53,300 nt of DNA from Prevotella sp. CAG:1320 (GTDB lineage: Bacteria; Bacteroidota; Bacteroidia; Bacteroidales; Bacteroidaceae): NCBI GenBank assembly GCA_000435635.1, contig FR882113.1:1-53300 (forward strand), read 5' to 3'. Below, piece after piece: positions 1 to 53,300 of this stretch; the first letter of the stretch is position 1; each line of letters opens with the position of its first letter. A model generated the notes under the pieces. It was not told the origin of the DNA. It ran no database searches and saw nothing but the letters and a program-made list of their open reading frames with translations. The position numbers and the translations under genes are program-made.

Positions 1-2
1 TG

Positions 3-76
3 TGGACCAGCCAGGGCTTGAACCTGGGACCTCCAGATTATGAGTCTGTTGCTCTAACCAACTGAGCTACAAGTCC
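3..76 (-). tRNA. tRNA with CAU anticodon (elongator Met or Ile2)
   Basis: Reading the minus strand gives a 74-nt cloverleaf. It has an acceptor arm GGACTTG/CTGGTCC, a D-arm GCTC...GAGC, an anticodon loop CTCATAA with anticodon CAU, and a T-arm CCAGG-TTCAAGC-CCTGG. The discriminator base is A. The bases that follow read CA up to the window edge, so a complete CCA may not be encoded. The acceptor stem has one T-T mismatch and the anticodon stem one A-G mismatch. CAU is shared by elongator tRNA-Met and by tRNA-Ile2, whose C34 is changed to lysidine. The sequence alone does not separate them with certainty. Confidence 0.9.
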
Positions 77-96
77 TGAATGTTGAAATTCGGGTG

Positions 97-128
97 CAAA
101 GATAATACAATTCCCCGACATATCCAAA
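97..128 (-). promoter_or_regulatory. Bacteroidetes-type promoter of the tRNA gene
   Basis: On the minus strand TTTG (125-128) and TATCTTTG (97-104) are separated by exactly 20 nt. This is the full TTTG-N19/21-TAnnTTTG consensus of the Bacteroidetes primary sigma factor. It lies about 20 nt upstream of the tRNA 5' end. Confidence 0.8.
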
Positions 129-187
129 TATTCTTTAAGAAAACTCACCTTTTTTCTCCTTTTTCATGTTCTATCAATAAAAATAAT

Positions 188-195
188 TATCTTCG
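188..195 (+). promoter_or_regulatory. -7 element upstream of the Ca-ATPase operon
   Basis: TATCTTCG matches TAnnTTTG with one change and lies 32 nt upstream of the ATG at 228. No clear TTTG -33 box is seen at the right distance. The same TAnCTTCGCG form recurs upstream of dapB and the DEAD-box gene. Confidence 0.5.
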
Positions 196-227
196 CGAGA
201 AATAAACAAACGCAATAGATTGCTGAC

Positions 228-2774
228 ATGGATACAATTGAGAACAAGGAAAGGCTGGGCCTCAACGAAGAGCAAGTGGCCGAAAGCAGACGGCAGCATG
301 GCCGCAACGTGTTGACCCCTCCCAAGAGAACTCCCCTGTGGAAACTATACCTGGACAAGTTCCGCGACCCCATCATACAAATATTATTGGTAGCCGCGGC
401 CGTCTCGTTGATATTCTCCATCATAAACGGGGAATACATGGAGACGCTGGGCATCTTCCTGGCCATATTCCTGGCTACCACCATAGGATTTTACTTTGAG
501 TGTGACGCGGCGAAAAAATTCAGCCTACTCACCGCATTGGGTGAGGAGCAGTCCGTAAAGGTAAGACGAAACGGGAAAGTAATGGAAGTGCCCCGCTGCG
601 ACGTAGTGGTGGGAGACGTGATACTGCTGGAAACGGGCGACGAGGTGCCTGCTGACGGAAGGCTCATAGACGTAAACGAGCTACAGATAAATGAGTCGAG
701 CCTCACGGGAGAGCCTATAGCCGACAAGTCCTTGGATCCTGAAGGCGACGGAGATGACCATGGGGCTTATCCCCGCAACGTGGTGTTACGTTCCTCTATG
801 GTCATGTCGGGCAGGGGCGAAGCCGTGGTCACGGCCATTGGAGATGCCACGGAAATAGGAAAGGTGGCCCGAAAGAGCACGGAGAGCACGGCCGTGAAGA
901 CTCCGCTGAACATGCAACTGGACAAATTGGCCAAATTCGTGTCCAAGATAGGACTCACCGTGTCTTTCGTGGCGTTTGCCATTTTCCTGATACATGACAT
1001 CTTGGTCAACCCTCTTTGGGAAGGGAATGACTACCTAAGGATGGCCCAGGTGGTATTGAAATACTTCATGATGGCCGTGACGCTCATCGTGATGGCCGTG
1101 CCCGAAGGACTGCCCATGACCGTGACGCTGGCCTTGGCACTCAACATGCGACGCATGCTGAAATCGAACAACCTGGTGAGAAAGCTGCACGCCTGCGAAA
1201 CCATGGGTGCCGTAACCGTCATCTGCACCGACAAGACAGGTACGCTGACCCAAAACAAGATGCAAGTACAGGACTTCGCCATAGAAAACGAGCAGCTGCT
1301 CAATGAGGCTATCGCCTTCAACAGCACCGCTGAACTGGACGGGAATCAAGGTATCGGTAACCCCACGGAAATAGCCTTGTTGCTTTGGCTGCAAGGAAAG
1401 GGCGTGGACTATCGGCAGCTGCGAGAGAGCGGAAAAGTGGAAAGCCAGCAGCCTTTCTCTACCGAGACGAAATACATGAAGACTGTGGTCACGATTGATG
1501 GCCAACGCCATGAGTTCGTGAAAGGCGCTCCCGAGATTGTGATGGGTATGTGCGACCTGTCACAGGAGAAACAAGCGGAAATACAGAAACTCTTGCTATC
1601 CTACCAGGAGAAAGCCATGCGCACGCTGGGCTTCGCTCTTGACGGAAAATGGCAAGGCGTAGCGGCCATCAGTGACCCTATACGCGAGGATGTTCCCGCA
1701 GCGGTGGATCGTTGTCAAGGAGCTGGCATCACGGTGAAGATCGTAACGGGCGACACCGTGGCTACCGCCACCGAAATCGGCAGACAAATCGGTCTCTTCG
1801 AGGACAAGACCAACATACCGCCCCATAGCACTATCACCGGTCCCGAGTGGGCGGCCTTGAGCGACGAAGAAGCCTACAAGCGCGCCGCCGAGATAAGAGT
1901 GATGTCGAGGGCAAGACCTACCGACAAGCAGCGGTTGGTACACATGCTGCAGAAGCGCGGTGAAGTGGTGGCCGTGACGGGTGATGGTACCAACGACGCT
2001 CCCGCCTTGCACTATGCCCACGTGGGACTGTCTCTTGGTTCGGGAACGTCTGTTGCCAAGGAAGCATCAGACATGACTTTGCTCGACGACTCTTTTGGCT
2101 CTATCGCCAATGCCGTGATGTGGGGTCGCTCCCTCTATAAGAACATCCAGCGTTTCCTCTTTTTCCAATTGGTGGTCAACCTTACCGCCCTGCTCTTGGT
2201 GTTGGGAGGTTCGCTCATCGGCACGGAAATGCCCCTCACGGTCACCCAGATTCTTTGGGTGAACCTCATCATGGACACCTTCGCCGCCATGGCCTTGGCC
2301 TCACTGCCTCCTTCAAGAGAAGTGATGAAAGACAAACCCCGCAAGCAAAGCGACTTCATCATCACTCCCGGCATGGGCAAAGCCATCCTGTGGTGTGGCC
2401 TTACTTTCTTCGCCGCCATGTTCGTCTTCCTGTTCTATTGCGAGCGCAATGGCGAGGGTGGCGTAGACAGGCACGAGTTGACATGGTTCTTCACCACGTT
2501 CGTGATGCTGCAGTTCTGGAACCTCTTCAACGCCAAGGCCTACGCCAGCCAGTATACAGCCTTCCATCGCTTCTTGGCCGACAAGGGCCTGATGCTCGTC
2601 CTGCTTTTCATCTTGGTAGGACAATGGTTTATTGTCACTTTTGGCGGTGACATGTTCCGCACCGAGCCGCTCAGCTGGAAGGAATGGCTCATCATCTTCG
2701 TGGCCACATCTCCCGTGCTGTGGATAGGGGAGCTCATACGTGGCATCTCCCGAATGAAGAAAGCAAAGGCATAA
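228..2774 (+). CDS. Calcium-translocating P-type ATPase (P2 family)
   Basis: An ATP-driven cation pump of 848 aa, most like the PMCA-type Ca2+ ATPases of bacteria, acting in the inner membrane. The domain order is complete. An N-terminal cation-ATPase segment comes first, then the actuator domain with TGE (in LTGEP), the membrane motif PEGLP starting at residue 292, and the phosphorylation site DKTGTLT with the phosphorylated Asp at 335. The hinge GDGTNDAP starts at residue 585, and a C-terminal group of membrane helices ends the protein. The length is normal for the subfamily. The PEGLP motif and the NPTE nucleotide-domain motif fit type II pumps and not heavy-metal P1B pumps, and no CPx motif is present. 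Calcium as substrate is inferred from the family. It is the first gene of a tight operon, with the HAD gene starting 1 bp after its stop. Confidence 0.9.
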   Translation: MDTIENKERLGLNEEQVAESRRQHGRNVLTPPKRTPLWKLYLDKFRDPIIQILLVAAAVSLIFSIINGEYMETLGIFLAIFLATTIGFYFECDAAKKFSLLTALGEEQSVKVRRNGKVMEVPRCDVVVGDVILLETGDEVPADGRLIDVNELQINESSLTGEPIADKSLDPEGDGDDHGAYPRNVVLRSSMVMSGRGEAVVTAIGDATEIGKVARKSTESTAVKTPLNMQLDKLAKFVSKIGLTVSFVAFAIFLIHDILVNPLWEGNDYLRMAQVVLKYFMMAVTLIVMAVPEGLPMTVTLALALNMRRMLKSNNLVRKLHACETMGAVTVICTDKTGTLTQNKMQVQDFAIENEQLLNEAIAFNSTAELDGNQGIGNPTEIALLLWLQGKGVDYRQLRESGKVESQQPFSTETKYMKTVVTIDGQRHEFVKGAPEIVMGMCDLSQEKQAEIQKLLLSYQEKAMRTLGFALDGKWQGVAAISDPIREDVPAAVDRCQGAGITVKIVTGDTVATATEIGRQIGLFEDKTNIPPHSTITGPEWAALSDEEAYKRAAEIRVMSRARPTDKQRLVHMLQKRGEVVAVTGDGTNDAPALHYAHVGLSLGSGTSVAKEASDMTLLDDSFGSIANAVMWGRSLYKNIQRFLFFQLVVNLTALLLVLGGSLIGTEMPLTVTQILWVNLIMDTFAAMALASLPPSREVMKDKPRKQSDFIITPGMGKAILWCGLTFFAAMFVFLFYCERNGEGGVDRHELTWFFTTFVMLQFWNLFNAKAYASQYTAFHRFLADKGLMLVLLFILVGQWFIVTFGGDMFRTEPLSWKEWLIIFVATSPVLWIGELIRGISRMKKAKA

Positions 2775-2775
2775 G

Positions 2776-3381
2776 ATGGAGATACGCAACATCATCTTCG
2801 ACTTGGGAGGTGTATTGGTGAGCCTTGACCAGCGACGCTGCATAGAGGCTATGCGGCAAGTAGGCATCGACGCCATTGCCAACTACGTGGAAGAGCGACG
2901 TACAGAAGACCTTTTTTACGAGGCGGAGATAGGCGCCATCACCCAACACGGCTTCTGCGAGGAAGTACGCAGGCTCACAGGAACCACACCAAGAGACGAA
3001 GACATCGTATGGGCGTGGAACCAGCTGCTCGGAGAAATCACGTCCGAGCGCAAGCAAAGACTTTGGGAACTGAAACAAAAAGGTTTCCGTCTCTTCCTGC
3101 TGAGCAGCACAAACGTGATGCATTGGCAGTATTGCGCGGAAGAACTGTTCCCCGACCGCTTCAGGGTAGTGGAGGATTACTTCGAGAAGGTGTTCCTGTC
3201 CTACCAGATGCATCTATCCAAACCCAACACGGATATCTTCACCGAGGTGTTGTCCGAAGCGGGAATAGAGGCGGAAGAGACCCTGTTCATCGATGACGCT
3301 AACGCCAACTGTCAAGCGGCAGAATCACTGGGCATACACACCTATTATAATAAGCGCATAGACGACTGGTTGTCGCTATAG
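2776..3381 (+). CDS. HAD-family phosphatase (subfamily IA)
   Basis: A 201-aa haloacid dehalogenase-type hydrolase. Motif I is FDLGGV, with nucleophile Asp9. The position two residues on is Gly instead of the usual Asp, as in YihX-type sugar-phosphate phosphatases. Motif II is the LLSST strand. Motif III is the Lys in LSKPN, and motif IV is LFIDDANAN. The family removes phosphate from small metabolites, but the substrate cannot be read from sequence. The ATG begins one base after the ATPase stop, so translation is probably coupled. ribF follows after 27 bp. Given the YihX resemblance, glucose-1-phosphate or FMN would be reasonable guesses but no more than that. Confidence 0.85.
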   Translation: MEIRNIIFDLGGVLVSLDQRRCIEAMRQVGIDAIANYVEERRTEDLFYEAEIGAITQHGFCEEVRRLTGTTPRDEDIVWAWNQLLGEITSERKQRLWELKQKGFRLFLLSSTNVMHWQYCAEELFPDRFRVVEDYFEKVFLSYQMHLSKPNTDIFTEVLSEAGIEAEETLFIDDANANCQAAESLGIHTYYNKRIDDWLSL

Positions 3382-3408
3382 CCCCACGAAAAGAGTATAG
3401 AGGCGGAC

Positions 3409-4353
3409 ATGAGAATCATACACGTTGACGAACATACCAAGCTCACCGAGCCTTGCGTAGCCACCATCGGCTTCTTTGATGGCGTGCATCGCGGCCATCG
3501 CTTCTTGATAGACCACCTGAAAAAGACCGCCCAAGAGGATGGTCTGCAGTCCATGGTCATCACCTTCGATGAGCATCCCCGCAAAGTATTGCGAAGTGAT
3601 TACCAACCACGATTGCTTTCCACGCTGGACGGCAAACTCACCCTGCTCTCAAAGACCAACATCGACATCGTGGCCGTGCTGCACTTCGATCTCCATCTAG
3701 CCGCGCTCTCCGCCAAAGATTTCATGAATGCCGTGCTCAAGGAGCAGCTCAACGTGCGTAAGCTCTACATAGGTTACGACCATCGCTTCGGGCACAACCG
3801 CAAAGAGGGCTTCGATGACTACGTGAGATATGGCAGGGAATTGGGCATGGAGATACTGCGCTCCAACGCCTTCATCTTGAACGGGGTGAACGTAAGTTCC
3901 TCTGTGGTGCGTTCCTTCCTGCAAGACGGAGAGGTGGAAATGGCCGCCCAGTGCCTTGGCTATCCCTATACACTTTTGGGAAAGGTGGAACACGGCCAGC
4001 AGGAAGGCCGCAAATTGGGCTATCCTACAGCCAACATCAACACCTCAGGCTATGGCCAGCTGATTCCCGCCCCTGGTGTTTACGCCGTGAAGGTGATGTT
4101 GCGCAACCAAATGACTCAATTCCACGGCATGATGAATATCGGCACCAGGCCCACTTTCGAGGGGCATGCTCTCTCGCTGGAAGTACACATCTTCAATTTC
4201 CAAGGCAATCTCTATGGACAGGAACTCAAAGTGAGTTTCATCCATCGCATACGTTCCGAACAAAAATTTTCCACCCCAGAGGCTCTCGCCCATCAGCTGA
4301 AACGAGATGCCAAACTGGTGGAAGAACAATTTGATAAAGAAAACAATTTATGA
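3409..4353 (+). CDS. ribF: Bifunctional riboflavin kinase / FAD synthetase
   Basis: A 314-aa cytoplasmic enzyme that phosphorylates riboflavin to FMN and adenylates FMN to FAD. The N-terminal nucleotidyltransferase half carries GFFDGVHRGH (residues about 21-30) and GYDHRFGHNR. The C-terminal flavokinase half (from about residue 185) carries the LGYPTAN motif and MNIGTRPTF. Length and domain order match standard RibF. The stop overlaps the start of the next gene by 4 bases (ATGA), which indicates translational coupling with the CPBP membrane protease gene. It belongs to the operon that starts with the P-type ATPase. Confidence 0.97.
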   Translation: MRIIHVDEHTKLTEPCVATIGFFDGVHRGHRFLIDHLKKTAQEDGLQSMVITFDEHPRKVLRSDYQPRLLSTLDGKLTLLSKTNIDIVAVLHFDLHLAALSAKDFMNAVLKEQLNVRKLYIGYDHRFGHNRKEGFDDYVRYGRELGMEILRSNAFILNGVNVSSSVVRSFLQDGEVEMAAQCLGYPYTLLGKVEHGQQEGRKLGYPTANINTSGYGQLIPAPGVYAVKVMLRNQMTQFHGMMNIGTRPTFEGHALSLEVHIFNFQGNLYGQELKVSFIHRIRSEQKFSTPEALAHQLKRDAKLVEEQFDKENNL

Positions 4354-5177
4354 ATAAAGTAGCAAAAAGCATCCTTGACGCCATCCTCTATGTTATCACC
4401 TTCATCGTCGTGCAGCTCGTTGTGCAATTGGCGGGCGCGGGCATCTACTCCGCCATCAACGGCACGCCCTTCGAGCAACTATTGCAGGGCATGGGCACGG
4501 GCGACTACAGCGACCTGGTCATCACCACCAGCCTCATCAGCAGCGTCATCACGCTGATAATCTTCGTATTGCTGAAATGGGCGCATACAGACCGTGCGTA
4601 TCTGGCCAGCCGTCCTTGGGGAACTTTGGTGTGGGTCATTCTCTTCTCGCTGGGCACCATATTACCCTTGCAATGGCTCTATGAGCAAATGCAAGTGATT
4701 ATGCCAGAGAACTACGAACAGCTTTTCCAGGGCATCATGTCCAATCCCTCCGGCTACTTGGCCATCGGCATCTTGGCTCCGCTAGTGGAAGAAATCGTAT
4801 TCCGAGGTGCCCTCTTGCGTCGTCTGCTCCAAGTAATGGGCGGCAAACTCCATTGGGTGGCCATTTTCATCTCGGCATTTCTTTTTGGCCTTGTGCATGG
4901 CAACATAGCCCAATTCACCCACGCTCTCATCTTGGGATGCGCCCTCGGATGGATGTATTACCGCACGCATAGCGTTGTGCCGGGCATTGTGCTCCACTGG
5001 GTCAACAACACTGTTGCCTATGCGATGTTCTATGTGATGCCCTGGACGGCCGAGGGAGAACTCATCGACCTGTTCCATGGCGACAGCCACACCATGCTCA
5101 TGGCCTTGGGCTTCTCGCTCTGCATCCTGTTGCCCAGCCTCTACCAACTGTCTTGGCGCTTACGCCCCGCGGACTAA
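4350..5177 (+). CDS. CPBP-family intramembrane metalloprotease
   Basis: A 275-aa integral membrane protein of the CAAX protease / bacteriocin-processing (Abi, CPBP) family. The catalytic motifs are visible. E147-E148 with R152 form the EExxxR motif, H183 lies in FLFGLVH, and H216 with N219/N220 lies in VLHWVNN. About seven to eight hydrophobic helices surround them. In other bacteria the family cleaves prenylated or peptide substrates inside the membrane, or acts in bacteriocin immunity. The substrate here is unknown. It is the last gene of the ATPase-HAD-ribF operon. Its stop interlocks with the stop of the convergent ogt gene in the tetranucleotide CTAA. Confidence 0.85.
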
Positions 5178-5680
5178 TCTTCTTTTGGCAGGACTCCTTC
5201 CAGGCGCAAGAGATACTTCTTGCGCTCGATGCCTTCTCCATAACCTCCCAATCCATGCGCTGCCACAACACGATGGCAGGGTATAAGGATGGGGAGGGGA
5301 TTGTGATGATTGGCTCCACCCACCGCCCTCGCGCCCTTAGGGCAACCCATTCTGCGGGCTTGCTCGCCATAGCTGATAGTCTCGCCATAGGGTATCTGTC
5401 GCAGTACCTGCCAGGCTTTTCGCTGAAAGTCAGTGCCTAAAGGGCATAGGGGCAAGTCGAAATCACGGCGCTCTCCCTTGAAATACTGTTCCAATTGCCG
5501 TAAAGTCTCCATTGCCAACCGCTCGTCTTCCCCATCAGCGCACGAGCACGCTTGCGCTTCCGCTGTATAACTACCAGCGGCCTGCGTTTCTTCATCTATG
5601 AATTCCAAATGGGTAACATGCCCATTTTCCACCATAATACGCACCAAGCCTATCGGGGAGGAGAAAAACGCTTGCTTCAT
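5174..5680 (-). CDS. ogt: Methylated-DNA--[protein]-cysteine S-methyltransferase
   Basis: A 168-aa suicide DNA-repair protein that transfers alkyl groups from O6-alkylguanine or O4-alkylthymine to its own cysteine. The active-site motif IPCHRVV is present with Cys135. A following GGYGEGI...K segment and an upstream helix-turn-helix ([15 protein letters not shown]) bind the DNA minor groove. The short N-terminal ribonuclease-like domain and the lack of an AraC-type Ada module make it Ogt-like and not Ada. It lies 30 bp downstream of dprA on the same strand and is probably the last gene of the thioesterase-DUF2851-dprA operon, so two DNA-maintenance genes sit together. Confidence 0.95.
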
Positions 5681-5710
5681 GTCATATATATATTAATAAT
5701 GTATGGCTCG

Positions 5711-6841
5711 CTATCGCATCAGCAAATGATACGTGCCTCCCGCCAAGGCCTTTATCACTCCTTTCATCTCTAACGAGAAAAGAAGCGCGGTCAACTTGCC
5801 TATAGGAATGTTAGCCTGTACGGCCAACATATTTATCTGCAGGTCATTGTGCGCCTGCAATGCGTTCACCACAACCTGTTCCTCGTCGCTCAACTCCGGG
5901 AACATTTCCCTTTCTATCCCCTGCTTGCGCGCTTTGCCTAAGGCCATATCCGTTTCCCACCCCATGGCCTGAACAAAATCACTGGCCGTGAGCAGCAAGG
6001 AAGCACCATTATTCATGATAAGCCGATTACAACCCTCGGAATATACATCTCCCAACCTGCCCGGGAAAGCGAATACCTCCCGGCCATAACTTTGCGAGAT
6101 ACCCGCCGTAATCAGTCCACCGCCCTTGGCGGCGCTCTCCACCAAGACACAAGCGTCGCTGATGCCCGCCACGATGCGGTTGCGTCTCACGAAGTTTATC
6201 TTGTCCACCTTGCTTTGTGTCAAGAACTCTGTCAACAATCCGCCTTGTGTCAACATGCGCACCGCAGTCTCCCTATGGCGGGTAGGATAAAGTTCGTCCA
6301 GACCATGGGCCAACACGCCTATGGTCTCATAGCCGTTGGCCAGGGCTTGCCGATGCGCATGGATATCCACGCCATAGGCCAAGCCACTCACGATAAGCAC
6401 TTGTGGGCAAAGTTCCTTCAGTTCCCTGATGAAGCGGGCGATAACCTCCTGCCCATAGACCGTGCAATGGCGAGTGCCCACGATATTAATGACCCGCAGC
6501 TGGTTGAGGTTGGCGTTTCCCTTATAGAACAACACCAATGGGGCATCGTCCACATCTCTCAGACGGTCGGGATAGTTCTCGTCGTTCAGCGGCAGCGGCG
6601 TGATGCCATACTTCATGTCGTATTCGAGTTCCACTTCCGCCCGTTTCAACGCCTCGTCAGTATTTTGCAACGCGGTCACCAGTCTGTCTGTGGCATCCGG
6701 CAATATGTCCCTGATGTCATGCCGATGCTCCATCACGGCGGTGGCGGAGCCTAGCGTGCGATAGAGTTGCAACAACCCTGTCAAGGAAAAATAGTTCAAC
6801 CTCGATAGCGCGATGGCGTTGATCACTTCTTGCTGGTCCAT
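5711..6841 (-). CDS. dprA: DNA-processing protein DprA
   Basis: A 376-aa cytoplasmic protein that binds incoming single-stranded DNA during transformation and loads RecA. An N-terminal helical (SAM-like) domain precedes the Rossmann fold, which carries GTRHCTVYG (122-130), SGLAYGVDIHAH (152-163) and HGLDELYP. A C-terminal winged-helix (DML1-like) domain covers roughly residues 310-376. The first motif reads GTR where many homologues have GSR, which is conservative. The start lies one base after the DUF2851 stop, so translation is coupled. DprA is widespread even where natural competence has not been shown, so its presence does not prove transformation. Confidence 0.95.
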   Translation of the reverse strand: MDQQEVINAIALSRLNYFSLTGLLQLYRTLGSATAVMEHRHDIRDILPDATDRLVTALQNTDEALKRAEVELEYDMKYGITPLPLNDENYPDRLRDVDDAPLVLFYKGNANLNQLRVINIVGTRHCTVYGQEVIARFIRELKELCPQVLIVSGLAYGVDIHAHRQALANGYETIGVLAHGLDELYPTRHRETAVRMLTQGGLLTEFLTQSKVDKINFVRRNRIVAGISDACVLVESAAKGGGLITAGISQSYGREVFAFPGRLGDVYSEGCNRLIMNNGASLLLTASDFVQAMGWETDMALGKARKQGIEREMFPELSDEEQVVVNALQAHNDLQINMLAVQANIPIGKLTALLFSLEMKGVIKALAGGTYHLLMR

Positions 6842-6842
6842 G

Positions 6843-8138
6843 TCATTTCCTCCTTAAATATTCATAACCGAAGCGACAGCGCAAACATTCCTTGCGGTCA
6901 CAATATTCTTTTTTCAGCTGTATCAACGCCTGGCTGTCACCCGCGTTCTGCACGATGAGACCGCATTGCTGCCACATACGCACGATGCTATTATTCTCCG
7001 CCTTCACTTGCTCCAGGAAGTCGAAAGCCCTTTCGCATAGCCGCTCGTCCATCTTATGCCGCCCATAAGCGAAAAACATTGGGGCCACGGTATTGATCAA
7101 TATCAGGTTCTGGGAGAACACGGAGAGATTTTTCTCGTTCCTTACGCTTGTGCTGCCAAAGGTGTAATGCGTTTCCCAGTAAGGGGTCACTTGGGTGGCG
7201 ATTACCTCGCGAGCCTTCTCCAGGTCCGTGGCTTCCAGCAGCTGGCTCAGTCCAGCCTTGCGCTGATGGTAAAGCGACACGAGCTGCGAGAGACGGATAT
7301 GGGGGAAGTTTTGCGGTCTCAAGCGCAAAAAGCGCCACAACTTGGCGTCTATGGGACGCAACGAGAACTTGTGCGCCAAGTATTTGTATTCCTCTTGCAG
7401 TTTCTGGAAATAACCTTCCGCCAATGCGTCGGCTCGATAGCGTTCGGGTATGGTGTTGATATCCAGAAGACCCGCTTGTCCCATGAAGAAGGCTTCCACC
7501 TGGAAAATATTGTCTCGATGATGGGCAACAGCCTGCAAAGGGACATGCAAAGCCCATTCCTCAAACACGTCGCTATTGATGCCAAAGCCGAAATTGCGAG
7601 CCAAGGTAACAAAATACGCGGCCTCCCATGAGCCATCACACTTTTCCACTCTCTTGCGGATGTCCTCTGTTTTCCTTTCCAGTCTTTCCACTTGCAAAGC
7701 ACTCATCCACCCATGTATAGTGAGGGCGGGAAGCTCGGGGATTATCCTATGGCAACGTGGATATTTGTCTTCCCTCGCCAATTCTTCAAAATGCTCCTGT
7801 ACACGGGCAGGCACATCCAGCCTCATCTGGCAGAGCGGCTTGCCTTGCGAGTTTACCGCGATGGCATCGATATCACCACATACATGCAATATCACGTTAT
7901 CATACCTCGCGTCTTTTTCGTGTCCATGCAGAAACCAATCACTGGCCTTTTCGTGTATCTCCACGTTGCCCACCCATAGGGTATCTCCTATCTTCAGCTT
8001 GGCGTTGAAGAAGTCTGGGCCCGCGTCTATGTTGTGCAAGCCAGGGTCTATCACTTCCACGCCCAATCCCTCTTGGGTCACCAACCCCTCTAATGGGTAC
8101 AACTTGTGCTTCCACACATAGTGTAGTAATGCCTCCAT
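6843..8138 (-). CDS. DUF2851 family protein
   Basis: A 431-aa protein recognised as DUF2851, a Bacteroidetes family without an assigned function. The N-terminus contains the family signature around GLHNIDAGPDFFNAKL, WVGNVEIH and the SDW...H segment, followed by NVILHVC. These conserved Asp, His and Glu residues look like a metal-dependent active site, which is an inference. The C-terminus is Cys-rich (CDRKECLRCRFG), suggesting a small zinc-binding end. No signal peptide or membrane helix is seen. It is the second gene of the operon thioesterase-DUF2851-dprA-ogt and abuts dprA with a single-base gap. A role linked to DNA uptake or processing is only suggested by this neighbour. Confidence 0.85.
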   Translation of the reverse strand: MEALLHYVWKHKLYPLEGLVTQEGLGVEVIDPGLHNIDAGPDFFNAKLKIGDTLWVGNVEIHEKASDWFLHGHEKDARYDNVILHVCGDIDAIAVNSQGKPLCQMRLDVPARVQEHFEELAREDKYPRCHRIIPELPALTIHGWMSALQVERLERKTEDIRKRVEKCDGSWEAAYFVTLARNFGFGINSDVFEEWALHVPLQAVAHHRDNIFQVEAFFMGQAGLLDINTIPERYRADALAEGYFQKLQEEYKYLAHKFSLRPIDAKLWRFLRLRPQNFPHIRLSQLVSLYHQRKAGLSQLLEATDLEKAREVIATQVTPYWETHYTFGSTSVRNEKNLSVFSQNLILINTVAPMFFAYGRHKMDERLCERAFDFLEQVKAENNSIVRMWQQCGLIVQNAGDSQALIQLKKEYCDRKECLRCRFGYEYLRRK

Positions 8139-8161
8139 ATAACCTTTCCTCTGTTATCCCA

Positions 8162-8587
8162 CTATTCCGACCGCCTGTGATTGGCGAAATAAGGCAGGAA
8201 AGCCTTGTCGTATTCCTCGCTGTTGGCGAGCTTTCCATTCACCAGACACACCAGCTCTACCGTGGCTTTCAGGCATAGCGCCTCGTCTGCTTCCCTGAAG
8301 ATATCTTGGTGAAATACGTATCGAATGCCTTGTTTCTCTATCCAAAGGCGGGAGATGAGATTGTCGTCACAACGCAACGGCGATTTATATCGCAAGTCCA
8401 TACGAGCCACCACGGCATCCACGCCTCGCTGGTGCATCTCGGCAAAGCTCAATCCCGCCTGGCGCAAAAACCTGTGACGGGTGTGCTCCAGGTAATGCAA
8501 GTAGTTGGCGTTGTTGACTATTCCCTCGATATCGCACTCGTAATCGCGTACTTCCATGCGTGTCTCATAGACATATTTATCACTCAT
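8162..8587 (-). CDS. Acyl-CoA thioesterase (YbgC/4-hydroxybenzoyl-CoA type hotdog)
   Basis: A 141-aa single hotdog-fold protein. The YbgC/4HBT active-site stretch is present near the N-terminus: Asp19 followed by EGIVNNANYLHYLEHTR, the helix that encloses the thioester. The family hydrolyses short- or medium-chain acyl-CoAs in the cytoplasm. The natural substrate cannot be predicted. It is the first gene of a four-gene minus-strand operon, with DUF2851 starting 23 bp downstream. A TATTTTTG promoter element lies 29 nt upstream of its ATG. Confidence 0.88.
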   Translation of the reverse strand: MSDKYVYETRMEVRDYECDIEGIVNNANYLHYLEHTRHRFLRQAGLSFAEMHQRGVDAVVARMDLRYKSPLRCDDNLISRLWIEKQGIRYVFHQDIFREADEALCLKATVELVCLVNGKLANSEEYDKAFLPYFANHRRSE

Positions 8588-8615
8588 AACTGACTTATTT
8601 CATTATAAAACCATA

Positions 8616-8623
8616 CAAAAATA
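8616..8623 (-). promoter_or_regulatory. -7 element of the thioesterase-DUF2851-dprA-ogt operon
   Basis: The minus strand reads TATTTTTG, a perfect TAnnTTTG, 29 nt upstream of the thioesterase ATG. No good -33 TTTG is visible. The dapB promoter lies 55 bp away, facing in the other direction. Confidence 0.55.
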
Positions 8624-8677
8624 CATAAATTTCCTGGATTTTACCGATAAACGCATGATTTTATAAACAAAAAAGGT

Positions 8678-8685
8678 TACCTTCG
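8678..8685 (+). promoter_or_regulatory. -7 element of the dapB-lepB operon
   Basis: TACCTTCG, followed by CG, lies 24 nt upstream of the dapB ATG. It matches the TAnnTTTG consensus with one change and has the same form as the elements at 188 and 17640. Confidence 0.55.
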
Positions 8686-8709
8686 CGCTAGTCTAAACAC
8701 AAATAAAAC

Positions 8710-9468
8710 ATGAAGATAGCGTTGATAGGCTACGGCAAGATGGGGCACATGATAGAGCAGATAGCCCTGAGCCGTGGACATGAAATCGTTTGTAAGATAG
8801 ATATTGACAATCCAGAGGACTTTGATAGCCCCGCGTTCGCCAGTGCCGACGTGGCCATAGAGTTCACCAATCCCACCGCCGCCTATGGCAATTACCTGAA
8901 GGCTTTTAGCCATGGGGTGAAAGTGGTCAGCGGCAGCACGGGATGGATGAAAGACCATCGCGAGGACGTGGAAAGGCTTTGCCGAGAGGAAGGCAACACC
9001 TTGTTCTGGGCGAGCAACTTCTCTATCGGCGTGGCTATCTTCCAGGCGGTAAACCGTTACTTGGCCAACATCATGAACGGCTTTACCCAATATGATGTCT
9101 GCATGCAAGAGACGCACCACGTACATAAGCTGGACGCACCCAGCGGTACCGCCATCACCCTGGCCGAGGAAATCGTGGAGCGCATTGACCGCAAGAAAGA
9201 CTGGAAGCGGGGAGTCACCATCTGGACAGAGGACGGCCATGAGGACGAAGGCGAGCAGACCACCAAGGAAGACTTGGTCATCAACTGCGTGAGAGACGGA
9301 GAAGTGCCTGGCATTCACACCATCATGTATGACAGCGAGGCCGACATGATTACCATCGAGCACAGCGCGCACTCCCGCCAAGGATTTGCCCTAGGCGCGG
9401 TATTGGCGGCAGAGTATACCAAAGACCACCAAGGTCTGCTCTCCACAAACGACTTGTTTAAATTCTAA
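8710..9468 (+). CDS. dapB: 4-hydroxy-tetrahydrodipicolinate reductase
   Basis: A 252-aa cytoplasmic enzyme of the diaminopimelate/lysine pathway. It reduces 4-hydroxy-tetrahydrodipicolinate with NAD(P)H. The Rossmann nucleotide-binding motif GYGKMG lies at residues 7-12. The catalytic region ETHHVHKLDAPSGTA carries His136/His137, Lys140 and the substrate-binding APSGTA loop. The length is slightly shorter than E. coli DapB (273 aa) but normal for Bacteroidetes. lepB follows 21 bp after the stop and the two are probably co-transcribed. Meso-diaminopimelate also feeds peptidoglycan, so the operon groups cell-envelope functions. Confidence 0.97.
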   Translation: MKIALIGYGKMGHMIEQIALSRGHEIVCKIDIDNPEDFDSPAFASADVAIEFTNPTAAYGNYLKAFSHGVKVVSGSTGWMKDHREDVERLCREEGNTLFWASNFSIGVAIFQAVNRYLANIMNGFTQYDVCMQETHHVHKLDAPSGTAITLAEEIVERIDRKKDWKRGVTIWTEDGHEDEGEQTTKEDLVINCVRDGEVPGIHTIMYDSEADMITIEHSAHSRQGFALGAVLAAEYTKDHQGLLSTNDLFKF

Positions 9469-9489
9469 ACCCAAAATCCACTCTACGCC

Positions 9490-10971
9490 ATGACAGAAAA
9501 GCGGAATGCCTCACGCAAGATAACCGACAGGCGGAAAGCCAAGCTCAACATGAAGCGCCAATGGGCGAAATTCATCGTGGTCACCCTGCTCTACTTGCTC
9601 TTCCTTTACTGGGTAGGCAGCTGGTGGGGGCTCTTGGTAGTGCCTTTTATCTATGACGTTTACATCTCCAAGAAGATACGCTGGCAGTGGTGGAAGGACT
9701 CCGAAGGTCCCGTGCGCTTCATCATGTCGTGGGTAGACGCGTTGGTGTTCGCCTTGATAGCGGTATATTTCATCAACCAATTCTTCTTCCAGAACTACGT
9801 GATACCCTCCTCCTCCCTGGAGAAGAGCCTGCTGACGGGCGACTACCTGTTTGTGTCGAAGGTAAGTTATGGCCCTCGCATTCCGCAGACCCCACTTACC
9901 ATGCCGCTCACGCAGCACACCCTGCCCATCATCAACACCAAGAGTTACCTGGACTGGCCTCATTGGGACTATCGCAGGGTAAAAGGACTGGGAAAGGTAA
10001 AACTGAATGACATCGTGGTGTTCAACTACCCATCGGGCGACACTTTGGTAAACGAACCTCGCTACCAGGCGGCTGATTATTATGGCCAACTGGTCTATCC
10101 CATAGGCGAACAGCTCTACGAGGAGCTGGCAGGCCATCCCGCGGACGTAAGCAAGATGAACCTGCTGCAACAAAGAGCCTACTTCGAGAAAGTTTACGCG
10201 ATGGGGCGAAAATATATCAAAGACAATCCCCGTGAGTTCGGCGACATCATCTCCCGCCCCACAGACCGTAGGGAAAACTACGTGAAACGCTGCGTCGGAC
10301 TGCCTGGGCAGACCTTGCAAATCAAGAACCGCATTATCTACCTGGACGGCAAACCCAACAAGGAACCGGACAACGTGCAATATACCTATTATATAAAGTT
10401 GAAGGAAAGCCTGCCCATCGAACTGATGGATGAGCTGGGAATCACCAACGAAGACCTGACTTCCCTCAATCAATACGGATACATGCCGTTGACCCAGAAG
10501 GCCTACCAGGCTCTCAAGGCTCGCACAGACCTGGTGGAAAGCATCCGCATCAACGAGGACGCCACCGTGGGAGACCTTTACCCACTCAACATGGTAACGG
10601 GCTGGACCCGCGACAACTATGGTCCCGTGTGGATACCCAAAAAGGGAGAGACCCTCAAGCTATCCTTGCAAAACATCGCCATCTATGAGCGTTGCATCAA
10701 GGTATACGAAGGCAACGACCTGGAGGTGAAGAATGGGCAGATATACATCAATGGTAGGTTGACGGACAGCTACACCTTCAAGATGGACTATTATTGGATG
10801 ATGGGCGACAACAGGCACAACTCCGCCGACTCCCGCTATTGGGGCTTCGTGCCGGAAGACCACATCGTGGGCAAGCCCATATTCATCTGGTGGAGCCACA
10901 ATCCCGACCGTCCTGGGTTCAGCGGCATAAGGTGGAATCGACTCTTTACCTTAGTAGACAACATCAAGTAA
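9490..10971 (+). CDS. lepB: Signal peptidase I
   Basis: A 493-aa membrane serine protease that removes signal peptides from exported proteins. Two hydrophobic segments lie at about residues 28-55 and 78-100. The Ser-Lys dyad is intact. Ser109 is in IPSSSLEKS (Leu replaces the usual Met after the serine), and Lys266 is in NYVKRCVGLPG. The C-terminal box is MGDNRHNSADSRYWG. About 150 residues separate the serine and lysine boxes, an insertion that accounts for the large size compared with E. coli LepB (324 aa) and is common in Bacteroidetes LepB. It is followed directly by a short, apparently inactive paralogue. Confidence 0.95.
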   Translation: MTEKRNASRKITDRRKAKLNMKRQWAKFIVVTLLYLLFLYWVGSWWGLLVVPFIYDVYISKKIRWQWWKDSEGPVRFIMSWVDALVFALIAVYFINQFFFQNYVIPSSSLEKSLLTGDYLFVSKVSYGPRIPQTPLTMPLTQHTLPIINTKSYLDWPHWDYRRVKGLGKVKLNDIVVFNYPSGDTLVNEPRYQAADYYGQLVYPIGEQLYEELAGHPADVSKMNLLQQRAYFEKVYAMGRKYIKDNPREFGDIISRPTDRRENYVKRCVGLPGQTLQIKNRIIYLDGKPNKEPDNVQYTYYIKLKESLPIELMDELGITNEDLTSLNQYGYMPLTQKAYQALKARTDLVESIRINEDATVGDLYPLNMVTGWTRDNYGPVWIPKKGETLKLSLQNIAIYERCIKVYEGNDLEVKNGQIYINGRLTDSYTFKMDYYWMMGDNRHNSADSRYWGFVPEDHIVGKPIFIWWSHNPDRPGFSGIRWNRLFTLVDNIK

Positions 10972-11367
10972 TTGAAATATGTGAAGTTCCTCCTTGCACT
11001 GGCGGTATGCCTATGCCTGGCATGGGCGATACACGCCTTCGCGCTCACGGTCTATGCCGTAAGCGACGATGGGCTGGCACCCACCATGAGGAAAGGAAAC
11101 AGGGTAATCGTGAACCGCCTATCCACTATAACGCCCAAGAAAGGAGACTTCATTGTCTATACAGACTCTACCTACAACTACCTGGCGGAAATCATCAACC
11201 TGCCCGGAGACACCATAGCCTTGGGCGGCAACCAGTATCGGATACCTGAGGTATGTTGTGACCGCTGCCAAAGCACGGACTGCCGCCTCTACTTCGTCAA
11301 GACCTCGGCGGGACATCAGTTGGTATACAAACACCAAATTATAGGCAAGGCGTTCCGCGTCTTCTGA
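10972..11367 (+). CDS. S26 signal-peptidase-like protein lacking the catalytic dyad
   Basis: A 131-aa protein beginning with TTG directly after the lepB stop. A GTG at 10981 in the same frame is an alternative start. One N-terminal hydrophobic helix (about residues 5-28) precedes an S26-like fold with the family boxes APTMRKGNRVIVNR and INLPGDTIAL. Aligned by eye with LepB, the catalytic serine position is Gly34 and the lysine position is Ala72, so both active-site residues are missing. A Cys cluster (CCDRC...DC) near residue 95 could bind metal or form disulphides. It may be a non-catalytic partner of LepB or an adaptor for certain substrates. Its position between lepB and a WbqC gene indicates co-transcription. 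Confidence 0.75.
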   Translation: MKYVKFLLALAVCLCLAWAIHAFALTVYAVSDDGLAPTMRKGNRVIVNRLSTITPKKGDFIVYTDSTYNYLAEIINLPGDTIALGGNQYRIPEVCCDRCQSTDCRLYFVKTSAGHQLVYKHQIIGKAFRVF

Positions 11368-11391
11368 CACGCCTTCCGAACAAAACCAACC

Positions 11392-11991
11392 ATGAGCACC
11401 ACAGCGCTACTATCCACCACCTACTTCGGCCCTATCCAGTGGTACCAGAAACTCTATCGGCACGACGAATGCCGCATAGAACGCATGGAGAGCTTCCAAA
11501 AGCAAACCTATCGCAATCGCTGTGTCATCGCTACCACCAATGGGCCGCAATCACTTACCCTGCCTATTGAACGAGGCCCACGACTCATAAGAGACATCCA
11601 GATATCTGACCACGGAAACTGGAGACACTTGCACTGGAACGCCCTTTGTTCCGCTTACGGAGAAAGCCCTTTCTTCGAGTTCTACGCTGATGACATCAGG
11701 CCTTTCTTTGAGCGGAAATGGAAATACCTTTTCGACTATAACTGGGACATCGCGCAAACGATGTGCCAGTTGCTTGACATCCATCCGCTCCTGGCTCCCA
11801 CGGAAGACTACTTGCCCGAGGCGGACAACGATTTCAGGAACGCCATCCAACCCAAACATCCCGCAGAAGACCCTGGTTTCACGCCTCGCCGTTACTATCA
11901 GGTCTATGAAAGGAAACTGGGCTTCCTGCCCAATCTCTCTATCCTAGACCTGCTTTTCAACATGGGCAACGAGGCCATTTTCTATCTGTAA
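11392..11991 (+). CDS. WbqC family protein
   Basis: A 199-aa cytoplasmic protein of the WbqC-like family, recognised from the N-terminal segment STTYFGPIQWYQKL, the central NGPQSLTLPI strand and the NWRHLHWNALCSAYG stretch rich in His and Trp. Members occur in O-antigen or capsule loci and are thought to act in sugar-nucleotide or aminosugar modification. The reaction is not established for this type. It is the last gene of the dapB-lepB-S26-like-WbqC operon, 24 bp after the previous stop. A 360-bp gene-free stretch follows. Confidence 0.85.
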   Translation: MSTTALLSTTYFGPIQWYQKLYRHDECRIERMESFQKQTYRNRCVIATTNGPQSLTLPIERGPRLIRDIQISDHGNWRHLHWNALCSAYGESPFFEFYADDIRPFFERKWKYLFDYNWDIAQTMCQLLDIHPLLAPTEDYLPEADNDFRNAIQPKHPAEDPGFTPRRYYQVYERKLGFLPNLSILDLLFNMGNEAIFYL

Positions 11992-12055
11992 GCCCCTCCC
12001 CTATACTTTCTTCCCCTTCGGCTCCTTTGCCTACATGGGCCATGCGCGCATAAAG

Positions 12056-12132
12056 AAACCGCGGGCGCATAGCTCGTAAATCATGTTTACACTGTATATA
12101 AATCGCATTTGCATAGTCTATAAACCGCGAGA
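12056..12132. repeat. Degenerate 22-bp periodic array
   Basis: Blocks starting AAA(C/T)C occur at 12056, 12078, 12100 and 12122, exactly 22 bp apart: AAACCGCGGGC, AAATCATGTTT, AAATCGCATTT and AAACCGCGAGA. The second is flanked to give GTAAA...TTTAC and the third is AAAT-CGC-ATTT, so two of the four are still palindromic. This looks like a decayed member of the 22-bp arrays seen at 23412, 23587, 28785 and 34986, but the match is weak. Confidence 0.3.
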
Positions 12133-12305
12133 TAATAGCTAACTTCCGCATTCCACGTCGTGAAACAGATTTAGGAGCTAACTCCCCGCGACTTATAGAG
12201 TATCTGAAAACGATTTATAACCATAGTTTTTACATGCGCAAAAGCTATATACCAGAACACCAAAAGGCTTGTGCACATTTGTGCACAATGGCGAAAGGGA
12301 TACAA

Positions 12306-12337
12306 AAATGCCCGTTTCACCGATGAAACGGGCATTT
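12306..12337 (-). terminator. Intrinsic terminator of the M16 peptidase gene
   Basis: A perfect 14-bp stem (AAATGCCCGTTTCA with its complement) encloses a 4-nt loop. On the minus strand the stem runs into TTTTTGT. It lies 14 nt downstream of the M16 stop codon, so it serves that gene and may also stop transcripts from the WbqC operon. Confidence 0.85.
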
Positions 12338-12351
12338 CCTGCGTCAATTCT

Positions 12352-13575
12352 CTATTGATAAATGAGCGTAAAAAGGTTGTCAGGAGCGAAAAGGTCGGCT
12401 GCCACCCGCTGAATTCCATCTGCCGTGACCTCGTCTATATGGCGATAGAGGGCGTGAACGTCCTTCTCCCATCCATAGTGGAGAAAGCTCTTGCCGAAGT
12501 CGAGGGCAAAGCTCTCGCGGTTGTCGCAAGCCACTCCTATCTGTCCCTTTATCTGTTTCTTGGCCTTGGCCAGTTGCATGGGCGTGAGGGGAGAATTGAT
12601 AATCTTGTCCAGTTCCCCGCGCACCAAGCGGAGACACTTGGCGACATCTTTCTGGTCACAGCCGAAATAAACGTTCCACATGCCCGTATCGCCATAACTC
12701 ACCATATTACTCTCCACGGTATAGACCATGCCATGTCGCTCACGCAACGAAAGATTGAGACGGGCGCTCAAGCCAGGGCCGCCGAGGATGTTATTCAACA
12801 GGTAGAGCGTGATACGTCGCTCGTCATGGATGGGATATGCCCTCGCCCCCAACATGACATGCGCCTGATGGGTGCCCTTGTCTACCACTCTCGTCTGGGG
12901 AGAAGTCTGGGGCAACTCGGGGCACTTTCTTTCCGGACGGGAAGCGGCAGGAATATCCGCGGTATGCCGCTCCAACAACTTCACCAAGCGAGAGAAGTCC
13001 ACGTCGCCATAGGCAAAGAACACCGCGTTGGAAGGGACATAATGTCTCCTGGCGAACGAGAGGGCGTCTTGGGTGGTATAAGCCCGCACCCTTTCCGCCG
13101 TACCCAATATGTTATGGCCAAGAGGATGGCCACGGAACACCATGTTCTCGAATTCATCGTAAATCAATTCGGCTGGAGAGTCATTGTAACTTTCGATTTC
13201 ATCGCATATCACCTCCACTTCCTTGTCAAGCTCATTTCGCGGATAGACGGAGTGGAAAACGATATCGCTGAGCAGGTCGACGGCCTTGGCCACGTGGTCT
13301 TTCAAGATGGCGGCGTAGTAGACCGTGTCCTCTTTGTTGGTGAAAGCGTTCAGGTCGCCGCCCACACTCTCCAGGCAATTCAAGACATGCCAAGCCTTGC
13401 GCCTTGCCGTCCCCTTGAACGTGGCGTGCTCGCAGAAGTGGGCCAAGCCCTCCTGCCCTGTTTCCTCGTCACGTGTTCCCGCCCGCAACTGATAGCCACA
13501 GTAGACCACTGGCGACTCGCTAGGCAAGTGGATGACACGCAATCCGTTGGCCAATGTATAAGTATTGTATCTCAT
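12352..13575 (-). CDS. M16 family zinc metallopeptidase (processing-peptidase-like)
   Basis: A 407-aa peptidase of the pitrilysin / mitochondrial-processing-peptidase family. The inverted zinc motif HxxEH is present as HFCEH (His46, Glu49, His50). The third ligand is expected in EVICDEIESY near residue 126. The second, non-catalytic half contains the usual R/Y-type segment (FLRVRG-like and VYFGCD). The single-domain length of about 400 residues is typical for bacterial M16B proteins, which act as dimers. No signal peptide is evident, so a cytoplasmic place is likely. It is transcribed alone, from a TAATTTCG element 9 nt upstream, and is divergent from the AEC transporter. Confidence 0.92.
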   Translation of the reverse strand: MRYNTYTLANGLRVIHLPSESPVVYCGYQLRAGTRDEETGQEGLAHFCEHATFKGTARRKAWHVLNCLESVGGDLNAFTNKEDTVYYAAILKDHVAKAVDLLSDIVFHSVYPRNELDKEVEVICDEIESYNDSPAELIYDEFENMVFRGHPLGHNILGTAERVRAYTTQDALSFARRHYVPSNAVFFAYGDVDFSRLVKLLERHTADIPAASRPERKCPELPQTSPQTRVVDKGTHQAHVMLGARAYPIHDERRITLYLLNNILGGPGLSARLNLSLRERHGMVYTVESNMVSYGDTGMWNVYFGCDQKDVAKCLRLVRGELDKIINSPLTPMQLAKAKKQIKGQIGVACDNRESFALDFGKSFLHYGWEKDVHALYRHIDEVTADGIQRVAADLFAPDNLFTLIYQ

Positions 13576-13583
13576 TTCAGGCG

Positions 13584-13591
13584 CGAAATTA
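13584..13591 (-). promoter_or_regulatory. -7 element of the M16 peptidase gene
   Basis: The minus strand reads TAATTTCG followed by CG, 8 nt from the ATG at 13575. It matches TAnnTTTG with one change. A T-rich stretch lies about 20 nt further upstream. Confidence 0.5.
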
Positions 13592-13655
13592 CGAAAAAAC
13601 CACAGGAAAAGGGCACTTTTCCTCCCAAAACACGCCTACTTTCAAAACTTCTCAC

Positions 13656-13663
13656 TACTTTCG
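13656..13663 (+). promoter_or_regulatory. -7 element of the AEC transporter gene
   Basis: TACTTTCG followed by CGG lies 52 nt upstream of the chosen ATG at 13716. It supports an mRNA that begins inside the longer upstream reading frame, and hence the shorter protein start. Confidence 0.5.
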
Positions 13664-13715
13664 CGGCAATTTCAAGCCGCCAGGACGCGGCTCGGGGACA
13701 ACAAAACAGCAGCTT

Positions 13716-14624
13716 ATGAACGGCATAGAACAACAGATGGTCATCCTCTTCATCATCGTGGTGGTGGGATATATATTGCGGAAGATAGGCATGATGGGCG
13801 AAGAATTTGACGGAAAGCTCTCCAACTTCGTCATAGACGTGGCCTGCCCCTGCCTTATTCTCAGCTCCACCATGGGCGACAAGCTGCCTGACAAGCACAT
13901 GATATTGCCCCTGCTACTCATCAGCTGCGCCAGTTACGCCATCCTCTTGCTGGCCGCCATCACGCTGCCCAGGCTTCTCCCCATACAAAAAAGCTCGCGG
14001 GGGCTCTACAGTTTCATGATTACTTTCGGAAACGTAGGTTTCATCGGCTATCCCATCGTGGCCGCCATCTTTGGCCCAGAGGCCATCTTCTATGCCGTGA
14101 TACTCAATTTCCCCAACACTTTCCTGGTGTTCACGTTTGGCGTAAGTTTCATAGCGGGCAGTTCTGGAAAGTCATCGTTCAACTGGAAAAGACTGGTGTC
14201 ACCCGCCATGATTTGCTCTTACATATCCATCCTTATCGTGGCGATGGAATGGAAAGTCTCGCCCGTTATCAGCGAACCCTGCCGCCTGTTAGGCAACATC
14301 ACCATTCCTGGCGCTTTGCTGCTCATCGGCTCGTCTATGGCCACCATCCCCGTCAGGGAACTGGGCGGCAGCAGGGCTATCTATATGCTCTCGCTCCTCA
14401 GGCTATTCCTCATCCCGCTCCTGTTATTCTACATATTTAACGCCATAGGCTTCGACCACCGCGTCAACGCCATCAACACCGTGGTGTGCGCCATGCCCGT
14501 AGCGTCTTATGGCACGCTTTTCTGCATCCGTTACCACAAAGATGTCACCACTATGGCCGAAGCCACCTTCATCACCACCCTACTCTCCCTCTTCTCCGTC
14601 CCGCTGCTTAGCCTGGTGCTATAG
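13716..14624 (+). CDS. AEC (auxin efflux carrier) family transporter
   Basis: A 302-aa inner-membrane permease with about ten hydrophobic helices, recognised from the N-terminal segment GYILRKIGM...LSNFVIDVACPCLILSS and the central NVGFIGYPI motif of the AEC/BASS-like fold. Bacterial AEC proteins export or import carboxylates such as malate or malonate. No specific substrate is implied here. The open frame extends 54 codons further upstream, but that part overlaps the divergent promoter region and has no family homology, so the ATG of MNGIEQQ is chosen. No partner gene is adjacent. Confidence 0.9.
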   Translation: MNGIEQQMVILFIIVVVGYILRKIGMMGEEFDGKLSNFVIDVACPCLILSSTMGDKLPDKHMILPLLLISCASYAILLLAAITLPRLLPIQKSSRGLYSFMITFGNVGFIGYPIVAAIFGPEAIFYAVILNFPNTFLVFTFGVSFIAGSSGKSSFNWKRLVSPAMICSYISILIVAMEWKVSPVISEPCRLLGNITIPGALLLIGSSMATIPVRELGGSRAIYMLSLLRLFLIPLLLFYIFNAIGFDHRVNAINTVVCAMPVASYGTLFCIRYHKDVTTMAEATFITTLLSLFSVPLLSLVL

Positions 14625-14766
14625 GCTGTCCCATAAGGGAAAGCGGGGACAGGCAAGCCGCACGGGAAATATTCCCCTGCCGAAATCACGCACGAGAAAG
14701 AGGATTCCCCATCGAAAAAGTAGGGGAAAAACAAACGGCAAAGCATGGCGTTACGAAATTTTTTAT

Positions 14767-14774
14767 TACCTTTG
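14767..14774 (+). promoter_or_regulatory. -7 element of the PfkB-FprA operon
   Basis: TACCTTTG, a perfect TAnnTTTG, lies 23 nt upstream of the PfkB ATG. The -33 position has no clear TTTG. Confidence 0.6.
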
Positions 14775-14797
14775 CGGACATCAAAACTTAACTCGAC

Positions 14798-15727
14798 ATG
14801 AATAGAAAGGTCATAGGAATAGGGGAAACCGTACTCGACATTATTTTCCGAGGCAACCAGCCCATCAGCGCGGTGCCAGGAGGCTCCACTTACAACGCCT
14901 GCATCTCGTTGGGAAGAGCGGGCATTGAGACTACTTTCATTTCCGTAACAGGCAATGACCGAGTGGGGCGAAATATCATAGACTTCCTGAAAGAGAACGG
15001 GGTAAACGCGGATAACGTGAATATCTTCCCCGATTCCAAGTCACCGCTCTCACTGGCTTTCCTGGACGAGAACAACAACGCTGAATACCTGTTCTACAAA
15101 GACCACCCTCACGACAGGCTGGAGTTTACCCACCCAGACATACAACCTGGGGATATCGTCTTATTCGGTTCCTTCTTCGCGCTCAACCCCGTAACACGTC
15201 CCCAAATGGCAGGCTTCCTGGAATACGCGCAACGCAAGGGGGCAATCTTGTACTATGACGTGAACTTCCGCAGTTCCCATCGGGATGAAATCATGAAGAT
15301 AACGCCTAACTTACTGGAAAACCTGGAATTTACCGACATCGTAAGGGGAAGCGATGAAGACTTCAATATTCTCTACAAGAAAGACGACCCCGACAAGGTA
15401 TACGCGACAGAGCTATCCTTCTATTGCAAGAAATTCATCTGCACCAGGGGAGTCAACCCTATCGTGGTAAGAGCGGAGAACGGCTTCCGCAAAGAATATC
15501 CCACACCCCAGGCAAAAACCGTGAGCACCATTGGGGCGGGCGACAATTTCAACGCGGGCTTTATCTATGGCATGCTCAAACAGGACATTACCCGGGAAGA
15601 CATTGACAGAGGACTCAACGAAACACAATGGGACAGCCTCATCAGCATGGGGCAAGCCTTCTCGGCGGAATGCTGCAAGGACATCTACAACTATATCAGC
15701 AAGGACTTTGGCATGTCCTTGCGCTAA
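14798..15727 (+). CDS. PfkB-family carbohydrate kinase
   Basis: A 309-aa ribokinase-like sugar kinase. The N-terminal signature around PGGSTYNACISLGRAG binds the sugar. The C-terminal signature STIGAGDNFNAGF contains the catalytic base Asp249 and the anion hole. Members phosphorylate fructose, ribose, adenosine, 2-keto-3-deoxygluconate or similar compounds. The sequence does not settle which one. The fructokinase-like GAGDxF context is compatible with fructose. It is co-transcribed with the flavodiiron protein gene 21 bp downstream, an unusual pairing with no obvious metabolic link. Confidence 0.9.
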   Translation: MNRKVIGIGETVLDIIFRGNQPISAVPGGSTYNACISLGRAGIETTFISVTGNDRVGRNIIDFLKENGVNADNVNIFPDSKSPLSLAFLDENNNAEYLFYKDHPHDRLEFTHPDIQPGDIVLFGSFFALNPVTRPQMAGFLEYAQRKGAILYYDVNFRSSHRDEIMKITPNLLENLEFTDIVRGSDEDFNILYKKDDPDKVYATELSFYCKKFICTRGVNPIVVRAENGFRKEYPTPQAKTVSTIGAGDNFNAGFIYGMLKQDITREDIDRGLNETQWDSLISMGQAFSAECCKDIYNYISKDFGMSLR

Positions 15728-15748
15728 AACAAACAAAAGCAAAAGAAA

Positions 15749-16939
15749 ATGATCAACATCACGAACGAGACCTACTATGTAGGCGTAAACGACAGAAACA
15801 AGAACTTATTCGAGGGGCTTTGGCCTTTACCCGATGGCGTGAGCTATAACTCTTACCTCATCGTGGACGAGAAGGTCTGCCTGATAGACACAGTGGAAGT
15901 GGACTTCTTCAGCCAATTCCTGGAGAACATCCAAGAAGTAATCGGCGACCGTGAGATAGACTACCTGGTGGTAAACCACATGGAACCTGACCACAGCGGC
16001 AGCCTGGCACTCATCAAAAAGTATTTCCCTGGAATAAAAATACTGGGAAACAAGAAGACCTTTGGCATGATAGAGGGTTTCTATGGCATAGACAATGACG
16101 GACAGGAGGTGAAAAACGGGGAAGTCCTTTCACTGGGCAAGCATGAATTGCAGTTCCATCTCACCCCCATGGTGCATTGGCCAGAGACCATGATGACACT
16201 GGACATCACTACCCATACGCTCTTCTCGGGTGACGCTTTCGGCTGCTTTGGCGCCTTGAATGGCGGCGTGATAGACTCAGAGATATGCTGTGACAACTTT
16301 TGGCTGGAAATGGTACGCTACTATTCCAACATCGTAGGCAAGTATGGCACTCCCGTGCAGAACGCCCTGAAGAAATTGGCAGGCACGCAAATAGACTATA
16401 TCTGCAGCACGCATGGGCCTGTTTGGCATGACTATAAAGACAAGGTGATTGCCATGTACGACCGCATGTCCAAGTATGAGACCGAGCCAGGACTGGTAAT
16501 CTGCTATGGAACAATGTATGGCAACACGGAGCGCATGGCGGAAATTATCGCCCAGGCAGCAAGCCAGAATGGCGTGAAAAACATCGTGCTCTACAATATA
16601 TCAAAAACGCACCACTCTTATATCCTGCGCGATATATTCCGCTACCAGGGACTTATCGTGGGCGCGCCCACTTACAACGCAGGGCTTTATCACGAGATGG
16701 AAGTGCTGCTGTCGGAGATAGCCAACTATGACATCAAGGGCAATCATCTCCTGGGATGGTTTGGCTCGCACTCGTGGGCAAGCAAAGCGGTGGGAAAGAT
16801 ACAGGAGTGGAACGAAAAGCGACTGCACTTTGAGCCTGTAGGCGTTCCTGTAGACATGAAGCAGGGCATTACGCCTGAAACCCGCCAGGCTTGCCAGGCA
16901 CTGGGCCAGGCCATGGCTGTACGGCTGGCAAGGCAATAA
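15749..16939 (+). CDS. FprA-family A-type flavodiiron protein
   Basis: A 396-aa cytoplasmic protein that reduces O2 to water or NO to N2O in anaerobes. The N-terminal metallo-beta-lactamase-like domain holds the diiron ligands in NHMEPDHSGS (His77, Glu79, Asp81, His82), with further His/Asp in MVHWPET, GDAFGCFG and STHGPVW. The C-terminal flavodoxin domain (from about residue 250) carries the FMN loop YGTMYGNTERMA. There is no extra rubredoxin or flavin-reductase module, so electrons must come from a separate rubredoxin. The role fits an oxygen-sensitive gut or rumen anaerobe. It is second in an operon with a PfkB kinase. Confidence 0.95.
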   Translation: MINITNETYYVGVNDRNKNLFEGLWPLPDGVSYNSYLIVDEKVCLIDTVEVDFFSQFLENIQEVIGDREIDYLVVNHMEPDHSGSLALIKKYFPGIKILGNKKTFGMIEGFYGIDNDGQEVKNGEVLSLGKHELQFHLTPMVHWPETMMTLDITTHTLFSGDAFGCFGALNGGVIDSEICCDNFWLEMVRYYSNIVGKYGTPVQNALKKLAGTQIDYICSTHGPVWHDYKDKVIAMYDRMSKYETEPGLVICYGTMYGNTERMAEIIAQAASQNGVKNIVLYNISKTHHSYILRDIFRYQGLIVGAPTYNAGLYHEMEVLLSEIANYDIKGNHLLGWFGSHSWASKAVGKIQEWNEKRLHFEPVGVPVDMKQGITPETRQACQALGQAMAVRLARQ

Positions 16940-16961
16940 GCACAGACTTGTTCGTTATCGA

Positions 16962-16995
16962 GCTTGCCGATGATGTGTACATATCAGCGGCAAGC
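16962..16995. terminator. Hairpin between convergent FprA and LOG genes
   Basis: A 34-nt near-perfect palindrome: GCTTGCCG pairs with CGGCAAGC, TGAT pairs with ATCA, and the centre TGTACA is itself palindromic, with two mismatches in between. It sits between two converging genes and probably stops both. Neither side has a good U-tract. Confidence 0.6.
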
Positions 16996-17010
16996 AAAGA
17001 GTTGGTGTTA

Positions 17011-17544
17011 TCACTCCGCCAACTCGCGCTGGAGGTCTGCCAATGAGGAGACCACTTTAAGATGGTCTTGCCAATGCCCCCTTATCATGCCTTGTGATTG
17101 CATCGCATCCAGCAAGTTGATAAGCGGGGCATAAAAATGCTCCATGTCATAGAGAAAAACAGGCTTGCGGTGATAGCCTATGGTGCGAGAAGCCATCACG
17201 GTAAACACCTCGTCAAGCGTGCCTACCCCTCCTGGCAAAGCTACCAACACGTCACTTTGCGCCAAAATAAGGTCTTTGCGGTCGGAAAGATTATCGCAGG
17301 GAATCTCCACATCCACGTATTGGCTCACGCCGCCACGCTCCTCCACGATAGTGGGTATCACGCCTATCGTCATGCCACCTTCCGCTTTCACGGCTTGGGC
17401 TATGCGTTCCATCAATCCCAAGTTGCAACCGCCAAACACCAACGAATGACCTGCCTTGCCAATCCAATGCCCCAACTCTTCCGTGGCGGTGATAAAAGCG
17501 GGATTTATGTGGCTATTAGCCGAACAAAATATACCTATCTTCAT
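17011..17544 (-). CDS. LOG family protein (nucleoside-5'-monophosphate phosphoribohydrolase-like)
   Basis: A 177-aa Rossmann-fold protein of the LOG (Lonely Guy)/TIGR00730 family. It carries the lysine-decarboxylase-like motif PGGVGTLDE (residues 104-112) and the upstream Arg89-Lys90 pair needed for catalysis. Such enzymes split nucleoside 5'-monophosphates into base and ribose-5-phosphate. In plants they activate cytokinins, and in bacteria the role is often nucleotide turnover. The ATG at 17544 is chosen. An in-frame TTG 12 nt upstream would add four residues. It is transcribed alone from a complete promoter at 17570-17601. Confidence 0.9.
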   Translation of the reverse strand: MKIGIFCSANSHINPAFITATEELGHWIGKAGHSLVFGGCNLGLMERIAQAVKAEGGMTIGVIPTIVEERGGVSQYVDVEIPCDNLSDRKDLILAQSDVLVALPGGVGTLDEVFTVMASRTIGYHRKPVFLYDMEHFYAPLINLLDAMQSQGMIRGHWQDHLKVVSSLADLQRELAE

Positions 17545-17569
17545 GCTGTTTTCCAATTCTATGACCCAG

Positions 17570-17601
17570 CAAAGGTACTTTTTTTACGTCAAAAGCGCAA
17601 A
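17570..17601 (-). promoter_or_regulatory. Promoter of the LOG-family gene
   Basis: On the minus strand TTTG (17598-17601), a 20-nt spacer and TACCTTTG (17570-17577) form a complete Bacteroidetes promoter, 25 nt upstream of the ATG. Confidence 0.75.
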
Positions 17602-17639
17602 TATTCAACGAAAAAAGTGCTAAACCCATTCTTTTTCAC

Positions 17640-17647
17640 TAACTTCG
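17640..17647 (+). promoter_or_regulatory. -7 element of the DEAD-box helicase gene
   Basis: TAACTTCG followed by CGG lies 180 nt upstream of the helicase ATG. It is the only TAnnTTnG match I see in the gap, and it implies an unusually long untranslated leader. Confidence 0.5.
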
Positions 17648-17827
17648 CGGCCATTATCGACAGAGAGCGCATTGCCCTATATGATTACATAATGACGGGA
17701 AATGGCGATAGCCGTTTATATGTTTCGCATGGCAAGGAACACAAATTGCCAATAATTGATGTAAGAAGATGTAGGATAGCATGTCAGTTCTGTCATTATG
17801 TGTTATATAAAACAAATTCCAAACAGA
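17648..17827 (+). promoter_or_regulatory. Long 5' leader of the DEAD-box helicase mRNA
   Basis: About 180 nt without a gene separate the proposed -7 element from the helicase ATG. Long structured leaders are known on cold-inducible csdA/deaD-type genes in other bacteria, where they control translation. No known riboswitch class is recognisable by eye. Confidence 0.35.
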
Positions 17828-19693
17828 ATGAAGACATTTGAAGAATTGGGCGTGAACGAAGAGATTCGTCATGCCATCGAGGAATTGGGCTTTGAGCATC
17901 CCATGCCCGTACAAGAGGAGGTAATTCCCTATTTGCTCGGCAACAAAAACGACGTGATAGCGTTGGCGCAGACAGGTACCGGAAAGACAGCGGCCTACGG
18001 ACTGCCCATCATCCAGAAGGTAAACCCCGAGAGCAGTGCCACGCAGGCGTTGATACTCAGTCCTACCCGTGAACTTTGCGTGCAAATAGCGGATGACCTG
18101 AGAGATTTCTCCAAATACATAAAGGGGTTACACGTAGTGCCCGTATATGGAGGAGCGGACATCGGCGGACAGATCAGAACCCTGAAACATGGCGTACAGA
18201 TTATAGTGGCTACGCCTGGACGCTTGATAGACCTAATGAACCGTGGCGTGGCAAACCTTGAGGATGTCAACAACGTGGTGCTTGACGAAGCGGACGAGAT
18301 GCTCAACATGGGCTTCACGGAATCCATAGACGCCATCTTCGAGAAGTTACCCGAAAACCATAACACATTGCTCTTCTCCGCCACCATGAGCAAGGAGATA
18401 GAGCGCATCGCCAAGAACTACCTGCATGACTACAAGGAAATCGTGGTAGGCAGCCGCAACGAGGGAGCTGAACACGTAAACCATATCTACTACATGGTAC
18501 ATGCCAAGGACAAGTACTTGGCTCTTAAGCGTGTAGTGGATTTCCACCCACGCATCTATGCCATCATCTTCTGCCGCACGAAGCTGGAGACGCAAGAGAT
18601 AGCCGACAAGCTGATAAAGGACGGTTACAACGCGGAGTCCTTGCATGGTGACTTGAGCCAGCAGCAACGCGACCTCACGATGCAGAAGTTCCGCAAGCAC
18701 ACTGTACAGCTCTTGGTGGCCACAGACGTGGCAGCCCGTGGCTTGGACGTGGACGATCTTACCCATGTCATCAATTATGGCTTGCCCGATGACATAGAGA
18801 GCTACACTCACCGTAGCGGCCGTACGGGACGAGCTGGCAAGAAAGGTACTTCCATCAGCATTATCCACAGCCGCGAGAAGTTTAAGGTGCGCCAGATAGA
18901 GAAGCAGATAGGCAAGGAATTCGTGGACGGTACGCTGCCCACCGCGGAGGAAATCTGCAAGAAACAGCTTTATAAGGCCATGGACAACATCATGAAGGCC
19001 GACGTGGACGAGGAGGAGATAGCCCCCTACATGGAGGAAATCATGCGCCAGTTCGCCTATATCGACAAGGAAGACATCATCAAGAAGATGGTAACCATCT
19101 ACTTTGGCCGCTTCCTGGACTACTATAAGAACGCGCCCGAAATAGAGAAACCGACTGGCGGCAAGCGAGAAAGGGACGGCAAAGAGCGCAAACAGCGCAC
19201 ACAGGGCGGCGGAAGCCGAGGCAAGCGCGAGGCGGAACCAGGCTTCCAACGACTGTTCATCAACCTGGGTAAGGCAGACGGCTTCTACCCCGGGGAAATC
19301 ATGCAGTTCATCAACAAGCACGTAAGGGGGCACGTTGAAGTGGGCCACATAGACCTCTTGCAGAAGTTCTCCTACATAGAAGTGCCCGAGGAAGATGGCC
19401 GCAAGGTGATGAACGCCCTGAGCGGAACGAAATACAAGGGGCGCATCGTGCGCTGCAACGACGCTGAAGACGAGGGCCATGGCCGTGGCACCCGCAAGCA
19501 GGAGCGCAGAAGCGAGGCTGGCCGTGGTGCCCGCGGAAATAGAAGCGAACGCAAGAGCCGTGCGAAAGCCTCCCTTCCACAAGAGGACATGACCGATTGG
19601 CGTTCACTCATCAACGGCAGCAACAACGTGAAACTGAAAGGCGAAGAGCCAGATTTCTCAGAAGAGGGCTGGGCACGCCGCAAGCGCAAGTAA
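17828..19693 (+). CDS. DEAD-box ATP-dependent RNA helicase (CsdA/DeaD-like)
   Basis: A 621-aa RNA helicase for ribosome assembly and mRNA turnover, often cold-induced. The motifs run in order: Q-motif region, motif I AQTGTGKT (47-54), PTRELC, motif II with Asp153 in DEAD, motif III SAT, the ATDVAARGLDVD region and motif VI HRSGRTGRAG. An RRM-like CsdA/DbpA C-terminal RNA-binding domain covers about residues 470-548 (RLFINLGKADGFYPGEI). A basic Arg/Lys/Ser-rich tail follows. The start at MKTFEELG is chosen because the family begins there. Ten further codons upstream have no homology. A TlpA-like gene begins 23 bp downstream and may share the transcript. Confidence 0.93.
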   Translation: MKTFEELGVNEEIRHAIEELGFEHPMPVQEEVIPYLLGNKNDVIALAQTGTGKTAAYGLPIIQKVNPESSATQALILSPTRELCVQIADDLRDFSKYIKGLHVVPVYGGADIGGQIRTLKHGVQIIVATPGRLIDLMNRGVANLEDVNNVVLDEADEMLNMGFTESIDAIFEKLPENHNTLLFSATMSKEIERIAKNYLHDYKEIVVGSRNEGAEHVNHIYYMVHAKDKYLALKRVVDFHPRIYAIIFCRTKLETQEIADKLIKDGYNAESLHGDLSQQQRDLTMQKFRKHTVQLLVATDVAARGLDVDDLTHVINYGLPDDIESYTHRSGRTGRAGKKGTSISIIHSREKFKVRQIEKQIGKEFVDGTLPTAEEICKKQLYKAMDNIMKADVDEEEIAPYMEEIMRQFAYIDKEDIIKKMVTIYFGRFLDYYKNAPEIEKPTGGKRERDGKERKQRTQGGGSRGKREAEPGFQRLFINLGKADGFYPGEIMQFINKHVRGHVEVGHIDLLQKFSYIEVPEEDGRKVMNALSGTKYKGRIVRCNDAEDEGHGRGTRKQERRSEAGRGARGNRSERKSRAKASLPQEDMTDWRSLINGSNNVKLKGEEPDFSEEGWARRKRK

Positions 19694-19716
19694 TTTTTCT
19701 CTTCTCTATATATAAT

Positions 19717-20253
19717 ATGTATAAGAGAACCATAAAAATACTCCTCATGGCGTGGGCGACACTGCTGTCGCTCACGTCTTGCATATCGGGAGGAGATGAA
19801 GACTACCAGGCTCCCCCTATGATGGAAAAGGGCACGGAAGCGCCCGACTTCACCATCAGCACCGCAGGAGAAGGCGAAGCCTATACGCTAAGTTCCCTGC
19901 GGGGAAAATATGTTTTCCTGGAGTTCTGGGCTTCATGGTGTCCCGATTGCCAAAGCGTAACAAACAGGGTGACATATCTTTTTGACACCTATGCGTCAGA
20001 CAACTTGGTGTTTTTGGGAGTTTCATTTGATCACACACAAGAGGAACTGCAAACATACACCACAGAGCATAGCATGGATTGGCCTCACCAATGGGAGCCG
20101 CTCGGCATGAAAGGCTCATCTATCGCACAAGCTTACAACGTGCAATGGATTCCCACTTTCTACCTGATAGACCCATCGGGGAAAATAGTGAAAGGTTCCG
20201 TGGAAGTGGGCGAAATGGAGACGATACTCCATGACATGGCTGAAGACTTCTAA
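19717..20253 (+). CDS. TlpA/ResA-like thioredoxin-fold lipoprotein
   Basis: A 178-aa exported thiol oxidoreductase. The signal peptide ends in the lipobox LTSC, so Cys22 is lipidated and the protein is membrane-anchored on the periplasmic side. The redox site is WCPDC (Cys75 and Cys78) in an AhpC/TSA-type thioredoxin fold, with GTEAPDFTI at the start of the domain and the cis-Pro loop WIPTFYLID. The family reduces disulphides in cytochrome-c maturation or resolves oxidised envelope proteins. The target here is unknown. The ATG at 19717 gives a proper signal peptide. An open frame extending 40 codons further overlaps the helicase and is rejected. Its stop interlocks with the dus stop. Confidence 0.9.
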   Translation: MYKRTIKILLMAWATLLSLTSCISGGDEDYQAPPMMEKGTEAPDFTISTAGEGEAYTLSSLRGKYVFLEFWASWCPDCQSVTNRVTYLFDTYASDNLVFLGVSFDHTQEELQTYTTEHSMDWPHQWEPLGMKGSSIAQAYNVQWIPTFYLIDPSGKIVKGSVEVGEMETILHDMAEDF

Positions 20254-21230
20254 GCCAACAGCCGCTTGCAATCATCCAGTATGGCGGTGAGTTCCGCCAT
20301 GGTTGTAGCGCGCAGCATGGCGATGCGGGTCTGCCTGAAGTTTGGTATTCCCTTGAATACGGGGCTTGCTGCCAAATGCCTCCGGGTGTGCAGTATGCCC
20401 CGATATTCGTCTATGCGCTCCACGTTGATACGTAATTGCTCTTCAAGTATTGCAATCTTTTGGGCAGCGGACATGGGATGAGCGTCGGGGTTGCCGTCCA
20501 GATAATCCCTCACTTCCTGGAACACCCAAGGCCGCCCAAACGTGGCGCGCCCTATCATCACGGCATCTACGCCATAGTCCTCAAAGGCCCGTTTGGCCTC
20601 CTCGGGCGTAGTGATGTCGCCATTGCCGATAATGGGAATATGGACGCGAGGATTGTTTTTCACCTCTCCTATCAATGACCAGTCAGCCTGTCCCGTGTAC
20701 ATCTGCGAACGGGTGCGCCCATGAATCGTGAGCGCCTGTATGCCGCAGTCTTGCAACCGCTCAGCCAGGTCGGTAATAACAAGGTGCTCGCTGTCCCATC
20801 CCAAGCGGGTTTTCACGGTCACGGGGACGCTGACGGCCTTCACCACTTCCTTGGTGATATTGAGCAACAGGGGGATGTCGCGCAACATGCCCGCCCCCGC
20901 GCCTTTTCCCGCCACTTTCTTCACGGGACAACCAAAATTGAGGTCTATCACGTCTGGGTGCGCTTGTTCCACGATTCGCGCCGCCTCCACCATGTCCTCC
21001 ACGGTGCGCCCGTAAATCTGTATGCCCACGGGGCGCTCCTCATCACTGATGGTGAGCTTGCTAACGGTAGACTTAATAGAGCGCACCAAAGCCTCCGCGG
21101 AGACAAACTCCGTGTATACCATGGCGGCACCATATCGCTTGCACAGGTGGCGGAATCCTATGTCGGTCACGTCCTCCATAGGAGCCAAGAACAAGGGCCT
21201 TTCGCCCAAATCAATATTTCCTATCCTCAT
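20250..21230 (-). CDS. tRNA-dihydrouridine synthase (DusB-like)
   Basis: A 326-aa FMN-dependent enzyme reducing uridine to dihydrouridine in the tRNA D-loop. The TIM-barrel start [15 protein letters not shown], the catalytic Cys in [11 protein letters not shown], the KTRLGW strand, the [15 protein letters not shown] segment and the phosphate-binding IIGNGDI / [12 protein letters not shown] are present. The family is clear. The subtype DusB is probable. The chosen ATG (21230) lies 9 nt downstream of a TAAATTCG promoter element, which excludes the longer open frame beginning at 21269. It converges on the TlpA-like gene with interlocked stop codons (CTAA). Confidence 0.93.
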
Positions 21231-21239
21231 ATCGAGTCG

Positions 21240-21247
21240 CGAATTTA
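21240..21247 (-). promoter_or_regulatory. -7 element of the dus gene
   Basis: The minus strand reads TAAATTCG followed by CG, 9 nt from the ATG at 21230. It decides the start codon because the longer reading frame would begin upstream of it. Confidence 0.5.
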
Positions 21248-21298
21248 CGAAGTTTCCCCGACATGGCAAGGCAGAGGAAGCGAAAAACGGCCATTTGT

Positions 21299-21329
21299 TT
21301 TGTATTGTCCCCTATTTCCACTATCTTTG
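21299..21329 (+). promoter_or_regulatory. Promoter of the ruvB-coaD-ybeY operon
   Basis: TTTG (21299-21302), a 19-nt spacer and TATCTTTG (21322-21329) form a complete Bacteroidetes promoter. The ruvB ATG at 21359 is 29 nt downstream. The promoter lies inside the longer open frame that starts at 21263, so that start is unlikely. Confidence 0.8.
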
Positions 21330-21358
21330 CACCCGTAAAAGAACTGGAACAAGCAAGG

Positions 21359-22393
21359 ATGGCAGCAGATTTCAACATCAGGCAAGAAAGGGTCAGCCCC
21401 GCTGACAAGGACTTCGAGAACGCCCTTCGTCCTCTGCGCTTCTCTGACTTCAGCGGCCAGAGGAAAGTGGTGGAGAACCTGGAGGTGTTCGTGGAAGCGG
21501 CCAAGTACAGGGGGGAACCACTCGACCATACCCTGCTGCATGGGCCTCCTGGATTGGGGAAGACCACCTTGAGTAATATCATCGCCAATGAACTGGGCGT
21601 GGGGTTCAAAATCACGTCAGGTCCCGTGCTCGACAAGCCAGGTGACTTGGCGGGCATACTCACCTCACTAGAGCCCAACGACGTACTCTTCATAGACGAG
21701 ATACACCGCCTCTCTCCCGTGGTGGAGGAATATCTCTATTCCGCCATGGAAGACTATCGTATAGATATCATGATAGACAAAGGCCCCTCGGCTCGCAGCA
21801 TACAAATAGACCTCAATCCCTTTACGCTCGTGGGGGCTACCACCCGCAGCGGATTGCTTACCGCCCCGCTTAGGGCGCGTTTCGGCATCAACCTGCATTT
21901 GGAGTACTACGACCCAGAAACCCTGCGCCGCATCATAGAGCGCAGTGCCCACCTGCTGCAAGTGCCCATTGAGCGTGAGGCGGCGGCAGAAATCAGCCGG
22001 CGCAGCAGAGGAACGCCCCGCATAGCCAACTCTTTGCTGCGCCGCGTGAGAGACTTCGCCCAAGTGAAAGGCAACGGCACCATCACGCAAGCCATCGCCA
22101 AGGTGGCGTTGCAAGCCCTGAACATAGACCAGTACGGGCTGGACGAGACCGACAACAAGATACTCACTACCATCATAGACAAGTTTCATGGCGGCCCAGT
22201 GGGCGTAAGCACCATCGCCACGGCCATCGGAGAAGACGCTGGCACCGTAGAGGAAGTCTACGAGCCTTTCCTCATCATGGAAGGTTTCATCAAGCGCACG
22301 CCCCGCGGGCGCATGGCCACGCCTTTGGCCTATGAGCATCTAGGGCGCAACCCCTACTTGGGCAACGCTATGCAGCCAGACTTGTTTGACTAA
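21359..22393 (+). CDS. ruvB: Holliday junction branch migration ATPase RuvB
   Basis: A 344-aa AAA+ motor that with RuvA moves Holliday junctions during recombinational repair. Walker A is GPPGLGKT (62-69) and Walker B is LFIDEIHRL (Asp113, Glu114). Sensor 1 is GATTRSG, the arginine-finger region is APLRARFG, and the C-terminal winged-helix ends in RTPRGRMAT. The length equals typical RuvB. The start [10 protein letters not shown] is fixed by the upstream promoter. ruvA and ruvC are not nearby. coaD begins 13 bp after the stop. Confidence 0.98.
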
Positions 22394-22406
22394 TCTCCTT
22401 ACGCCA

Positions 22407-22877
22407 ATGGAACGCATCGCCCTTTTCCCTGGGTCGTTTGACCCATTCACCATCGGCCACGCCGACGTGGTAAGCCGCGTATTGCCCCTGTTCGACCGCC
22501 TGGTGATAGCCGTAGGGGTCAATGAACGCAAGCGAAGCCTTTACTCCGCCGCCAACAGAGTGGAAACCATCAGACAACTTTACGCAGACGAGCCGAGAAT
22601 AAAAGTGGTGGCCTACCAAGACCTTACCATCGACTTGGCGCACAGGGAGGGAGCGCACTTCATCGTCAAGGGAGTGAGGTCGGTGAAAGACTTCGAATAC
22701 GAGCGGGAGCAGGCCGATATCAACCGCCAACTGGGCGACGTAGACACTCTCCTGATATACGCCGACCCCGCCCTGTCTAGTATCAGCAGCAGCGTGGTGA
22801 GGGAACTGAGCCACTTCGGCAAGGATATAACCCCATTCCTTCCCACCCGTGAAGAGAACAAAAACAAGAAAGAATGA
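22407..22877 (+). CDS. coaD: Phosphopantetheine adenylyltransferase
   Basis: A 156-aa enzyme that transfers AMP from ATP to 4'-phosphopantetheine, the fourth step of coenzyme A synthesis. The nucleotidyltransferase motif TIGH lies at 15-18 in GSFDPFTIGHAD. The VKGVRSVKDFEYE segment and the C-terminal SSISSSVVREL signature are present. The ATG at 22407 gives the normal N-terminus. An upstream TTG in the same frame overlaps ruvB and is unlikely. The stop overlaps the ybeY start by 4 bases (ATGA). Confidence 0.97.
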   Translation: MERIALFPGSFDPFTIGHADVVSRVLPLFDRLVIAVGVNERKRSLYSAANRVETIRQLYADEPRIKVVAYQDLTIDLAHREGAHFIVKGVRSVKDFEYEREQADINRQLGDVDTLLIYADPALSSISSSVVRELSHFGKDITPFLPTREENKNKKE

Positions 22878-23311
22878 TAACATACAATGCCGAGGGCATC
22901 AAGATGCCCAAAATCAAGCGACGGGAGACCACCGCGTGGATAAAGGCCGTGGCAGCCGCCCACGGACGCAAGGTGGGCGAAGTGGGATACCTGTTCGTCA
23001 ACGATGAGCGCATACTGGAAGTGAACCGAGAATACCTAGGGCACGACTACTACACGGACATCATCACCTTTGACTATGACGAGGGAGACACCATCCATGG
23101 CGACATCGTCATTTCGCTGGATACCGTGCGCTCCAACGCCGAGTGCTTCGGAAAGAGGTATGAGGAAGAATTGAGAAGGGTAATTATCCACGGCATCCTC
23201 CACCTCTGCGGCATCAACGACAAAGGACCAGGCGAGCGGGAAATCATGGAAGCCCACGAGAATGAGGCCTTAGCCCTTTGGGAGCGGCTTCACGCCTCCA
23301 CGGGACAGTAA
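22874..23311 (+). CDS. ybeY: Endoribonuclease YbeY (rRNA maturation factor)
   Basis: A 145-aa metal-dependent RNase for 16S rRNA 3'-end maturation and ribosome quality control. The family signature HGILHLCG gives His106 and His110. The position of the third zinc ligand, His in the E. coli-type motif HGxLHLxGYDH, is Lys117 in GINDKGP. A DK pair here is, as far as I recall, usual in Bacteroidetes YbeY, so it is probably a lineage feature and not a defect. The stretch YTDIITFDY is the usual strand before the motif. It is the last gene of the ruvB-coaD-ybeY operon, with its start overlapping the coaD stop. Confidence 0.93.
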   Translation: MITYNAEGIKMPKIKRRETTAWIKAVAAAHGRKVGEVGYLFVNDERILEVNREYLGHDYYTDIITFDYDEGDTIHGDIVISLDTVRSNAECFGKRYEEELRRVIIHGILHLCGINDKGPGEREIMEAHENEALALWERLHASTGQ

Positions 23312-23411
23312 GCCCGATGCCCCCAACCATGGGGATAACCGCTTGCCAACGAAGCGTACACCATCGGCAAGTAAGGCGGCAATCGCCGCGAGACCAAGTT
23401 CATCCAAAAGC

Positions 23412-23488
23412 CAGTACTACTGAAATCAAATATCAGTACTACTGCTTTCCAATATCAGTACTACTGAAATTGAAAAGCAGTAGTACTG
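23412..23488. repeat. Array A: four 11-bp palindromes at 22-bp period
   Basis: CAGTACTACTG occurs at 23412, 23434 and 23456, and its reverse complement CAGTAGTACTG at 23478. Starts are exactly 22 bp apart. The unit is a perfect palindrome (CAGTA/TACTG) around one central base, so the fourth unit differs only in the centre. The three 11-bp spacers (AAATCAAATAT, CTTTCCAATAT, AAATTGAAAAG) differ while all units are intact. Simple tandem duplication would not give identical units with unlike spacers. Confidence 0.9.
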
Positions 23489-23496
23489 ACTTTTTT
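23455..23496 (+). terminator. Terminator of the ruvB-coaD-ybeY operon (units 3 and 4 of array A)
   Basis: Array A units 3 and 4 pair over 12 bp, including an outer T-A, around an 11-nt loop. TTTTTT follows after two bases, the form of an intrinsic terminator. It lies about 145 nt after the ybeY stop. Confidence 0.6.
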
Positions 23497-23586
23497 GCCC
23501 CTAGCATGACAAAGGCGTAGGCATAAGCCAAGCTCTCGGAAACCAGACAGAGAGTGCCCACCGAGGGCGCAAACCCTCGCTTTTGG

Positions 23587-23689
23587 AAAACAAGTTATTT
23601 CGCTTGGCAATTCAACTTGTTTTGGTCGGCAAAACAAGTTGTTTTCATGAGCAAAACAAGTTATTTTGTTTCTCAAAACAACTTAGATT
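23587..23689. repeat. Array B: five 15-bp palindromes at 22-bp period
   Basis: Units start at 23587, 23609, 23631, 23653 and 23675, each exactly 22 bp apart: AAAACAAGTTATTTC, AATTCAACTTGTTTT, AAAACAAGTTGTTTT, AAAACAAGTTATTTT and AAAACAACTTAGATT. The consensus is AAAACAASTTGTTTT, a palindrome around a single central C or G. The 7-bp spacers (GCTTGGC, GGTCGGC, CATGAGC, GTTTCTC) are unlike each other. The same unit family recurs at 34986-35088. Confidence 0.9.
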
Positions 23690-23722
23690 CAAAAGGCACT
23701 TGCGTACAACGTATATTTAAAA

Positions 23723-23784
23723 TGAGTTCGACGAAAAATCGCCAAGACGTGAGAACGCATCTTGGCGACTTTTCGTCGAGTTCA
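23723..23784. repeat. Long hairpin with GAGTTCGACGAA ends
   Basis: A 62-nt inverted repeat has 25-nt arms with three differences, two of which are G-U compatible, and a 12-nt loop. The arms contain GAGTTCGACGAAAA and TCGCCAAGA. It lies 32 nt downstream of the S46 peptidase stop and may serve as its terminator. Its ends recur as the ends of the inverted repeat at 35092-35261, so it belongs to a dispersed family. Confidence 0.8.
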
Positions 23785-23815
23785 CACCGTTATAAGGCGT
23801 GTAAGGAAACGCGGC

Positions 23816-25936
23816 TTATTGGGCGTTTATCTCCTTAAGCAATCGGTCGGCATGACCCCATGCGTCCATCATGTAGAGCACGTAGCGGATGTCCACACCT
23901 ATGCAGCGGGCCAGGCGCTTATCGAAGTTGATGTCGCTAGAGAGACTATCCCAGTTGCCATCGAAGGCCAGTCCTATCAGCTCTCCCTTGCCATTGAACA
24001 TGGGGCTGCCAGAGTTGCCGCCCGTGATGTCATTATTGGTCAGGAAGCAGAGCTGCAACTTGCCCGTCTGCTTGTCTTGATACTTTCCGAAGTCCTTACG
24101 GGAAAGGAGCTCGTGCATGATAGGCTCGGCCTCATATTCATACACCTCGTTGGCGCGGTTCATCTTCTCGATGATGCTCTCGGCGGTGGTGTAGTAGCCA
24201 GAGGGCTTTCCTCCCAGTTCGAAGCCCCCCACCTGGCCATAGCTGAGACGCATGGTGAAATTGGCGTCGGAATAGTGGGGCAGGTCTTCCTCCATGCGGA
24301 GCTTGGCGGCGCAGAGGTATTTCTCCTGCAAGGCGATGCTGTCTTCCAGCGTGCCAGTGCGCTCCATCAGTTCGTTGACGATGTCCATGATGGCGAAACC
24401 ATAGCTTACGCCTGGGTCTTTCTGGAAGTCCTCGCTCTTGTAGTAGAAGCGGGCTCCGGGCTGCATGAGCTTGGACTCGCTGTAGAGGTAGTCCACGTAC
24501 TTGGCGCAGTCGCCGCCGTAAACGCTGTCGATGGTGGCGTAGAAGGAGGGCAGCCACTCGGCCGAAACCTGCTTGCGATAGTTGTCGAGCAGGGCGGCGA
24601 GGATGTCCTTGTCGGTGGCCAAGTCCCAGCTCTCGCTGTTGTCGTCAAACTCGTGGTATTGCTTCTGCGGGTCACCGTTCTCGTCTTTTACCTCCATGCC
24701 GCTGTACACCTTGCGGGCACGGTCTGAGAACTCCACGTTTCCGCCGCGGCCAAAGGTCTCCAGCCAGCAGGTCCAGACGTACTCCAGTGCCTGGTGGCGG
24801 TTGTAGAGGTCGGCCAGGAGGTCGAAGTCCACCTCGTGCTCCAGCAAGTTGGTGGAGTCTTGCCAAGCGCGGATGCGAGCCTCGTATTCCCTCTTTTGGT
24901 TGATAATGCCAATGGAGTCGATGCACTTGTTCATGCCGATGGAGTTCTTCCAGTAGTTGGAACTCTGGGCGAACTTGGAGTCATACTTGATGCGCACGGC
25001 CTCGTCCGCCCTCATGTGCTTCAGCATCACGGCCTGCTTCACGCCCCTTATCTGGGCGCGGGGGGCATTCTGCGCGTCACGCATTTGCTGTATACCATAG
25101 CTGGAGAGATAACGCTCCGTGCTGCCAGGATAGCCCACGGTCATGGCGAAATCACCTTCCTTATATCCCTGCAGGGACACTTTCGCCCACCGCTTCGGCT
25201 TGTAGGGCACGTTGTCCTTGGAATAAGCCGCGGGGCCATTGGTCTTGGGATTGGCGTAGATACGGAACACCGAGAAATCGCAAGTCTGGCGAGGCCACAT
25301 CCAGTTGTCAGTCTCTCCTCCAAACTTACCCATCGACTTGGGCACGGCGAAGACCAACCTCAGGTCGGTGAAGTCTTGGTAAGTGGTGGCGTACCATTTG
25401 TTGCCCTCATAGAAAGCGTCAATAGCTACGTGCAGGGTGCTGTCCTTTATCTTCACCTCCTGGGTCATGGCCTGCTGCAGGGAATCTATCAGCTGGGCCT
25501 TGCCCTCGGTAGAGAGAGCCTCATACCCTAATTGGTTGACACGGTCGGTAATGTCCTGTTGGTCTACCATGAAACTGACGAACATGTTCTCGTTGGGCAG
25601 TTCCTCCTCATAGGTTTTCGCGTAAAAGCCGTTGAGCATATAGTCGTGCTCCACGGTGGAGTGGCTGCGAATGGCCTCGAAGCCACAATGGTGGTTGGTG
25701 AACACCAGTCCATCGGGTGACACCACCACGCCTGAGCAGAAGCCCGAGAAATTGACTACGCAGTCCTTCAGGGCGTTGTCGCTGGCGTAGAGTCCGTCGT
25801 AAGGCATTTGGAAACCATAGCCCTGCATCTGCCTGTAGATGGCCTCGGGCAGATTATAAAGCGTCCACATGCCTTCGTCCGCCTTGGCCGAGACCATGCT
25901 CAGCAGGGCGAGAATCATTAGCGATAACTTTTTCAT
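23816..25936 (-). CDS. S46 family dipeptidyl-peptidase (DPP7-like)
   Basis: A 706-aa exported serine exopeptidase that removes dipeptides from the N-terminus of peptides in the periplasm, as in asaccharolytic and proteolytic Bacteroidetes. The signal peptide covers residues 1-19. The chymotrypsin-like triad is visible: His82/83 in FTNHHCGFEA, an Asp in the TDNWMWPRQTCDF segment, and Ser642 in TGGNSGSP. The residue 18 after the catalytic serine, which is Gly in DPP7 (hydrophobic P1) and Arg in DPP11 (acidic P1), is Gly660 here, so DPP7-type specificity is inferred. It is the last gene of the minus-strand operon after the flippase, 30 bp downstream of it. Confidence 0.93.
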   Translation of the reverse strand: MKKLSLMILALLSMVSAKADEGMWTLYNLPEAIYRQMQGYGFQMPYDGLYASDNALKDCVVNFSGFCSGVVVSPDGLVFTNHHCGFEAIRSHSTVEHDYMLNGFYAKTYEEELPNENMFVSFMVDQQDITDRVNQLGYEALSTEGKAQLIDSLQQAMTQEVKIKDSTLHVAIDAFYEGNKWYATTYQDFTDLRLVFAVPKSMGKFGGETDNWMWPRQTCDFSVFRIYANPKTNGPAAYSKDNVPYKPKRWAKVSLQGYKEGDFAMTVGYPGSTERYLSSYGIQQMRDAQNAPRAQIRGVKQAVMLKHMRADEAVRIKYDSKFAQSSNYWKNSIGMNKCIDSIGIINQKREYEARIRAWQDSTNLLEHEVDFDLLADLYNRHQALEYVWTCWLETFGRGGNVEFSDRARKVYSGMEVKDENGDPQKQYHEFDDNSESWDLATDKDILAALLDNYRKQVSAEWLPSFYATIDSVYGGDCAKYVDYLYSESKLMQPGARFYYKSEDFQKDPGVSYGFAIMDIVNELMERTGTLEDSIALQEKYLCAAKLRMEEDLPHYSDANFTMRLSYGQVGGFELGGKPSGYYTTAESIIEKMNRANEVYEYEAEPIMHELLSRKDFGKYQDKQTGKLQLCFLTNNDITGGNSGSPMFNGKGELIGLAFDGNWDSLSSDINFDKRLARCIGVDIRYVLYMMDAWGHADRLLKEINAQ

Positions 25937-25966
25937 CTTTTCTTGTCTTGATTATGATATGTTTGG

Positions 25967-27427
25967 TTATTTGAAATGCTTTCCTATCACGGGAAGGCTG
26001 CGCAGCGGAAAATCCCGTTTCACCAGGTAAACGGCGAAAACGGCTATCAACAAGGTGTTTACCGCCACGGCCAACCACATGGAGAGATACTTATTGGCCA
26101 ACAGCATACCCACGCAGAGCACCCCGGCCAAGGCCACATAGGAGAGGCAACGGCCAATGGGATAAGCTATCGGGTACTTGCGCTGGCCAACGATATAAGA
26201 GAGAGTCATGGCCACGCCATAACCCGCGAAGCCCGCCCAAGCGCAGGCCATATAGCCATAACGGGGAACGAAGATGACGTTGATGGCCACCAGCACCAGG
26301 CATCCGATGCCGGAGAAATAGGCACCCCAAATGGTCTTGTCTATCAATTTGTACCAAAAAGACAGATTGAAATAAACGCCCATCATGATTTCCGCCGCCA
26401 TGACAATGGGCACGACCTTGAGACCTTCCCAATAGTCGCGGCCTATAATGAAGCGCAGGATGTCAATGTAACCCACCACGAAGAGGAAGGCCAGCAACGT
26501 GAAGATGAGGAAATACTTCATGGCCTGGGCGTAAGTGTCACGGTTGTCCCGCTCCTTGGCCTTTCCGAAGACAAAAGGCTCATAGGCATAACGGAAAGCC
26601 TGGGTAATCATGGCCATGATCATGGCTATCTTGGAAGCGGCTCCGTAGATTCCCAGTTGGGCATGCGCATCCGCCCCGTGATAAAGATAGGGGAAGAGTA
26701 TCTTGTCCGCGGTCTGGTTCAAGATGCCGGCAATGCCCAACACCAGGATGGGCCAACTATAGGAAAGCATCCTGCCCATCAGGGCGCGGCACTCTGCCCA
26801 GCTGCCCACTCCCGCGGAAAAGCCCTCGCGCAACTCCCGCCAAAAGAAGAAAGTGATGGAACCTGTGCAAACCAGGTTAATATAGAAGGCGTAACCTACC
26901 TCCGTACCGCCCATGACGAGATAATAAATGATATTAAGCGTGATATTCAGGCCTATGAACAGCAATTTCAAGGCGGCGAACCGCAAGGGACGCTTTTTGT
27001 AGCGCAGGTAAGCGAAAGGAATGCATTGGAACGCGTCAATGGCCACCGTGGTGAACATCACCCAAACGTAGGAGGGATGGTCGGCATACCCCATCAGTCC
27101 GCTCAACGGCGAAAGGAAGAGGAAGACCAAGGCCACGAAAAGCAGCGAGGTGGTACCTACCATGGTAAGCGTGGTAGCGTAGACTCGTTGAGCATTTTCC
27201 CCTTCCTTGTTGGCGAAACGAAAGAAAGTGGTTTCCATGCCATAGGTGAGGATGACCATCAGCAATGCCGTGTAGGCATACATATTGGTGATTACGCCAT
27301 ATCCGCCCGATGCCGCGCTGATTTTGGCGGTATACAAAGGAACAAGCAGGTAATTGAGAAACCTGCCTATGATGCTGCTCATGCCATAAATGGCCGTGTC
27401 TTTGGCCAAAGACTTTAAGTTTGCCAT
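25967..27427 (-). CDS. Wzx-like polysaccharide / lipid-linked oligosaccharide flippase
   Basis: A 486-aa integral membrane protein of the MATE-like polysaccharide-synthesis (Wzx/RfbX) superfamily. It has about twelve to fourteen hydrophobic helices and the typical start SLAKDTAIYGMSSIIGRFLNYLLVPLYT (abridged). Such proteins flip undecaprenyl-linked glycans across the inner membrane. No glycosyltransferases are adjacent, so this is a stand-alone flippase and not part of a visible capsule cluster. Its start lies 11 bp after the stop of the nucleoside-recognition gene, and the S46 peptidase follows, so all three are probably one transcript. Confidence 0.88.
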   Translation of the reverse strand: MANLKSLAKDTAIYGMSSIIGRFLNYLLVPLYTAKISAASGGYGVITNMYAYTALLMVILTYGMETTFFRFANKEGENAQRVYATTLTMVGTTSLLFVALVFLFLSPLSGLMGYADHPSYVWVMFTTVAIDAFQCIPFAYLRYKKRPLRFAALKLLFIGLNITLNIIYYLVMGGTEVGYAFYINLVCTGSITFFFWRELREGFSAGVGSWAECRALMGRMLSYSWPILVLGIAGILNQTADKILFPYLYHGADAHAQLGIYGAASKIAMIMAMITQAFRYAYEPFVFGKAKERDNRDTYAQAMKYFLIFTLLAFLFVVGYIDILRFIIGRDYWEGLKVVPIVMAAEIMMGVYFNLSFWYKLIDKTIWGAYFSGIGCLVLVAINVIFVPRYGYMACAWAGFAGYGVAMTLSYIVGQRKYPIAYPIGRCLSYVALAGVLCVGMLLANKYLSMWLAVAVNTLLIAVFAVYLVKRDFPLRSLPVIGKHFK

Positions 27428-27438
27428 GGTTGCGAGGT

Positions 27439-28668
27439 TTATCCGAAGAATAGATATGCCACGCTAATGGCGGCCGCTACGCCGAAAAGATCGGCCAACA
27501 GACCGCACGCCACAGCGTGACGGGTATATTTGACGCTGACGGCTCCGAAGTAGACCGCCAGGATATAAAAGGTAGTGTCGGTGGAACCCTGGAAGATACA
27601 ACTCAACCGTCCCACGAAAGAGTCTGGCCCATAATTGCTCATGGCCTCCAGCATCAGCCCTCTCGCTCCACTGCCAGAAAGGGGCTTCATCAAGGCGGTA
27701 GGCAGAGCGCCCACGAACTCGCTGTCCAGTCCACAGCTTTCCACGCCCCAAGCGATGCCGTCTATCAACATGTCCATGGCGCCAGATGCCCTGAAAACAC
27801 CTACGCCCACCAATATGGCCACCAAATAGGGAATGATTCTGACGGCGGTGGAAAAGCCCTCTTTCGCCCCCTCTATGAAAGCGTCGTAGACATTCACCTT
27901 GCGGAATACGCCCGAGAGGATAAACGTGAGGATGATGCTGAGCAGGATAAAGTTGGAGGCGACACTCGTCACCGTGGCCATGGTGTCTTTGTCCATTTGG
28001 CCAAAGATCCATATCACCAGTCCCAAGAACACGATGATGCCCCCCAGGAAACTGAGCAGCACGGGCTGCAAGAGATTGATGCGCTGCCAAAGAGCCGTGA
28101 TGATGATGCCCGCTATGGTGGCCACGGTGGTGGCCAACAAGATAGGGATGAACACGTCGGTAGGCTGCGCCGCCCCATAAGAGGCGCGGAAAGCCAGTAT
28201 CGTGGTGGGAATGACCGTAAGCCCGCTGGTGTTGAGCACCAGGAACATAATCATCGGGTTGGTGGCGGTATCCTTTTTCGGGTTCAGCTCCTGCATCTGC
28301 TGCATGGCCTTCAGGCCGGTAGGGGTGGCGGCGTTGTCCAGTCCCAACATGTTGGAGGCTATGTTCATGAAGATGCTGCCCATGGCAGGATGGTTGCGGG
28401 GAATGTCTGGGAACAGCTTGGTGAAAAGAGGGCTAAGGCAGCGGGCCAATACGTCGACCATGCCCGAGCGTTCGCCTATCTTCATGATACCCAGCCATAA
28501 CGCCAATACGCCCGTAAGACCCAGGGAGGTCTCGAAAGCGGTCTTGGAAGAGGAGAACGTAGCGTCAACGATACGTTGGAAGACACCCGCGTCTCCCATG
28601 CACAGCTGTATCGCCCCGAAGAGGAAGGCGATGACAAAGAAGGCTATCCAAATGTAATTCAGTACCAT
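27439..28668 (-). CDS. Nucleoside-recognition (Gate) domain membrane protein, SpmA-SpmB fusion type
   Basis: A 409-aa membrane protein with two Gate/nucleoside-recognition domains. The first resembles spore maturation protein A (ASNMLGLDNAATPTGLKAM, then NPMIMFLVLNTSGLTVIP). The second (GAKEGFSTAVRIIPYLVAILVGVG, then PLSGSGARGLM) resembles SpmB. Firmicutes split these into spmA and spmB. Bacteroidetes, which do not sporulate, carry them fused. The transported substrate is not known. The ATG at 28668 is chosen because a complete promoter ends 9 nt upstream of it. The longer frame from a TTG at 28707 would start inside that promoter. Confidence 0.88.
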   Translation of the reverse strand: MVLNYIWIAFFVIAFLFGAIQLCMGDAGVFQRIVDATFSSSKTAFETSLGLTGVLALWLGIMKIGERSGMVDVLARCLSPLFTKLFPDIPRNHPAMGSIFMNIASNMLGLDNAATPTGLKAMQQMQELNPKKDTATNPMIMFLVLNTSGLTVIPTTILAFRASYGAAQPTDVFIPILLATTVATIAGIIITALWQRINLLQPVLLSFLGGIIVFLGLVIWIFGQMDKDTMATVTSVASNFILLSIILTFILSGVFRKVNVYDAFIEGAKEGFSTAVRIIPYLVAILVGVGVFRASGAMDMLIDGIAWGVESCGLDSEFVGALPTALMKPLSGSGARGLMLEAMSNYGPDSFVGRLSCIFQGSTDTTFYILAVYFGAVSVKYTRHAVACGLLADLFGVAAAISVAYLFFG

Positions 28669-28677
28669 AAACGCTTG

Positions 28678-28708
28678 CAAAGGTAGGCAATTCTTTTCGT
28701 ATGGCAAA
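28678..28708 (-). promoter_or_regulatory. Promoter of the Gate protein-flippase-S46 peptidase operon
   Basis: On the minus strand TTTG (28705-28708), a 19-nt spacer and TACCTTTG (28678-28685) give a complete Bacteroidetes promoter 9 nt upstream of the ATG at 28668. Confidence 0.8.
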
Positions 28709-28784
28709 GCGTATGAGGGAAAAATGCCCGCTCTTGCCTGGCGAAGCCCTCAGATAGACCTGTCCTTTCCCTCGGCGAGGTGAG

Positions 28785-28869
28785 GAATCATCTCAGATGA
28801 TTCTAGGAATAGTCTTAGATGATTCTAGGAATAGAGTAAGATGATTCCCACTTTCATCTAAGATGATTT
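28785..28869. repeat. Array C: four 19-bp palindromic units at 22-bp period
   Basis: The first unit GAATCATCTCAGATGATTC is a perfect 9+1+9 palindrome. Further units start at 28807, 28829 and 28851, each exactly 22 bp on. In all four the right arm AGATGATTC is kept (last copy AGATGATTT), at 28795, 28817, 28839 and 28861. The left arm degenerates to GAATAGTCT, GAATAGAGT and CTTTCATCT. Only 3 bp separate units. The centre bases are C, T, A and A. The unit sequence is unrelated to arrays A and B, but the period is the same. Confidence 0.88.
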
Positions 28870-28951
28870 CCTGGTGGGCGGGCGGCTAAGCACAAGGTGG
28901 GCGGGACATTGGGTGACGCTCCCCCGCCATCTGCCTCCGCCACCATCGAAA

Positions 28952-28996
28952 GAAGGCTTCCTCCCTTGCCGCGGGGAGCGGCGGAAAGAAGCCTTC
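28952..28996 (-). terminator. Bipartite hairpin after the TonB-dependent receptor gene
   Basis: GAAGGCTTC (28952-28960) pairs perfectly with GAAGCCTTC (28988-28996), and inside it GCCGC (28968-28972) pairs with GCGGC (28978-28982). On the minus strand it lies 28 nt after the receptor stop. Only a short U-run follows. Confidence 0.6.
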
Positions 28997-29024
28997 GCCA
29001 TTGTCATTGGTGTGCGCCCAAGCG

Positions 29025-31094
29025 TCACAGGTGTATGGCCAAGCCTGCCATGAAATAACGGCCAGGCTGTTCCACGTTACCGATATCCACGTATCGCTTG
29101 GCGAGCAAGTTATTCATGTCCACGTAGGCATCCCACTGGCCAGCTTGCCATGCCACTCTTCCGTCCAGCACGCCATAAGTGCCATAGCTATGGGTAACAC
29201 CCAGATAGTCCACGTAACTGCCCACCCTGTGCTGCAAACGATAGCGCAAGTCAACGAGCAATCGCTTGAAAGGCATCATTCGCAAGTTGGCGGTGAACTT
29301 ATGGCGCAAGTACTCCAAGACGTAAAGGCTGCGTATGCCTGCCTGTTCCTGGTGGTTCTGCGACATGTAGCAGTAACTAGCGGAGAAGCTTTCCAGCCAT
29401 TGTTGCCCAGGAAGGAGCGTGCGTAAGCCCAGGCTAAGATTGGCCTCCACTCCCCAAGCCTTTATCTTGCCGAAGTTCACGGACTTCCACACCACGTCGC
29501 CAGCCTCATCCACGGTGCCGTCATCTATCCAGTCTATCAAGTTCGTGTACTGGTTATGAAATCCTTTTACGTCCATTTCCATGCCGTCTGCCACATATCT
29601 CGCGCCAACTTCCAATGCCCATAGTTCCTCGGGGCGTAAATGCTTGTCGGCCGCGTGCCCTTTTTGGGAATAGTAAAGCTCCGTGGCCGAGGGCATGCGA
29701 AGCGAGCTGTTGGCAGAGGCGTACACCTTCCAGCGGTCGCTTATCCTGTAAGCGGCATCAATGCCTGGATAGACTTTCATCCCCATGTTGGCCCAGCTGT
29801 TTTCCACAGTGGTGAAGCCCGCCGACAAGGTAAGCCCCCGCCAGAAGAAGTTATGCTCTAGCGCCAACTGGACATTGGTGCGGTTCAATCCGCGGGTATA
29901 ATTCAAGTCGGTGCCATGAATAGGTTGGGGATTGTCCAGCGGCTCGCCCAGCGTGGTGCTCACCAAGTCTTCATTGCGCAAGTCCGCCGCGAAAGCCGTG
30001 CGCCCTGCCGCCCAGTCAAAATAAGCGTTGATGCCCACGCCATAGACATCAGAGCAGTGATAGTTGAAGGGATATCTTTCGGGCTGGTCTCGATAGAGCT
30101 CCCATCGGTCCTCATTGTGGTTCCAGTAAACCGAAGGGCGCAATCGCAAACCGCCCACTTTGGTTTCCGCCACCAAGGCCACGTAGGTTTTCAACGTATG
30201 TTCAAATTGGTCATCGGAAGAAAGGCTGTAGAAATTGTTGGAACCGAAATCCTTCACGCTGACGCCCGCATGCCAACGGGCAGTGACCCAATCGTCTTGA
30301 TATCGCCCCTGGTAAAAGGCCTTGGCGGTCTTGAAGTCAGTATTCAGCTTGCCCGCGGTGTTTCTCAAGTAGCCATCGCTTCGGGCGTAAGAAGCCGAAA
30401 GGGCGTTGTTCCATCTTCCTGAAACTATGTTGCCACGGGCACCCAAGCCAAATGTGCCATAACTGCCTGCGCCCAAGTTGGCGTCCAGGCCGCTCTTCCC
30501 GGGCATGCGGGTCACGATATTGATGGCACCCAGCAGTGAGGACGCGCCATAAACCCTGGCGGCTGGCCCGCTGAGTATCTCTATCCGCTCTATGGCGGAC
30601 TTGTCCACGGGAAAGTCAAAAGAGTTGTGCCCCGTTTGCGGGTCACGGATGCTGACCCCATTGAGCAACACGTCTATCTGCTCATAGTTGCCTCCCCTGA
30701 CGCTGATGTCTGTCTGGGCTCCCATAGGTCCCCGTTGCCGGACATCCACTCCCGCCACATATTTCAGCAGGTCGTTTACACTTTGCACTGGCGCCGCTTG
30801 AATCTCCTCCCGGCTCAGTACAGTTACCATTCTCGATTGCTGACGCTGGGTCAGCGGCGCTCGGGCTCCGGTGATGTTCACCTCCTCGAGTTCCCTCTGC
30901 ATACTGATGAGCGTGTCGGCCCCTATCCTGTACGTTTGCGTGGAAATGCTGTCTGCCTTGGCGCTCGACAGCGTGGCTACGCTCAGCGTACCGATAATGA
31001 CCTCCCTGCCCAAGTACGAGAAGAGGGCATAGCCCTTGTTCAAGAAACGCTTGAACACGACTACCTCGCGCTTGTTGAAAATCGTCTTGTACAT
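29025..31094 (-). CDS. TonB-dependent outer-membrane receptor
   Basis: A 689-aa outer-membrane active transporter. The N-terminus (MYKTIFNKREVVVFKRF, then KGYALFSYLGREV and a hydrophobic stretch ending in SSAKA) is the form typical of Bacteroidetes TonB receptors. A plug domain follows, with VTVLSREEIQAAPVQSVNDLL and VLLNGVSIRDP, then IERIEILSGPAARVYG and a beta-barrel of about 22 strands ending in an aromatic-poor FMAGLAIHL. It resembles BtuB and siderophore receptors. The ligand is not evident. No SusD partner, periplasmic binding protein or riboswitch is adjacent. An upstream in-frame ATG at 31127 would add 11 residues. The gene is divergent from the sigma-factor gene. Confidence 0.92.
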   Translation of the reverse strand: MYKTIFNKREVVVFKRFLNKGYALFSYLGREVIIGTLSVATLSSAKADSISTQTYRIGADTLISMQRELEEVNITGARAPLTQRQQSRMVTVLSREEIQAAPVQSVNDLLKYVAGVDVRQRGPMGAQTDISVRGGNYEQIDVLLNGVSIRDPQTGHNSFDFPVDKSAIERIEILSGPAARVYGASSLLGAINIVTRMPGKSGLDANLGAGSYGTFGLGARGNIVSGRWNNALSASYARSDGYLRNTAGKLNTDFKTAKAFYQGRYQDDWVTARWHAGVSVKDFGSNNFYSLSSDDQFEHTLKTYVALVAETKVGGLRLRPSVYWNHNEDRWELYRDQPERYPFNYHCSDVYGVGINAYFDWAAGRTAFAADLRNEDLVSTTLGEPLDNPQPIHGTDLNYTRGLNRTNVQLALEHNFFWRGLTLSAGFTTVENSWANMGMKVYPGIDAAYRISDRWKVYASANSSLRMPSATELYYSQKGHAADKHLRPEELWALEVGARYVADGMEMDVKGFHNQYTNLIDWIDDGTVDEAGDVVWKSVNFGKIKAWGVEANLSLGLRTLLPGQQWLESFSASYCYMSQNHQEQAGIRSLYVLEYLRHKFTANLRMMPFKRLLVDLRYRLQHRVGSYVDYLGVTHSYGTYGVLDGRVAWQAGQWDAYVDMNNLLAKRYVDIGNVEQPGRYFMAGLAIHL

Positions 31095-31140
31095 GATTTG
31101 ATAAATTAAAGAAGCGTTGCCGCTCATGCGACAAACGGCG

Positions 31141-31148
31141 CGAAGTTA
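31141..31148 (-). promoter_or_regulatory. -7 element of the TonB-receptor gene
   Basis: The minus strand reads TAACTTCG followed by CG, 46 nt upstream of the chosen ATG. It is back-to-back with the sigma-factor promoter 20 bp away, so the two start regions nearly overlap. Confidence 0.45.
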
Positions 31149-31167
31149 CAACTTTTCACTTTCAGAA

Positions 31168-31199
31168 TTTGCGTATCTGCGAAGAAAAACCTATTTTTG
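31168..31199 (+). promoter_or_regulatory. Promoter of the short sigma-factor gene
   Basis: TTTG (31168-31171), a 20-nt spacer and TATTTTTG (31192-31199) match the Bacteroidetes consensus without error. The ATG at 31245 is 45 nt downstream. The gene is therefore read by the primary sigma factor. Confidence 0.8.
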
Positions 31200-31244
31200 C
31201 CCTATACAACACAGGTATACATTATATATTATTAGGGACTGACT

Positions 31245-31856
31245 ATGGAAAAAGAGAAGGAAAGACTCATCAGCGAGAATATGAACTACGTGAAAGCGAT
31301 GGCCGACCATCATCGCGGAAAAGGTGTCGACTTCGAAGACTTGGTAAGCGAAGGCACACTGGCCTTGATTGAGGCCGCCGGCAAATACGACCCAAGCAGA
31401 GGGAACAAATTCGTGGGATACGCCAAGCCCTTCATCGAAAAGGCCATGAGGAAAGCCATCGCGGCCCAGGCCAACGGCGGCATGCAAATAGACAGGCAAG
31501 TAAGCAAGAGCACCCGCAAAGCCGCCCCCGTCTCCATGGACGCTCCCGTGAAGGAGGGAAGCAAATATACCCTGCTTGACATCTTGGCCGACCCCAACGC
31601 CACCCAGGGCGACGAGGACACCACGCTGCGCAAAATGACCGAAGACCTGAAAGAAGCCGTAAAGACCTTGGAAGAAAGGGAGCAACAGGTGGTGAACGCT
31701 TTCTATGGATTGGAGCACGCACGGCTCACCATGGCGGAGATAGCGGAAGACATGGGGCTGAAACGGGAACGCGTCAGGCAAATCAGGGACAAAGCCCTCC
31801 GCAAGATGGCCCGAACCACCAACAACCCCATCTTGCGGGAGCTCTTGCGCGACTAA
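31245..31856 (+). CDS. Short RpoD-like sigma-70 family factor
   Basis: A 203-aa sigma factor. Region 2 is at residues 8-75, with DLVSEGTLALIEAAGKYDP and then the KFVGYAKPFIEKAMRKAIA segment. A relic of the RpoD linker (PVSMDAPVKEG...LLDILAD) lies near residues 95-120. Region 4 ends the protein with LEEREQQVV...FYGLEHARLTMAEIAEDMGL and a recognition helix RERVRQIRDKALRKM. Compared with RpoD it lacks region 1 and most of region 3. The paired tryptophans used for promoter melting in region 2.3 (AxWWIRQ in RpoD) are replaced by Pro and Phe. An alternative sigma factor with altered promoter opening is inferred. Its stop interlocks with the convergent kinase gene. Confidence 0.85.
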   Translation: MEKEKERLISENMNYVKAMADHHRGKGVDFEDLVSEGTLALIEAAGKYDPSRGNKFVGYAKPFIEKAMRKAIAAQANGGMQIDRQVSKSTRKAAPVSMDAPVKEGSKYTLLDILADPNATQGDEDTTLRKMTEDLKEAVKTLEEREQQVVNAFYGLEHARLTMAEIAEDMGLKRERVRQIRDKALRKMARTTNNPILRELLRD

Positions 31857-34342
31857 TCGCCCAACCTCTCTTTTACCGCCTGGAGCACCCGCCTCATCTC
31901 CTCCACCACCTCACGAACGCGTTTCTCAATGGCGGCGTTGTCCAGTTTCCCTATCTCCTCTGGGGATAGGGTTTTTAGTGTTTCCTCTACGGGTGACTGT
32001 ATCACATGGAACGTGGGCAACGATTTGTGCGCCACTTTGGAAACAGGCTCGCGGGAATCTGTCTTCAAAGCTTCGGCTAACTGGCTGAGATAGGATTCGA
32101 GTTCCTGTCTGAAACTCTCCAATATCTCTCGCTCCGCTTCCTTGTCGCCATCGGCGTAAGCGGTGAGAGCATCCAGGTTTCCCGCCTGGGGCTCGGCGCT
32201 TTCCTCTACGGGCGCATCGCCGATAAAGGGCGCCAATACCTGGGCCAACTGCGCTCCGTCTATGGGTTTAAACAGACAGGCATCAAAACCAGACAAACGC
32301 AAGCTGGGCGCGATGCTGGGATCATGTGCCGTCATGGCCACGCAAGTGGCTTGCTTCAGTTCGGGATAGCGGTGGAGCACCTCCATGCCGTTCATCTCTG
32401 GCATCTCGATGTCGATACATATCAAGTCGGGGTGTTCCGCCCTCGCCCACTCCACGGCCTCGGCCACTCGCTGAAATGCCTCCAGCCGCCATTTGTCGCC
32501 CGAGAGCCTGCGCAGCAACTCGGCGGTAAGCCGCAACTGAAGTCCGTCATCATCCAGTATCATCACCTTGTGGATTGTTTTCTCCTTGCCTTTTCTTTCT
32601 TGGGAAGGAATGACGATGGGCTGCCTGTCGGACGCGATAGCCATCTCCTCCCGCTCCGTTTCAGCGTCAGCGGGAGCGGGCTTCACGGGCAAAGTGACAT
32701 AGAAAGTGGTTCCCTTGCCCTTTTGGGAAGAAAGGGTGATGGTGCCATTGAGCAACTGCGTCAGTTCCTTGGTGATGGACAGTCCCAATCCCACGCCCTC
32801 CTCGCCTTGGGCATTGGCCAGGCGGGTGAAGGCTTGGAACACCTTGCGGCTTTCTTCCGGGCTCATGCCCCTGCCAGTATCGGCCACCTCTATGTGGAAA
32901 TAGCCATTCCCCACATTGCCTTTCACGCTCACGCCACCCTCCGAGGTATATTTCAAAGCGTTGTTGAGCAGGTTGTCCACGATTTGCCGCATGCGGAAAG
33001 CGTCGCCCAGGAACAACTTCTGGGGGCACCCCTGGGTATCACAGGTCAGTCGCAAGTCCCGTTCCTGCGCCATGGGGCGCATCTCCTCCACGCAACTTTC
33101 CAGCAATCGGGACGGGGAGAAAGAGGCTACCTGCACCTCCACGCTGCCGCTCTCCAGTCGGTGATAGTCCAACAACGCCCTGACGAGCTGCAATAAATGA
33201 GTGGCGGAATTCTGGATATTGCGCAAATAGGAAGCGGCTTTCTGGCCTTTTACGTGTTCCCGCAACAATTCTATGAAGCCTGAGATAGAGGCGGCTGGCG
33301 CCTTGATGTCGTGGGTGATGGTCAAGAGCAGCCTCTCTCTTTGGGCCATCAGCCGCTCGGTGTCGGCCTTGGCTTCCTCCAAGTGTTCACTATATCGCTT
33401 GCTTTGTCTCACGTCGCGCCCCACGAGATAGAGCAATACCAGTGAGGAAAGCACGGCGATGCCCCCCAGGAGTCCCATCTGCCGCATCACGCCATAACGG
33501 GCGGCGGCCGTCTCGCCGATGGCATCCCTTAGCTCCCTTCGTTCGCTGTCTCTTATTTCCTCCAGCAGTTGGGCGGTGCGACGGGTCAGTTCCACGCCCA
33601 CTCGCTGTTGCCGCTCCTCCCGGGAGCGTATCTTCTCCACTCTCCGCTCTCTCGCTTCCTCCTCTCTTTCCTGTATTTGCGAGAGCACCGTGGCCACGCT
33701 GTCACTCACGTCGATGTTGTGGGTGACGGAGTCAGTCTCTTGCGCTCCCTCGTGCTTGGTCACCTTCACCGTGTCGGTGCGCGGCTTGCGGAAAGCGTCG
33801 GCCAGTCGCCTGAAGAAACCTTTGCGGGTCTTCACCACTTCCACCACCACCGTACTGTCTTGCTTGGTCTCCACGCTCTTGGGTCTCACCACCACGGAGT
33901 CCCTGCGTTCCCGCAGCTGTTCCACCTTGCGTTGCACGTAACTGTCCGAGCTTCCGTTGGCCATGAGGGTCATCACGCTCAGGGTGTTGTCCAGTTTCTG
34001 GTCAAGCAGCCAGCGCAGGGAGTCAATCTTTTGGTAGGTCGTGGTGTCGCTGATGGAACGCTTCAGTCTTTCCGCCAAGTCCTGGGTTCTTTCCACGGCT
34101 TGCTCATACGCGTCCCACTCCTCGGCAGAGCCCAGGTAAATGGCGCGTTCCCGGTTGTTGGCGTCCAGGAGGCTGTAGACCAGGCTGTCGGTGACATCCC
34201 GGCGGTTGGCGGCCAGTTCCTCGGCGGTGTCTAGCCAGTGGGAGGTGCGTATGTTGTCATACACCAACCAGATGCAGAGCGCGAGCACCAGCAAGAAAAA
34301 GAGATAGCCAATGGTGACTTTTGCGGAGACACTGAGTTTCAT
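31853..34342 (-). CDS. Hybrid sensor histidine kinase with REC and Hpt domains
   Basis: An 829-aa inner-membrane sensor. One membrane helix lies near residues 8-28 and a second at about 288-307. Between them is a periplasmic region that is helical, strongly charged and probably coiled-coil. The cytoplasmic part contains HisKA with His344 in TITHDIKAP, HATPase_c with N-box DNLLNNALKYT, G1 ADTGRGM and G2 GVGLGLS. A receiver domain follows with Asp644 in CIDIEMPEMNG and Lys in LFKPIDG. A C-terminal Hpt-like helical domain has His772 in VAHKSLPTFH. This order allows an internal His-Asp-His relay ending on an external regulator. The start follows a TATGTTTG promoter element. The NtrC-type gene 1.1 kb upstream on the same strand is the likely partner. 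Confidence 0.9.
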   Translation of the reverse strand: MKLSVSAKVTIGYLFFLLVLALCIWLVYDNIRTSHWLDTAEELAANRRDVTDSLVYSLLDANNRERAIYLGSAEEWDAYEQAVERTQDLAERLKRSISDTTTYQKIDSLRWLLDQKLDNTLSVMTLMANGSSDSYVQRKVEQLRERRDSVVVRPKSVETKQDSTVVVEVVKTRKGFFRRLADAFRKPRTDTVKVTKHEGAQETDSVTHNIDVSDSVATVLSQIQEREEEARERRVEKIRSREERQQRVGVELTRRTAQLLEEIRDSERRELRDAIGETAAARYGVMRQMGLLGGIAVLSSLVLLYLVGRDVRQSKRYSEHLEEAKADTERLMAQRERLLLTITHDIKAPAASISGFIELLREHVKGQKAASYLRNIQNSATHLLQLVRALLDYHRLESGSVEVQVASFSPSRLLESCVEEMRPMAQERDLRLTCDTQGCPQKLFLGDAFRMRQIVDNLLNNALKYTSEGGVSVKGNVGNGYFHIEVADTGRGMSPEESRKVFQAFTRLANAQGEEGVGLGLSITKELTQLLNGTITLSSQKGKGTTFYVTLPVKPAPADAETEREEMAIASDRQPIVIPSQERKGKEKTIHKVMILDDDGLQLRLTAELLRRLSGDKWRLEAFQRVAEAVEWARAEHPDLICIDIEMPEMNGMEVLHRYPELKQATCVAMTAHDPSIAPSLRLSGFDACLFKPIDGAQLAQVLAPFIGDAPVEESAEPQAGNLDALTAYADGDKEAEREILESFRQELESYLSQLAEALKTDSREPVSKVAHKSLPTFHVIQSPVEETLKTLSPEEIGKLDNAAIEKRVREVVEEMRRVLQAVKERLGD

Positions 34343-34373
34343 CGTGGTGGGAAAAAACGTTGTTTGCCGTCTG

Positions 34374-34381
34374 CAAACATA
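34374..34381 (-). promoter_or_regulatory. -7 element of the hybrid kinase gene
   Basis: The minus strand reads TATGTTTG, a perfect TAnnTTTG, 31 nt upstream of the ATG at 34342. It excludes the longer reading frame that begins at 34495. Confidence 0.55.
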
Positions 34382-34479
34382 CGCATTTATTTTGGAAAGT
34401 AAGCCTCTTGGGATGGAAAAGTAGCTGTTTTGCGCGAGAATACCGCCTTGCCGTCCCGCGAAAGGGCCATAAACAATGA

Positions 34480-34510
34480 GACCCGCCGCAGGCAATTGCC
34501 CGGGCGGGTC
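34480..34510 (-). terminator. Terminator of the small secreted peptide gene
   Basis: GACCCGCC (34480-34487) pairs with GGCGGGTC (34503-34510). The enclosed GGCAATTGCC is a second, smaller palindrome. It lies 51 nt after the stop at 34562. Confidence 0.6.
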
Positions 34511-34561
34511 TACTTTCTCTCATTCACATTCCTCTCTTGGAAATGCCACTATACATGTCCC

Positions 34562-34744
34562 TTACTGAGCGACGCTATCGCTGGGGGCAACGGTTGTAGC
34601 GGCTACGGTGTCAGTTGAAGTAGTTACAGTAGAGTCAGAAACGACAGTCTCAGGCAGAGTGCCCTCAACACCCTTAGCTGCGAATACATTACTTACAGAT
34701 ACCAATACCATTGCGGCGAAAGCCAATACAAATAACTTCTTCAT
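34562..34744 (-). CDS. Small secreted peptide, Thr/Val/Ser-rich
   Basis: A 60-aa product with a clear signal peptide (MKKLFVLAFAAMVLVSVSNVFA, residues 1-22, given here for its length and hydrophobic core). The mature part is about 38 residues of low-complexity Thr, Val, Ser, Ala and Asp with no Cys. It has its own terminator and a long AT-rich upstream region. Similar small alanine/threonine-rich secreted peptides are common in Bacteroidetes and have no assigned role. The AT-content of the leader and the isolated position suggest an independent, possibly strongly expressed gene. No family name can be given with confidence. Confidence 0.65.
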   Translation of the reverse strand: MKKLFVLAFAAMVLVSVSNVFAAKGVEGTLPETVVSDSTVTTSTDTVAATTVAPSDSVAQ

Positions 34745-34874
34745 AATTCTTTCAGTTTTTATTGTTATTAAATATGTTGTCTTGTTGACGCTTATATTTA
34801 TGCAACGGGCGTGCCAAAAGGGTGACGAAAGAGCTAACTGCCTGATATTGAGGAAGAAGAAAATTTTTATGAGA

Positions 34875-34936
34875 ATTGGGGAAGTGTGGAAATTGTGGAA
34901 TAGGTGTGGAATTATTCCACAATTCCGTTCCCCAAT
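34875..34936. repeat. 62-nt imperfect hairpin
   Basis: ATTGGGGAA (34875-34883) pairs with TTCCCCAAT (34928-34936). AATTGTGGAATA (34891-34902) pairs perfectly with TATTCCACAATT (34913-34924) around a 10-nt loop. The two inner arms start 22 bp apart, the same spacing as in the neighbouring array B'. Confidence 0.75.
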
Positions 34937-34985
34937 CCTGTGGAAAACACCCCCTCTGCCGCCTCGTTATTTTGGGGGCTTGGGG

Positions 34986-35088
34986 AAATCAACTTGTTTC
35001 GCTCGGGAAAATAAGTTATTTTGCTTGGGAAAACAACTTGTTTTCGTGTCGGAAATAACTTGTTTTAATCAGGAAAATAACTTGTTTT
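34986..35088. repeat. Array B': five 15-bp palindromes at 22-bp period
   Basis: Units start at 34986, 35008, 35030, 35052 and 35074, exactly 22 bp apart: AAATCAACTTGTTTC, AAAATAAGTTATTTT, AAAACAACTTGTTTT, GAAATAACTTGTTTT and AAAATAACTTGTTTT. The consensus equals array B (AAAAYAASTTGTTTT). In unit 2 both arms have changed together (C to T and G to A), so it remains a perfect palindrome. The spacers GCTCGGG, GCTTGGG, CGTGTCG and AATCAGG differ, apart from the first two. Confidence 0.9.
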
Positions 35089-35091
35089 ATC

Positions 35092-35261
35092 GTGAGTTCG
35101 ACGAATTCCACTTTATGTGCGCAGCCCTGTTATTGCCGAACTGTAGAGACGCATTCTTGCGTCTCAGCCAGCTGCCAAGTCTTCGCGACAGGCGACTTTA
35201 TCCGGCTATCTTGCTTGCCGAGACGCAAAAATGCGTCTCTACAAGTTTTCGTCGAACTCAC
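35092..35261. repeat. 170-bp element with 14-bp inverted ends
   Basis: GTGAGTTCGACGAA (35092-35105) and TTCGTCGAACTCAC (35248-35261) are perfect inverted repeats. The same end sequence is found on the 62-nt hairpin at 23723. The interior holds the GTAG-headed pair at 35143-35242. No coding sequence and no clear target-site duplication are visible. It resembles a MITE in form only. Confidence 0.7.
35143..35242. repeat. REPIN-like inverted pair of GTAG-headed palindromes
   Basis: GTAG followed by the palindrome GAGACGCA-TTCT-TGCGTCTC (sharing AG) lies at 35143-35165. An inverted copy ending CTCTAC lies at 35220-35242. A GTAG tetranucleotide next to a palindrome, occurring in inverted pairs, is the hallmark of REP elements mobilised by RAYT (TnpA-REP) transposases. 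No RAYT gene is in the window. Confidence 0.75.
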
Positions 35262-35340
35262 GATGTTTTAATAACGGCATGTTTTCAGCCTGCATGGCGA
35301 TAACCCGTTAGAGGGGTGTATAACTTGTCGTTGCCAAAGT

Positions 35341-35441
35341 GTAGAGAACGCATTCTTGCGTCTCAGCAAGCAAAATCGCTGAATAAAATCGCCACCCGCA
35401 AAGGCCTGGCGGTTTGCTGAGACGCAAGAATGCGTCTCTAC
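35341..35441. repeat. Second REPIN-like inverted pair
   Basis: GTAGAGAACGCATTCTTGCGTCTC (with one extra A; 35341-35364, quoted for its GTAG head and arms) is followed by an inverted copy at 35419-35441 with arms GAGACGCA and TGCGTCTC. The inner flanks CAGCAAGC and GTTTGCTG are also complementary. The layout and size match the pair 200 bp to the left. Confidence 0.75.
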
Positions 35442-35485
35442 AATTTTTCGCCGGATTCACTTAAATTAAATAATGTGTAGCTGGG

Positions 35486-36892
35486 TTATCGCTCGGTAGA
35501 TAGCCCGTATTTCTGCAATTTATTGTAAAGGGTCTTGCGGTCAATGCCCAAGAGAATGGCGGTCTTGCTCTTATTGCCCCCCGTGGACTTCAGGGCGGCC
35601 AGAATGCGCTGCCGCTCCGTGTTCTCGTCACGCAAGGCGAGGTTCTCCTGGTGGGTTGGTTGTCGCATGGATAGGCGCAGCTCCTCCACGCCTATGTAGT
35701 CGCCCTTCACCAACAGCGTGGCACGCTTCACCACGTTGTTGAGTTCTCGCAGGTTGCCAGGCCAGTCATAGCGGGCCAACATCTCGGAAGCCTTGTCGTC
35801 GAAGCCTATCACGTTACGCCCCAGTTCCTCGTTGGCGTGTTTCAGGAAGAGGTCGGCGAAAAGGAAGAGGTCGCTGTCCCTGTCCTTCAAGGCGGGCATC
35901 ACGATGGTGAATTCGTTGATGCGATGGTAAAGGTCTTCACGGAAAGTGCCCTCCTCCACCAGCTTGGCCAGGTCGCCATTGGTGGCGCACACCAGGCGGA
36001 TATCTATCTCCACCTCTTTCGCGCCGCCCAGCGGTCTCACTTTCCTTTCCTGCAAGGCCCTGAGCAGTTGCACTTGCACGTCATAAGTCAGGTTGCCCAC
36101 CTCGTCGAGGAAGAGCGTACCGCCATTGGCCAGTTCAAAGGCGCCTTTCTTGTCGGACATGGCACCCGTGAACGCCCCTTTGGTATACCCGAAGAATTCT
36201 GAGGCGGCCACGTCCTTGGGAATCGCGCCGCAGTCGAGGGCGAAAAAAGGCTTGTCCGCTCGGGGGCTTTGCTCGTGGATGCGATGGGCAACGTATTCCT
36301 TGCCAGTGCCGCTGGCTCCCAGGATGAGCACGGAAAGGGGCGTGGGAGCCACCAGGTTCACGTAATCATAGAGTTGGCGGGAGGCCTCGCTTTTGCCTTC
36401 TATGTATTTGGGAGTTCCGTCCGCAGCCTTCTCCTTGGGCGAAAGAGGAGCGGAATGGGGATGGGCAGGCTTGGCGGAAGTGGCAGGAAGCGGAGAGGGG
36501 GCGGCGTTCCCCTGCTCTTTCGCGGCAGAATTTGGCCGCAAGGCATCTTGTATCTTGCGGAGCAAGGCTTCCTTTTCCACGGGCTTGGCGATATAGTCGC
36601 AGGCTCCAGACTTCATGGCCTCCACGGCGTTTTGCACCTCTGCGTAGCTGGTCATCACGATAAAGGGGGTCATGATGGCTTGCTTGCGCATCCAGTGGAG
36701 CAGGAAGAGGCCGTCGCGATCGGGCAAGCGGAGGTCGGACAACACCAAGTCAAACTGGCCGCCCGCGGTGAAAAGCTTGGCGGCATCTATCACCGCGCCC
36801 GTCTTCTCCACCTCAAAGCCATGCTTGCGCAACCACGCTTGCATCATGGTGGCATAGGTCAAGTCGTCTTCCACTATCAGGATTCGTGCCAT
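35486..36892 (-). CDS. Sigma-54-dependent response regulator (NtrC family)
   Basis: A 468-aa transcription activator. The receiver domain (1-118) has Asp53 in LVLSDLRLPDRDG, preceded by the acidic VEDD pair. A Pro/Ala-rich linker (about 120-160) leads to the AAA+ domain with Walker A GASGTGKE (192-199) and the sigma-54 contact loop GAFTGA (239-244). The C-terminal Fis-type helix-turn-helix (about 430-468) is GNKSKTAILLGIDRKTLYNKL. It activates RpoN promoters after phosphorylation. The chosen start MARILIVEDD follows a perfect -7 element, and an extra 19 codons upstream are unlikely. Its probable signal source is the hybrid kinase at 31853-34342. Confidence 0.95.
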   Translation of the reverse strand: MARILIVEDDLTYATMMQAWLRKHGFEVEKTGAVIDAAKLFTAGGQFDLVLSDLRLPDRDGLFLLHWMRKQAIMTPFIVMTSYAEVQNAVEAMKSGACDYIAKPVEKEALLRKIQDALRPNSAAKEQGNAAPSPLPATSAKPAHPHSAPLSPKEKAADGTPKYIEGKSEASRQLYDYVNLVAPTPLSVLILGASGTGKEYVAHRIHEQSPRADKPFFALDCGAIPKDVAASEFFGYTKGAFTGAMSDKKGAFELANGGTLFLDEVGNLTYDVQVQLLRALQERKVRPLGGAKEVEIDIRLVCATNGDLAKLVEEGTFREDLYHRINEFTIVMPALKDRDSDLFLFADLFLKHANEELGRNVIGFDDKASEMLARYDWPGNLRELNNVVKRATLLVKGDYIGVEELRLSMRQPTHQENLALRDENTERQRILAALKSTGGNKSKTAILLGIDRKTLYNKLQKYGLSTER

Positions 36893-36914
36893 AAAGTCTA
36901 TCTGCTTTCTGATG

Positions 36915-36922
36915 CAAAGGTA
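36915..36922 (-). promoter_or_regulatory. -7 element of the NtrC-type regulator gene
   Basis: The minus strand reads TACCTTTG, a perfect TAnnTTTG, 22 nt upstream of the ATG at 36892. No -33 TTTG is seen at 19-21 nt. Confidence 0.6.
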
Positions 36923-37090
36923 CATATTAATATGGTAGGAATATGCCATGCCTATTCATTTTTAGGCCTTTTTAACCCCAATCGGGGAGATTTCCTTTCA
37001 GATGGTGAAATGGCGAAACGTAATGGCGAATTGCGTTTTGCGCATACCCAAATGTAGAGACATGGCTCTTCCATTGTTTTCTTGCTTGCT

Positions 37091-37193
37091 GAGACGCAAA
37101 AATGCGTCTCTACACGCGACGGCTAATACATTCTTGACAAAATTACATAACAAAATGTCAGCAGAAACGTGTAGAGACGCATTTTTGCGTCTC
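37091..37193. repeat. Pair of GTAG-headed palindromes in tail-to-tail order
   Basis: GAGACGCAAAAATGCGTCTC plus TAC lies at 37091-37113, and GTAGAGACGCA-TTT-TTGCGTCTC at 37171-37193. They are inverted to each other, with the GTAG heads facing inward and the CTTGCTTGCT / GGCAAGCAAG flanks facing outward. This is the opposite arrangement from the two pairs at 35143 and 35341. Confidence 0.75.
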
Positions 37194-37227
37194 GGCAAGC
37201 AAGGAGGCAGGTGAATGACAACAACGG

Positions 37228-37271
37228 GAATCCCGCCCAGGGAAGACCATTGGCCTTGCTGGGCGGGATTC
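37228..37271 (-). terminator. Terminator of the GH31 gene
   Basis: GAATCCCGCCCAG (37228-37240) pairs perfectly over 13 bp with CTGGGCGGGATTC (37259-37271), with an 18-nt loop. It ends 27 nt downstream of the GH31 stop. Confidence 0.75.
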
Positions 37272-37298
37272 ATTATCACAGATAAATTCGGAATGCGC

Positions 37299-39770
37299 TC
37301 AGAACTTCACGCTGACGTTCCTGCCCGTATAGTTGACCGTCTTGGTGACAGTCTTGCCTTGCTGGTCTACCAAGGTGACACGGAAAGCACGGCGAGTCAG
37401 CATGCCGGGATAGCTGCCCTGACGCTTGGCGATGGTGAGGCGGCGGGCTTTGTTGTCCCATTTCAAGGCGATAGTGCTGTAAACACCCTTCTCGTAGTTA
37501 TAGTTGTCGCCCTCGTCCTCATAGAGGGTAAAGCTGCCGTTGGCACCAGCGTATACACGCAACTCCAGGTTGTCCCACTTCTTCTCGGTGGCATACTGCA
37601 CGTCGGGACCCATGGGGATGATAGCGCCGGCACGGGCAAAGACGGGCACGAGGTTGATGCGGCTCTCCAAGGTGATGGTCTGTCCGCCCTGGTAGTGCTT
37701 GTTGCTGTTGAAATCATACCAGTCGGCACCTTGCGGCAGGTAAACCTGCGTGGTCTTGGGCTGCGAGAAATCCACGTTGCCCAGGTTGGCCACGGTCTTG
37801 TCGCCTTCCGATTTGTTCCATCCTTCCTCGGCGGTCATCTTGCGCTGCGACTCGGGCGTATACTGCGCCTTGAGCACGGGAGCCACCAACAGTGACTGAC
37901 CAAACATGAAAGCGTCTCGGTTATTCCACACCTGCTTGTCTGCGGGGAAGTCCATCATCAAGGCACGCATGAAGCTATAGCCTTGGCTGGTCACCTGCCA
38001 GGAGGTGGAGTAAATGTAGGGCAGCAGGGAATAGCGCATCTTGATGGCGGCCAACTGTGCGTCGTAGATGGGTTCGCCTGCCTTGCCGAATTGGTAAACC
38101 TCTCGGGGAGCGTCCGCGCCATGGCTGCGCATCATGGGCGTAAAGATGGCGAACTGCATCCAGCGGGTGTAAAGCTCTTGGAAAGCGGGGTTATGCGGTG
38201 CGCTTCCGTCTCCCCAGGAGTTATTGTAGGCACTGCAGAAGAAGCCGCCTATATCTGAATTGAAATTGGGATTTCCCGTCAGGGTGAAGTTAAGACCTGC
38301 GTTCACCTGGTTGCGCAAAGCGTCCCAAGAGGAAGTCACGTCTCCCGACCAAACGTTGCAGCCATAACGTTGCTGTCCTGCATAGCCCGAGCGGGTGAGA
38401 ATGAAGACGCGCTTGGTGGAGTCTATGGCTCGCTGGTGGTCATATACACCGCCCACGGTGAGCAAGGGATAGGCGTTTCTCACGCTGCGGAAAGAACCCA
38501 TGCCGGTAGGTGTGTCCATATCGTCCTCGGTTCCGTCGAAATGGTCTGGCTCGGTGGAGTCCATCCACCATCCGTCCATGCCCAGGTCATAGAGGCGCTT
38601 CAGGTGTTTCCAGTAGATGTCCCTGGCCTCAGCGCTATAGGTGTTGTATACCCTCACGCCAGAAGGATAGTCCATGCGAGGGGGCCACTGCTCTCCGATA
38701 CCCGACTGTGGCCAGGTGGAGAAGTTGAAGAGCAATCCCTTCGCGTCCAGTTCCCTATAGGGCTTCGTCATTGGGCCGAAGGAAGACCAGATGGAGGGAA
38801 TGATATGGGCGTTCATCTTGTGGACTTGCTCCACCATGCCCTTGGCGTTGGGGAAGTCGGCGTTCATGAATTCCATGGAGTTCCACAGATAGTTGTTGCC
38901 CCAGTATTGCCAGTCCTGGATGATGCCGTCGATGGGCACGCCCAGCTCGCGGTACTTGGTCACCACTTCCAGCAACTCCTTCTGGCTCTTGTAACGCTCC
39001 CGGCTCTGCCAGAAGCCATAAGTCCACAAGGGGAACATGGGCACTTGCCCCGTCAGCTCCCTCATCTGCGCCACTACGCCATCGGCGTTGTTGCCACGCA
39101 TGAAGTAGTAATCCACGCTGTTGCCCACAGTGGATTCGAATGTGGTGCCTTGCTGGTTGTCGGTGAAGCGCACAGGCGAATAGTTGTCCCAATATACGCC
39201 ATATCCTTTCACGGAGAGAATATAGGGAATGCCGTCCTCCACGTTTCCAGGCAGCAAGGTACGGTTCACGTCGCGCTGCGAGAGTTTGCCGTTCTCCAGG
39301 TTGCCCAGTCCATAGATGGCCTCATCTGCTTCTAGCTTAAAAGACTGGCTGGACTTATAGCTGCCTTTGTCGGCACGCTCGGTAATCTGGGTGAAATTGG
39401 CCTTTCCTGTTTCGGTAAGCAGTTGCTTGCCATCCTTGGTCAGGAAGCTCACCTCGCCAGTGGCCTTATCCACGTTCACCCGCAAAGTCTTGGAAGACAA
39501 GGTGACTTGGCTGGCCCCGTCCTTCAAGGAAACGGAAGTCTTTTTGGGCTTCATCACTACCGCCATGGAGGGTTTGCCGGGATTGGTGGAATACTGGGTA
39601 GGATATTTCACCACCCTTACGATGTCATTGTTGAGGAAGGTGACCTCTACCTTTTGGTCATCTGCGGTGAGCGTCACGCCTTGGTCTGTGCGTGTCACCG
39701 TTTGCGCCAGGGCAGCCATCGCGGACAGGCATAGCGCGGATAACGTCAATAGGAATTTCTGTTTGTACAT
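37299..39770 (-). CDS. Glycoside hydrolase family 31 (alpha-glucosidase or alpha-xylosidase)
   Basis: An 823-aa exported enzyme. The signal peptide is MYKQKFLLTLSALCLSAMAALAQ, abridged here by its Ala-rich end. The N-terminal beta-sandwich is followed by the catalytic barrel with nucleophile Asp404 in DGWWMDSTEPD and acid/base Asp477 in VWSGDVTSSW. Proximal and distal C-terminal sheets (YLPQGADWYDF, then EDEGDNYNYEKG) follow. The WMDSTEPD form recalls xyloglucan or xylan-side-chain alpha-xylosidases, while other GH31 enzymes cut starch-type alpha-glucosides. Both remain possible. The longer frame from 39848 is rejected because it would place the signal peptide internally. It lies downstream of the xylan cluster on the same strand but has its own intergenic region. 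Confidence 0.9.
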   Translation of the reverse strand: MYKQKFLLTLSALCLSAMAALAQTVTRTDQGVTLTADDQKVEVTFLNNDIVRVVKYPTQYSTNPGKPSMAVVMKPKKTSVSLKDGASQVTLSSKTLRVNVDKATGEVSFLTKDGKQLLTETGKANFTQITERADKGSYKSSQSFKLEADEAIYGLGNLENGKLSQRDVNRTLLPGNVEDGIPYILSVKGYGVYWDNYSPVRFTDNQQGTTFESTVGNSVDYYFMRGNNADGVVAQMRELTGQVPMFPLWTYGFWQSRERYKSQKELLEVVTKYRELGVPIDGIIQDWQYWGNNYLWNSMEFMNADFPNAKGMVEQVHKMNAHIIPSIWSSFGPMTKPYRELDAKGLLFNFSTWPQSGIGEQWPPRMDYPSGVRVYNTYSAEARDIYWKHLKRLYDLGMDGWWMDSTEPDHFDGTEDDMDTPTGMGSFRSVRNAYPLLTVGGVYDHQRAIDSTKRVFILTRSGYAGQQRYGCNVWSGDVTSSWDALRNQVNAGLNFTLTGNPNFNSDIGGFFCSAYNNSWGDGSAPHNPAFQELYTRWMQFAIFTPMMRSHGADAPREVYQFGKAGEPIYDAQLAAIKMRYSLLPYIYSTSWQVTSQGYSFMRALMMDFPADKQVWNNRDAFMFGQSLLVAPVLKAQYTPESQRKMTAEEGWNKSEGDKTVANLGNVDFSQPKTTQVYLPQGADWYDFNSNKHYQGGQTITLESRINLVPVFARAGAIIPMGPDVQYATEKKWDNLELRVYAGANGSFTLYEDEGDNYNYEKGVYSTIALKWDNKARRLTIAKRQGSYPGMLTRRAFRVTLVDQQGKTVTKTVNYTGRNVSVKF

Positions 39771-40010
39771 AAGTCGTAGAATATTAAGTCGCGGAACATA
39801 TAGATTATTACAGTTAGCGAGGTTAGGTTGCGAGCGTCTAGTACGCATTCCAGATTACTCACGCAAATTTACGAATTTCCTCCTAAAATGTCCAAAATAC
39901 ACCTTAATATTATAATATGTTTTCTTATTTTAACGCCCGTTCGGGGAATAGTGAGTGAAAGACTGCCATTGGCAGGGTCGTGGAGGTGCGCCCCCTGTCC
40001 CCGCGTTTTT

Positions 40011-40116
40011 GAGATAGTAATCTCGTGCTTGGTGAGATAGTAATCTCATCGGCTATGAGATAGTAATCTCACTTGAGGTGAGATAGTAATCTCAGTCGGG
40101 GTGAGACTGTAATCCC
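40011..40116. repeat. Array D: five GAGATAGTAATCTC units at 23-bp period
   Basis: GAGATAGTAATCTC starts at 40011, 40034, 40057 and 40080. A decayed copy GAGACTGTAATCCC starts at 40103. The spacing is exactly 23 bp throughout. The unit has palindromic arms TGAGAT/ATCTCA around AGTA. Four copies are identical over 14 bp, while the 9-bp spacers GTGCTTGGT, ATCGGCTAT, ACTTGAGGT and AGTCGGGGT differ. Period and layout match arrays A-C, but the unit sequence does not. Confidence 0.9.
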
Positions 40117-40138
40117 GATGTCGGGTCGACGGAAAGGT

Positions 40139-40161
40139 GTAGAGGTGCGTTCTCGCGTCTC
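40139..40161. repeat. Single degenerate GTAG-headed palindrome
   Basis: GTAGAGGTGCG-TTCT-CGCGTCTC, followed by GGCAAGC, is a worn copy of the REP-like unit at 35143, 35341 and 37171. No inverted partner is seen nearby. Confidence 0.6.
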
Positions 40162-40186
40162 GGCAAGCTGGCAGGCTATAACGCAG

Positions 40187-40216
40187 CGGCGGGTCACCCA
40201 CTTGGATGACCCGCCG
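40187..40216 (-). terminator. Terminator of the GH5-GH43 gene
   Basis: CGGCGGGTCA (40187-40196) pairs perfectly with TGACCCGCCG (40207-40216) around a 10-nt loop, 6 nt after the stop codon on the minus strand. No strong U-tract follows. Confidence 0.7.
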
Positions 40217-40222
40217 AAAGGA

Positions 40223-43200
40223 TTATTTGATGGCGACCTTTTGGTCTCCTATGATGTAGATGCCTGGCTTAAGCAGGGACTCTGCCTCTGCCCTCGTCAC
40301 GCCCTGGTAGAGCAAGACGCCCTGCAAGGAGTAAACATCCACCAATTCGTTGCCGTTATCGGTCTCCACCTCATCTATGCCGGAGGTGTTGCCGTCCTGG
40401 CTCACGAAGATGTTCTTGATCTTGATAGGCTGTCCGCCATACGACCAGAAACCTGCGATATAGATATGACTGAGATCAAGAGGCGTACTCGTGTTGCCTT
40501 TCTTCAGGGTAGACAAATCTATCACTACCTTGCTCTTGTTGTCACACTCATACATGGCAGGATCAGTCCAATAGTTATTCTCGTCGAAAAGACGGAACGA
40601 AGCGCCGCAAGTGGGAGGCGTCGCGAACTCTATCACGATATACTTGTATCCCGAGAAATCTACCGCGCTGGAATATTGCCAGCCACCGAAGCCATATTGT
40701 CCAGTGATGAGCGTATGGGTACTTGCGTCCCATGAGCCAGATCCGTAGATATTGGGATTCACGCCGTCCTGGGTCAAGGGGAAGTGGTCTATGACCACCT
40801 TAAACGTCTGGACGAGTGAGTTGCCAACGTTGTCGGTATAGGTAGCCGTCACGTCAGAAGAGCCCAAACCCTGGGGCACCAATCTGCCGTTGGAGATGGA
40901 CAGCACGGCGGGATTGGCTATCTCATACTTCGCCTCTGCCGCCACGTCTTGCTGGTGACCGTCCTCATAGGTGGCCGTGAGCGTAAACGACTTGCCCGTG
41001 CCTGGCAGCAAGGAGTAGGTATCCTGGCTGATCTCCAGGTTGGTCATGGTGAGGTAGTCCTCGTCATAAGCGGTGAAGTCTGGGTCATAGTAGGTATCCT
41101 CATTGAAAATCTGCTCGGTGGAGAACCAGTCCACGTCCACGTAGCCGCCTTCCTGCTGGGTAGCGTAGTTGAAGATCATGAAACGGTTGCCCGCGAAGAC
41201 AGAGAGGTCGAATGCCATCGTCATCGCTTCACCTATAGGCAGGAAGCTGCTGTTATCCACGCTGTAGTTGAAGGTAGCCTTGTTAGTTTCGAAATCAGCG
41301 ATGGCCCGCAGGTAAATCTTGTCGTCCACGGGGGTCACGTCGATAGAGGTGGTATAGTTCTCGTTCTCGTCGCCCACGATGGACTGTGTCAGCTTCCACA
41401 CTTCGCCCTGCTTGGTGATGGCCACGTAGCTGTAGGGGTCTTGGAAGACGGAGATACCCGCCACGTCACCATCCTTCATGCCAGAGATGTCAAGGCAAAC
41501 AGTTCCCATGGAGGGAGCGCCGTCCTTGTAGTCAAAGATGCGCTGGGACAGGGAGTTGCGTGCCTGCTTGGGCGAAGAGGCCGTTCCCGAGGTGTAAAGG
41601 CGCAGATAGCCGGGATTGTCGAAGAGCGACCAGCTGCCGTTGTCGGGATTGTGGTTCCATGCCCACTGCATACCAATCTTGTAGTCACGGAAGTTGTCGT
41701 TGGTGGGCAGATAGGAGACGGGGTAAGCGCCGCCTACGTTGGGCTTGTTGAGGGTAAGATTAACGGCGTTCGTGTTGTTTTCAGCGATAACTGGCCAGTC
41801 CTCTACCCATGACACGGGCAACAGGTTGGGCACACGGCCTACGGAGCCAGCGTCCCTCATCAAGATGGTCCACCACTCCCCGCTCTGCGTCTGTATCAAA
41901 GCGCCTTGGTGGGTAGCCTTGCCGTCATTGAACACTTCTTTCTTCTCATAGGGGCCAAAGACGTTCTTGGAGCGGAAGCACCATTGCGTGCCTGGCCATG
42001 CGCAGCTCACGGCGTAGATATAGTAGTAATCGCCTATCTTGTAGAAGTGGCTGCCCTCCAGGCCTTCAAAGCCACCGTCCACGGTTGCAGACTTCACCTT
42101 ATTGAAGTTCTCGTCCAGCTGCACCACGCTCAGCGTGCCGTTGCCGCAGGCCACGTAAACCGTACCGTCCTCGTCCACGAGCACGCCCGGGTCATAGTAT
42201 CCCTCACTCAGACGGGTCATCTCCCATTGTCCCTCGGGGTCGGAGGCGGAGAGCAGATAGCCGCCGCCATCGTCACCATTGCCGAAAGCGTTGAACATGA
42301 TATAGAACTTCCCGTCCTTGTAGAACAGACTGTTGGCCCAGTCTCCCTTGGCATAGATGTTCTGGTCATTCTCCAGGTTATACTCGGGATTTGAGGACAT
42401 CTTTTCCAAAGGATTGGCGCAATACTGCCAGTTCACCAAATCCTTTGACTTCAGCAGCGTGCAGCCGGGGAAGTTGTGGAAGGTAGTAGTCACCATGTAG
42501 TAGGTATCGCCCACCTTGATCACGTCAGGGTCAGGGAAGTCAGCGTTCAGGATGGGGTTATGGAAAGTGCCGTCTCCATTGTCCGCAGTATACAGACGGG
42601 AGAAATCCTGGCGGGGATACTCCTTGTTGGCATAGTCCAGATACCAGTGATAGACAGGCCAGGGACAGGCCTCCGGGTCATTCAGGAAAGTGGTGTTGGC
42701 TTCGCTGGTAGCGGGGTTATTGGGGTTAAACTGCGCCAACAACTCGCAGCCCGTGAAAATCAGGTAGCTCACGTTGCCTGATTTGTCGGCTATCAACTTG
42801 AAGTTAGCGCCAAAGCCTTTCTTTCCAGCCTCACCTGTGAGGGCCTTTCCCCATGAACTGTCATACTTGGCAGGTGCCCAGTCCATCTCGGTCACCACGA
42901 TGGGGGCGAAATCGGAGACCGGACCTATTTGCTCGTCCCATCCCCTTTGGAAGTCCTCATAGTTCACGTCTTGCTGCTCCTCGGTACCGCTGTTAAACCA
43001 TCCAGGATAGCAGTGCACGGCATAGCCGATGTCCTGTCCCGTGATGGGATAGTCAGCGTAGCCTTTGTAGTTGGCTTGCCACCCCAGACCTGGTATCAGA
43101 ATAATGTTATCGCAATATTGGCGCATCATGTCCACGATCTCCTGGAAGAAGTCGTGCATCTCCTTGAAACCGCCATCCGTACCGTCAGCGGCCTTTATCT

Positions 43201-43795
43201 TGACCGGCTCGTTGGCCAACTCAAACATGATGTTGGGATGGTTGCGCAGCTTGGGGTGCTTAGCCACAACCTCCCATACGGAGAGGAGGTATTTATGATA
43301 CTCTCCGCCCACGGAGATATATTCGGGGCAAACTCCAGGCGGGCGCATCACCACATAGAGTCCCTTGTCCACGGCATAGAGAGCCATGGGCACAAATACC
43401 TCATCCAGGTATTTCTTGAACCGCTCCATGCGGAAAGCGGAGATGTCGCTCTCGCCTTCCGTATGCACGCCAGGCTCATTGCTCCAGTAGGGATCCATGT
43501 GCTGGCGCACGAAGGACATCTTCCAGCCCGCGGCCAATATCTGGTCAATCTTCTCTTGGTTGTAGGCCAGGCAGGCTTCCACGTCGTAGTTGTTCCATTT
43601 CGAGCCTTCCTCGTTAAACCAGGGGCTGTAAGTTTGTGCGAAACCATGCAGATTCACGATGTTGCCGTTATTGTCCTTGAAGTAGCGCCCATCCACGTGG
43701 AGTCTCGGCAAGGGCATGCCTGGCCAAGCCAATGCTGGTGCCTGCGTCAAGAAGCAAAGCAACAATAGCAATAAGTAACGTAAATTTTTCTTCAT
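40223..43795 (-). CDS. GH5-GH43 bimodular glycoside hydrolase
   Basis: A 1190-aa exported fusion. A signal peptide (MKKNLRYLLLLLLCF and on) leads to a GH5 barrel with acid/base Glu196 in FELANEP and nucleophile Glu303 in VVTEMDWAP. From about residue 410 a GH43 five-bladed propeller follows, with base Asp422 in FPDPDVIKVGD, the YYDPGVLVDEDG segment, and acid Glu580 in LEGSHFY. Next come a C-terminal beta-sandwich, a Big_2-like domain (about 930-1010), a CBM-like sandwich, and a tail ending VYSLQG...KPGIYIIGDQKVAIK that looks like a type IX secretion sorting tail. GH5 would cut a beta-glycan backbone, and GH43 removes xylose or arabinose. It is downstream of the xylanase in the xus cluster. 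The ATG at 43795 is chosen for the signal peptide. Confidence 0.88.
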   Translation of the reverse strand: MKKNLRYLLLLLLCFLTQAPALAWPGMPLPRLHVDGRYFKDNNGNIVNLHGFAQTYSPWFNEEGSKWNNYDVEACLAYNQEKIDQILAAGWKMSFVRQHMDPYWSNEPGVHTEGESDISAFRMERFKKYLDEVFVPMALYAVDKGLYVVMRPPGVCPEYISVGGEYHKYLLSVWEVVAKHPKLRNHPNIMFELANEPVKIKAADGTDGGFKEMHDFFQEIVDMMRQYCDNIILIPGLGWQANYKGYADYPITGQDIGYAVHCYPGWFNSGTEEQQDVNYEDFQRGWDEQIGPVSDFAPIVVTEMDWAPAKYDSSWGKALTGEAGKKGFGANFKLIADKSGNVSYLIFTGCELLAQFNPNNPATSEANTTFLNDPEACPWPVYHWYLDYANKEYPRQDFSRLYTADNGDGTFHNPILNADFPDPDVIKVGDTYYMVTTTFHNFPGCTLLKSKDLVNWQYCANPLEKMSSNPEYNLENDQNIYAKGDWANSLFYKDGKFYIMFNAFGNGDDGGGYLLSASDPEGQWEMTRLSEGYYDPGVLVDEDGTVYVACGNGTLSVVQLDENFNKVKSATVDGGFEGLEGSHFYKIGDYYYIYAVSCAWPGTQWCFRSKNVFGPYEKKEVFNDGKATHQGALIQTQSGEWWTILMRDAGSVGRVPNLLPVSWVEDWPVIAENNTNAVNLTLNKPNVGGAYPVSYLPTNDNFRDYKIGMQWAWNHNPDNGSWSLFDNPGYLRLYTSGTASSPKQARNSLSQRIFDYKDGAPSMGTVCLDISGMKDGDVAGISVFQDPYSYVAITKQGEVWKLTQSIVGDENENYTTSIDVTPVDDKIYLRAIADFETNKATFNYSVDNSSFLPIGEAMTMAFDLSVFAGNRFMIFNYATQQEGGYVDVDWFSTEQIFNEDTYYDPDFTAYDEDYLTMTNLEISQDTYSLLPGTGKSFTLTATYEDGHQQDVAAEAKYEIANPAVLSISNGRLVPQGLGSSDVTATYTDNVGNSLVQTFKVVIDHFPLTQDGVNPNIYGSGSWDASTHTLITGQYGFGGWQYSSAVDFSGYKYIVIEFATPPTCGASFRLFDENNYWTDPAMYECDNKSKVVIDLSTLKKGNTSTPLDLSHIYIAGFWSYGGQPIKIKNIFVSQDGNTSGIDEVETDNGNELVDVYSLQGVLLYQGVTRAEAESLLKPGIYIIGDQKVAIK

Positions 43796-43838
43796 GTTAA
43801 TTAGGTTAGGTTGATAAAGTTGCATCAATAAGACAGAA

Positions 43839-43877
43839 GAAGCCACGAAGGGCTTTATAAGGCTCATTCGTGGCTTC
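43839..43877 (-). terminator. Hairpin between the GH10 and GH5-GH43 genes
   Basis: GAAGCCACGAA (43839-43849) pairs perfectly with TTCGTGGCTTC (43867-43877) around a 17-nt loop. It lies between the GH10 stop and the next start. A weak U-rich run follows on the minus strand. It could lower expression of the downstream gene or protect the upstream mRNA end. Confidence 0.55.
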
Positions 43878-43902
43878 CATAGTTATAATTAGTTAGCGGG
43901 AG

Positions 43903-46155
43903 TTACTCTACGGCACCTGCGTCGGAACCGTCACCAGGTACAGGAGAGGGCTCAACGATTACCTGTCCAGCCAGACCATTCGCGAAACCTCCGTAAGAAG
44001 GAGTGCGGCTATAATTGAGATCCCAGAGTCCGCAAGGCTCGCCAGCTCTCCAACCAGAATCGGCAGGACTGTTGGTGCAGCACCACTGCGTGATGCCATA
44101 CTGCTGAGACTGAGGTATAATCTCGAAGTACTTCTCGATGATGAACTTATAGAAGTCCGCCATCTTCAGCTTCTCCTCATAGGTAACATCCTCACTCTTC
44201 TTGGCATCCTCAAATTGATTCTCCACGATACCCATATCCAACTCGGATATCTTGACGAGCTTGCCAGTAGCAGCCATCAACTGGAACATCCTGACGATAG
44301 CGTCCTCCTGAGTCTTCTGTTGCGTCGGATTGAGGATGTAGCTGACGTGCATCTGCGTACCGATACCATCAATCTTGGCACCCTTATCCTCCCAAACACT
44401 TATCCAGTGGATCAAACTCTCCAACTTCTTATTGTTGTCCCAAGTAGACTCCAAGTTGTAGTCATTAATGAAGAGTTTCAATTGCGAGGGATCGCCACCG
44501 GCCTCTTGGAAACGTTGCGTAGCCAGCTTGGTTACGATAGGCACGTAGTCCACGGGGGTGAGGTAGTCTTGCCAGTAGAAGTTGTTAGCAGCGTCATCGC
44601 TGGTAGCGGCAGACTGCAAGTCATACCAACCATCACCATCGCTATCCCCACCAGAGATTGCCTCGTTCACGGCGTCCCAAGTGGTAACGTAACCACCCGT
44701 AGCGTTCATGATACCAGTAATCCACTGGTCCATTGCATTGGTAAGGATTTCCTTCTTCTCCTCTGGAGTCTTCTCTATCTCACCACCAGCGGTCTCGTAG
44801 TAGAGACGCATGTCATCAAAATAAAGATCACCTACATAGTCACCAATATTGATAATGATGCGTTTACCATTTTCTCCATTGCAAGCACCAGAAAGGGTTA
44901 CTTCTGTCCAATCTGTTGTAACGGCAAATGAGCCGAAACTACATACTTCTGCATAACCTTCTGGATTCTGAACGAGGGCGCTAAGAGTAGCCGCAACGGA
45001 TCCTTTCACCTTAAAGCTAAGTTTATAGCTCGTGCCACTCGTTATCGGTGCTTCCAAATCTTGGGCAAGTTGTACACTATAGTTGAATTCTCCAGCAGAA
45101 GGATTGTTGACTTTCACGCAACCACTACCATCAGGACCTCCTGTAGCGTCATTTGTCTGACTCATGCTACCACCCCAACCACCGAGTGTTTCACCATTGT
45201 TGAAGTCACAAGTCCAAACATCGTGTGGAACCATGGAAACATCTGCGCCACCATCAACCTCAACGATTTCCTGGGTAAATTTATGGTTATACTTGTTTGC
45301 CCACAACAATTGGTTGGCATTCTCGAAGTCACCATTCTTGATGAGGTTCTCGGAGCCTCCCTTAATGGTCAGCCTGATATCATCAAGGCAAAGGTCACCT
45401 GTCATACCACCAAAATAGTACTTGATACACTGCTGATTGCCATCTGCAGGAGTGAAATCAAACGTAAAATCGCCCCAGTCTGTGGTTGGTTGAAATGAGT
45501 ATATGGTTTGATCACTTTCACTCACAGGCATCGTCAAGATATTGACACTAATTGGATTTTCCATCTTACATTTAAAGGACATGGTATATTCTGTACCAGC
45601 CTGAAGAGGAGCGTCCAGCGTGTAAACATTTTGTCCATTCCAGGGTTCTACCGCTACATCCTGATGTATACACAGATAATTGCTGGTACCACCAGGGGTC
45701 TCGATAATCTCAGGCGCAATCAACCCATTCAAATAGGTGTTGTTCTGCTGGGCATGCCAAGCTAAAGTATGCCCATAGACGGTCAAACCTGCAGCTTTTG
45801 CATCCTCAATGAAACTCGTCACGGTGGCGAAATTCATTGTTCCGTCATTACCCACGATGGAAGCATATTTCATCTCATTGCCAGGTGTCACCTCGTTGAA
45901 GTTGGTGGCGGCAATCTGGTATTGGGCATTGCCCGCAGCGAAAGAGGCTGCGTCTACGCCCAATCCCAACTTGAAGTCAGGATTGGCGGTAGAGGGTATA
46001 TAGCTCTTCAATACGTCATACTCATTGAGGTAAGCGTACTGAGCCTTGGAGCCCGGCTCAGGGACACCCCCGAAGAAGGGCATGTCGTTGTCGGCGCAAG
46101 AGGTCAGCAACGCCAACCCCATGGCCATCGGTATTAACTTATCGATATGTTTCAT
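43903..46155 (-). CDS. xyn10C: GH10 endo-1,4-beta-xylanase lipoprotein with inserted carbohydrate-binding modules
   Basis: A 750-aa surface lipoprotein (lipobox LLTSC, Cys20) that cuts xylan backbones. The GH10 barrel is split. Its first part (about residues 45-135) has EVTPGNEMKYAS and YGHTLAWHAQ. It then breaks for two CBM4/22-like beta-sandwiches (about 140-265 and 268-455, each ending in a DDIRL or DDMRL strand), and resumes with acid/base Glu498 in TWDAVNEA and nucleophile Glu638 in KISELDMG. CBM insertion in the same loop is known for P. bryantii Xyn10C and its Bacteroides relatives. It lies 9 bp after the xusE-like gene, at the end of the xus operon order. The symbol is by order and architecture, not by a database match. 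Confidence 0.92.
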   Translation of the reverse strand: MKHIDKLIPMAMGLALLTSCADNDMPFFGGVPEPGSKAQYAYLNEYDVLKSYIPSTANPDFKLGLGVDAASFAAGNAQYQIAATNFNEVTPGNEMKYASIVGNDGTMNFATVTSFIEDAKAAGLTVYGHTLAWHAQQNNTYLNGLIAPEIIETPGGTSNYLCIHQDVAVEPWNGQNVYTLDAPLQAGTEYTMSFKCKMENPISVNILTMPVSESDQTIYSFQPTTDWGDFTFDFTPADGNQQCIKYYFGGMTGDLCLDDIRLTIKGGSENLIKNGDFENANQLLWANKYNHKFTQEIVEVDGGADVSMVPHDVWTCDFNNGETLGGWGGSMSQTNDATGGPDGSGCVKVNNPSAGEFNYSVQLAQDLEAPITSGTSYKLSFKVKGSVAATLSALVQNPEGYAEVCSFGSFAVTTDWTEVTLSGACNGENGKRIIINIGDYVGDLYFDDMRLYYETAGGEIEKTPEEKKEILTNAMDQWITGIMNATGGYVTTWDAVNEAISGGDSDGDGWYDLQSAATSDDAANNFYWQDYLTPVDYVPIVTKLATQRFQEAGGDPSQLKLFINDYNLESTWDNNKKLESLIHWISVWEDKGAKIDGIGTQMHVSYILNPTQQKTQEDAIVRMFQLMAATGKLVKISELDMGIVENQFEDAKKSEDVTYEEKLKMADFYKFIIEKYFEIIPQSQQYGITQWCCTNSPADSGWRAGEPCGLWDLNYSRTPSYGGFANGLAGQVIVEPSPVPGDGSDAGAVE

Positions 46156-46164
46156 GGCTGTTTT

Positions 46165-47184
46165 TTATTCTGGTTTATAAGAATAAAGGAATTCCTCGGG
46201 CGCGCCACTAATCGCACGGTCACGAGCCACCAGGGTGTCCTTGGTGGCCACGGTCCTGCCCGTGGCGGTGGTGACGGTATAGTCCAGGTATATCATGTCG
46301 CGTGCCCGCTCGTCCCAGAAATCGGGGCTGGGGTTGTCCTCTTTGTACACATACTTACCCGTACCGCTGACGGTATAATCGGGATTGTCGGTAGCGAAGG
46401 TGCACTCGCTGCCGTCTTCGGAGAAGGTCAACAGCAGGTTGCAGTTGTCGTCGAACCGGCAGCTCACGGTGTTGAGGGCAGTGGTAGCGAGGTTGTAGAT
46501 CTCGTCATACTCCAGGTACTCCTCGTGGCGCACGTTGGTCGTGGTCTGGCCACCCTCGGTGATGACATCCACGCCGCGGCGCAGGTAGTTACCAGACCAC
46601 GGAGAGATGAACTTCACGAGGTAGAGCACATAGTCCTTGGGGGCAACGCTCCAGTCGGAGGATTGCAGGCGCCAGGGATTCTCCACCAGGGGATCACCCC
46701 GCAAGATGGAGTCTACACCTGAGTAGTTGTTGTTCAGGCGCAAGGGAATCACGTAGGTGTTGGTGATGGCCTTGGGATCCTGGAAGAACTCGTCGGAGAG
46801 CTGCACCTCCACGTAGCCGTTCAAGCCATTGATGGGAATGGCGTTGCCATTGATGGTATAGTAGTTGGAGGGCATGGGCTCCACGGGACGGCCATCGTCA
46901 AAGAAGAGATGGTCGCACAGGCTCGGGTCTACGTCAAAGCCCAGCGAGGCCTTTATGCCGTTGCGGGTACCTCCCGCAACAGCGTAGATCCAGACCTTGT
47001 GCTCATTATCGGTCGTGTTATTGTTCACCTCATCGGTTCCCAGCACCAAGGTACGGATAGGGGTCTGATAAGCGAAATAACCCGTTTGGTAGTCAAAGTC
47101 GGGGAAGTCGGTATCCTGGTTTTCGCAAGACACCATGGCCATAGCGGCTACTCCCACTGCTAATAAAGATAGTATCTTTCTCAT
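46165..47184 (-). CDS. xusE: XusE-like surface glycan-binding lipoprotein (DUF1735 type)
   Basis: A 339-aa lipoprotein (lipobox MVSC, Cys20). A DUF1735-like N-terminal beta-sandwich (about 30-160, with the YTINGNAIPINGLNGYVEVQLSDEFF segment quoted in part: GYVEVQLSDEF) is followed by a second beta-rich domain. In the xylan-utilisation cluster the fifth gene, xusE, encodes such a protein, thought to bind xylan on the cell surface. It contains no catalytic motif. An in-frame ATG three codons upstream (47193) is an alternative start. It lies between the SusD-like xusD and the GH10 gene on the same strand and is surely co-transcribed. Confidence 0.82.
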   Translation of the reverse strand: MRKILSLLAVGVAAMAMVSCENQDTDFPDFDYQTGYFAYQTPIRTLVLGTDEVNNNTTDNEHKVWIYAVAGGTRNGIKASLGFDVDPSLCDHLFFDDGRPVEPMPSNYYTINGNAIPINGLNGYVEVQLSDEFFQDPKAITNTYVIPLRLNNNYSGVDSILRGDPLVENPWRLQSSDWSVAPKDYVLYLVKFISPWSGNYLRRGVDVITEGGQTTTNVRHEEYLEYDEIYNLATTALNTVSCRFDDNCNLLLTFSEDGSECTFATDNPDYTVSGTGKYVYKEDNPSPDFWDERARDMIYLDYTVTTATGRTVATKDTLVARDRAISGAPEEFLYSYKPE

Positions 47185-47225
47185 GTCTGTCATTTTTGTC
47201 TATTTCATAAATTCCAATTACATGA

Positions 47226-49055
47226 TTACCAGCCCTTGTTCTGCTGCAAGTTAGAGAACTTCAAGCACTCACTGTAGGGAACAGGACCCCAGTACATATA
47301 GTCCTTGAAAGCGCGGTTCTCCACCGTGATGGGCGTATAGATAAGTGCAGCTGTGCTAACGTTTTGTGTAATCTGCATACCTCTAGCAGTCTCGTTGAGC
47401 TGCTCCAAAGGCACTTGCCAACGGCGGAGGTCATAGAAGCGCTTGTTCTCGAAGCACAACTCCAAACGACGCTCATTGCGGATGAGCTCGCGCATGGTCT
47501 CCTTGCTGTTGGCCATCTCCTCCAAGTAGGGGTCATTGGTGCCACCGACACCGGCACGGGCTCGAATTGCCTTGATGATGTCGTAGGCGCTGTAAGCATG
47601 CGAACCCGTTCCCTTAGGACCATAAGCCTCATTGGCGGCCTCGGCGTAATCCAGCAAGATCTCCGTGGTACGGATGTAGGCCGTATAGTGATATTGCTTG
47701 TTAAGAGAGTTTGGATTCAAATTGACATCCTGACGCAGGTGTTTCTTCATGTAGTAACCCGTGCGAGTGGAGTAACGGTTCTCCTGGTTGAGCTGGTCGT
47801 TGGTGGTCGTACCATAGTTACCCGTGATAATCACCGAATTGGAAATACCAGCCGTGCCACCATTCACGAGGATGTAAGTGGTAAGGCGAGGGTCACGACC
47901 CGTGTAGGGGTCGTTAAGGTCATAACCGCTGCGCTCGTCAGTGATGGGATAGCCGTTAGCCATAGGGAACGCATCCACCAAGTTCTGCGTAGGATTGATA
48001 CGACCATTACCGTAAAGCGTAGGCGGAAAATTGTCCGTCTCCAATGGATTGTCCTGATTTCTGCCACCTCGCCAAATGATCTCGGCAGGATTGACACCTG
48101 CACCAAGGTCAGCGATTTCACTAGCATTAGCATACCACGTATAACCATTGCTAGCTACTCCCGTAAGAGCATCAACAGAACCTCCATCTGCAACTGCTTG
48201 ACCTCTATCAATATGATCAATTACCACGGCTGCATAATCAGCAGCCTGTTCCCACGTGTAGCCAGACCCCTCGCTGAAAGCGGGACTGGCAGCCATCAAG
48301 GTAGCCATAGCGCGTATTGCCTCAGCGATACGAGCTGACATACGACCACCGAAATGTACACCACAGATACGATTGTATTCCACAGGATTGGTAATACCAA
48401 TAGCACGATACTGTGCAGGAATATCAGTTTCCCTTGACACATCTTTATAATCCTCTGGCAATAACTCAATGGCACGATTGACATCTGCCATTAAGGAGTC
48501 CATGCAATCCTTGAAAGTGTTACGAGGCACATTAAAATCTGTTGAAGCGCCCTCTGGTTCGGTTACGATAGGCACACCATAAAGTACACCATCATCACCC
48601 CATCCTCCATGGGCACGTAACAAATTGTACATGAATAGAGCTCTCAGGCCATACGCCTCACCCGACAAACGCAACTTGAACGCTTGGTTAATGCGCTCAT
48701 CGTCAGACCAATTCACGTTTTGTGCATAGGACAAGAAGTTGTTCAAGTACATGATGACGTGACGGCTGGATTGCCACTGAGACGTTGGGTCATTGTTGGA
48801 GCTCCACGTGCCTGATGCCATCAATCGATAGCCATTGGTTTCATCGTTGGACACACAATCATCGGTGGCAACGTCTGAAACCGGTCCATTAGAGAAGGGC
48901 AGCAAGACATAGGCATTCGCCAATACACCCTCCATGAATGCAGGTTGGTCATCTTTGCCCGTAAGATCCTGAACGTTCTCCTTGGCAGGCGAGAACAAGT
49001 CGTCGCATGCCGTGAAGAAAGGGAGGAACGCTAATAATATAATGAACTTTTTCAT
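47226..49055 (-). CDS. xusD: SusD-like outer-membrane lipoprotein (XusD)
   Basis: A 609-aa glycan-binding lipoprotein (lipobox FTAC, Cys17) of the SusD/RagB family. The TPR-rich helical fold shows the SGEAYGLRALFMYNLLRAHGG helix (family RA..Y..L..YG), the ADYAAVVID and VDAFPMANG segments, and the C-terminal IRNERRLELCFENKRFYDLRRW signature, in part. It sits as a lid on the SusC-type pore and hands xylan oligosaccharides to it. It starts 13 bp after the SusC gene. The length is longer than SusD (551 aa), which is usual for xylan-type homologues. Confidence 0.92.
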   Translation of the reverse strand: MKKFIILLAFLPFFTACDDLFSPAKENVQDLTGKDDQPAFMEGVLANAYVLLPFSNGPVSDVATDDCVSNDETNGYRLMASGTWSSNNDPTSQWQSSRHVIMYLNNFLSYAQNVNWSDDERINQAFKLRLSGEAYGLRALFMYNLLRAHGGWGDDGVLYGVPIVTEPEGASTDFNVPRNTFKDCMDSLMADVNRAIELLPEDYKDVSRETDIPAQYRAIGITNPVEYNRICGVHFGGRMSARIAEAIRAMATLMAASPAFSEGSGYTWEQAADYAAVVIDHIDRGQAVADGGSVDALTGVASNGYTWYANASEIADLGAGVNPAEIIWRGGRNQDNPLETDNFPPTLYGNGRINPTQNLVDAFPMANGYPITDERSGYDLNDPYTGRDPRLTTYILVNGGTAGISNSVIITGNYGTTTNDQLNQENRYSTRTGYYMKKHLRQDVNLNPNSLNKQYHYTAYIRTTEILLDYAEAANEAYGPKGTGSHAYSAYDIIKAIRARAGVGGTNDPYLEEMANSKETMRELIRNERRLELCFENKRFYDLRRWQVPLEQLNETARGMQITQNVSTAALIYTPITVENRAFKDYMYWGPVPYSECLKFSNLQQNKGW

Positions 49056-49068
49056 TGCGATATCTTGT

Positions 49069-51879
49069 TTATAAGTTTACGTATACACCCAGGTTGAAGT
49101 TGCGGTATTGAGGAGCTGAACCTACGTTCATCTCCATCAACTCCCTCTCACCAGAGAAGGTCAGCAAGCTATTGCCACTTACATATACCTGCAAGCCACG
49201 CACAATCGTGTTCTTGAACAGTGAGCTGGGCAGGTCGTAGGTAATCTGGATCTTGGCCAGGTCGAAACGGTCGGTACTGTAGAGCCAGAAGTCAGAGTTA
49301 CGGAAGTTATGGTTACCAGACTGCGTAGTCAGACGGGGATAGGTTGCCGTGTCAGCGGTTTCCTTGGTCCAGCGTCCGCGTACAATCTCTGAATACTTGC
49401 CGTCACCAAATACCCAGTAGTAAGAGCTGTTCTTGAAAGCCTTTGCTCCAAACCCACCTGTAGCGAGAGCGAAGAAGGTAAAGCCCTTCCACTTGGCGGT
49501 GAAATTGATACCCAAGGTGTAGGGAGAGCCATACCAGCCACCCTTACCCAGGTATACCTCATCCTTGGTGTCAATGACGCCATCGTTATTCTGGTCAACA
49601 TACTTCAAGTCACCAGGCTTCACCTCGCCAAACTGAGGCGTGGGAGAGCTCTCGATATCTGCGTCGTCCTTGTAGAAGCCATCGGTAATGAGGCCCCACA
49701 GGCCATCCACAGGCTTGCCTGTACGGTTCTGGTAAGCGTCAGCATTCTTCTCGTCACGCCGTGTGGCCTTGGTGGTATAGTAGGTAAAGTTGGCGCCCAG
49801 AGAGAGGTCAACCGCGCCCACGGTCTTGTTCACCTTCAAACCCAAGTCAAATCCCGTACGGCGATCCTTGTTGTAGTTGATGAAAGGTCTGAACGAAGAA
49901 GTTGGGAACCCTACCTCGAAGTAGTTGGGATAAACAGTCTCTGGTTCAATGATACCACCATCCATGATGCTATACCAGTAAGAGGCATCCACCTCCAGCA
50001 AGTGGTCAAAGAACGATCCCTTCACGGAAGCGGAGATCTCCTTGCGCTTCACGAAGGTCAGGTCTGGGTTGCCACCACGCAAGCTTTGGGTGGACTGAAT
50101 GGAGATATCATTTGTCCAGCCCCACCAAGCTCCTGTCGGGGTATAGTTCGCTGAATACAAATAATAATCGGAGATATCCAAATCTGAATGCAACTGGCTG
50201 GCGGAAGCACTGATGAGAAGTTCATCCACCGCGTCCACGTCCTTCAGCCAAGGCTCTTCCTTCAGTCTCCAACCCAAGGTCAATGAGGGAGAGAAGGCAT
50301 CGCGATGGCCGGGAGCCAACTTAGCGGAGTGTACCACTGCCCCATCGAACTGAGCGTAGTAACGGTGTGCGAAGTTATAGGCCACCTCTATGCCGAGGTT
50401 GACATTGCTGGTCTTGTGGTAAACACCAGAGTTCGTCTGTTGATAACCATTGGCAATCACCATGGCGCTGAGGTTGTGGTCATCGTTGAACTGCGTCTGG
50501 TAATTGAACTGCGCATTGAAGAGAATGGTCTGGTTGCTGGCGCTATTCGCGATGTTCTGCACACCAGAGTGCTTGTCGTTGTTGTACTTGGTCAAGCCCG
50601 TGATGACATCCACGCCATTGTAGTTGGCCCACGTAGGCTCATAGACAGCATAGGTATCGCTAAAGTTCGTGTTATAGGAAGTAGCGTAGTCCACGGCGAA
50701 TTGCGCCTGGAAAGACAAGCCCTTCACGAAGCGGTTCAGGTCCATGTTCAAGCCCACGTCAAACTGGAACTGGCGAGCGGTATAGGTATTCTTACCGGCC
50801 GCGTAGAAGTCACCAAACACATTGGTCTGGTCTATCTGCGTACCCGCGAGGAAATACTTGCCGTCGATGATGTTGGCGGATGTAGCCAGCAAGGCCTGCG
50901 CGGCGGTGGCATTTTGGGCTACATAGCTGATGGGGATGAGGGGAGCCACACGGTTAGGACGGAGCGTGGCGGCCGTTCCCCAGTAGTCCGCGCCCATGGT
51001 GCCCTTCTGGTTGTAGAACACCACCTGGGAATGCAGGTAGGCGGAAATCCAGTCGTTGATGTCCAAGTCCACGTTACCGCGGAAGGAGAGCTGGTCGGTA
51101 TAGTTCTTCTTGCCCTCACCGAACTTGAAGACATCGGCGTTGCGATAGTAGTTGATGTTGGCATAGAAACGCGCGTTCTTGCCACCACCCGAGATGTCGA
51201 CATTGGCGTTGACACCGGAATAGGCCTTCTTGATATAGTCGCTGGAGTAGAAGTCCACGTTGGGATAACGGTAGGGATTCAGTCCAGAGGCGTAGTTGTA
51301 GATGTCCTCTGCGCTGTAGAGGGGATCCAAATCATCGTTGACACGCGCCTCGTTGTAGAGCGTCATGTACTCAGCGGAGCTCAAGTACTTGGGGTAACGC
51401 TTGGCGGTGTTCACGGTGTAGTTCACACGACCATTGATGCGCAACGGTCCCTCTTGGCCTTTCTTGGTAGTGATGAGGATGGCGCCCTTGGCGGCACGGC
51501 TACCGTAAAGTGCCACGGCGGCGGCCGACTTCATGAAGGTGATCTTCTCGATATCGGTAGGCAACACCGTAGTGGCTTCACGGGGCACACCGTCCACCAA
51601 CACCAGGTAACTATCATTGCCCCAAAGCTGGCCACTGAAACCATTGATATAAGCCTGCATGTTGTCCAAGCTGTAGGTGTTGAAGTTTTTCTTGGTCAAT
51701 TCCTCATAGTCCAAGACACTCACACCGCCGAGCAGGTCTTTCTCGTCGACGTTCTTGAAAGCCACGGGTATCTTCTCGGACTGCACCGAGTCATTCTCCG
51801 CCTGCGCATGTGCCATCGCGCAAGGAGAGCATGCCAACATGGCTCCAAAGAATATCTTTATATGTTTATTCATACTCAT
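49069..51879 (-). CDS. xusC: SusC-like TonB-linked outer-membrane transporter (XusC)
   Basis: A 936-aa TonB-dependent transporter importing xylan oligosaccharides. After a signal peptide (about 1-26, ending AMAHAQA) the protein goes almost directly into the plug domain (from about residue 40: LDYEELTKKNFNTYSLDN, NDSYLVLVDGVPRE, then FMKSAAAVALYGSRAAKGAILITTKKG, abridged). The usual carboxypeptidase-regulatory-like domain of SusC (DUF4480/CarbopepD_reg) is missing, so it is shorter than the common 1000-1100 aa. The beta-barrel ends in YRNFNLGVYVNL. An ATG two codons downstream (51873) could also serve. It is 44 bp downstream of the first SusD-like gene and 13 bp upstream of its partner. Confidence 0.93.
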   Translation of the reverse strand: MSMNKHIKIFFGAMLACSPCAMAHAQAENDSVQSEKIPVAFKNVDEKDLLGGVSVLDYEELTKKNFNTYSLDNMQAYINGFSGQLWGNDSYLVLVDGVPREATTVLPTDIEKITFMKSAAAVALYGSRAAKGAILITTKKGQEGPLRINGRVNYTVNTAKRYPKYLSSAEYMTLYNEARVNDDLDPLYSAEDIYNYASGLNPYRYPNVDFYSSDYIKKAYSGVNANVDISGGGKNARFYANINYYRNADVFKFGEGKKNYTDQLSFRGNVDLDINDWISAYLHSQVVFYNQKGTMGADYWGTAATLRPNRVAPLIPISYVAQNATAAQALLATSANIIDGKYFLAGTQIDQTNVFGDFYAAGKNTYTARQFQFDVGLNMDLNRFVKGLSFQAQFAVDYATSYNTNFSDTYAVYEPTWANYNGVDVITGLTKYNNDKHSGVQNIANSASNQTILFNAQFNYQTQFNDDHNLSAMVIANGYQQTNSGVYHKTSNVNLGIEVAYNFAHRYYAQFDGAVVHSAKLAPGHRDAFSPSLTLGWRLKEEPWLKDVDAVDELLISASASQLHSDLDISDYYLYSANYTPTGAWWGWTNDISIQSTQSLRGGNPDLTFVKRKEISASVKGSFFDHLLEVDASYWYSIMDGGIIEPETVYPNYFEVGFPTSSFRPFINYNKDRRTGFDLGLKVNKTVGAVDLSLGANFTYYTTKATRRDEKNADAYQNRTGKPVDGLWGLITDGFYKDDADIESSPTPQFGEVKPGDLKYVDQNNDGVIDTKDEVYLGKGGWYGSPYTLGINFTAKWKGFTFFALATGGFGAKAFKNSSYYWVFGDGKYSEIVRGRWTKETADTATYPRLTTQSGNHNFRNSDFWLYSTDRFDLAKIQITYDLPSSLFKNTIVRGLQVYVSGNSLLTFSGERELMEMNVGSAPQYRNFNLGVYVNL

Positions 51880-51923
51880 TGTCTTTTTTATTAATTATGG
51901 TATTGATTCATTTAAGGCGCACA

Positions 51924-53300
51924 TTACCATCCGGGATTTTGGGTGAAGCCCTCGTAGATGGACACGTCCTTCTTGAAGAACGGGAACCAATAGTTACGTT
52001 CCGTGAACGGACGGGTAAGAATGGTTTCCTGCTTCCAACCCCGTACTTCAGCATCCCTGGGATCATTGTCAGGATTCTCATACCAAGACTGATCATATAC
52101 ACGTTCGAATTCCTGACTGGTCTTCACATTGTAAGGAGCCTCCGTCAACAACAACCAACGCTGCAGGTCACAGAATCGGAAACCCTCGAAAGCCAACTCG
52201 CAGGCACGCTCGCGACGCACCTCATCCATGAACTTGATCTTGTCGGCCGTGTACTTGGCGTTGACATGCGCAGCGCCCACGCGGTCACGCAAGGTGTTGA
52301 TGGCATCCTCAGCGGTCTTCGAGAAGTTGGAGCTCTTACCCTGGGCACCATTGATGGCGGCGCAAGCCTCGGCATACATCAGATAGATGTCGGCCAAGCG
52401 CATATAGGGGAGAGCACCCATAGGAGACCTCGAATAGTCATTACCCCTATCAATTATGTTATTATTCTTGTTGGCAAGTTTCTGATAAAGATAACCCGTG
52501 CGAGATCCTTTACTATCCGAACGATAGTTTCCGCCCGTATAGAGATTGGCATAACGATAGGCTTCAAGCGACTTCTGGCCATCAGGTACCGCACCAATGA
52601 AATACTGCATACCATCGAACACAATATCGTGATAGAAACGGGGATCACGATTGCGGAAAGGATGAGTAGGATCGAAACCGGACTCGGGATCATCGATGGG
52701 CAGACCGTTGGCCATTCCGTAAGCATAGTTCACATAGTTTGCCGTAGGATGATGCACATTACCTCCCGTTGTTAAATCGATGGGTCCAAAAGAGATGGAA
52801 AAGCCCCACGGAGAAGCATTTACACCTCCATCACCACCATACATGATAGCCTCTGTAGAACCAGGAATAACCCAACTCTGACCTTGCGTAAACCATATCT
52901 CGCTATAGCAAGTAGTCGCATCTGGTGACTTCGTATGGGTGTAGATATCCGAGTAATTGAACTCTGCCAAGGCGTATTGCGTCTGACCGGACTCCACCAG
53001 GTTGAGCAACTCACCAAAAGCCTCGGCAGCCTTCTGGCAACGATCGGTATCGTAGTCGTAAGTCAGGTTGCCGGCACCCGTCATGGCCCCATGCTTCATC
53101 AAGGGGCTGGCGGACCAAAGATAGACCTTGCCCAGGTAACCCAAGGCCATGATCTTGTTGATACGCCTTTGGTTATGACCCTTGGTAGCCTGTCCTGCTG
53201 AAGTATCGTCCCAGTCGATGGGCAGCAGGTCGGCGGCCCTGCGCAGATCCTTGGCGCAGCTGTCCGCGCACTCCTGGATGGGGAGGCGGGGCGAGGGGGG
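51924..53300 (-). CDS. xusB: SusD-like outer-membrane lipoprotein (XusB), N-terminus outside window
   Basis: A partial SusD/RagB-family protein. The minus-strand frame stays open to the window edge, and the visible 458 codons cover the C-terminal two thirds. Family segments are IMALGYLGKVYLWSASPL (in part), GMANGLPIDDPESG (the NGxP turn), and VRRERACELAFEGFRFCDLQRW (in part) followed by a typical NPGW end. In the xus order this is the first SusD-like lipoprotein, partner of XusA, which would lie beyond the edge. The last seven codons at the edge encode an implausible Pro-rich stretch from a G-rich end, probably a sequence artefact. Confidence 0.88.
   Translation of the reverse strand, partial: PPSPRLPIQECADSCAKDLRRAADLLPIDWDDTSAGQATKGHNQRRINKIMALGYLGKVYLWSASPLMKHGAMTGAGNLTYDYDTDRCQKAAEAFGELLNLVESGQTQYALAEFNYSDIYTHTKSPDATTCYSEIWFTQGQSWVIPGSTEAIMYGGDGGVNASPWGFSISFGPIDLTTGGNVHHPTANYVNYAYGMANGLPIDDPESGFDPTHPFRNRDPRFYHDIVFDGMQYFIGAVPDGQKSLEAYRYANLYTGGNYRSDSKGSRTGYLYQKLANKNNNIIDRGNDYSRSPMGALPYMRLADIYLMYAEACAAINGAQGKSSNFSKTAEDAINTLRDRVGAAHVNAKYTADKIKFMDEVRRERACELAFEGFRFCDLQRWLLLTEAPYNVKTSQEFERVYDQSWYENPDNDPRDAEVRGWKQETILTRPFTERNYWFPFFKKDVSIYEGFTQNPGW

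What the first reader, a model, noticed from the sequence alone, without database searches (positions are those of the whole stretch)
23412..40116. Intergenic arrays of palindromes with one shared period of 22-23 bp but different unit sequences
Five arrays in four intergenic regions share a layout: four or five short near-palindromes with start-to-start distance constant at 22 bp (A, B, C, B') or 23 bp (D). In A, B, B' and C the palindrome has a single central base. Inside most arrays the units are almost identical while spacers of equal length differ, which ordinary tandem duplication would not produce. Between loci the unit changes but the period does not. This suggests that spacing and self-complementarity are maintained, not sequence. 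One reading is binding sites two helical turns apart for a dimeric protein. Another is RNA in which any unit can pair with any other. A third is units copied onto each other by strand switching. I do not recognise this as a named element class.
Basis: partly seen in the sequence, partly recalled or inferred. Interest (0 to 1): 0.88.

Follow-up and report, generated by a model that had tools for sequence, protein, structure and literature searches.

The report
Two-turn-phased palindrome arrays in Prevotella
Prevotella genomes carry short intergenic rows of self-mirrored DNA sites spaced exactly 22 letters apart, in the best cases at dozens to more than a hundred places; the site sequence changes from genome to genome while the spacing stays, which points to something that reads geometry along the DNA.

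Summary
The five arrays are real and beyond chance: 4 period-22 and 1 period-23 array in the window, 0 in 60 shuffles. They belong to a family-wide phenomenon. In the window plus 80 relatives' loci (1.5 Mb), a palindrome-blind finder gave 64 period-22 arrays (63 intergenic), against 1 at 21, 4 at 23, 0 at 24. Three genomes searched whole each repeat a unit of their own, with 435, 258 and 83 adjacent-unit matches and 0 in reversed controls, beside arrays with other units (19 of 22, 5 of 8 and 3 of 5 sampled arrays have the main unit). All 142 steps counted around these units were 22. In P. lacticifex the array sits in a ~195-bp element whose edge distance is 178 in 31 of 42 copies at median identity 0.66. 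One version is probably PINSR of P. intermedia (Naito 2015), function unknown. Best reading: a platform of dimer-binding sites two helical turns apart, conserved in geometry, lineage-specific in sequence. The binder is unknown: Y1 transposases and Lrp/AsnC do not fit. Host service or selfish element: open.

The parts
23412..23488 (.). Array A: 4 palindromic 11-bp units CAGTACTACTG (last one CAGTAGTACTG), step 22, followed by a T run; convergent gap between ybeY and an S46 peptidase gene
23587..23689 (.). Array B: 5 units around AAAACAAGTTGTTTT (15 bp), step 22; same gap as A
28785..28869 (.). Array C: 4 units, GAATCATCTCAGATGATTC decaying to one arm, step 22; upstream of the Gate (nucleoside-recognition) gene, a gap where other Prevotella genomes also carry period-22 arrays with other units
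34986..35088 (.). Array B': 5 units of the same family as B (AAAATAACTTGTTTT), step 22; beyond the 3' end of a sigma-54-type response regulator gene
40010..40117 (.). Array D: 5 units TGAGATAGTAATCTCA (last one degenerate), step 23; between GH43 and GH31 genes

Best explanation
The arrays are the cores of dispersed, non-coding intergenic repeat elements, dense in several Prevotella genomes. Each array is a row of often four or five operator-like palindromes whose centres lie two DNA turns (22 bp) apart, so that dimers of one DNA-binding protein sit side by side on one face of the helix and form a nucleoprotein complex of set geometry. In the best resolved version (P. lacticifex) the row ends in two cap units that mirror each other, is followed by an IHF-like motif, and lies between two AT-rich edge motifs 178 bp apart. 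The spacing is what is conserved; the site sequence differs between lineages, and one main unit per genome recurs, presumably because a lineage-specific binder and gene conversion or re-spreading keep copies alike. Shown: dispersion, exact period, lineage-specific units, a frame with few length changes, no orientation bias in P. lacticifex. Inferred: that a dimeric protein binds and oligomerises. Unknown: its identity, and whether the complex serves the chromosome or the spread of the element.
For: Period spectrum with its main spike at 22: 64 arrays against 1, 4 and 0 at 21, 23 and 24, a smaller one of 16 at 18. Genome-wide unit pairs 435, 258 and 83 with controls 0, 0, 0. 142 of 142 steps exactly 22 where 13-40 was allowed. 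P. lacticifex frame: 31 of 42 elements have edge distance 178, 4 have 177, 1 each 179, 188 and 191, 4 have no right motif within the limit; among the 31 the median pairwise identity is 0.66 and one pair of 465 exceeds 0.9; conserved columns (often 90-100%) are unit arms, parts of the caps and edge motifs, while unit centres, most spacer positions and outer flanks vary. Palindromes of P. jejuni, P. pallens and P. lacticifex run through the centre (CATG, GATATC, GG-N-CC), which a hairpin loop would not need. P. lacticifex spacers avoid self-complementarity at two of four position pairs (21 of 74 against 35.6 expected, p=0.0007; 17 against 31.4, p=0.0006), not at the others (31 against 30.7; 17 against 24.9, p=0.06); this would fit avoidance of a half-unit-shifted register. 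Elements face neighbouring genes in all four ways (6, 5, 4, 4 of 19). IHF-like WATCAANNNNTTR at one fixed place: at least 7 of 9 positions in 29 of 31 frames, beyond 300 column shuffles (consensus recalled).
Against: No binder was found. Lrp/AsnC, the oligomeric candidate I considered, has the same helix region in species with different units. Families turn over between species: none at the orthologous place in a relative 83% identical in the neighbouring gene, none in 400 kb of S. buccae, so they are not needed by the group as a whole. Genomes hold several unit families side by side (3 of 22, 3 of 8 and 2 of 5 sampled arrays have another unit), so one binder per genome is too simple. At the one orthologous element aligned in full the sequence is no better conserved (77%) than its flanks (76% and 70%); only its length is kept. 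In P. pallens unit number varies from 3 to 6 (13, 7, 6, 1 of 27). Some palindromes do not run through the centre (array D; P. falsenii AAAACCTACGGTTTT). G.U over A.C arm changes lean slightly towards RNA (21 to 13, not significant). 38 of 63 arrays miss p<=0.05 in the dyad test. The 42 elements were picked by the left motif and by units at 22-bp steps, so they are not all arrays; in an earlier set 5 of 25 arrays lacked the left motif at the stricter limit. The window's genome is not held.
Confidence: 0.45

Rival explanations
1. Parasitic, largely inert interspersed repeats (BOX- or MITE-like): the phased sites matter, if at all, only for the element's own mobilisation by an unidentified recombinase, and most copies are fossils homogenised by gene conversion.
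For: High copy number and presence/absence differences between related species; an orthologous element no better conserved than its flanks, with unit cores changed in blocks; synteny between P. falsenii and G093 breaks inside such an array, and Naito 2015 suggests PINSR took part in rearrangements; pneumococcal BOX elements are judged parasitic by their authors (PMC3049150, abstract and passages).
Against: At about 34% divergence fossils should carry indels, yet 31 of 42 frames have one length and 142 of 142 steps are 22; few near-identical copies (1 of 465 pairs above 0.9); Naito 2015 reports about three quarters of PINSR places shared by two strains.
Confidence: 0.35
2. RNA elements: transcribed arrays form hairpins or inter-unit duplexes with a 22-nt pitch (two A-form turns) and act in termination, stability or protein capture.
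For: Units are self-complementary; array A ends in an inverted unit plus a T run; in P. lacticifex the two end caps are complementary; G.U changes outnumber A.C 21 to 13; some units have a loop-like centre (array D).
Against: That excess is not significant (p=0.23); stems of 4-6 bp with palindromy up to the centre give poor hairpins (my estimate, not computed); no orientation to genes in P. lacticifex; divergent gaps also hold arrays (7 of 61); no Rfam family in the window except a tRNA.
Confidence: 0.12
3. REP/RAYT system: palindromes mobilised by a Y1 (HUH) transposase.
For: Genome-specific extragenic palindromes recall REP and BIME sequences.
Against: Y1_Tnp (PF01797) has no match in 8 of 14 genomes, among them P. 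jejuni, P. pallens and P. falsenii, which hold many arrays.
Confidence: 0.02
4. Ordinary tandem duplication or slippage around palindromes without selection on spacing.
For: Some arrays repeat nearly the full 22 bp, for example L048 15838.
Against: In many arrays spacers of equal length differ while units agree; slippage has no reason to give 22 in many genomes with unrelated units.
Confidence: 0.06

Closest known systems
[quoted passage not shown] 2015, PMC4755523)
   Same: Intergenic, 188 bp, 177 and 184 copies in two strains, judged non-coding, present in P. falsenii by PCR. P. lacticifex has a diverged version with a fixed frame.
   Different: In that paper's main text 'palindromic' occurs once, for CRISPR, and '22 bp' not at all; it holds that other clades lack the repeat. 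The window's arrays do not show the P. lacticifex edge motifs above background.
BOX elements of Streptococcus pneumoniae (boxA-boxBn-boxC; PMC3049150, abstract and passages)
   Same: High-copy modular repeat: edge modules around a tandem array; low present mobility.
   Different: boxB is about 45 bp (recalled); no exact two-turn phasing of palindromes across unrelated sequences appears in what I read.
BrickBuilt of Porphyromonas gingivalis (PMC4596501; abstract, section 5, part 1 of section 7)
   Same: Bacteroidales; leader, tandem 23-nt repeats, tail; intergenic.
   Different: 19 copies, 1 to 22.8 repeats, IS5-like terminal inverted repeats in some copies, repeats without spacers; 'palindrom' does not occur in its text.
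REP/BIME with RAYT
   Same: Genome-specific extragenic palindromes.
   Different: Y1 transposase not found in 8 of 14 genomes tested.
Iteron or tandem operator arrays (recalled)
   Same: Repeats about 22 bp apart on one DNA face bound by dimers or oligomers.
   Different: Those are single loci with a linked gene; here many unlinked copies.

Membership tests
PINSR | about 188-bp intergenic repeat in very high copy | tested here: met
   For P. lacticifex: 178-bp frame plus right motif, 435 adjacent-unit matches. For the window it cannot be counted (no genome).
PINSR | sequence match to the PINSR consensus | not testable with these tools
   The consensus is in a figure that is not held; P. falsenii is PCR-positive in the paper and its arrays were read here.
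PINSR | edge motifs of the PINSR-type element around the window's arrays | tested here: not met
   Mismatch sums 8 (C), 10 (B), 11 (A, B', D); at 150 random places the median is 11 and 4 reach 8 or less.
PINSR | no terminal inverted repeats | tested here: inconclusive
   Edge motifs are direct in P. lacticifex and look inverted in P. falsenii (by eye).
BOX-like modular repeat | left module, variable number of tandem units, right module | tested here: met
   P. pallens: 3-6 units between conserved flanks. P. lacticifex: three inner units and two caps; P. jejuni: 4 units in 12 of 13 arrays and no long flanks, so not met there.
BrickBuilt MITE | IS5-like terminal inverted repeats | not tested
   Not searched around the arrays; a separate MITE-like repeat abuts B and B'.
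REP/RAYT | Y1 transposase in the genome | tested here: not met
   No match in 8 of 14 genomes.
Lrp/AsnC-bound array | recognition helix differs between species with different units | tested here: not met
   GVSRAAIHQ and VSGAAIHQ unchanged across species with different units; 20 of the 32 matches were fetched and 2 of the 20 frames (buccae2, G067a) came out in a wrong frame and were not used.
CRISPR array | repeats and spacers over 20 bp each, cas genes | tested here: not met
   Unit plus spacer is 22 bp in all; none of the 10 proteins scanned around the arrays matched a Cas family.

The most novel reading that the evidence does not exclude
A class of chromosomal elements, wider than Prevotella, in which geometry and not sequence is inherited: rows of dimer sites locked at 22 bp and bound by an undiscovered, fast-evolving DNA-binding protein that wraps or bridges the chromosome at dozens to more than a hundred places, with site and protein co-diverging in each lineage; PINSR is one local version.
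Probability: 0.3. Interest if true: 0.85.

Novelty: new variant of a known kind. Interest (0 to 1): 0.72.

Why it matters
It gives one structural rule for intergenic repeats that look unrelated by sequence, offers an inner anatomy for PINSR (function open since 2015), and makes a sharp prediction: a protein whose DNA specificity tracks the main unit of its own genome and whose complex needs 22-bp phasing. If it organises the chromosome, it would be an unrecognised part of nucleoid biology in a major gut and oral genus; if it mobilises the element, an unknown transposition system with dozens to more than a hundred copies per genome.

Tried and rejected
Y1 transposase/RAYT: rejected. Lrp/AsnC as specificity determinant: rejected. 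Whole arrays as one long RNA hairpin in P. lacticifex: by eye, caps pair but inner spacers do not mirror each other. P. lacticifex edge motifs as a universal feature: rejected for most arrays. Comparison of 16 close pairs within the 80 loci gave mostly unmapped, absent or replaced regions; the usable pairs came from P. falsenii and G093. The gap orthologous to one P. lacticifex element in 11 relatives: 1 (L255) has a period-22 array of another unit, 10 none. Rfam on the window: a tRNA only. Plasmid collection: no match for the B' region. A first guessed pattern found nothing in 10 genomes. Literature searches: no listed paper describes 22-bp phased palindrome arrays in Prevotella; one search matched 510 papers of which 15 were listed, and only open-licence PMC papers are held.

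Filtering told: the finder drops units with N or more than 75% of one base, needs three units in register, and gives overlapping hits to the shorter period. Gene calls are my own crude caller. Arrays without a flanking gene on both sides were left out of the context counts (61 of 67 intergenic arrays of period 22 or 23 kept). Step counts use cores that I chose, and some P. jejuni loci overlap, so a few steps there are counted twice.

Full report
OBSERVATION. The window holds five arrays in four gaps between called genes: A and B between ybeY and an S46 peptidase gene, C upstream of a Gate (nucleoside recognition) gene, B' beyond the 3' end of a sigma-54-type response regulator gene, D between GH43 and GH31 genes. 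Tandem Repeats Finder reports all five. Exact unit starts show steps of 22 in A, B, B' and C and of 23 in D. Gene-wise dinucleotide shuffles (60) gave no array at any period from 15 to 30, against 4 at 22 and 1 at 23 in the window.

GENERALITY. The window's genome is not held, so I used 80 loci around the Gate gene, by record title Prevotellaceae apart from one 'Bacteroidales bacterium' (the best 80 of 574 relatives). With the window they make 1,507,169 bases. A finder that asks only for three units in register, blind to palindromes, gave by period: 22: 64 (63 intergenic), 21: 1, 23: 4, 24: 0, 44: 8, 33: 7, 18: 16 (11 intergenic), others 0-3. Many units are palindromic and they differ between genomes. 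The mean dyad score is 3.52 against 1.92 for shuffled columns, but only 25 of 63 arrays pass p<=0.05 singly. Of 61 arrays (period 22 or 23) with genes on both sides, 33 lie in codirectional, 21 in convergent and 7 in divergent gaps; all gaps of 120 bp or more: 235, 93, 101.

A MAIN UNIT PER GENOME, MANY COPIES. Whole-genome pattern searches with up to 2 mismatches: P. lacticifex AAACGGNCCGTTT-9-AAACGG 435 forward matches, P. pallens CAGATATCTG twice at 22 bp 258, P. jejuni TTTTCATGAAAA twice at 22 bp 83; the reversed control pattern gave 0 each time. At two or three such pairs per element this is of the order of 100-200 elements in P. lacticifex (inference). The main unit is not alone: 19 of 22 sampled intergenic period-22 arrays carry it in P. 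lacticifex (600 kb), 5 of 8 in P. pallens and 3 of 5 in P. jejuni. Distribution is patchy: 400 kb of S. buccae hold none; 294 kb of G292, a relative of P. lacticifex (83% identical in one gene), hold two arrays with other units. A similarity search with one P. lacticifex element matched 11 of 150 genomes of the genus, itself included.

ANATOMY IN P. LACTICIFEX. 42 elements were picked by the left motif and by units at 22-bp steps. The frame is: GAAATATCTTTACA, cap unit AATACATRCCRTTT, three AAACGGNCCGTTT units, cap unit AAATGGCATGTATT (mirror of the first), a tail with TTGATAATCAA-like sequence, then TGAATTATTTTTACA. The distance between edge motifs is 178 in 31, 177 in 4, 179, 188 and 191 in one each; 4 have no right motif within the mismatch limit. 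Among the 31, pairwise identity is 0.52-0.90 with median 0.66. Such divergence with so few length changes argues for constraint on spacing, directly or through gene conversion. The tail matches the recalled IHF consensus WATCAANNNNTTR at 7 or more of 9 positions in 29 of 31; none of 300 column shuffles reached the mean. This is a lead only. Outside the frame conservation falls off, apart from a few columns next to the left motif.

OTHER VERSIONS. P. pallens: 27 arrays of 3, 4, 5 or 6 units (13, 7, 6, 1), most with shared flanks of their own. P. jejuni: 13 arrays, 12 with exactly four units, bounded by short A/T-rich edges and, by eye, unique sequence beyond. In all three species every counted step is 22: 60 of 60 (P. 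pallens), 53 of 53 (P. lacticifex), 29 of 29 (P. jejuni), with 13-40 allowed.

SAME PLACE, DIFFERENT UNIT. Upstream of the Gate gene, where array C lies, 14 of 73 loci reach at least 10 conserved columns at period 22; at the other periods from 16 to 30 the count is 0-2. Units there differ from genome to genome; not every one of the 14 is plainly palindromic. P. falsenii and G093 (89-93% identical in the longest blocks) share one element at an orthologous place: no gap within it, 77% identity against 76% and 70% in the flanks, and two unit cores exchanged in blocks (AAAACCTACGCTTTT to AAAAGAGCCGCTTTT; AAAACCTACGGTTTT to AAAAGCGGCTCTTTT) with the step unchanged. So length, not sequence, is what that element keeps. 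A second place holds a full array in G093 and what looks like a remnant in P. falsenii, and at a third the synteny of the two genomes breaks inside the array. Positions can persist, units are rewritten in blocks, and arrays are gained and lost.

BEYOND PREVOTELLA. Twenty 20-kb stretches from 19 Bacteroidales genomes gave three period-22 arrays: L202, L209 and L212, the last only at the looser threshold or as period 44; at that threshold the other periods from 17 to 29 gave 0-3, at most 1 intergenic. In these 19 genomes the Gate protein is 56-63% identical (13) or not found (6), against 73% for a Paraprevotella record, so they are probably outside Prevotellaceae; their names are not told.

WHAT BINDS? 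Dimer sites fit: many palindromes go through the centre, and the steps are two turns; array D and P. falsenii units are exceptions at the very centre. RNA evidence is weak: G.U changes 21 against A.C 13 (p=0.23), elements face genes in all four ways. P. lacticifex spacers avoid self-complementarity at two of four position pairs (21 against 35.6 and 17 against 31.4 expected of 74; p about 0.0006 each), not at the other two (31 against 30.7; 17 against 24.9). That would keep dimers from binding half a unit out of register; avoidance of long perfect palindromes is an alternative. Lrp/AsnC proteins (octamers, recalled) occur in 14 of 14 genomes, array-rich or not, and their helix region does not change with the unit in the 18 usable sequences. 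Y1 transposases are not found in 8 of 14.

KNOWN RELATIVES. Naito et al. 2015 (PMC4755523: abstract, section 3.4 whole, passages) describe PINSR: 188 bp, 177 and 184 intergenic copies, also in P. falsenii, most likely no coding sequence, no terminal inverted repeats, about three quarters of places shared by two strains, source and function open. P. falsenii arrays read here and the P. lacticifex frame are, by size, copy number and structure, of that kind (inference; the consensus figure is not held). BOX (PMC3049150, abstract and passages) and BrickBuilt (PMC4596501, abstract, section 5 and section 7 part 1) share the modular plan. The window's arrays lack the P. lacticifex edge motifs, so I do not file them as PINSR but as members of the wider phased-palindrome class.

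VERDICT. Its kind, a high-copy interspersed repeat, is known and one version is probably named; the rule behind it, fixed two-turn phasing with lineage-specific palindromes, was not met in the searches named.

Noticed in passing
window 23722-23785 and 35092-35261: MITE-like repeats with inverted ends GTGAGTTCGACGAA close beside arrays B and B'; the ends resemble those listed for P. gingivalis MITE239 and ISPg3 (PMC4596501, Table 2).
   Followed up: partly
window about 35142-35243, 35340-35442, 37087-37197: Repeated hairpins built on TGTAGAGACGCA ... TGCGTCTCTACA, probably another MITE family.
   Followed up: no
window about 34570-34744, minus strand: A short reading frame starting MKKLFVLAFAAMVLVSVSNVFAAKG, like a small exported peptide, missed by my gene caller, in the gap that holds B'.
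   Followed up: no
L031 5398, L037 14508, L042 4656, flanks in L102 and L109 (P. lacticifex): A second class of intergenic arrays with period 9 or 18 built on CTATAG (16 arrays at period 18, not all of this kind).
   Followed up: no
L046 15471 / L302 / L301: Synteny between P. falsenii and G093 breaks inside a PINSR-type array, as if two copies had recombined.
   Followed up: partly
L010 19306 and window D (40010-40117): A minority of arrays keep a 23-bp step; both have longer palindromes (16-17 bp).
   Followed up: no
L012 14488, L038 16965, L001 3113: Period-44 arrays, apparently double units; these three are not palindromic by the dyad test.
   Followed up: no
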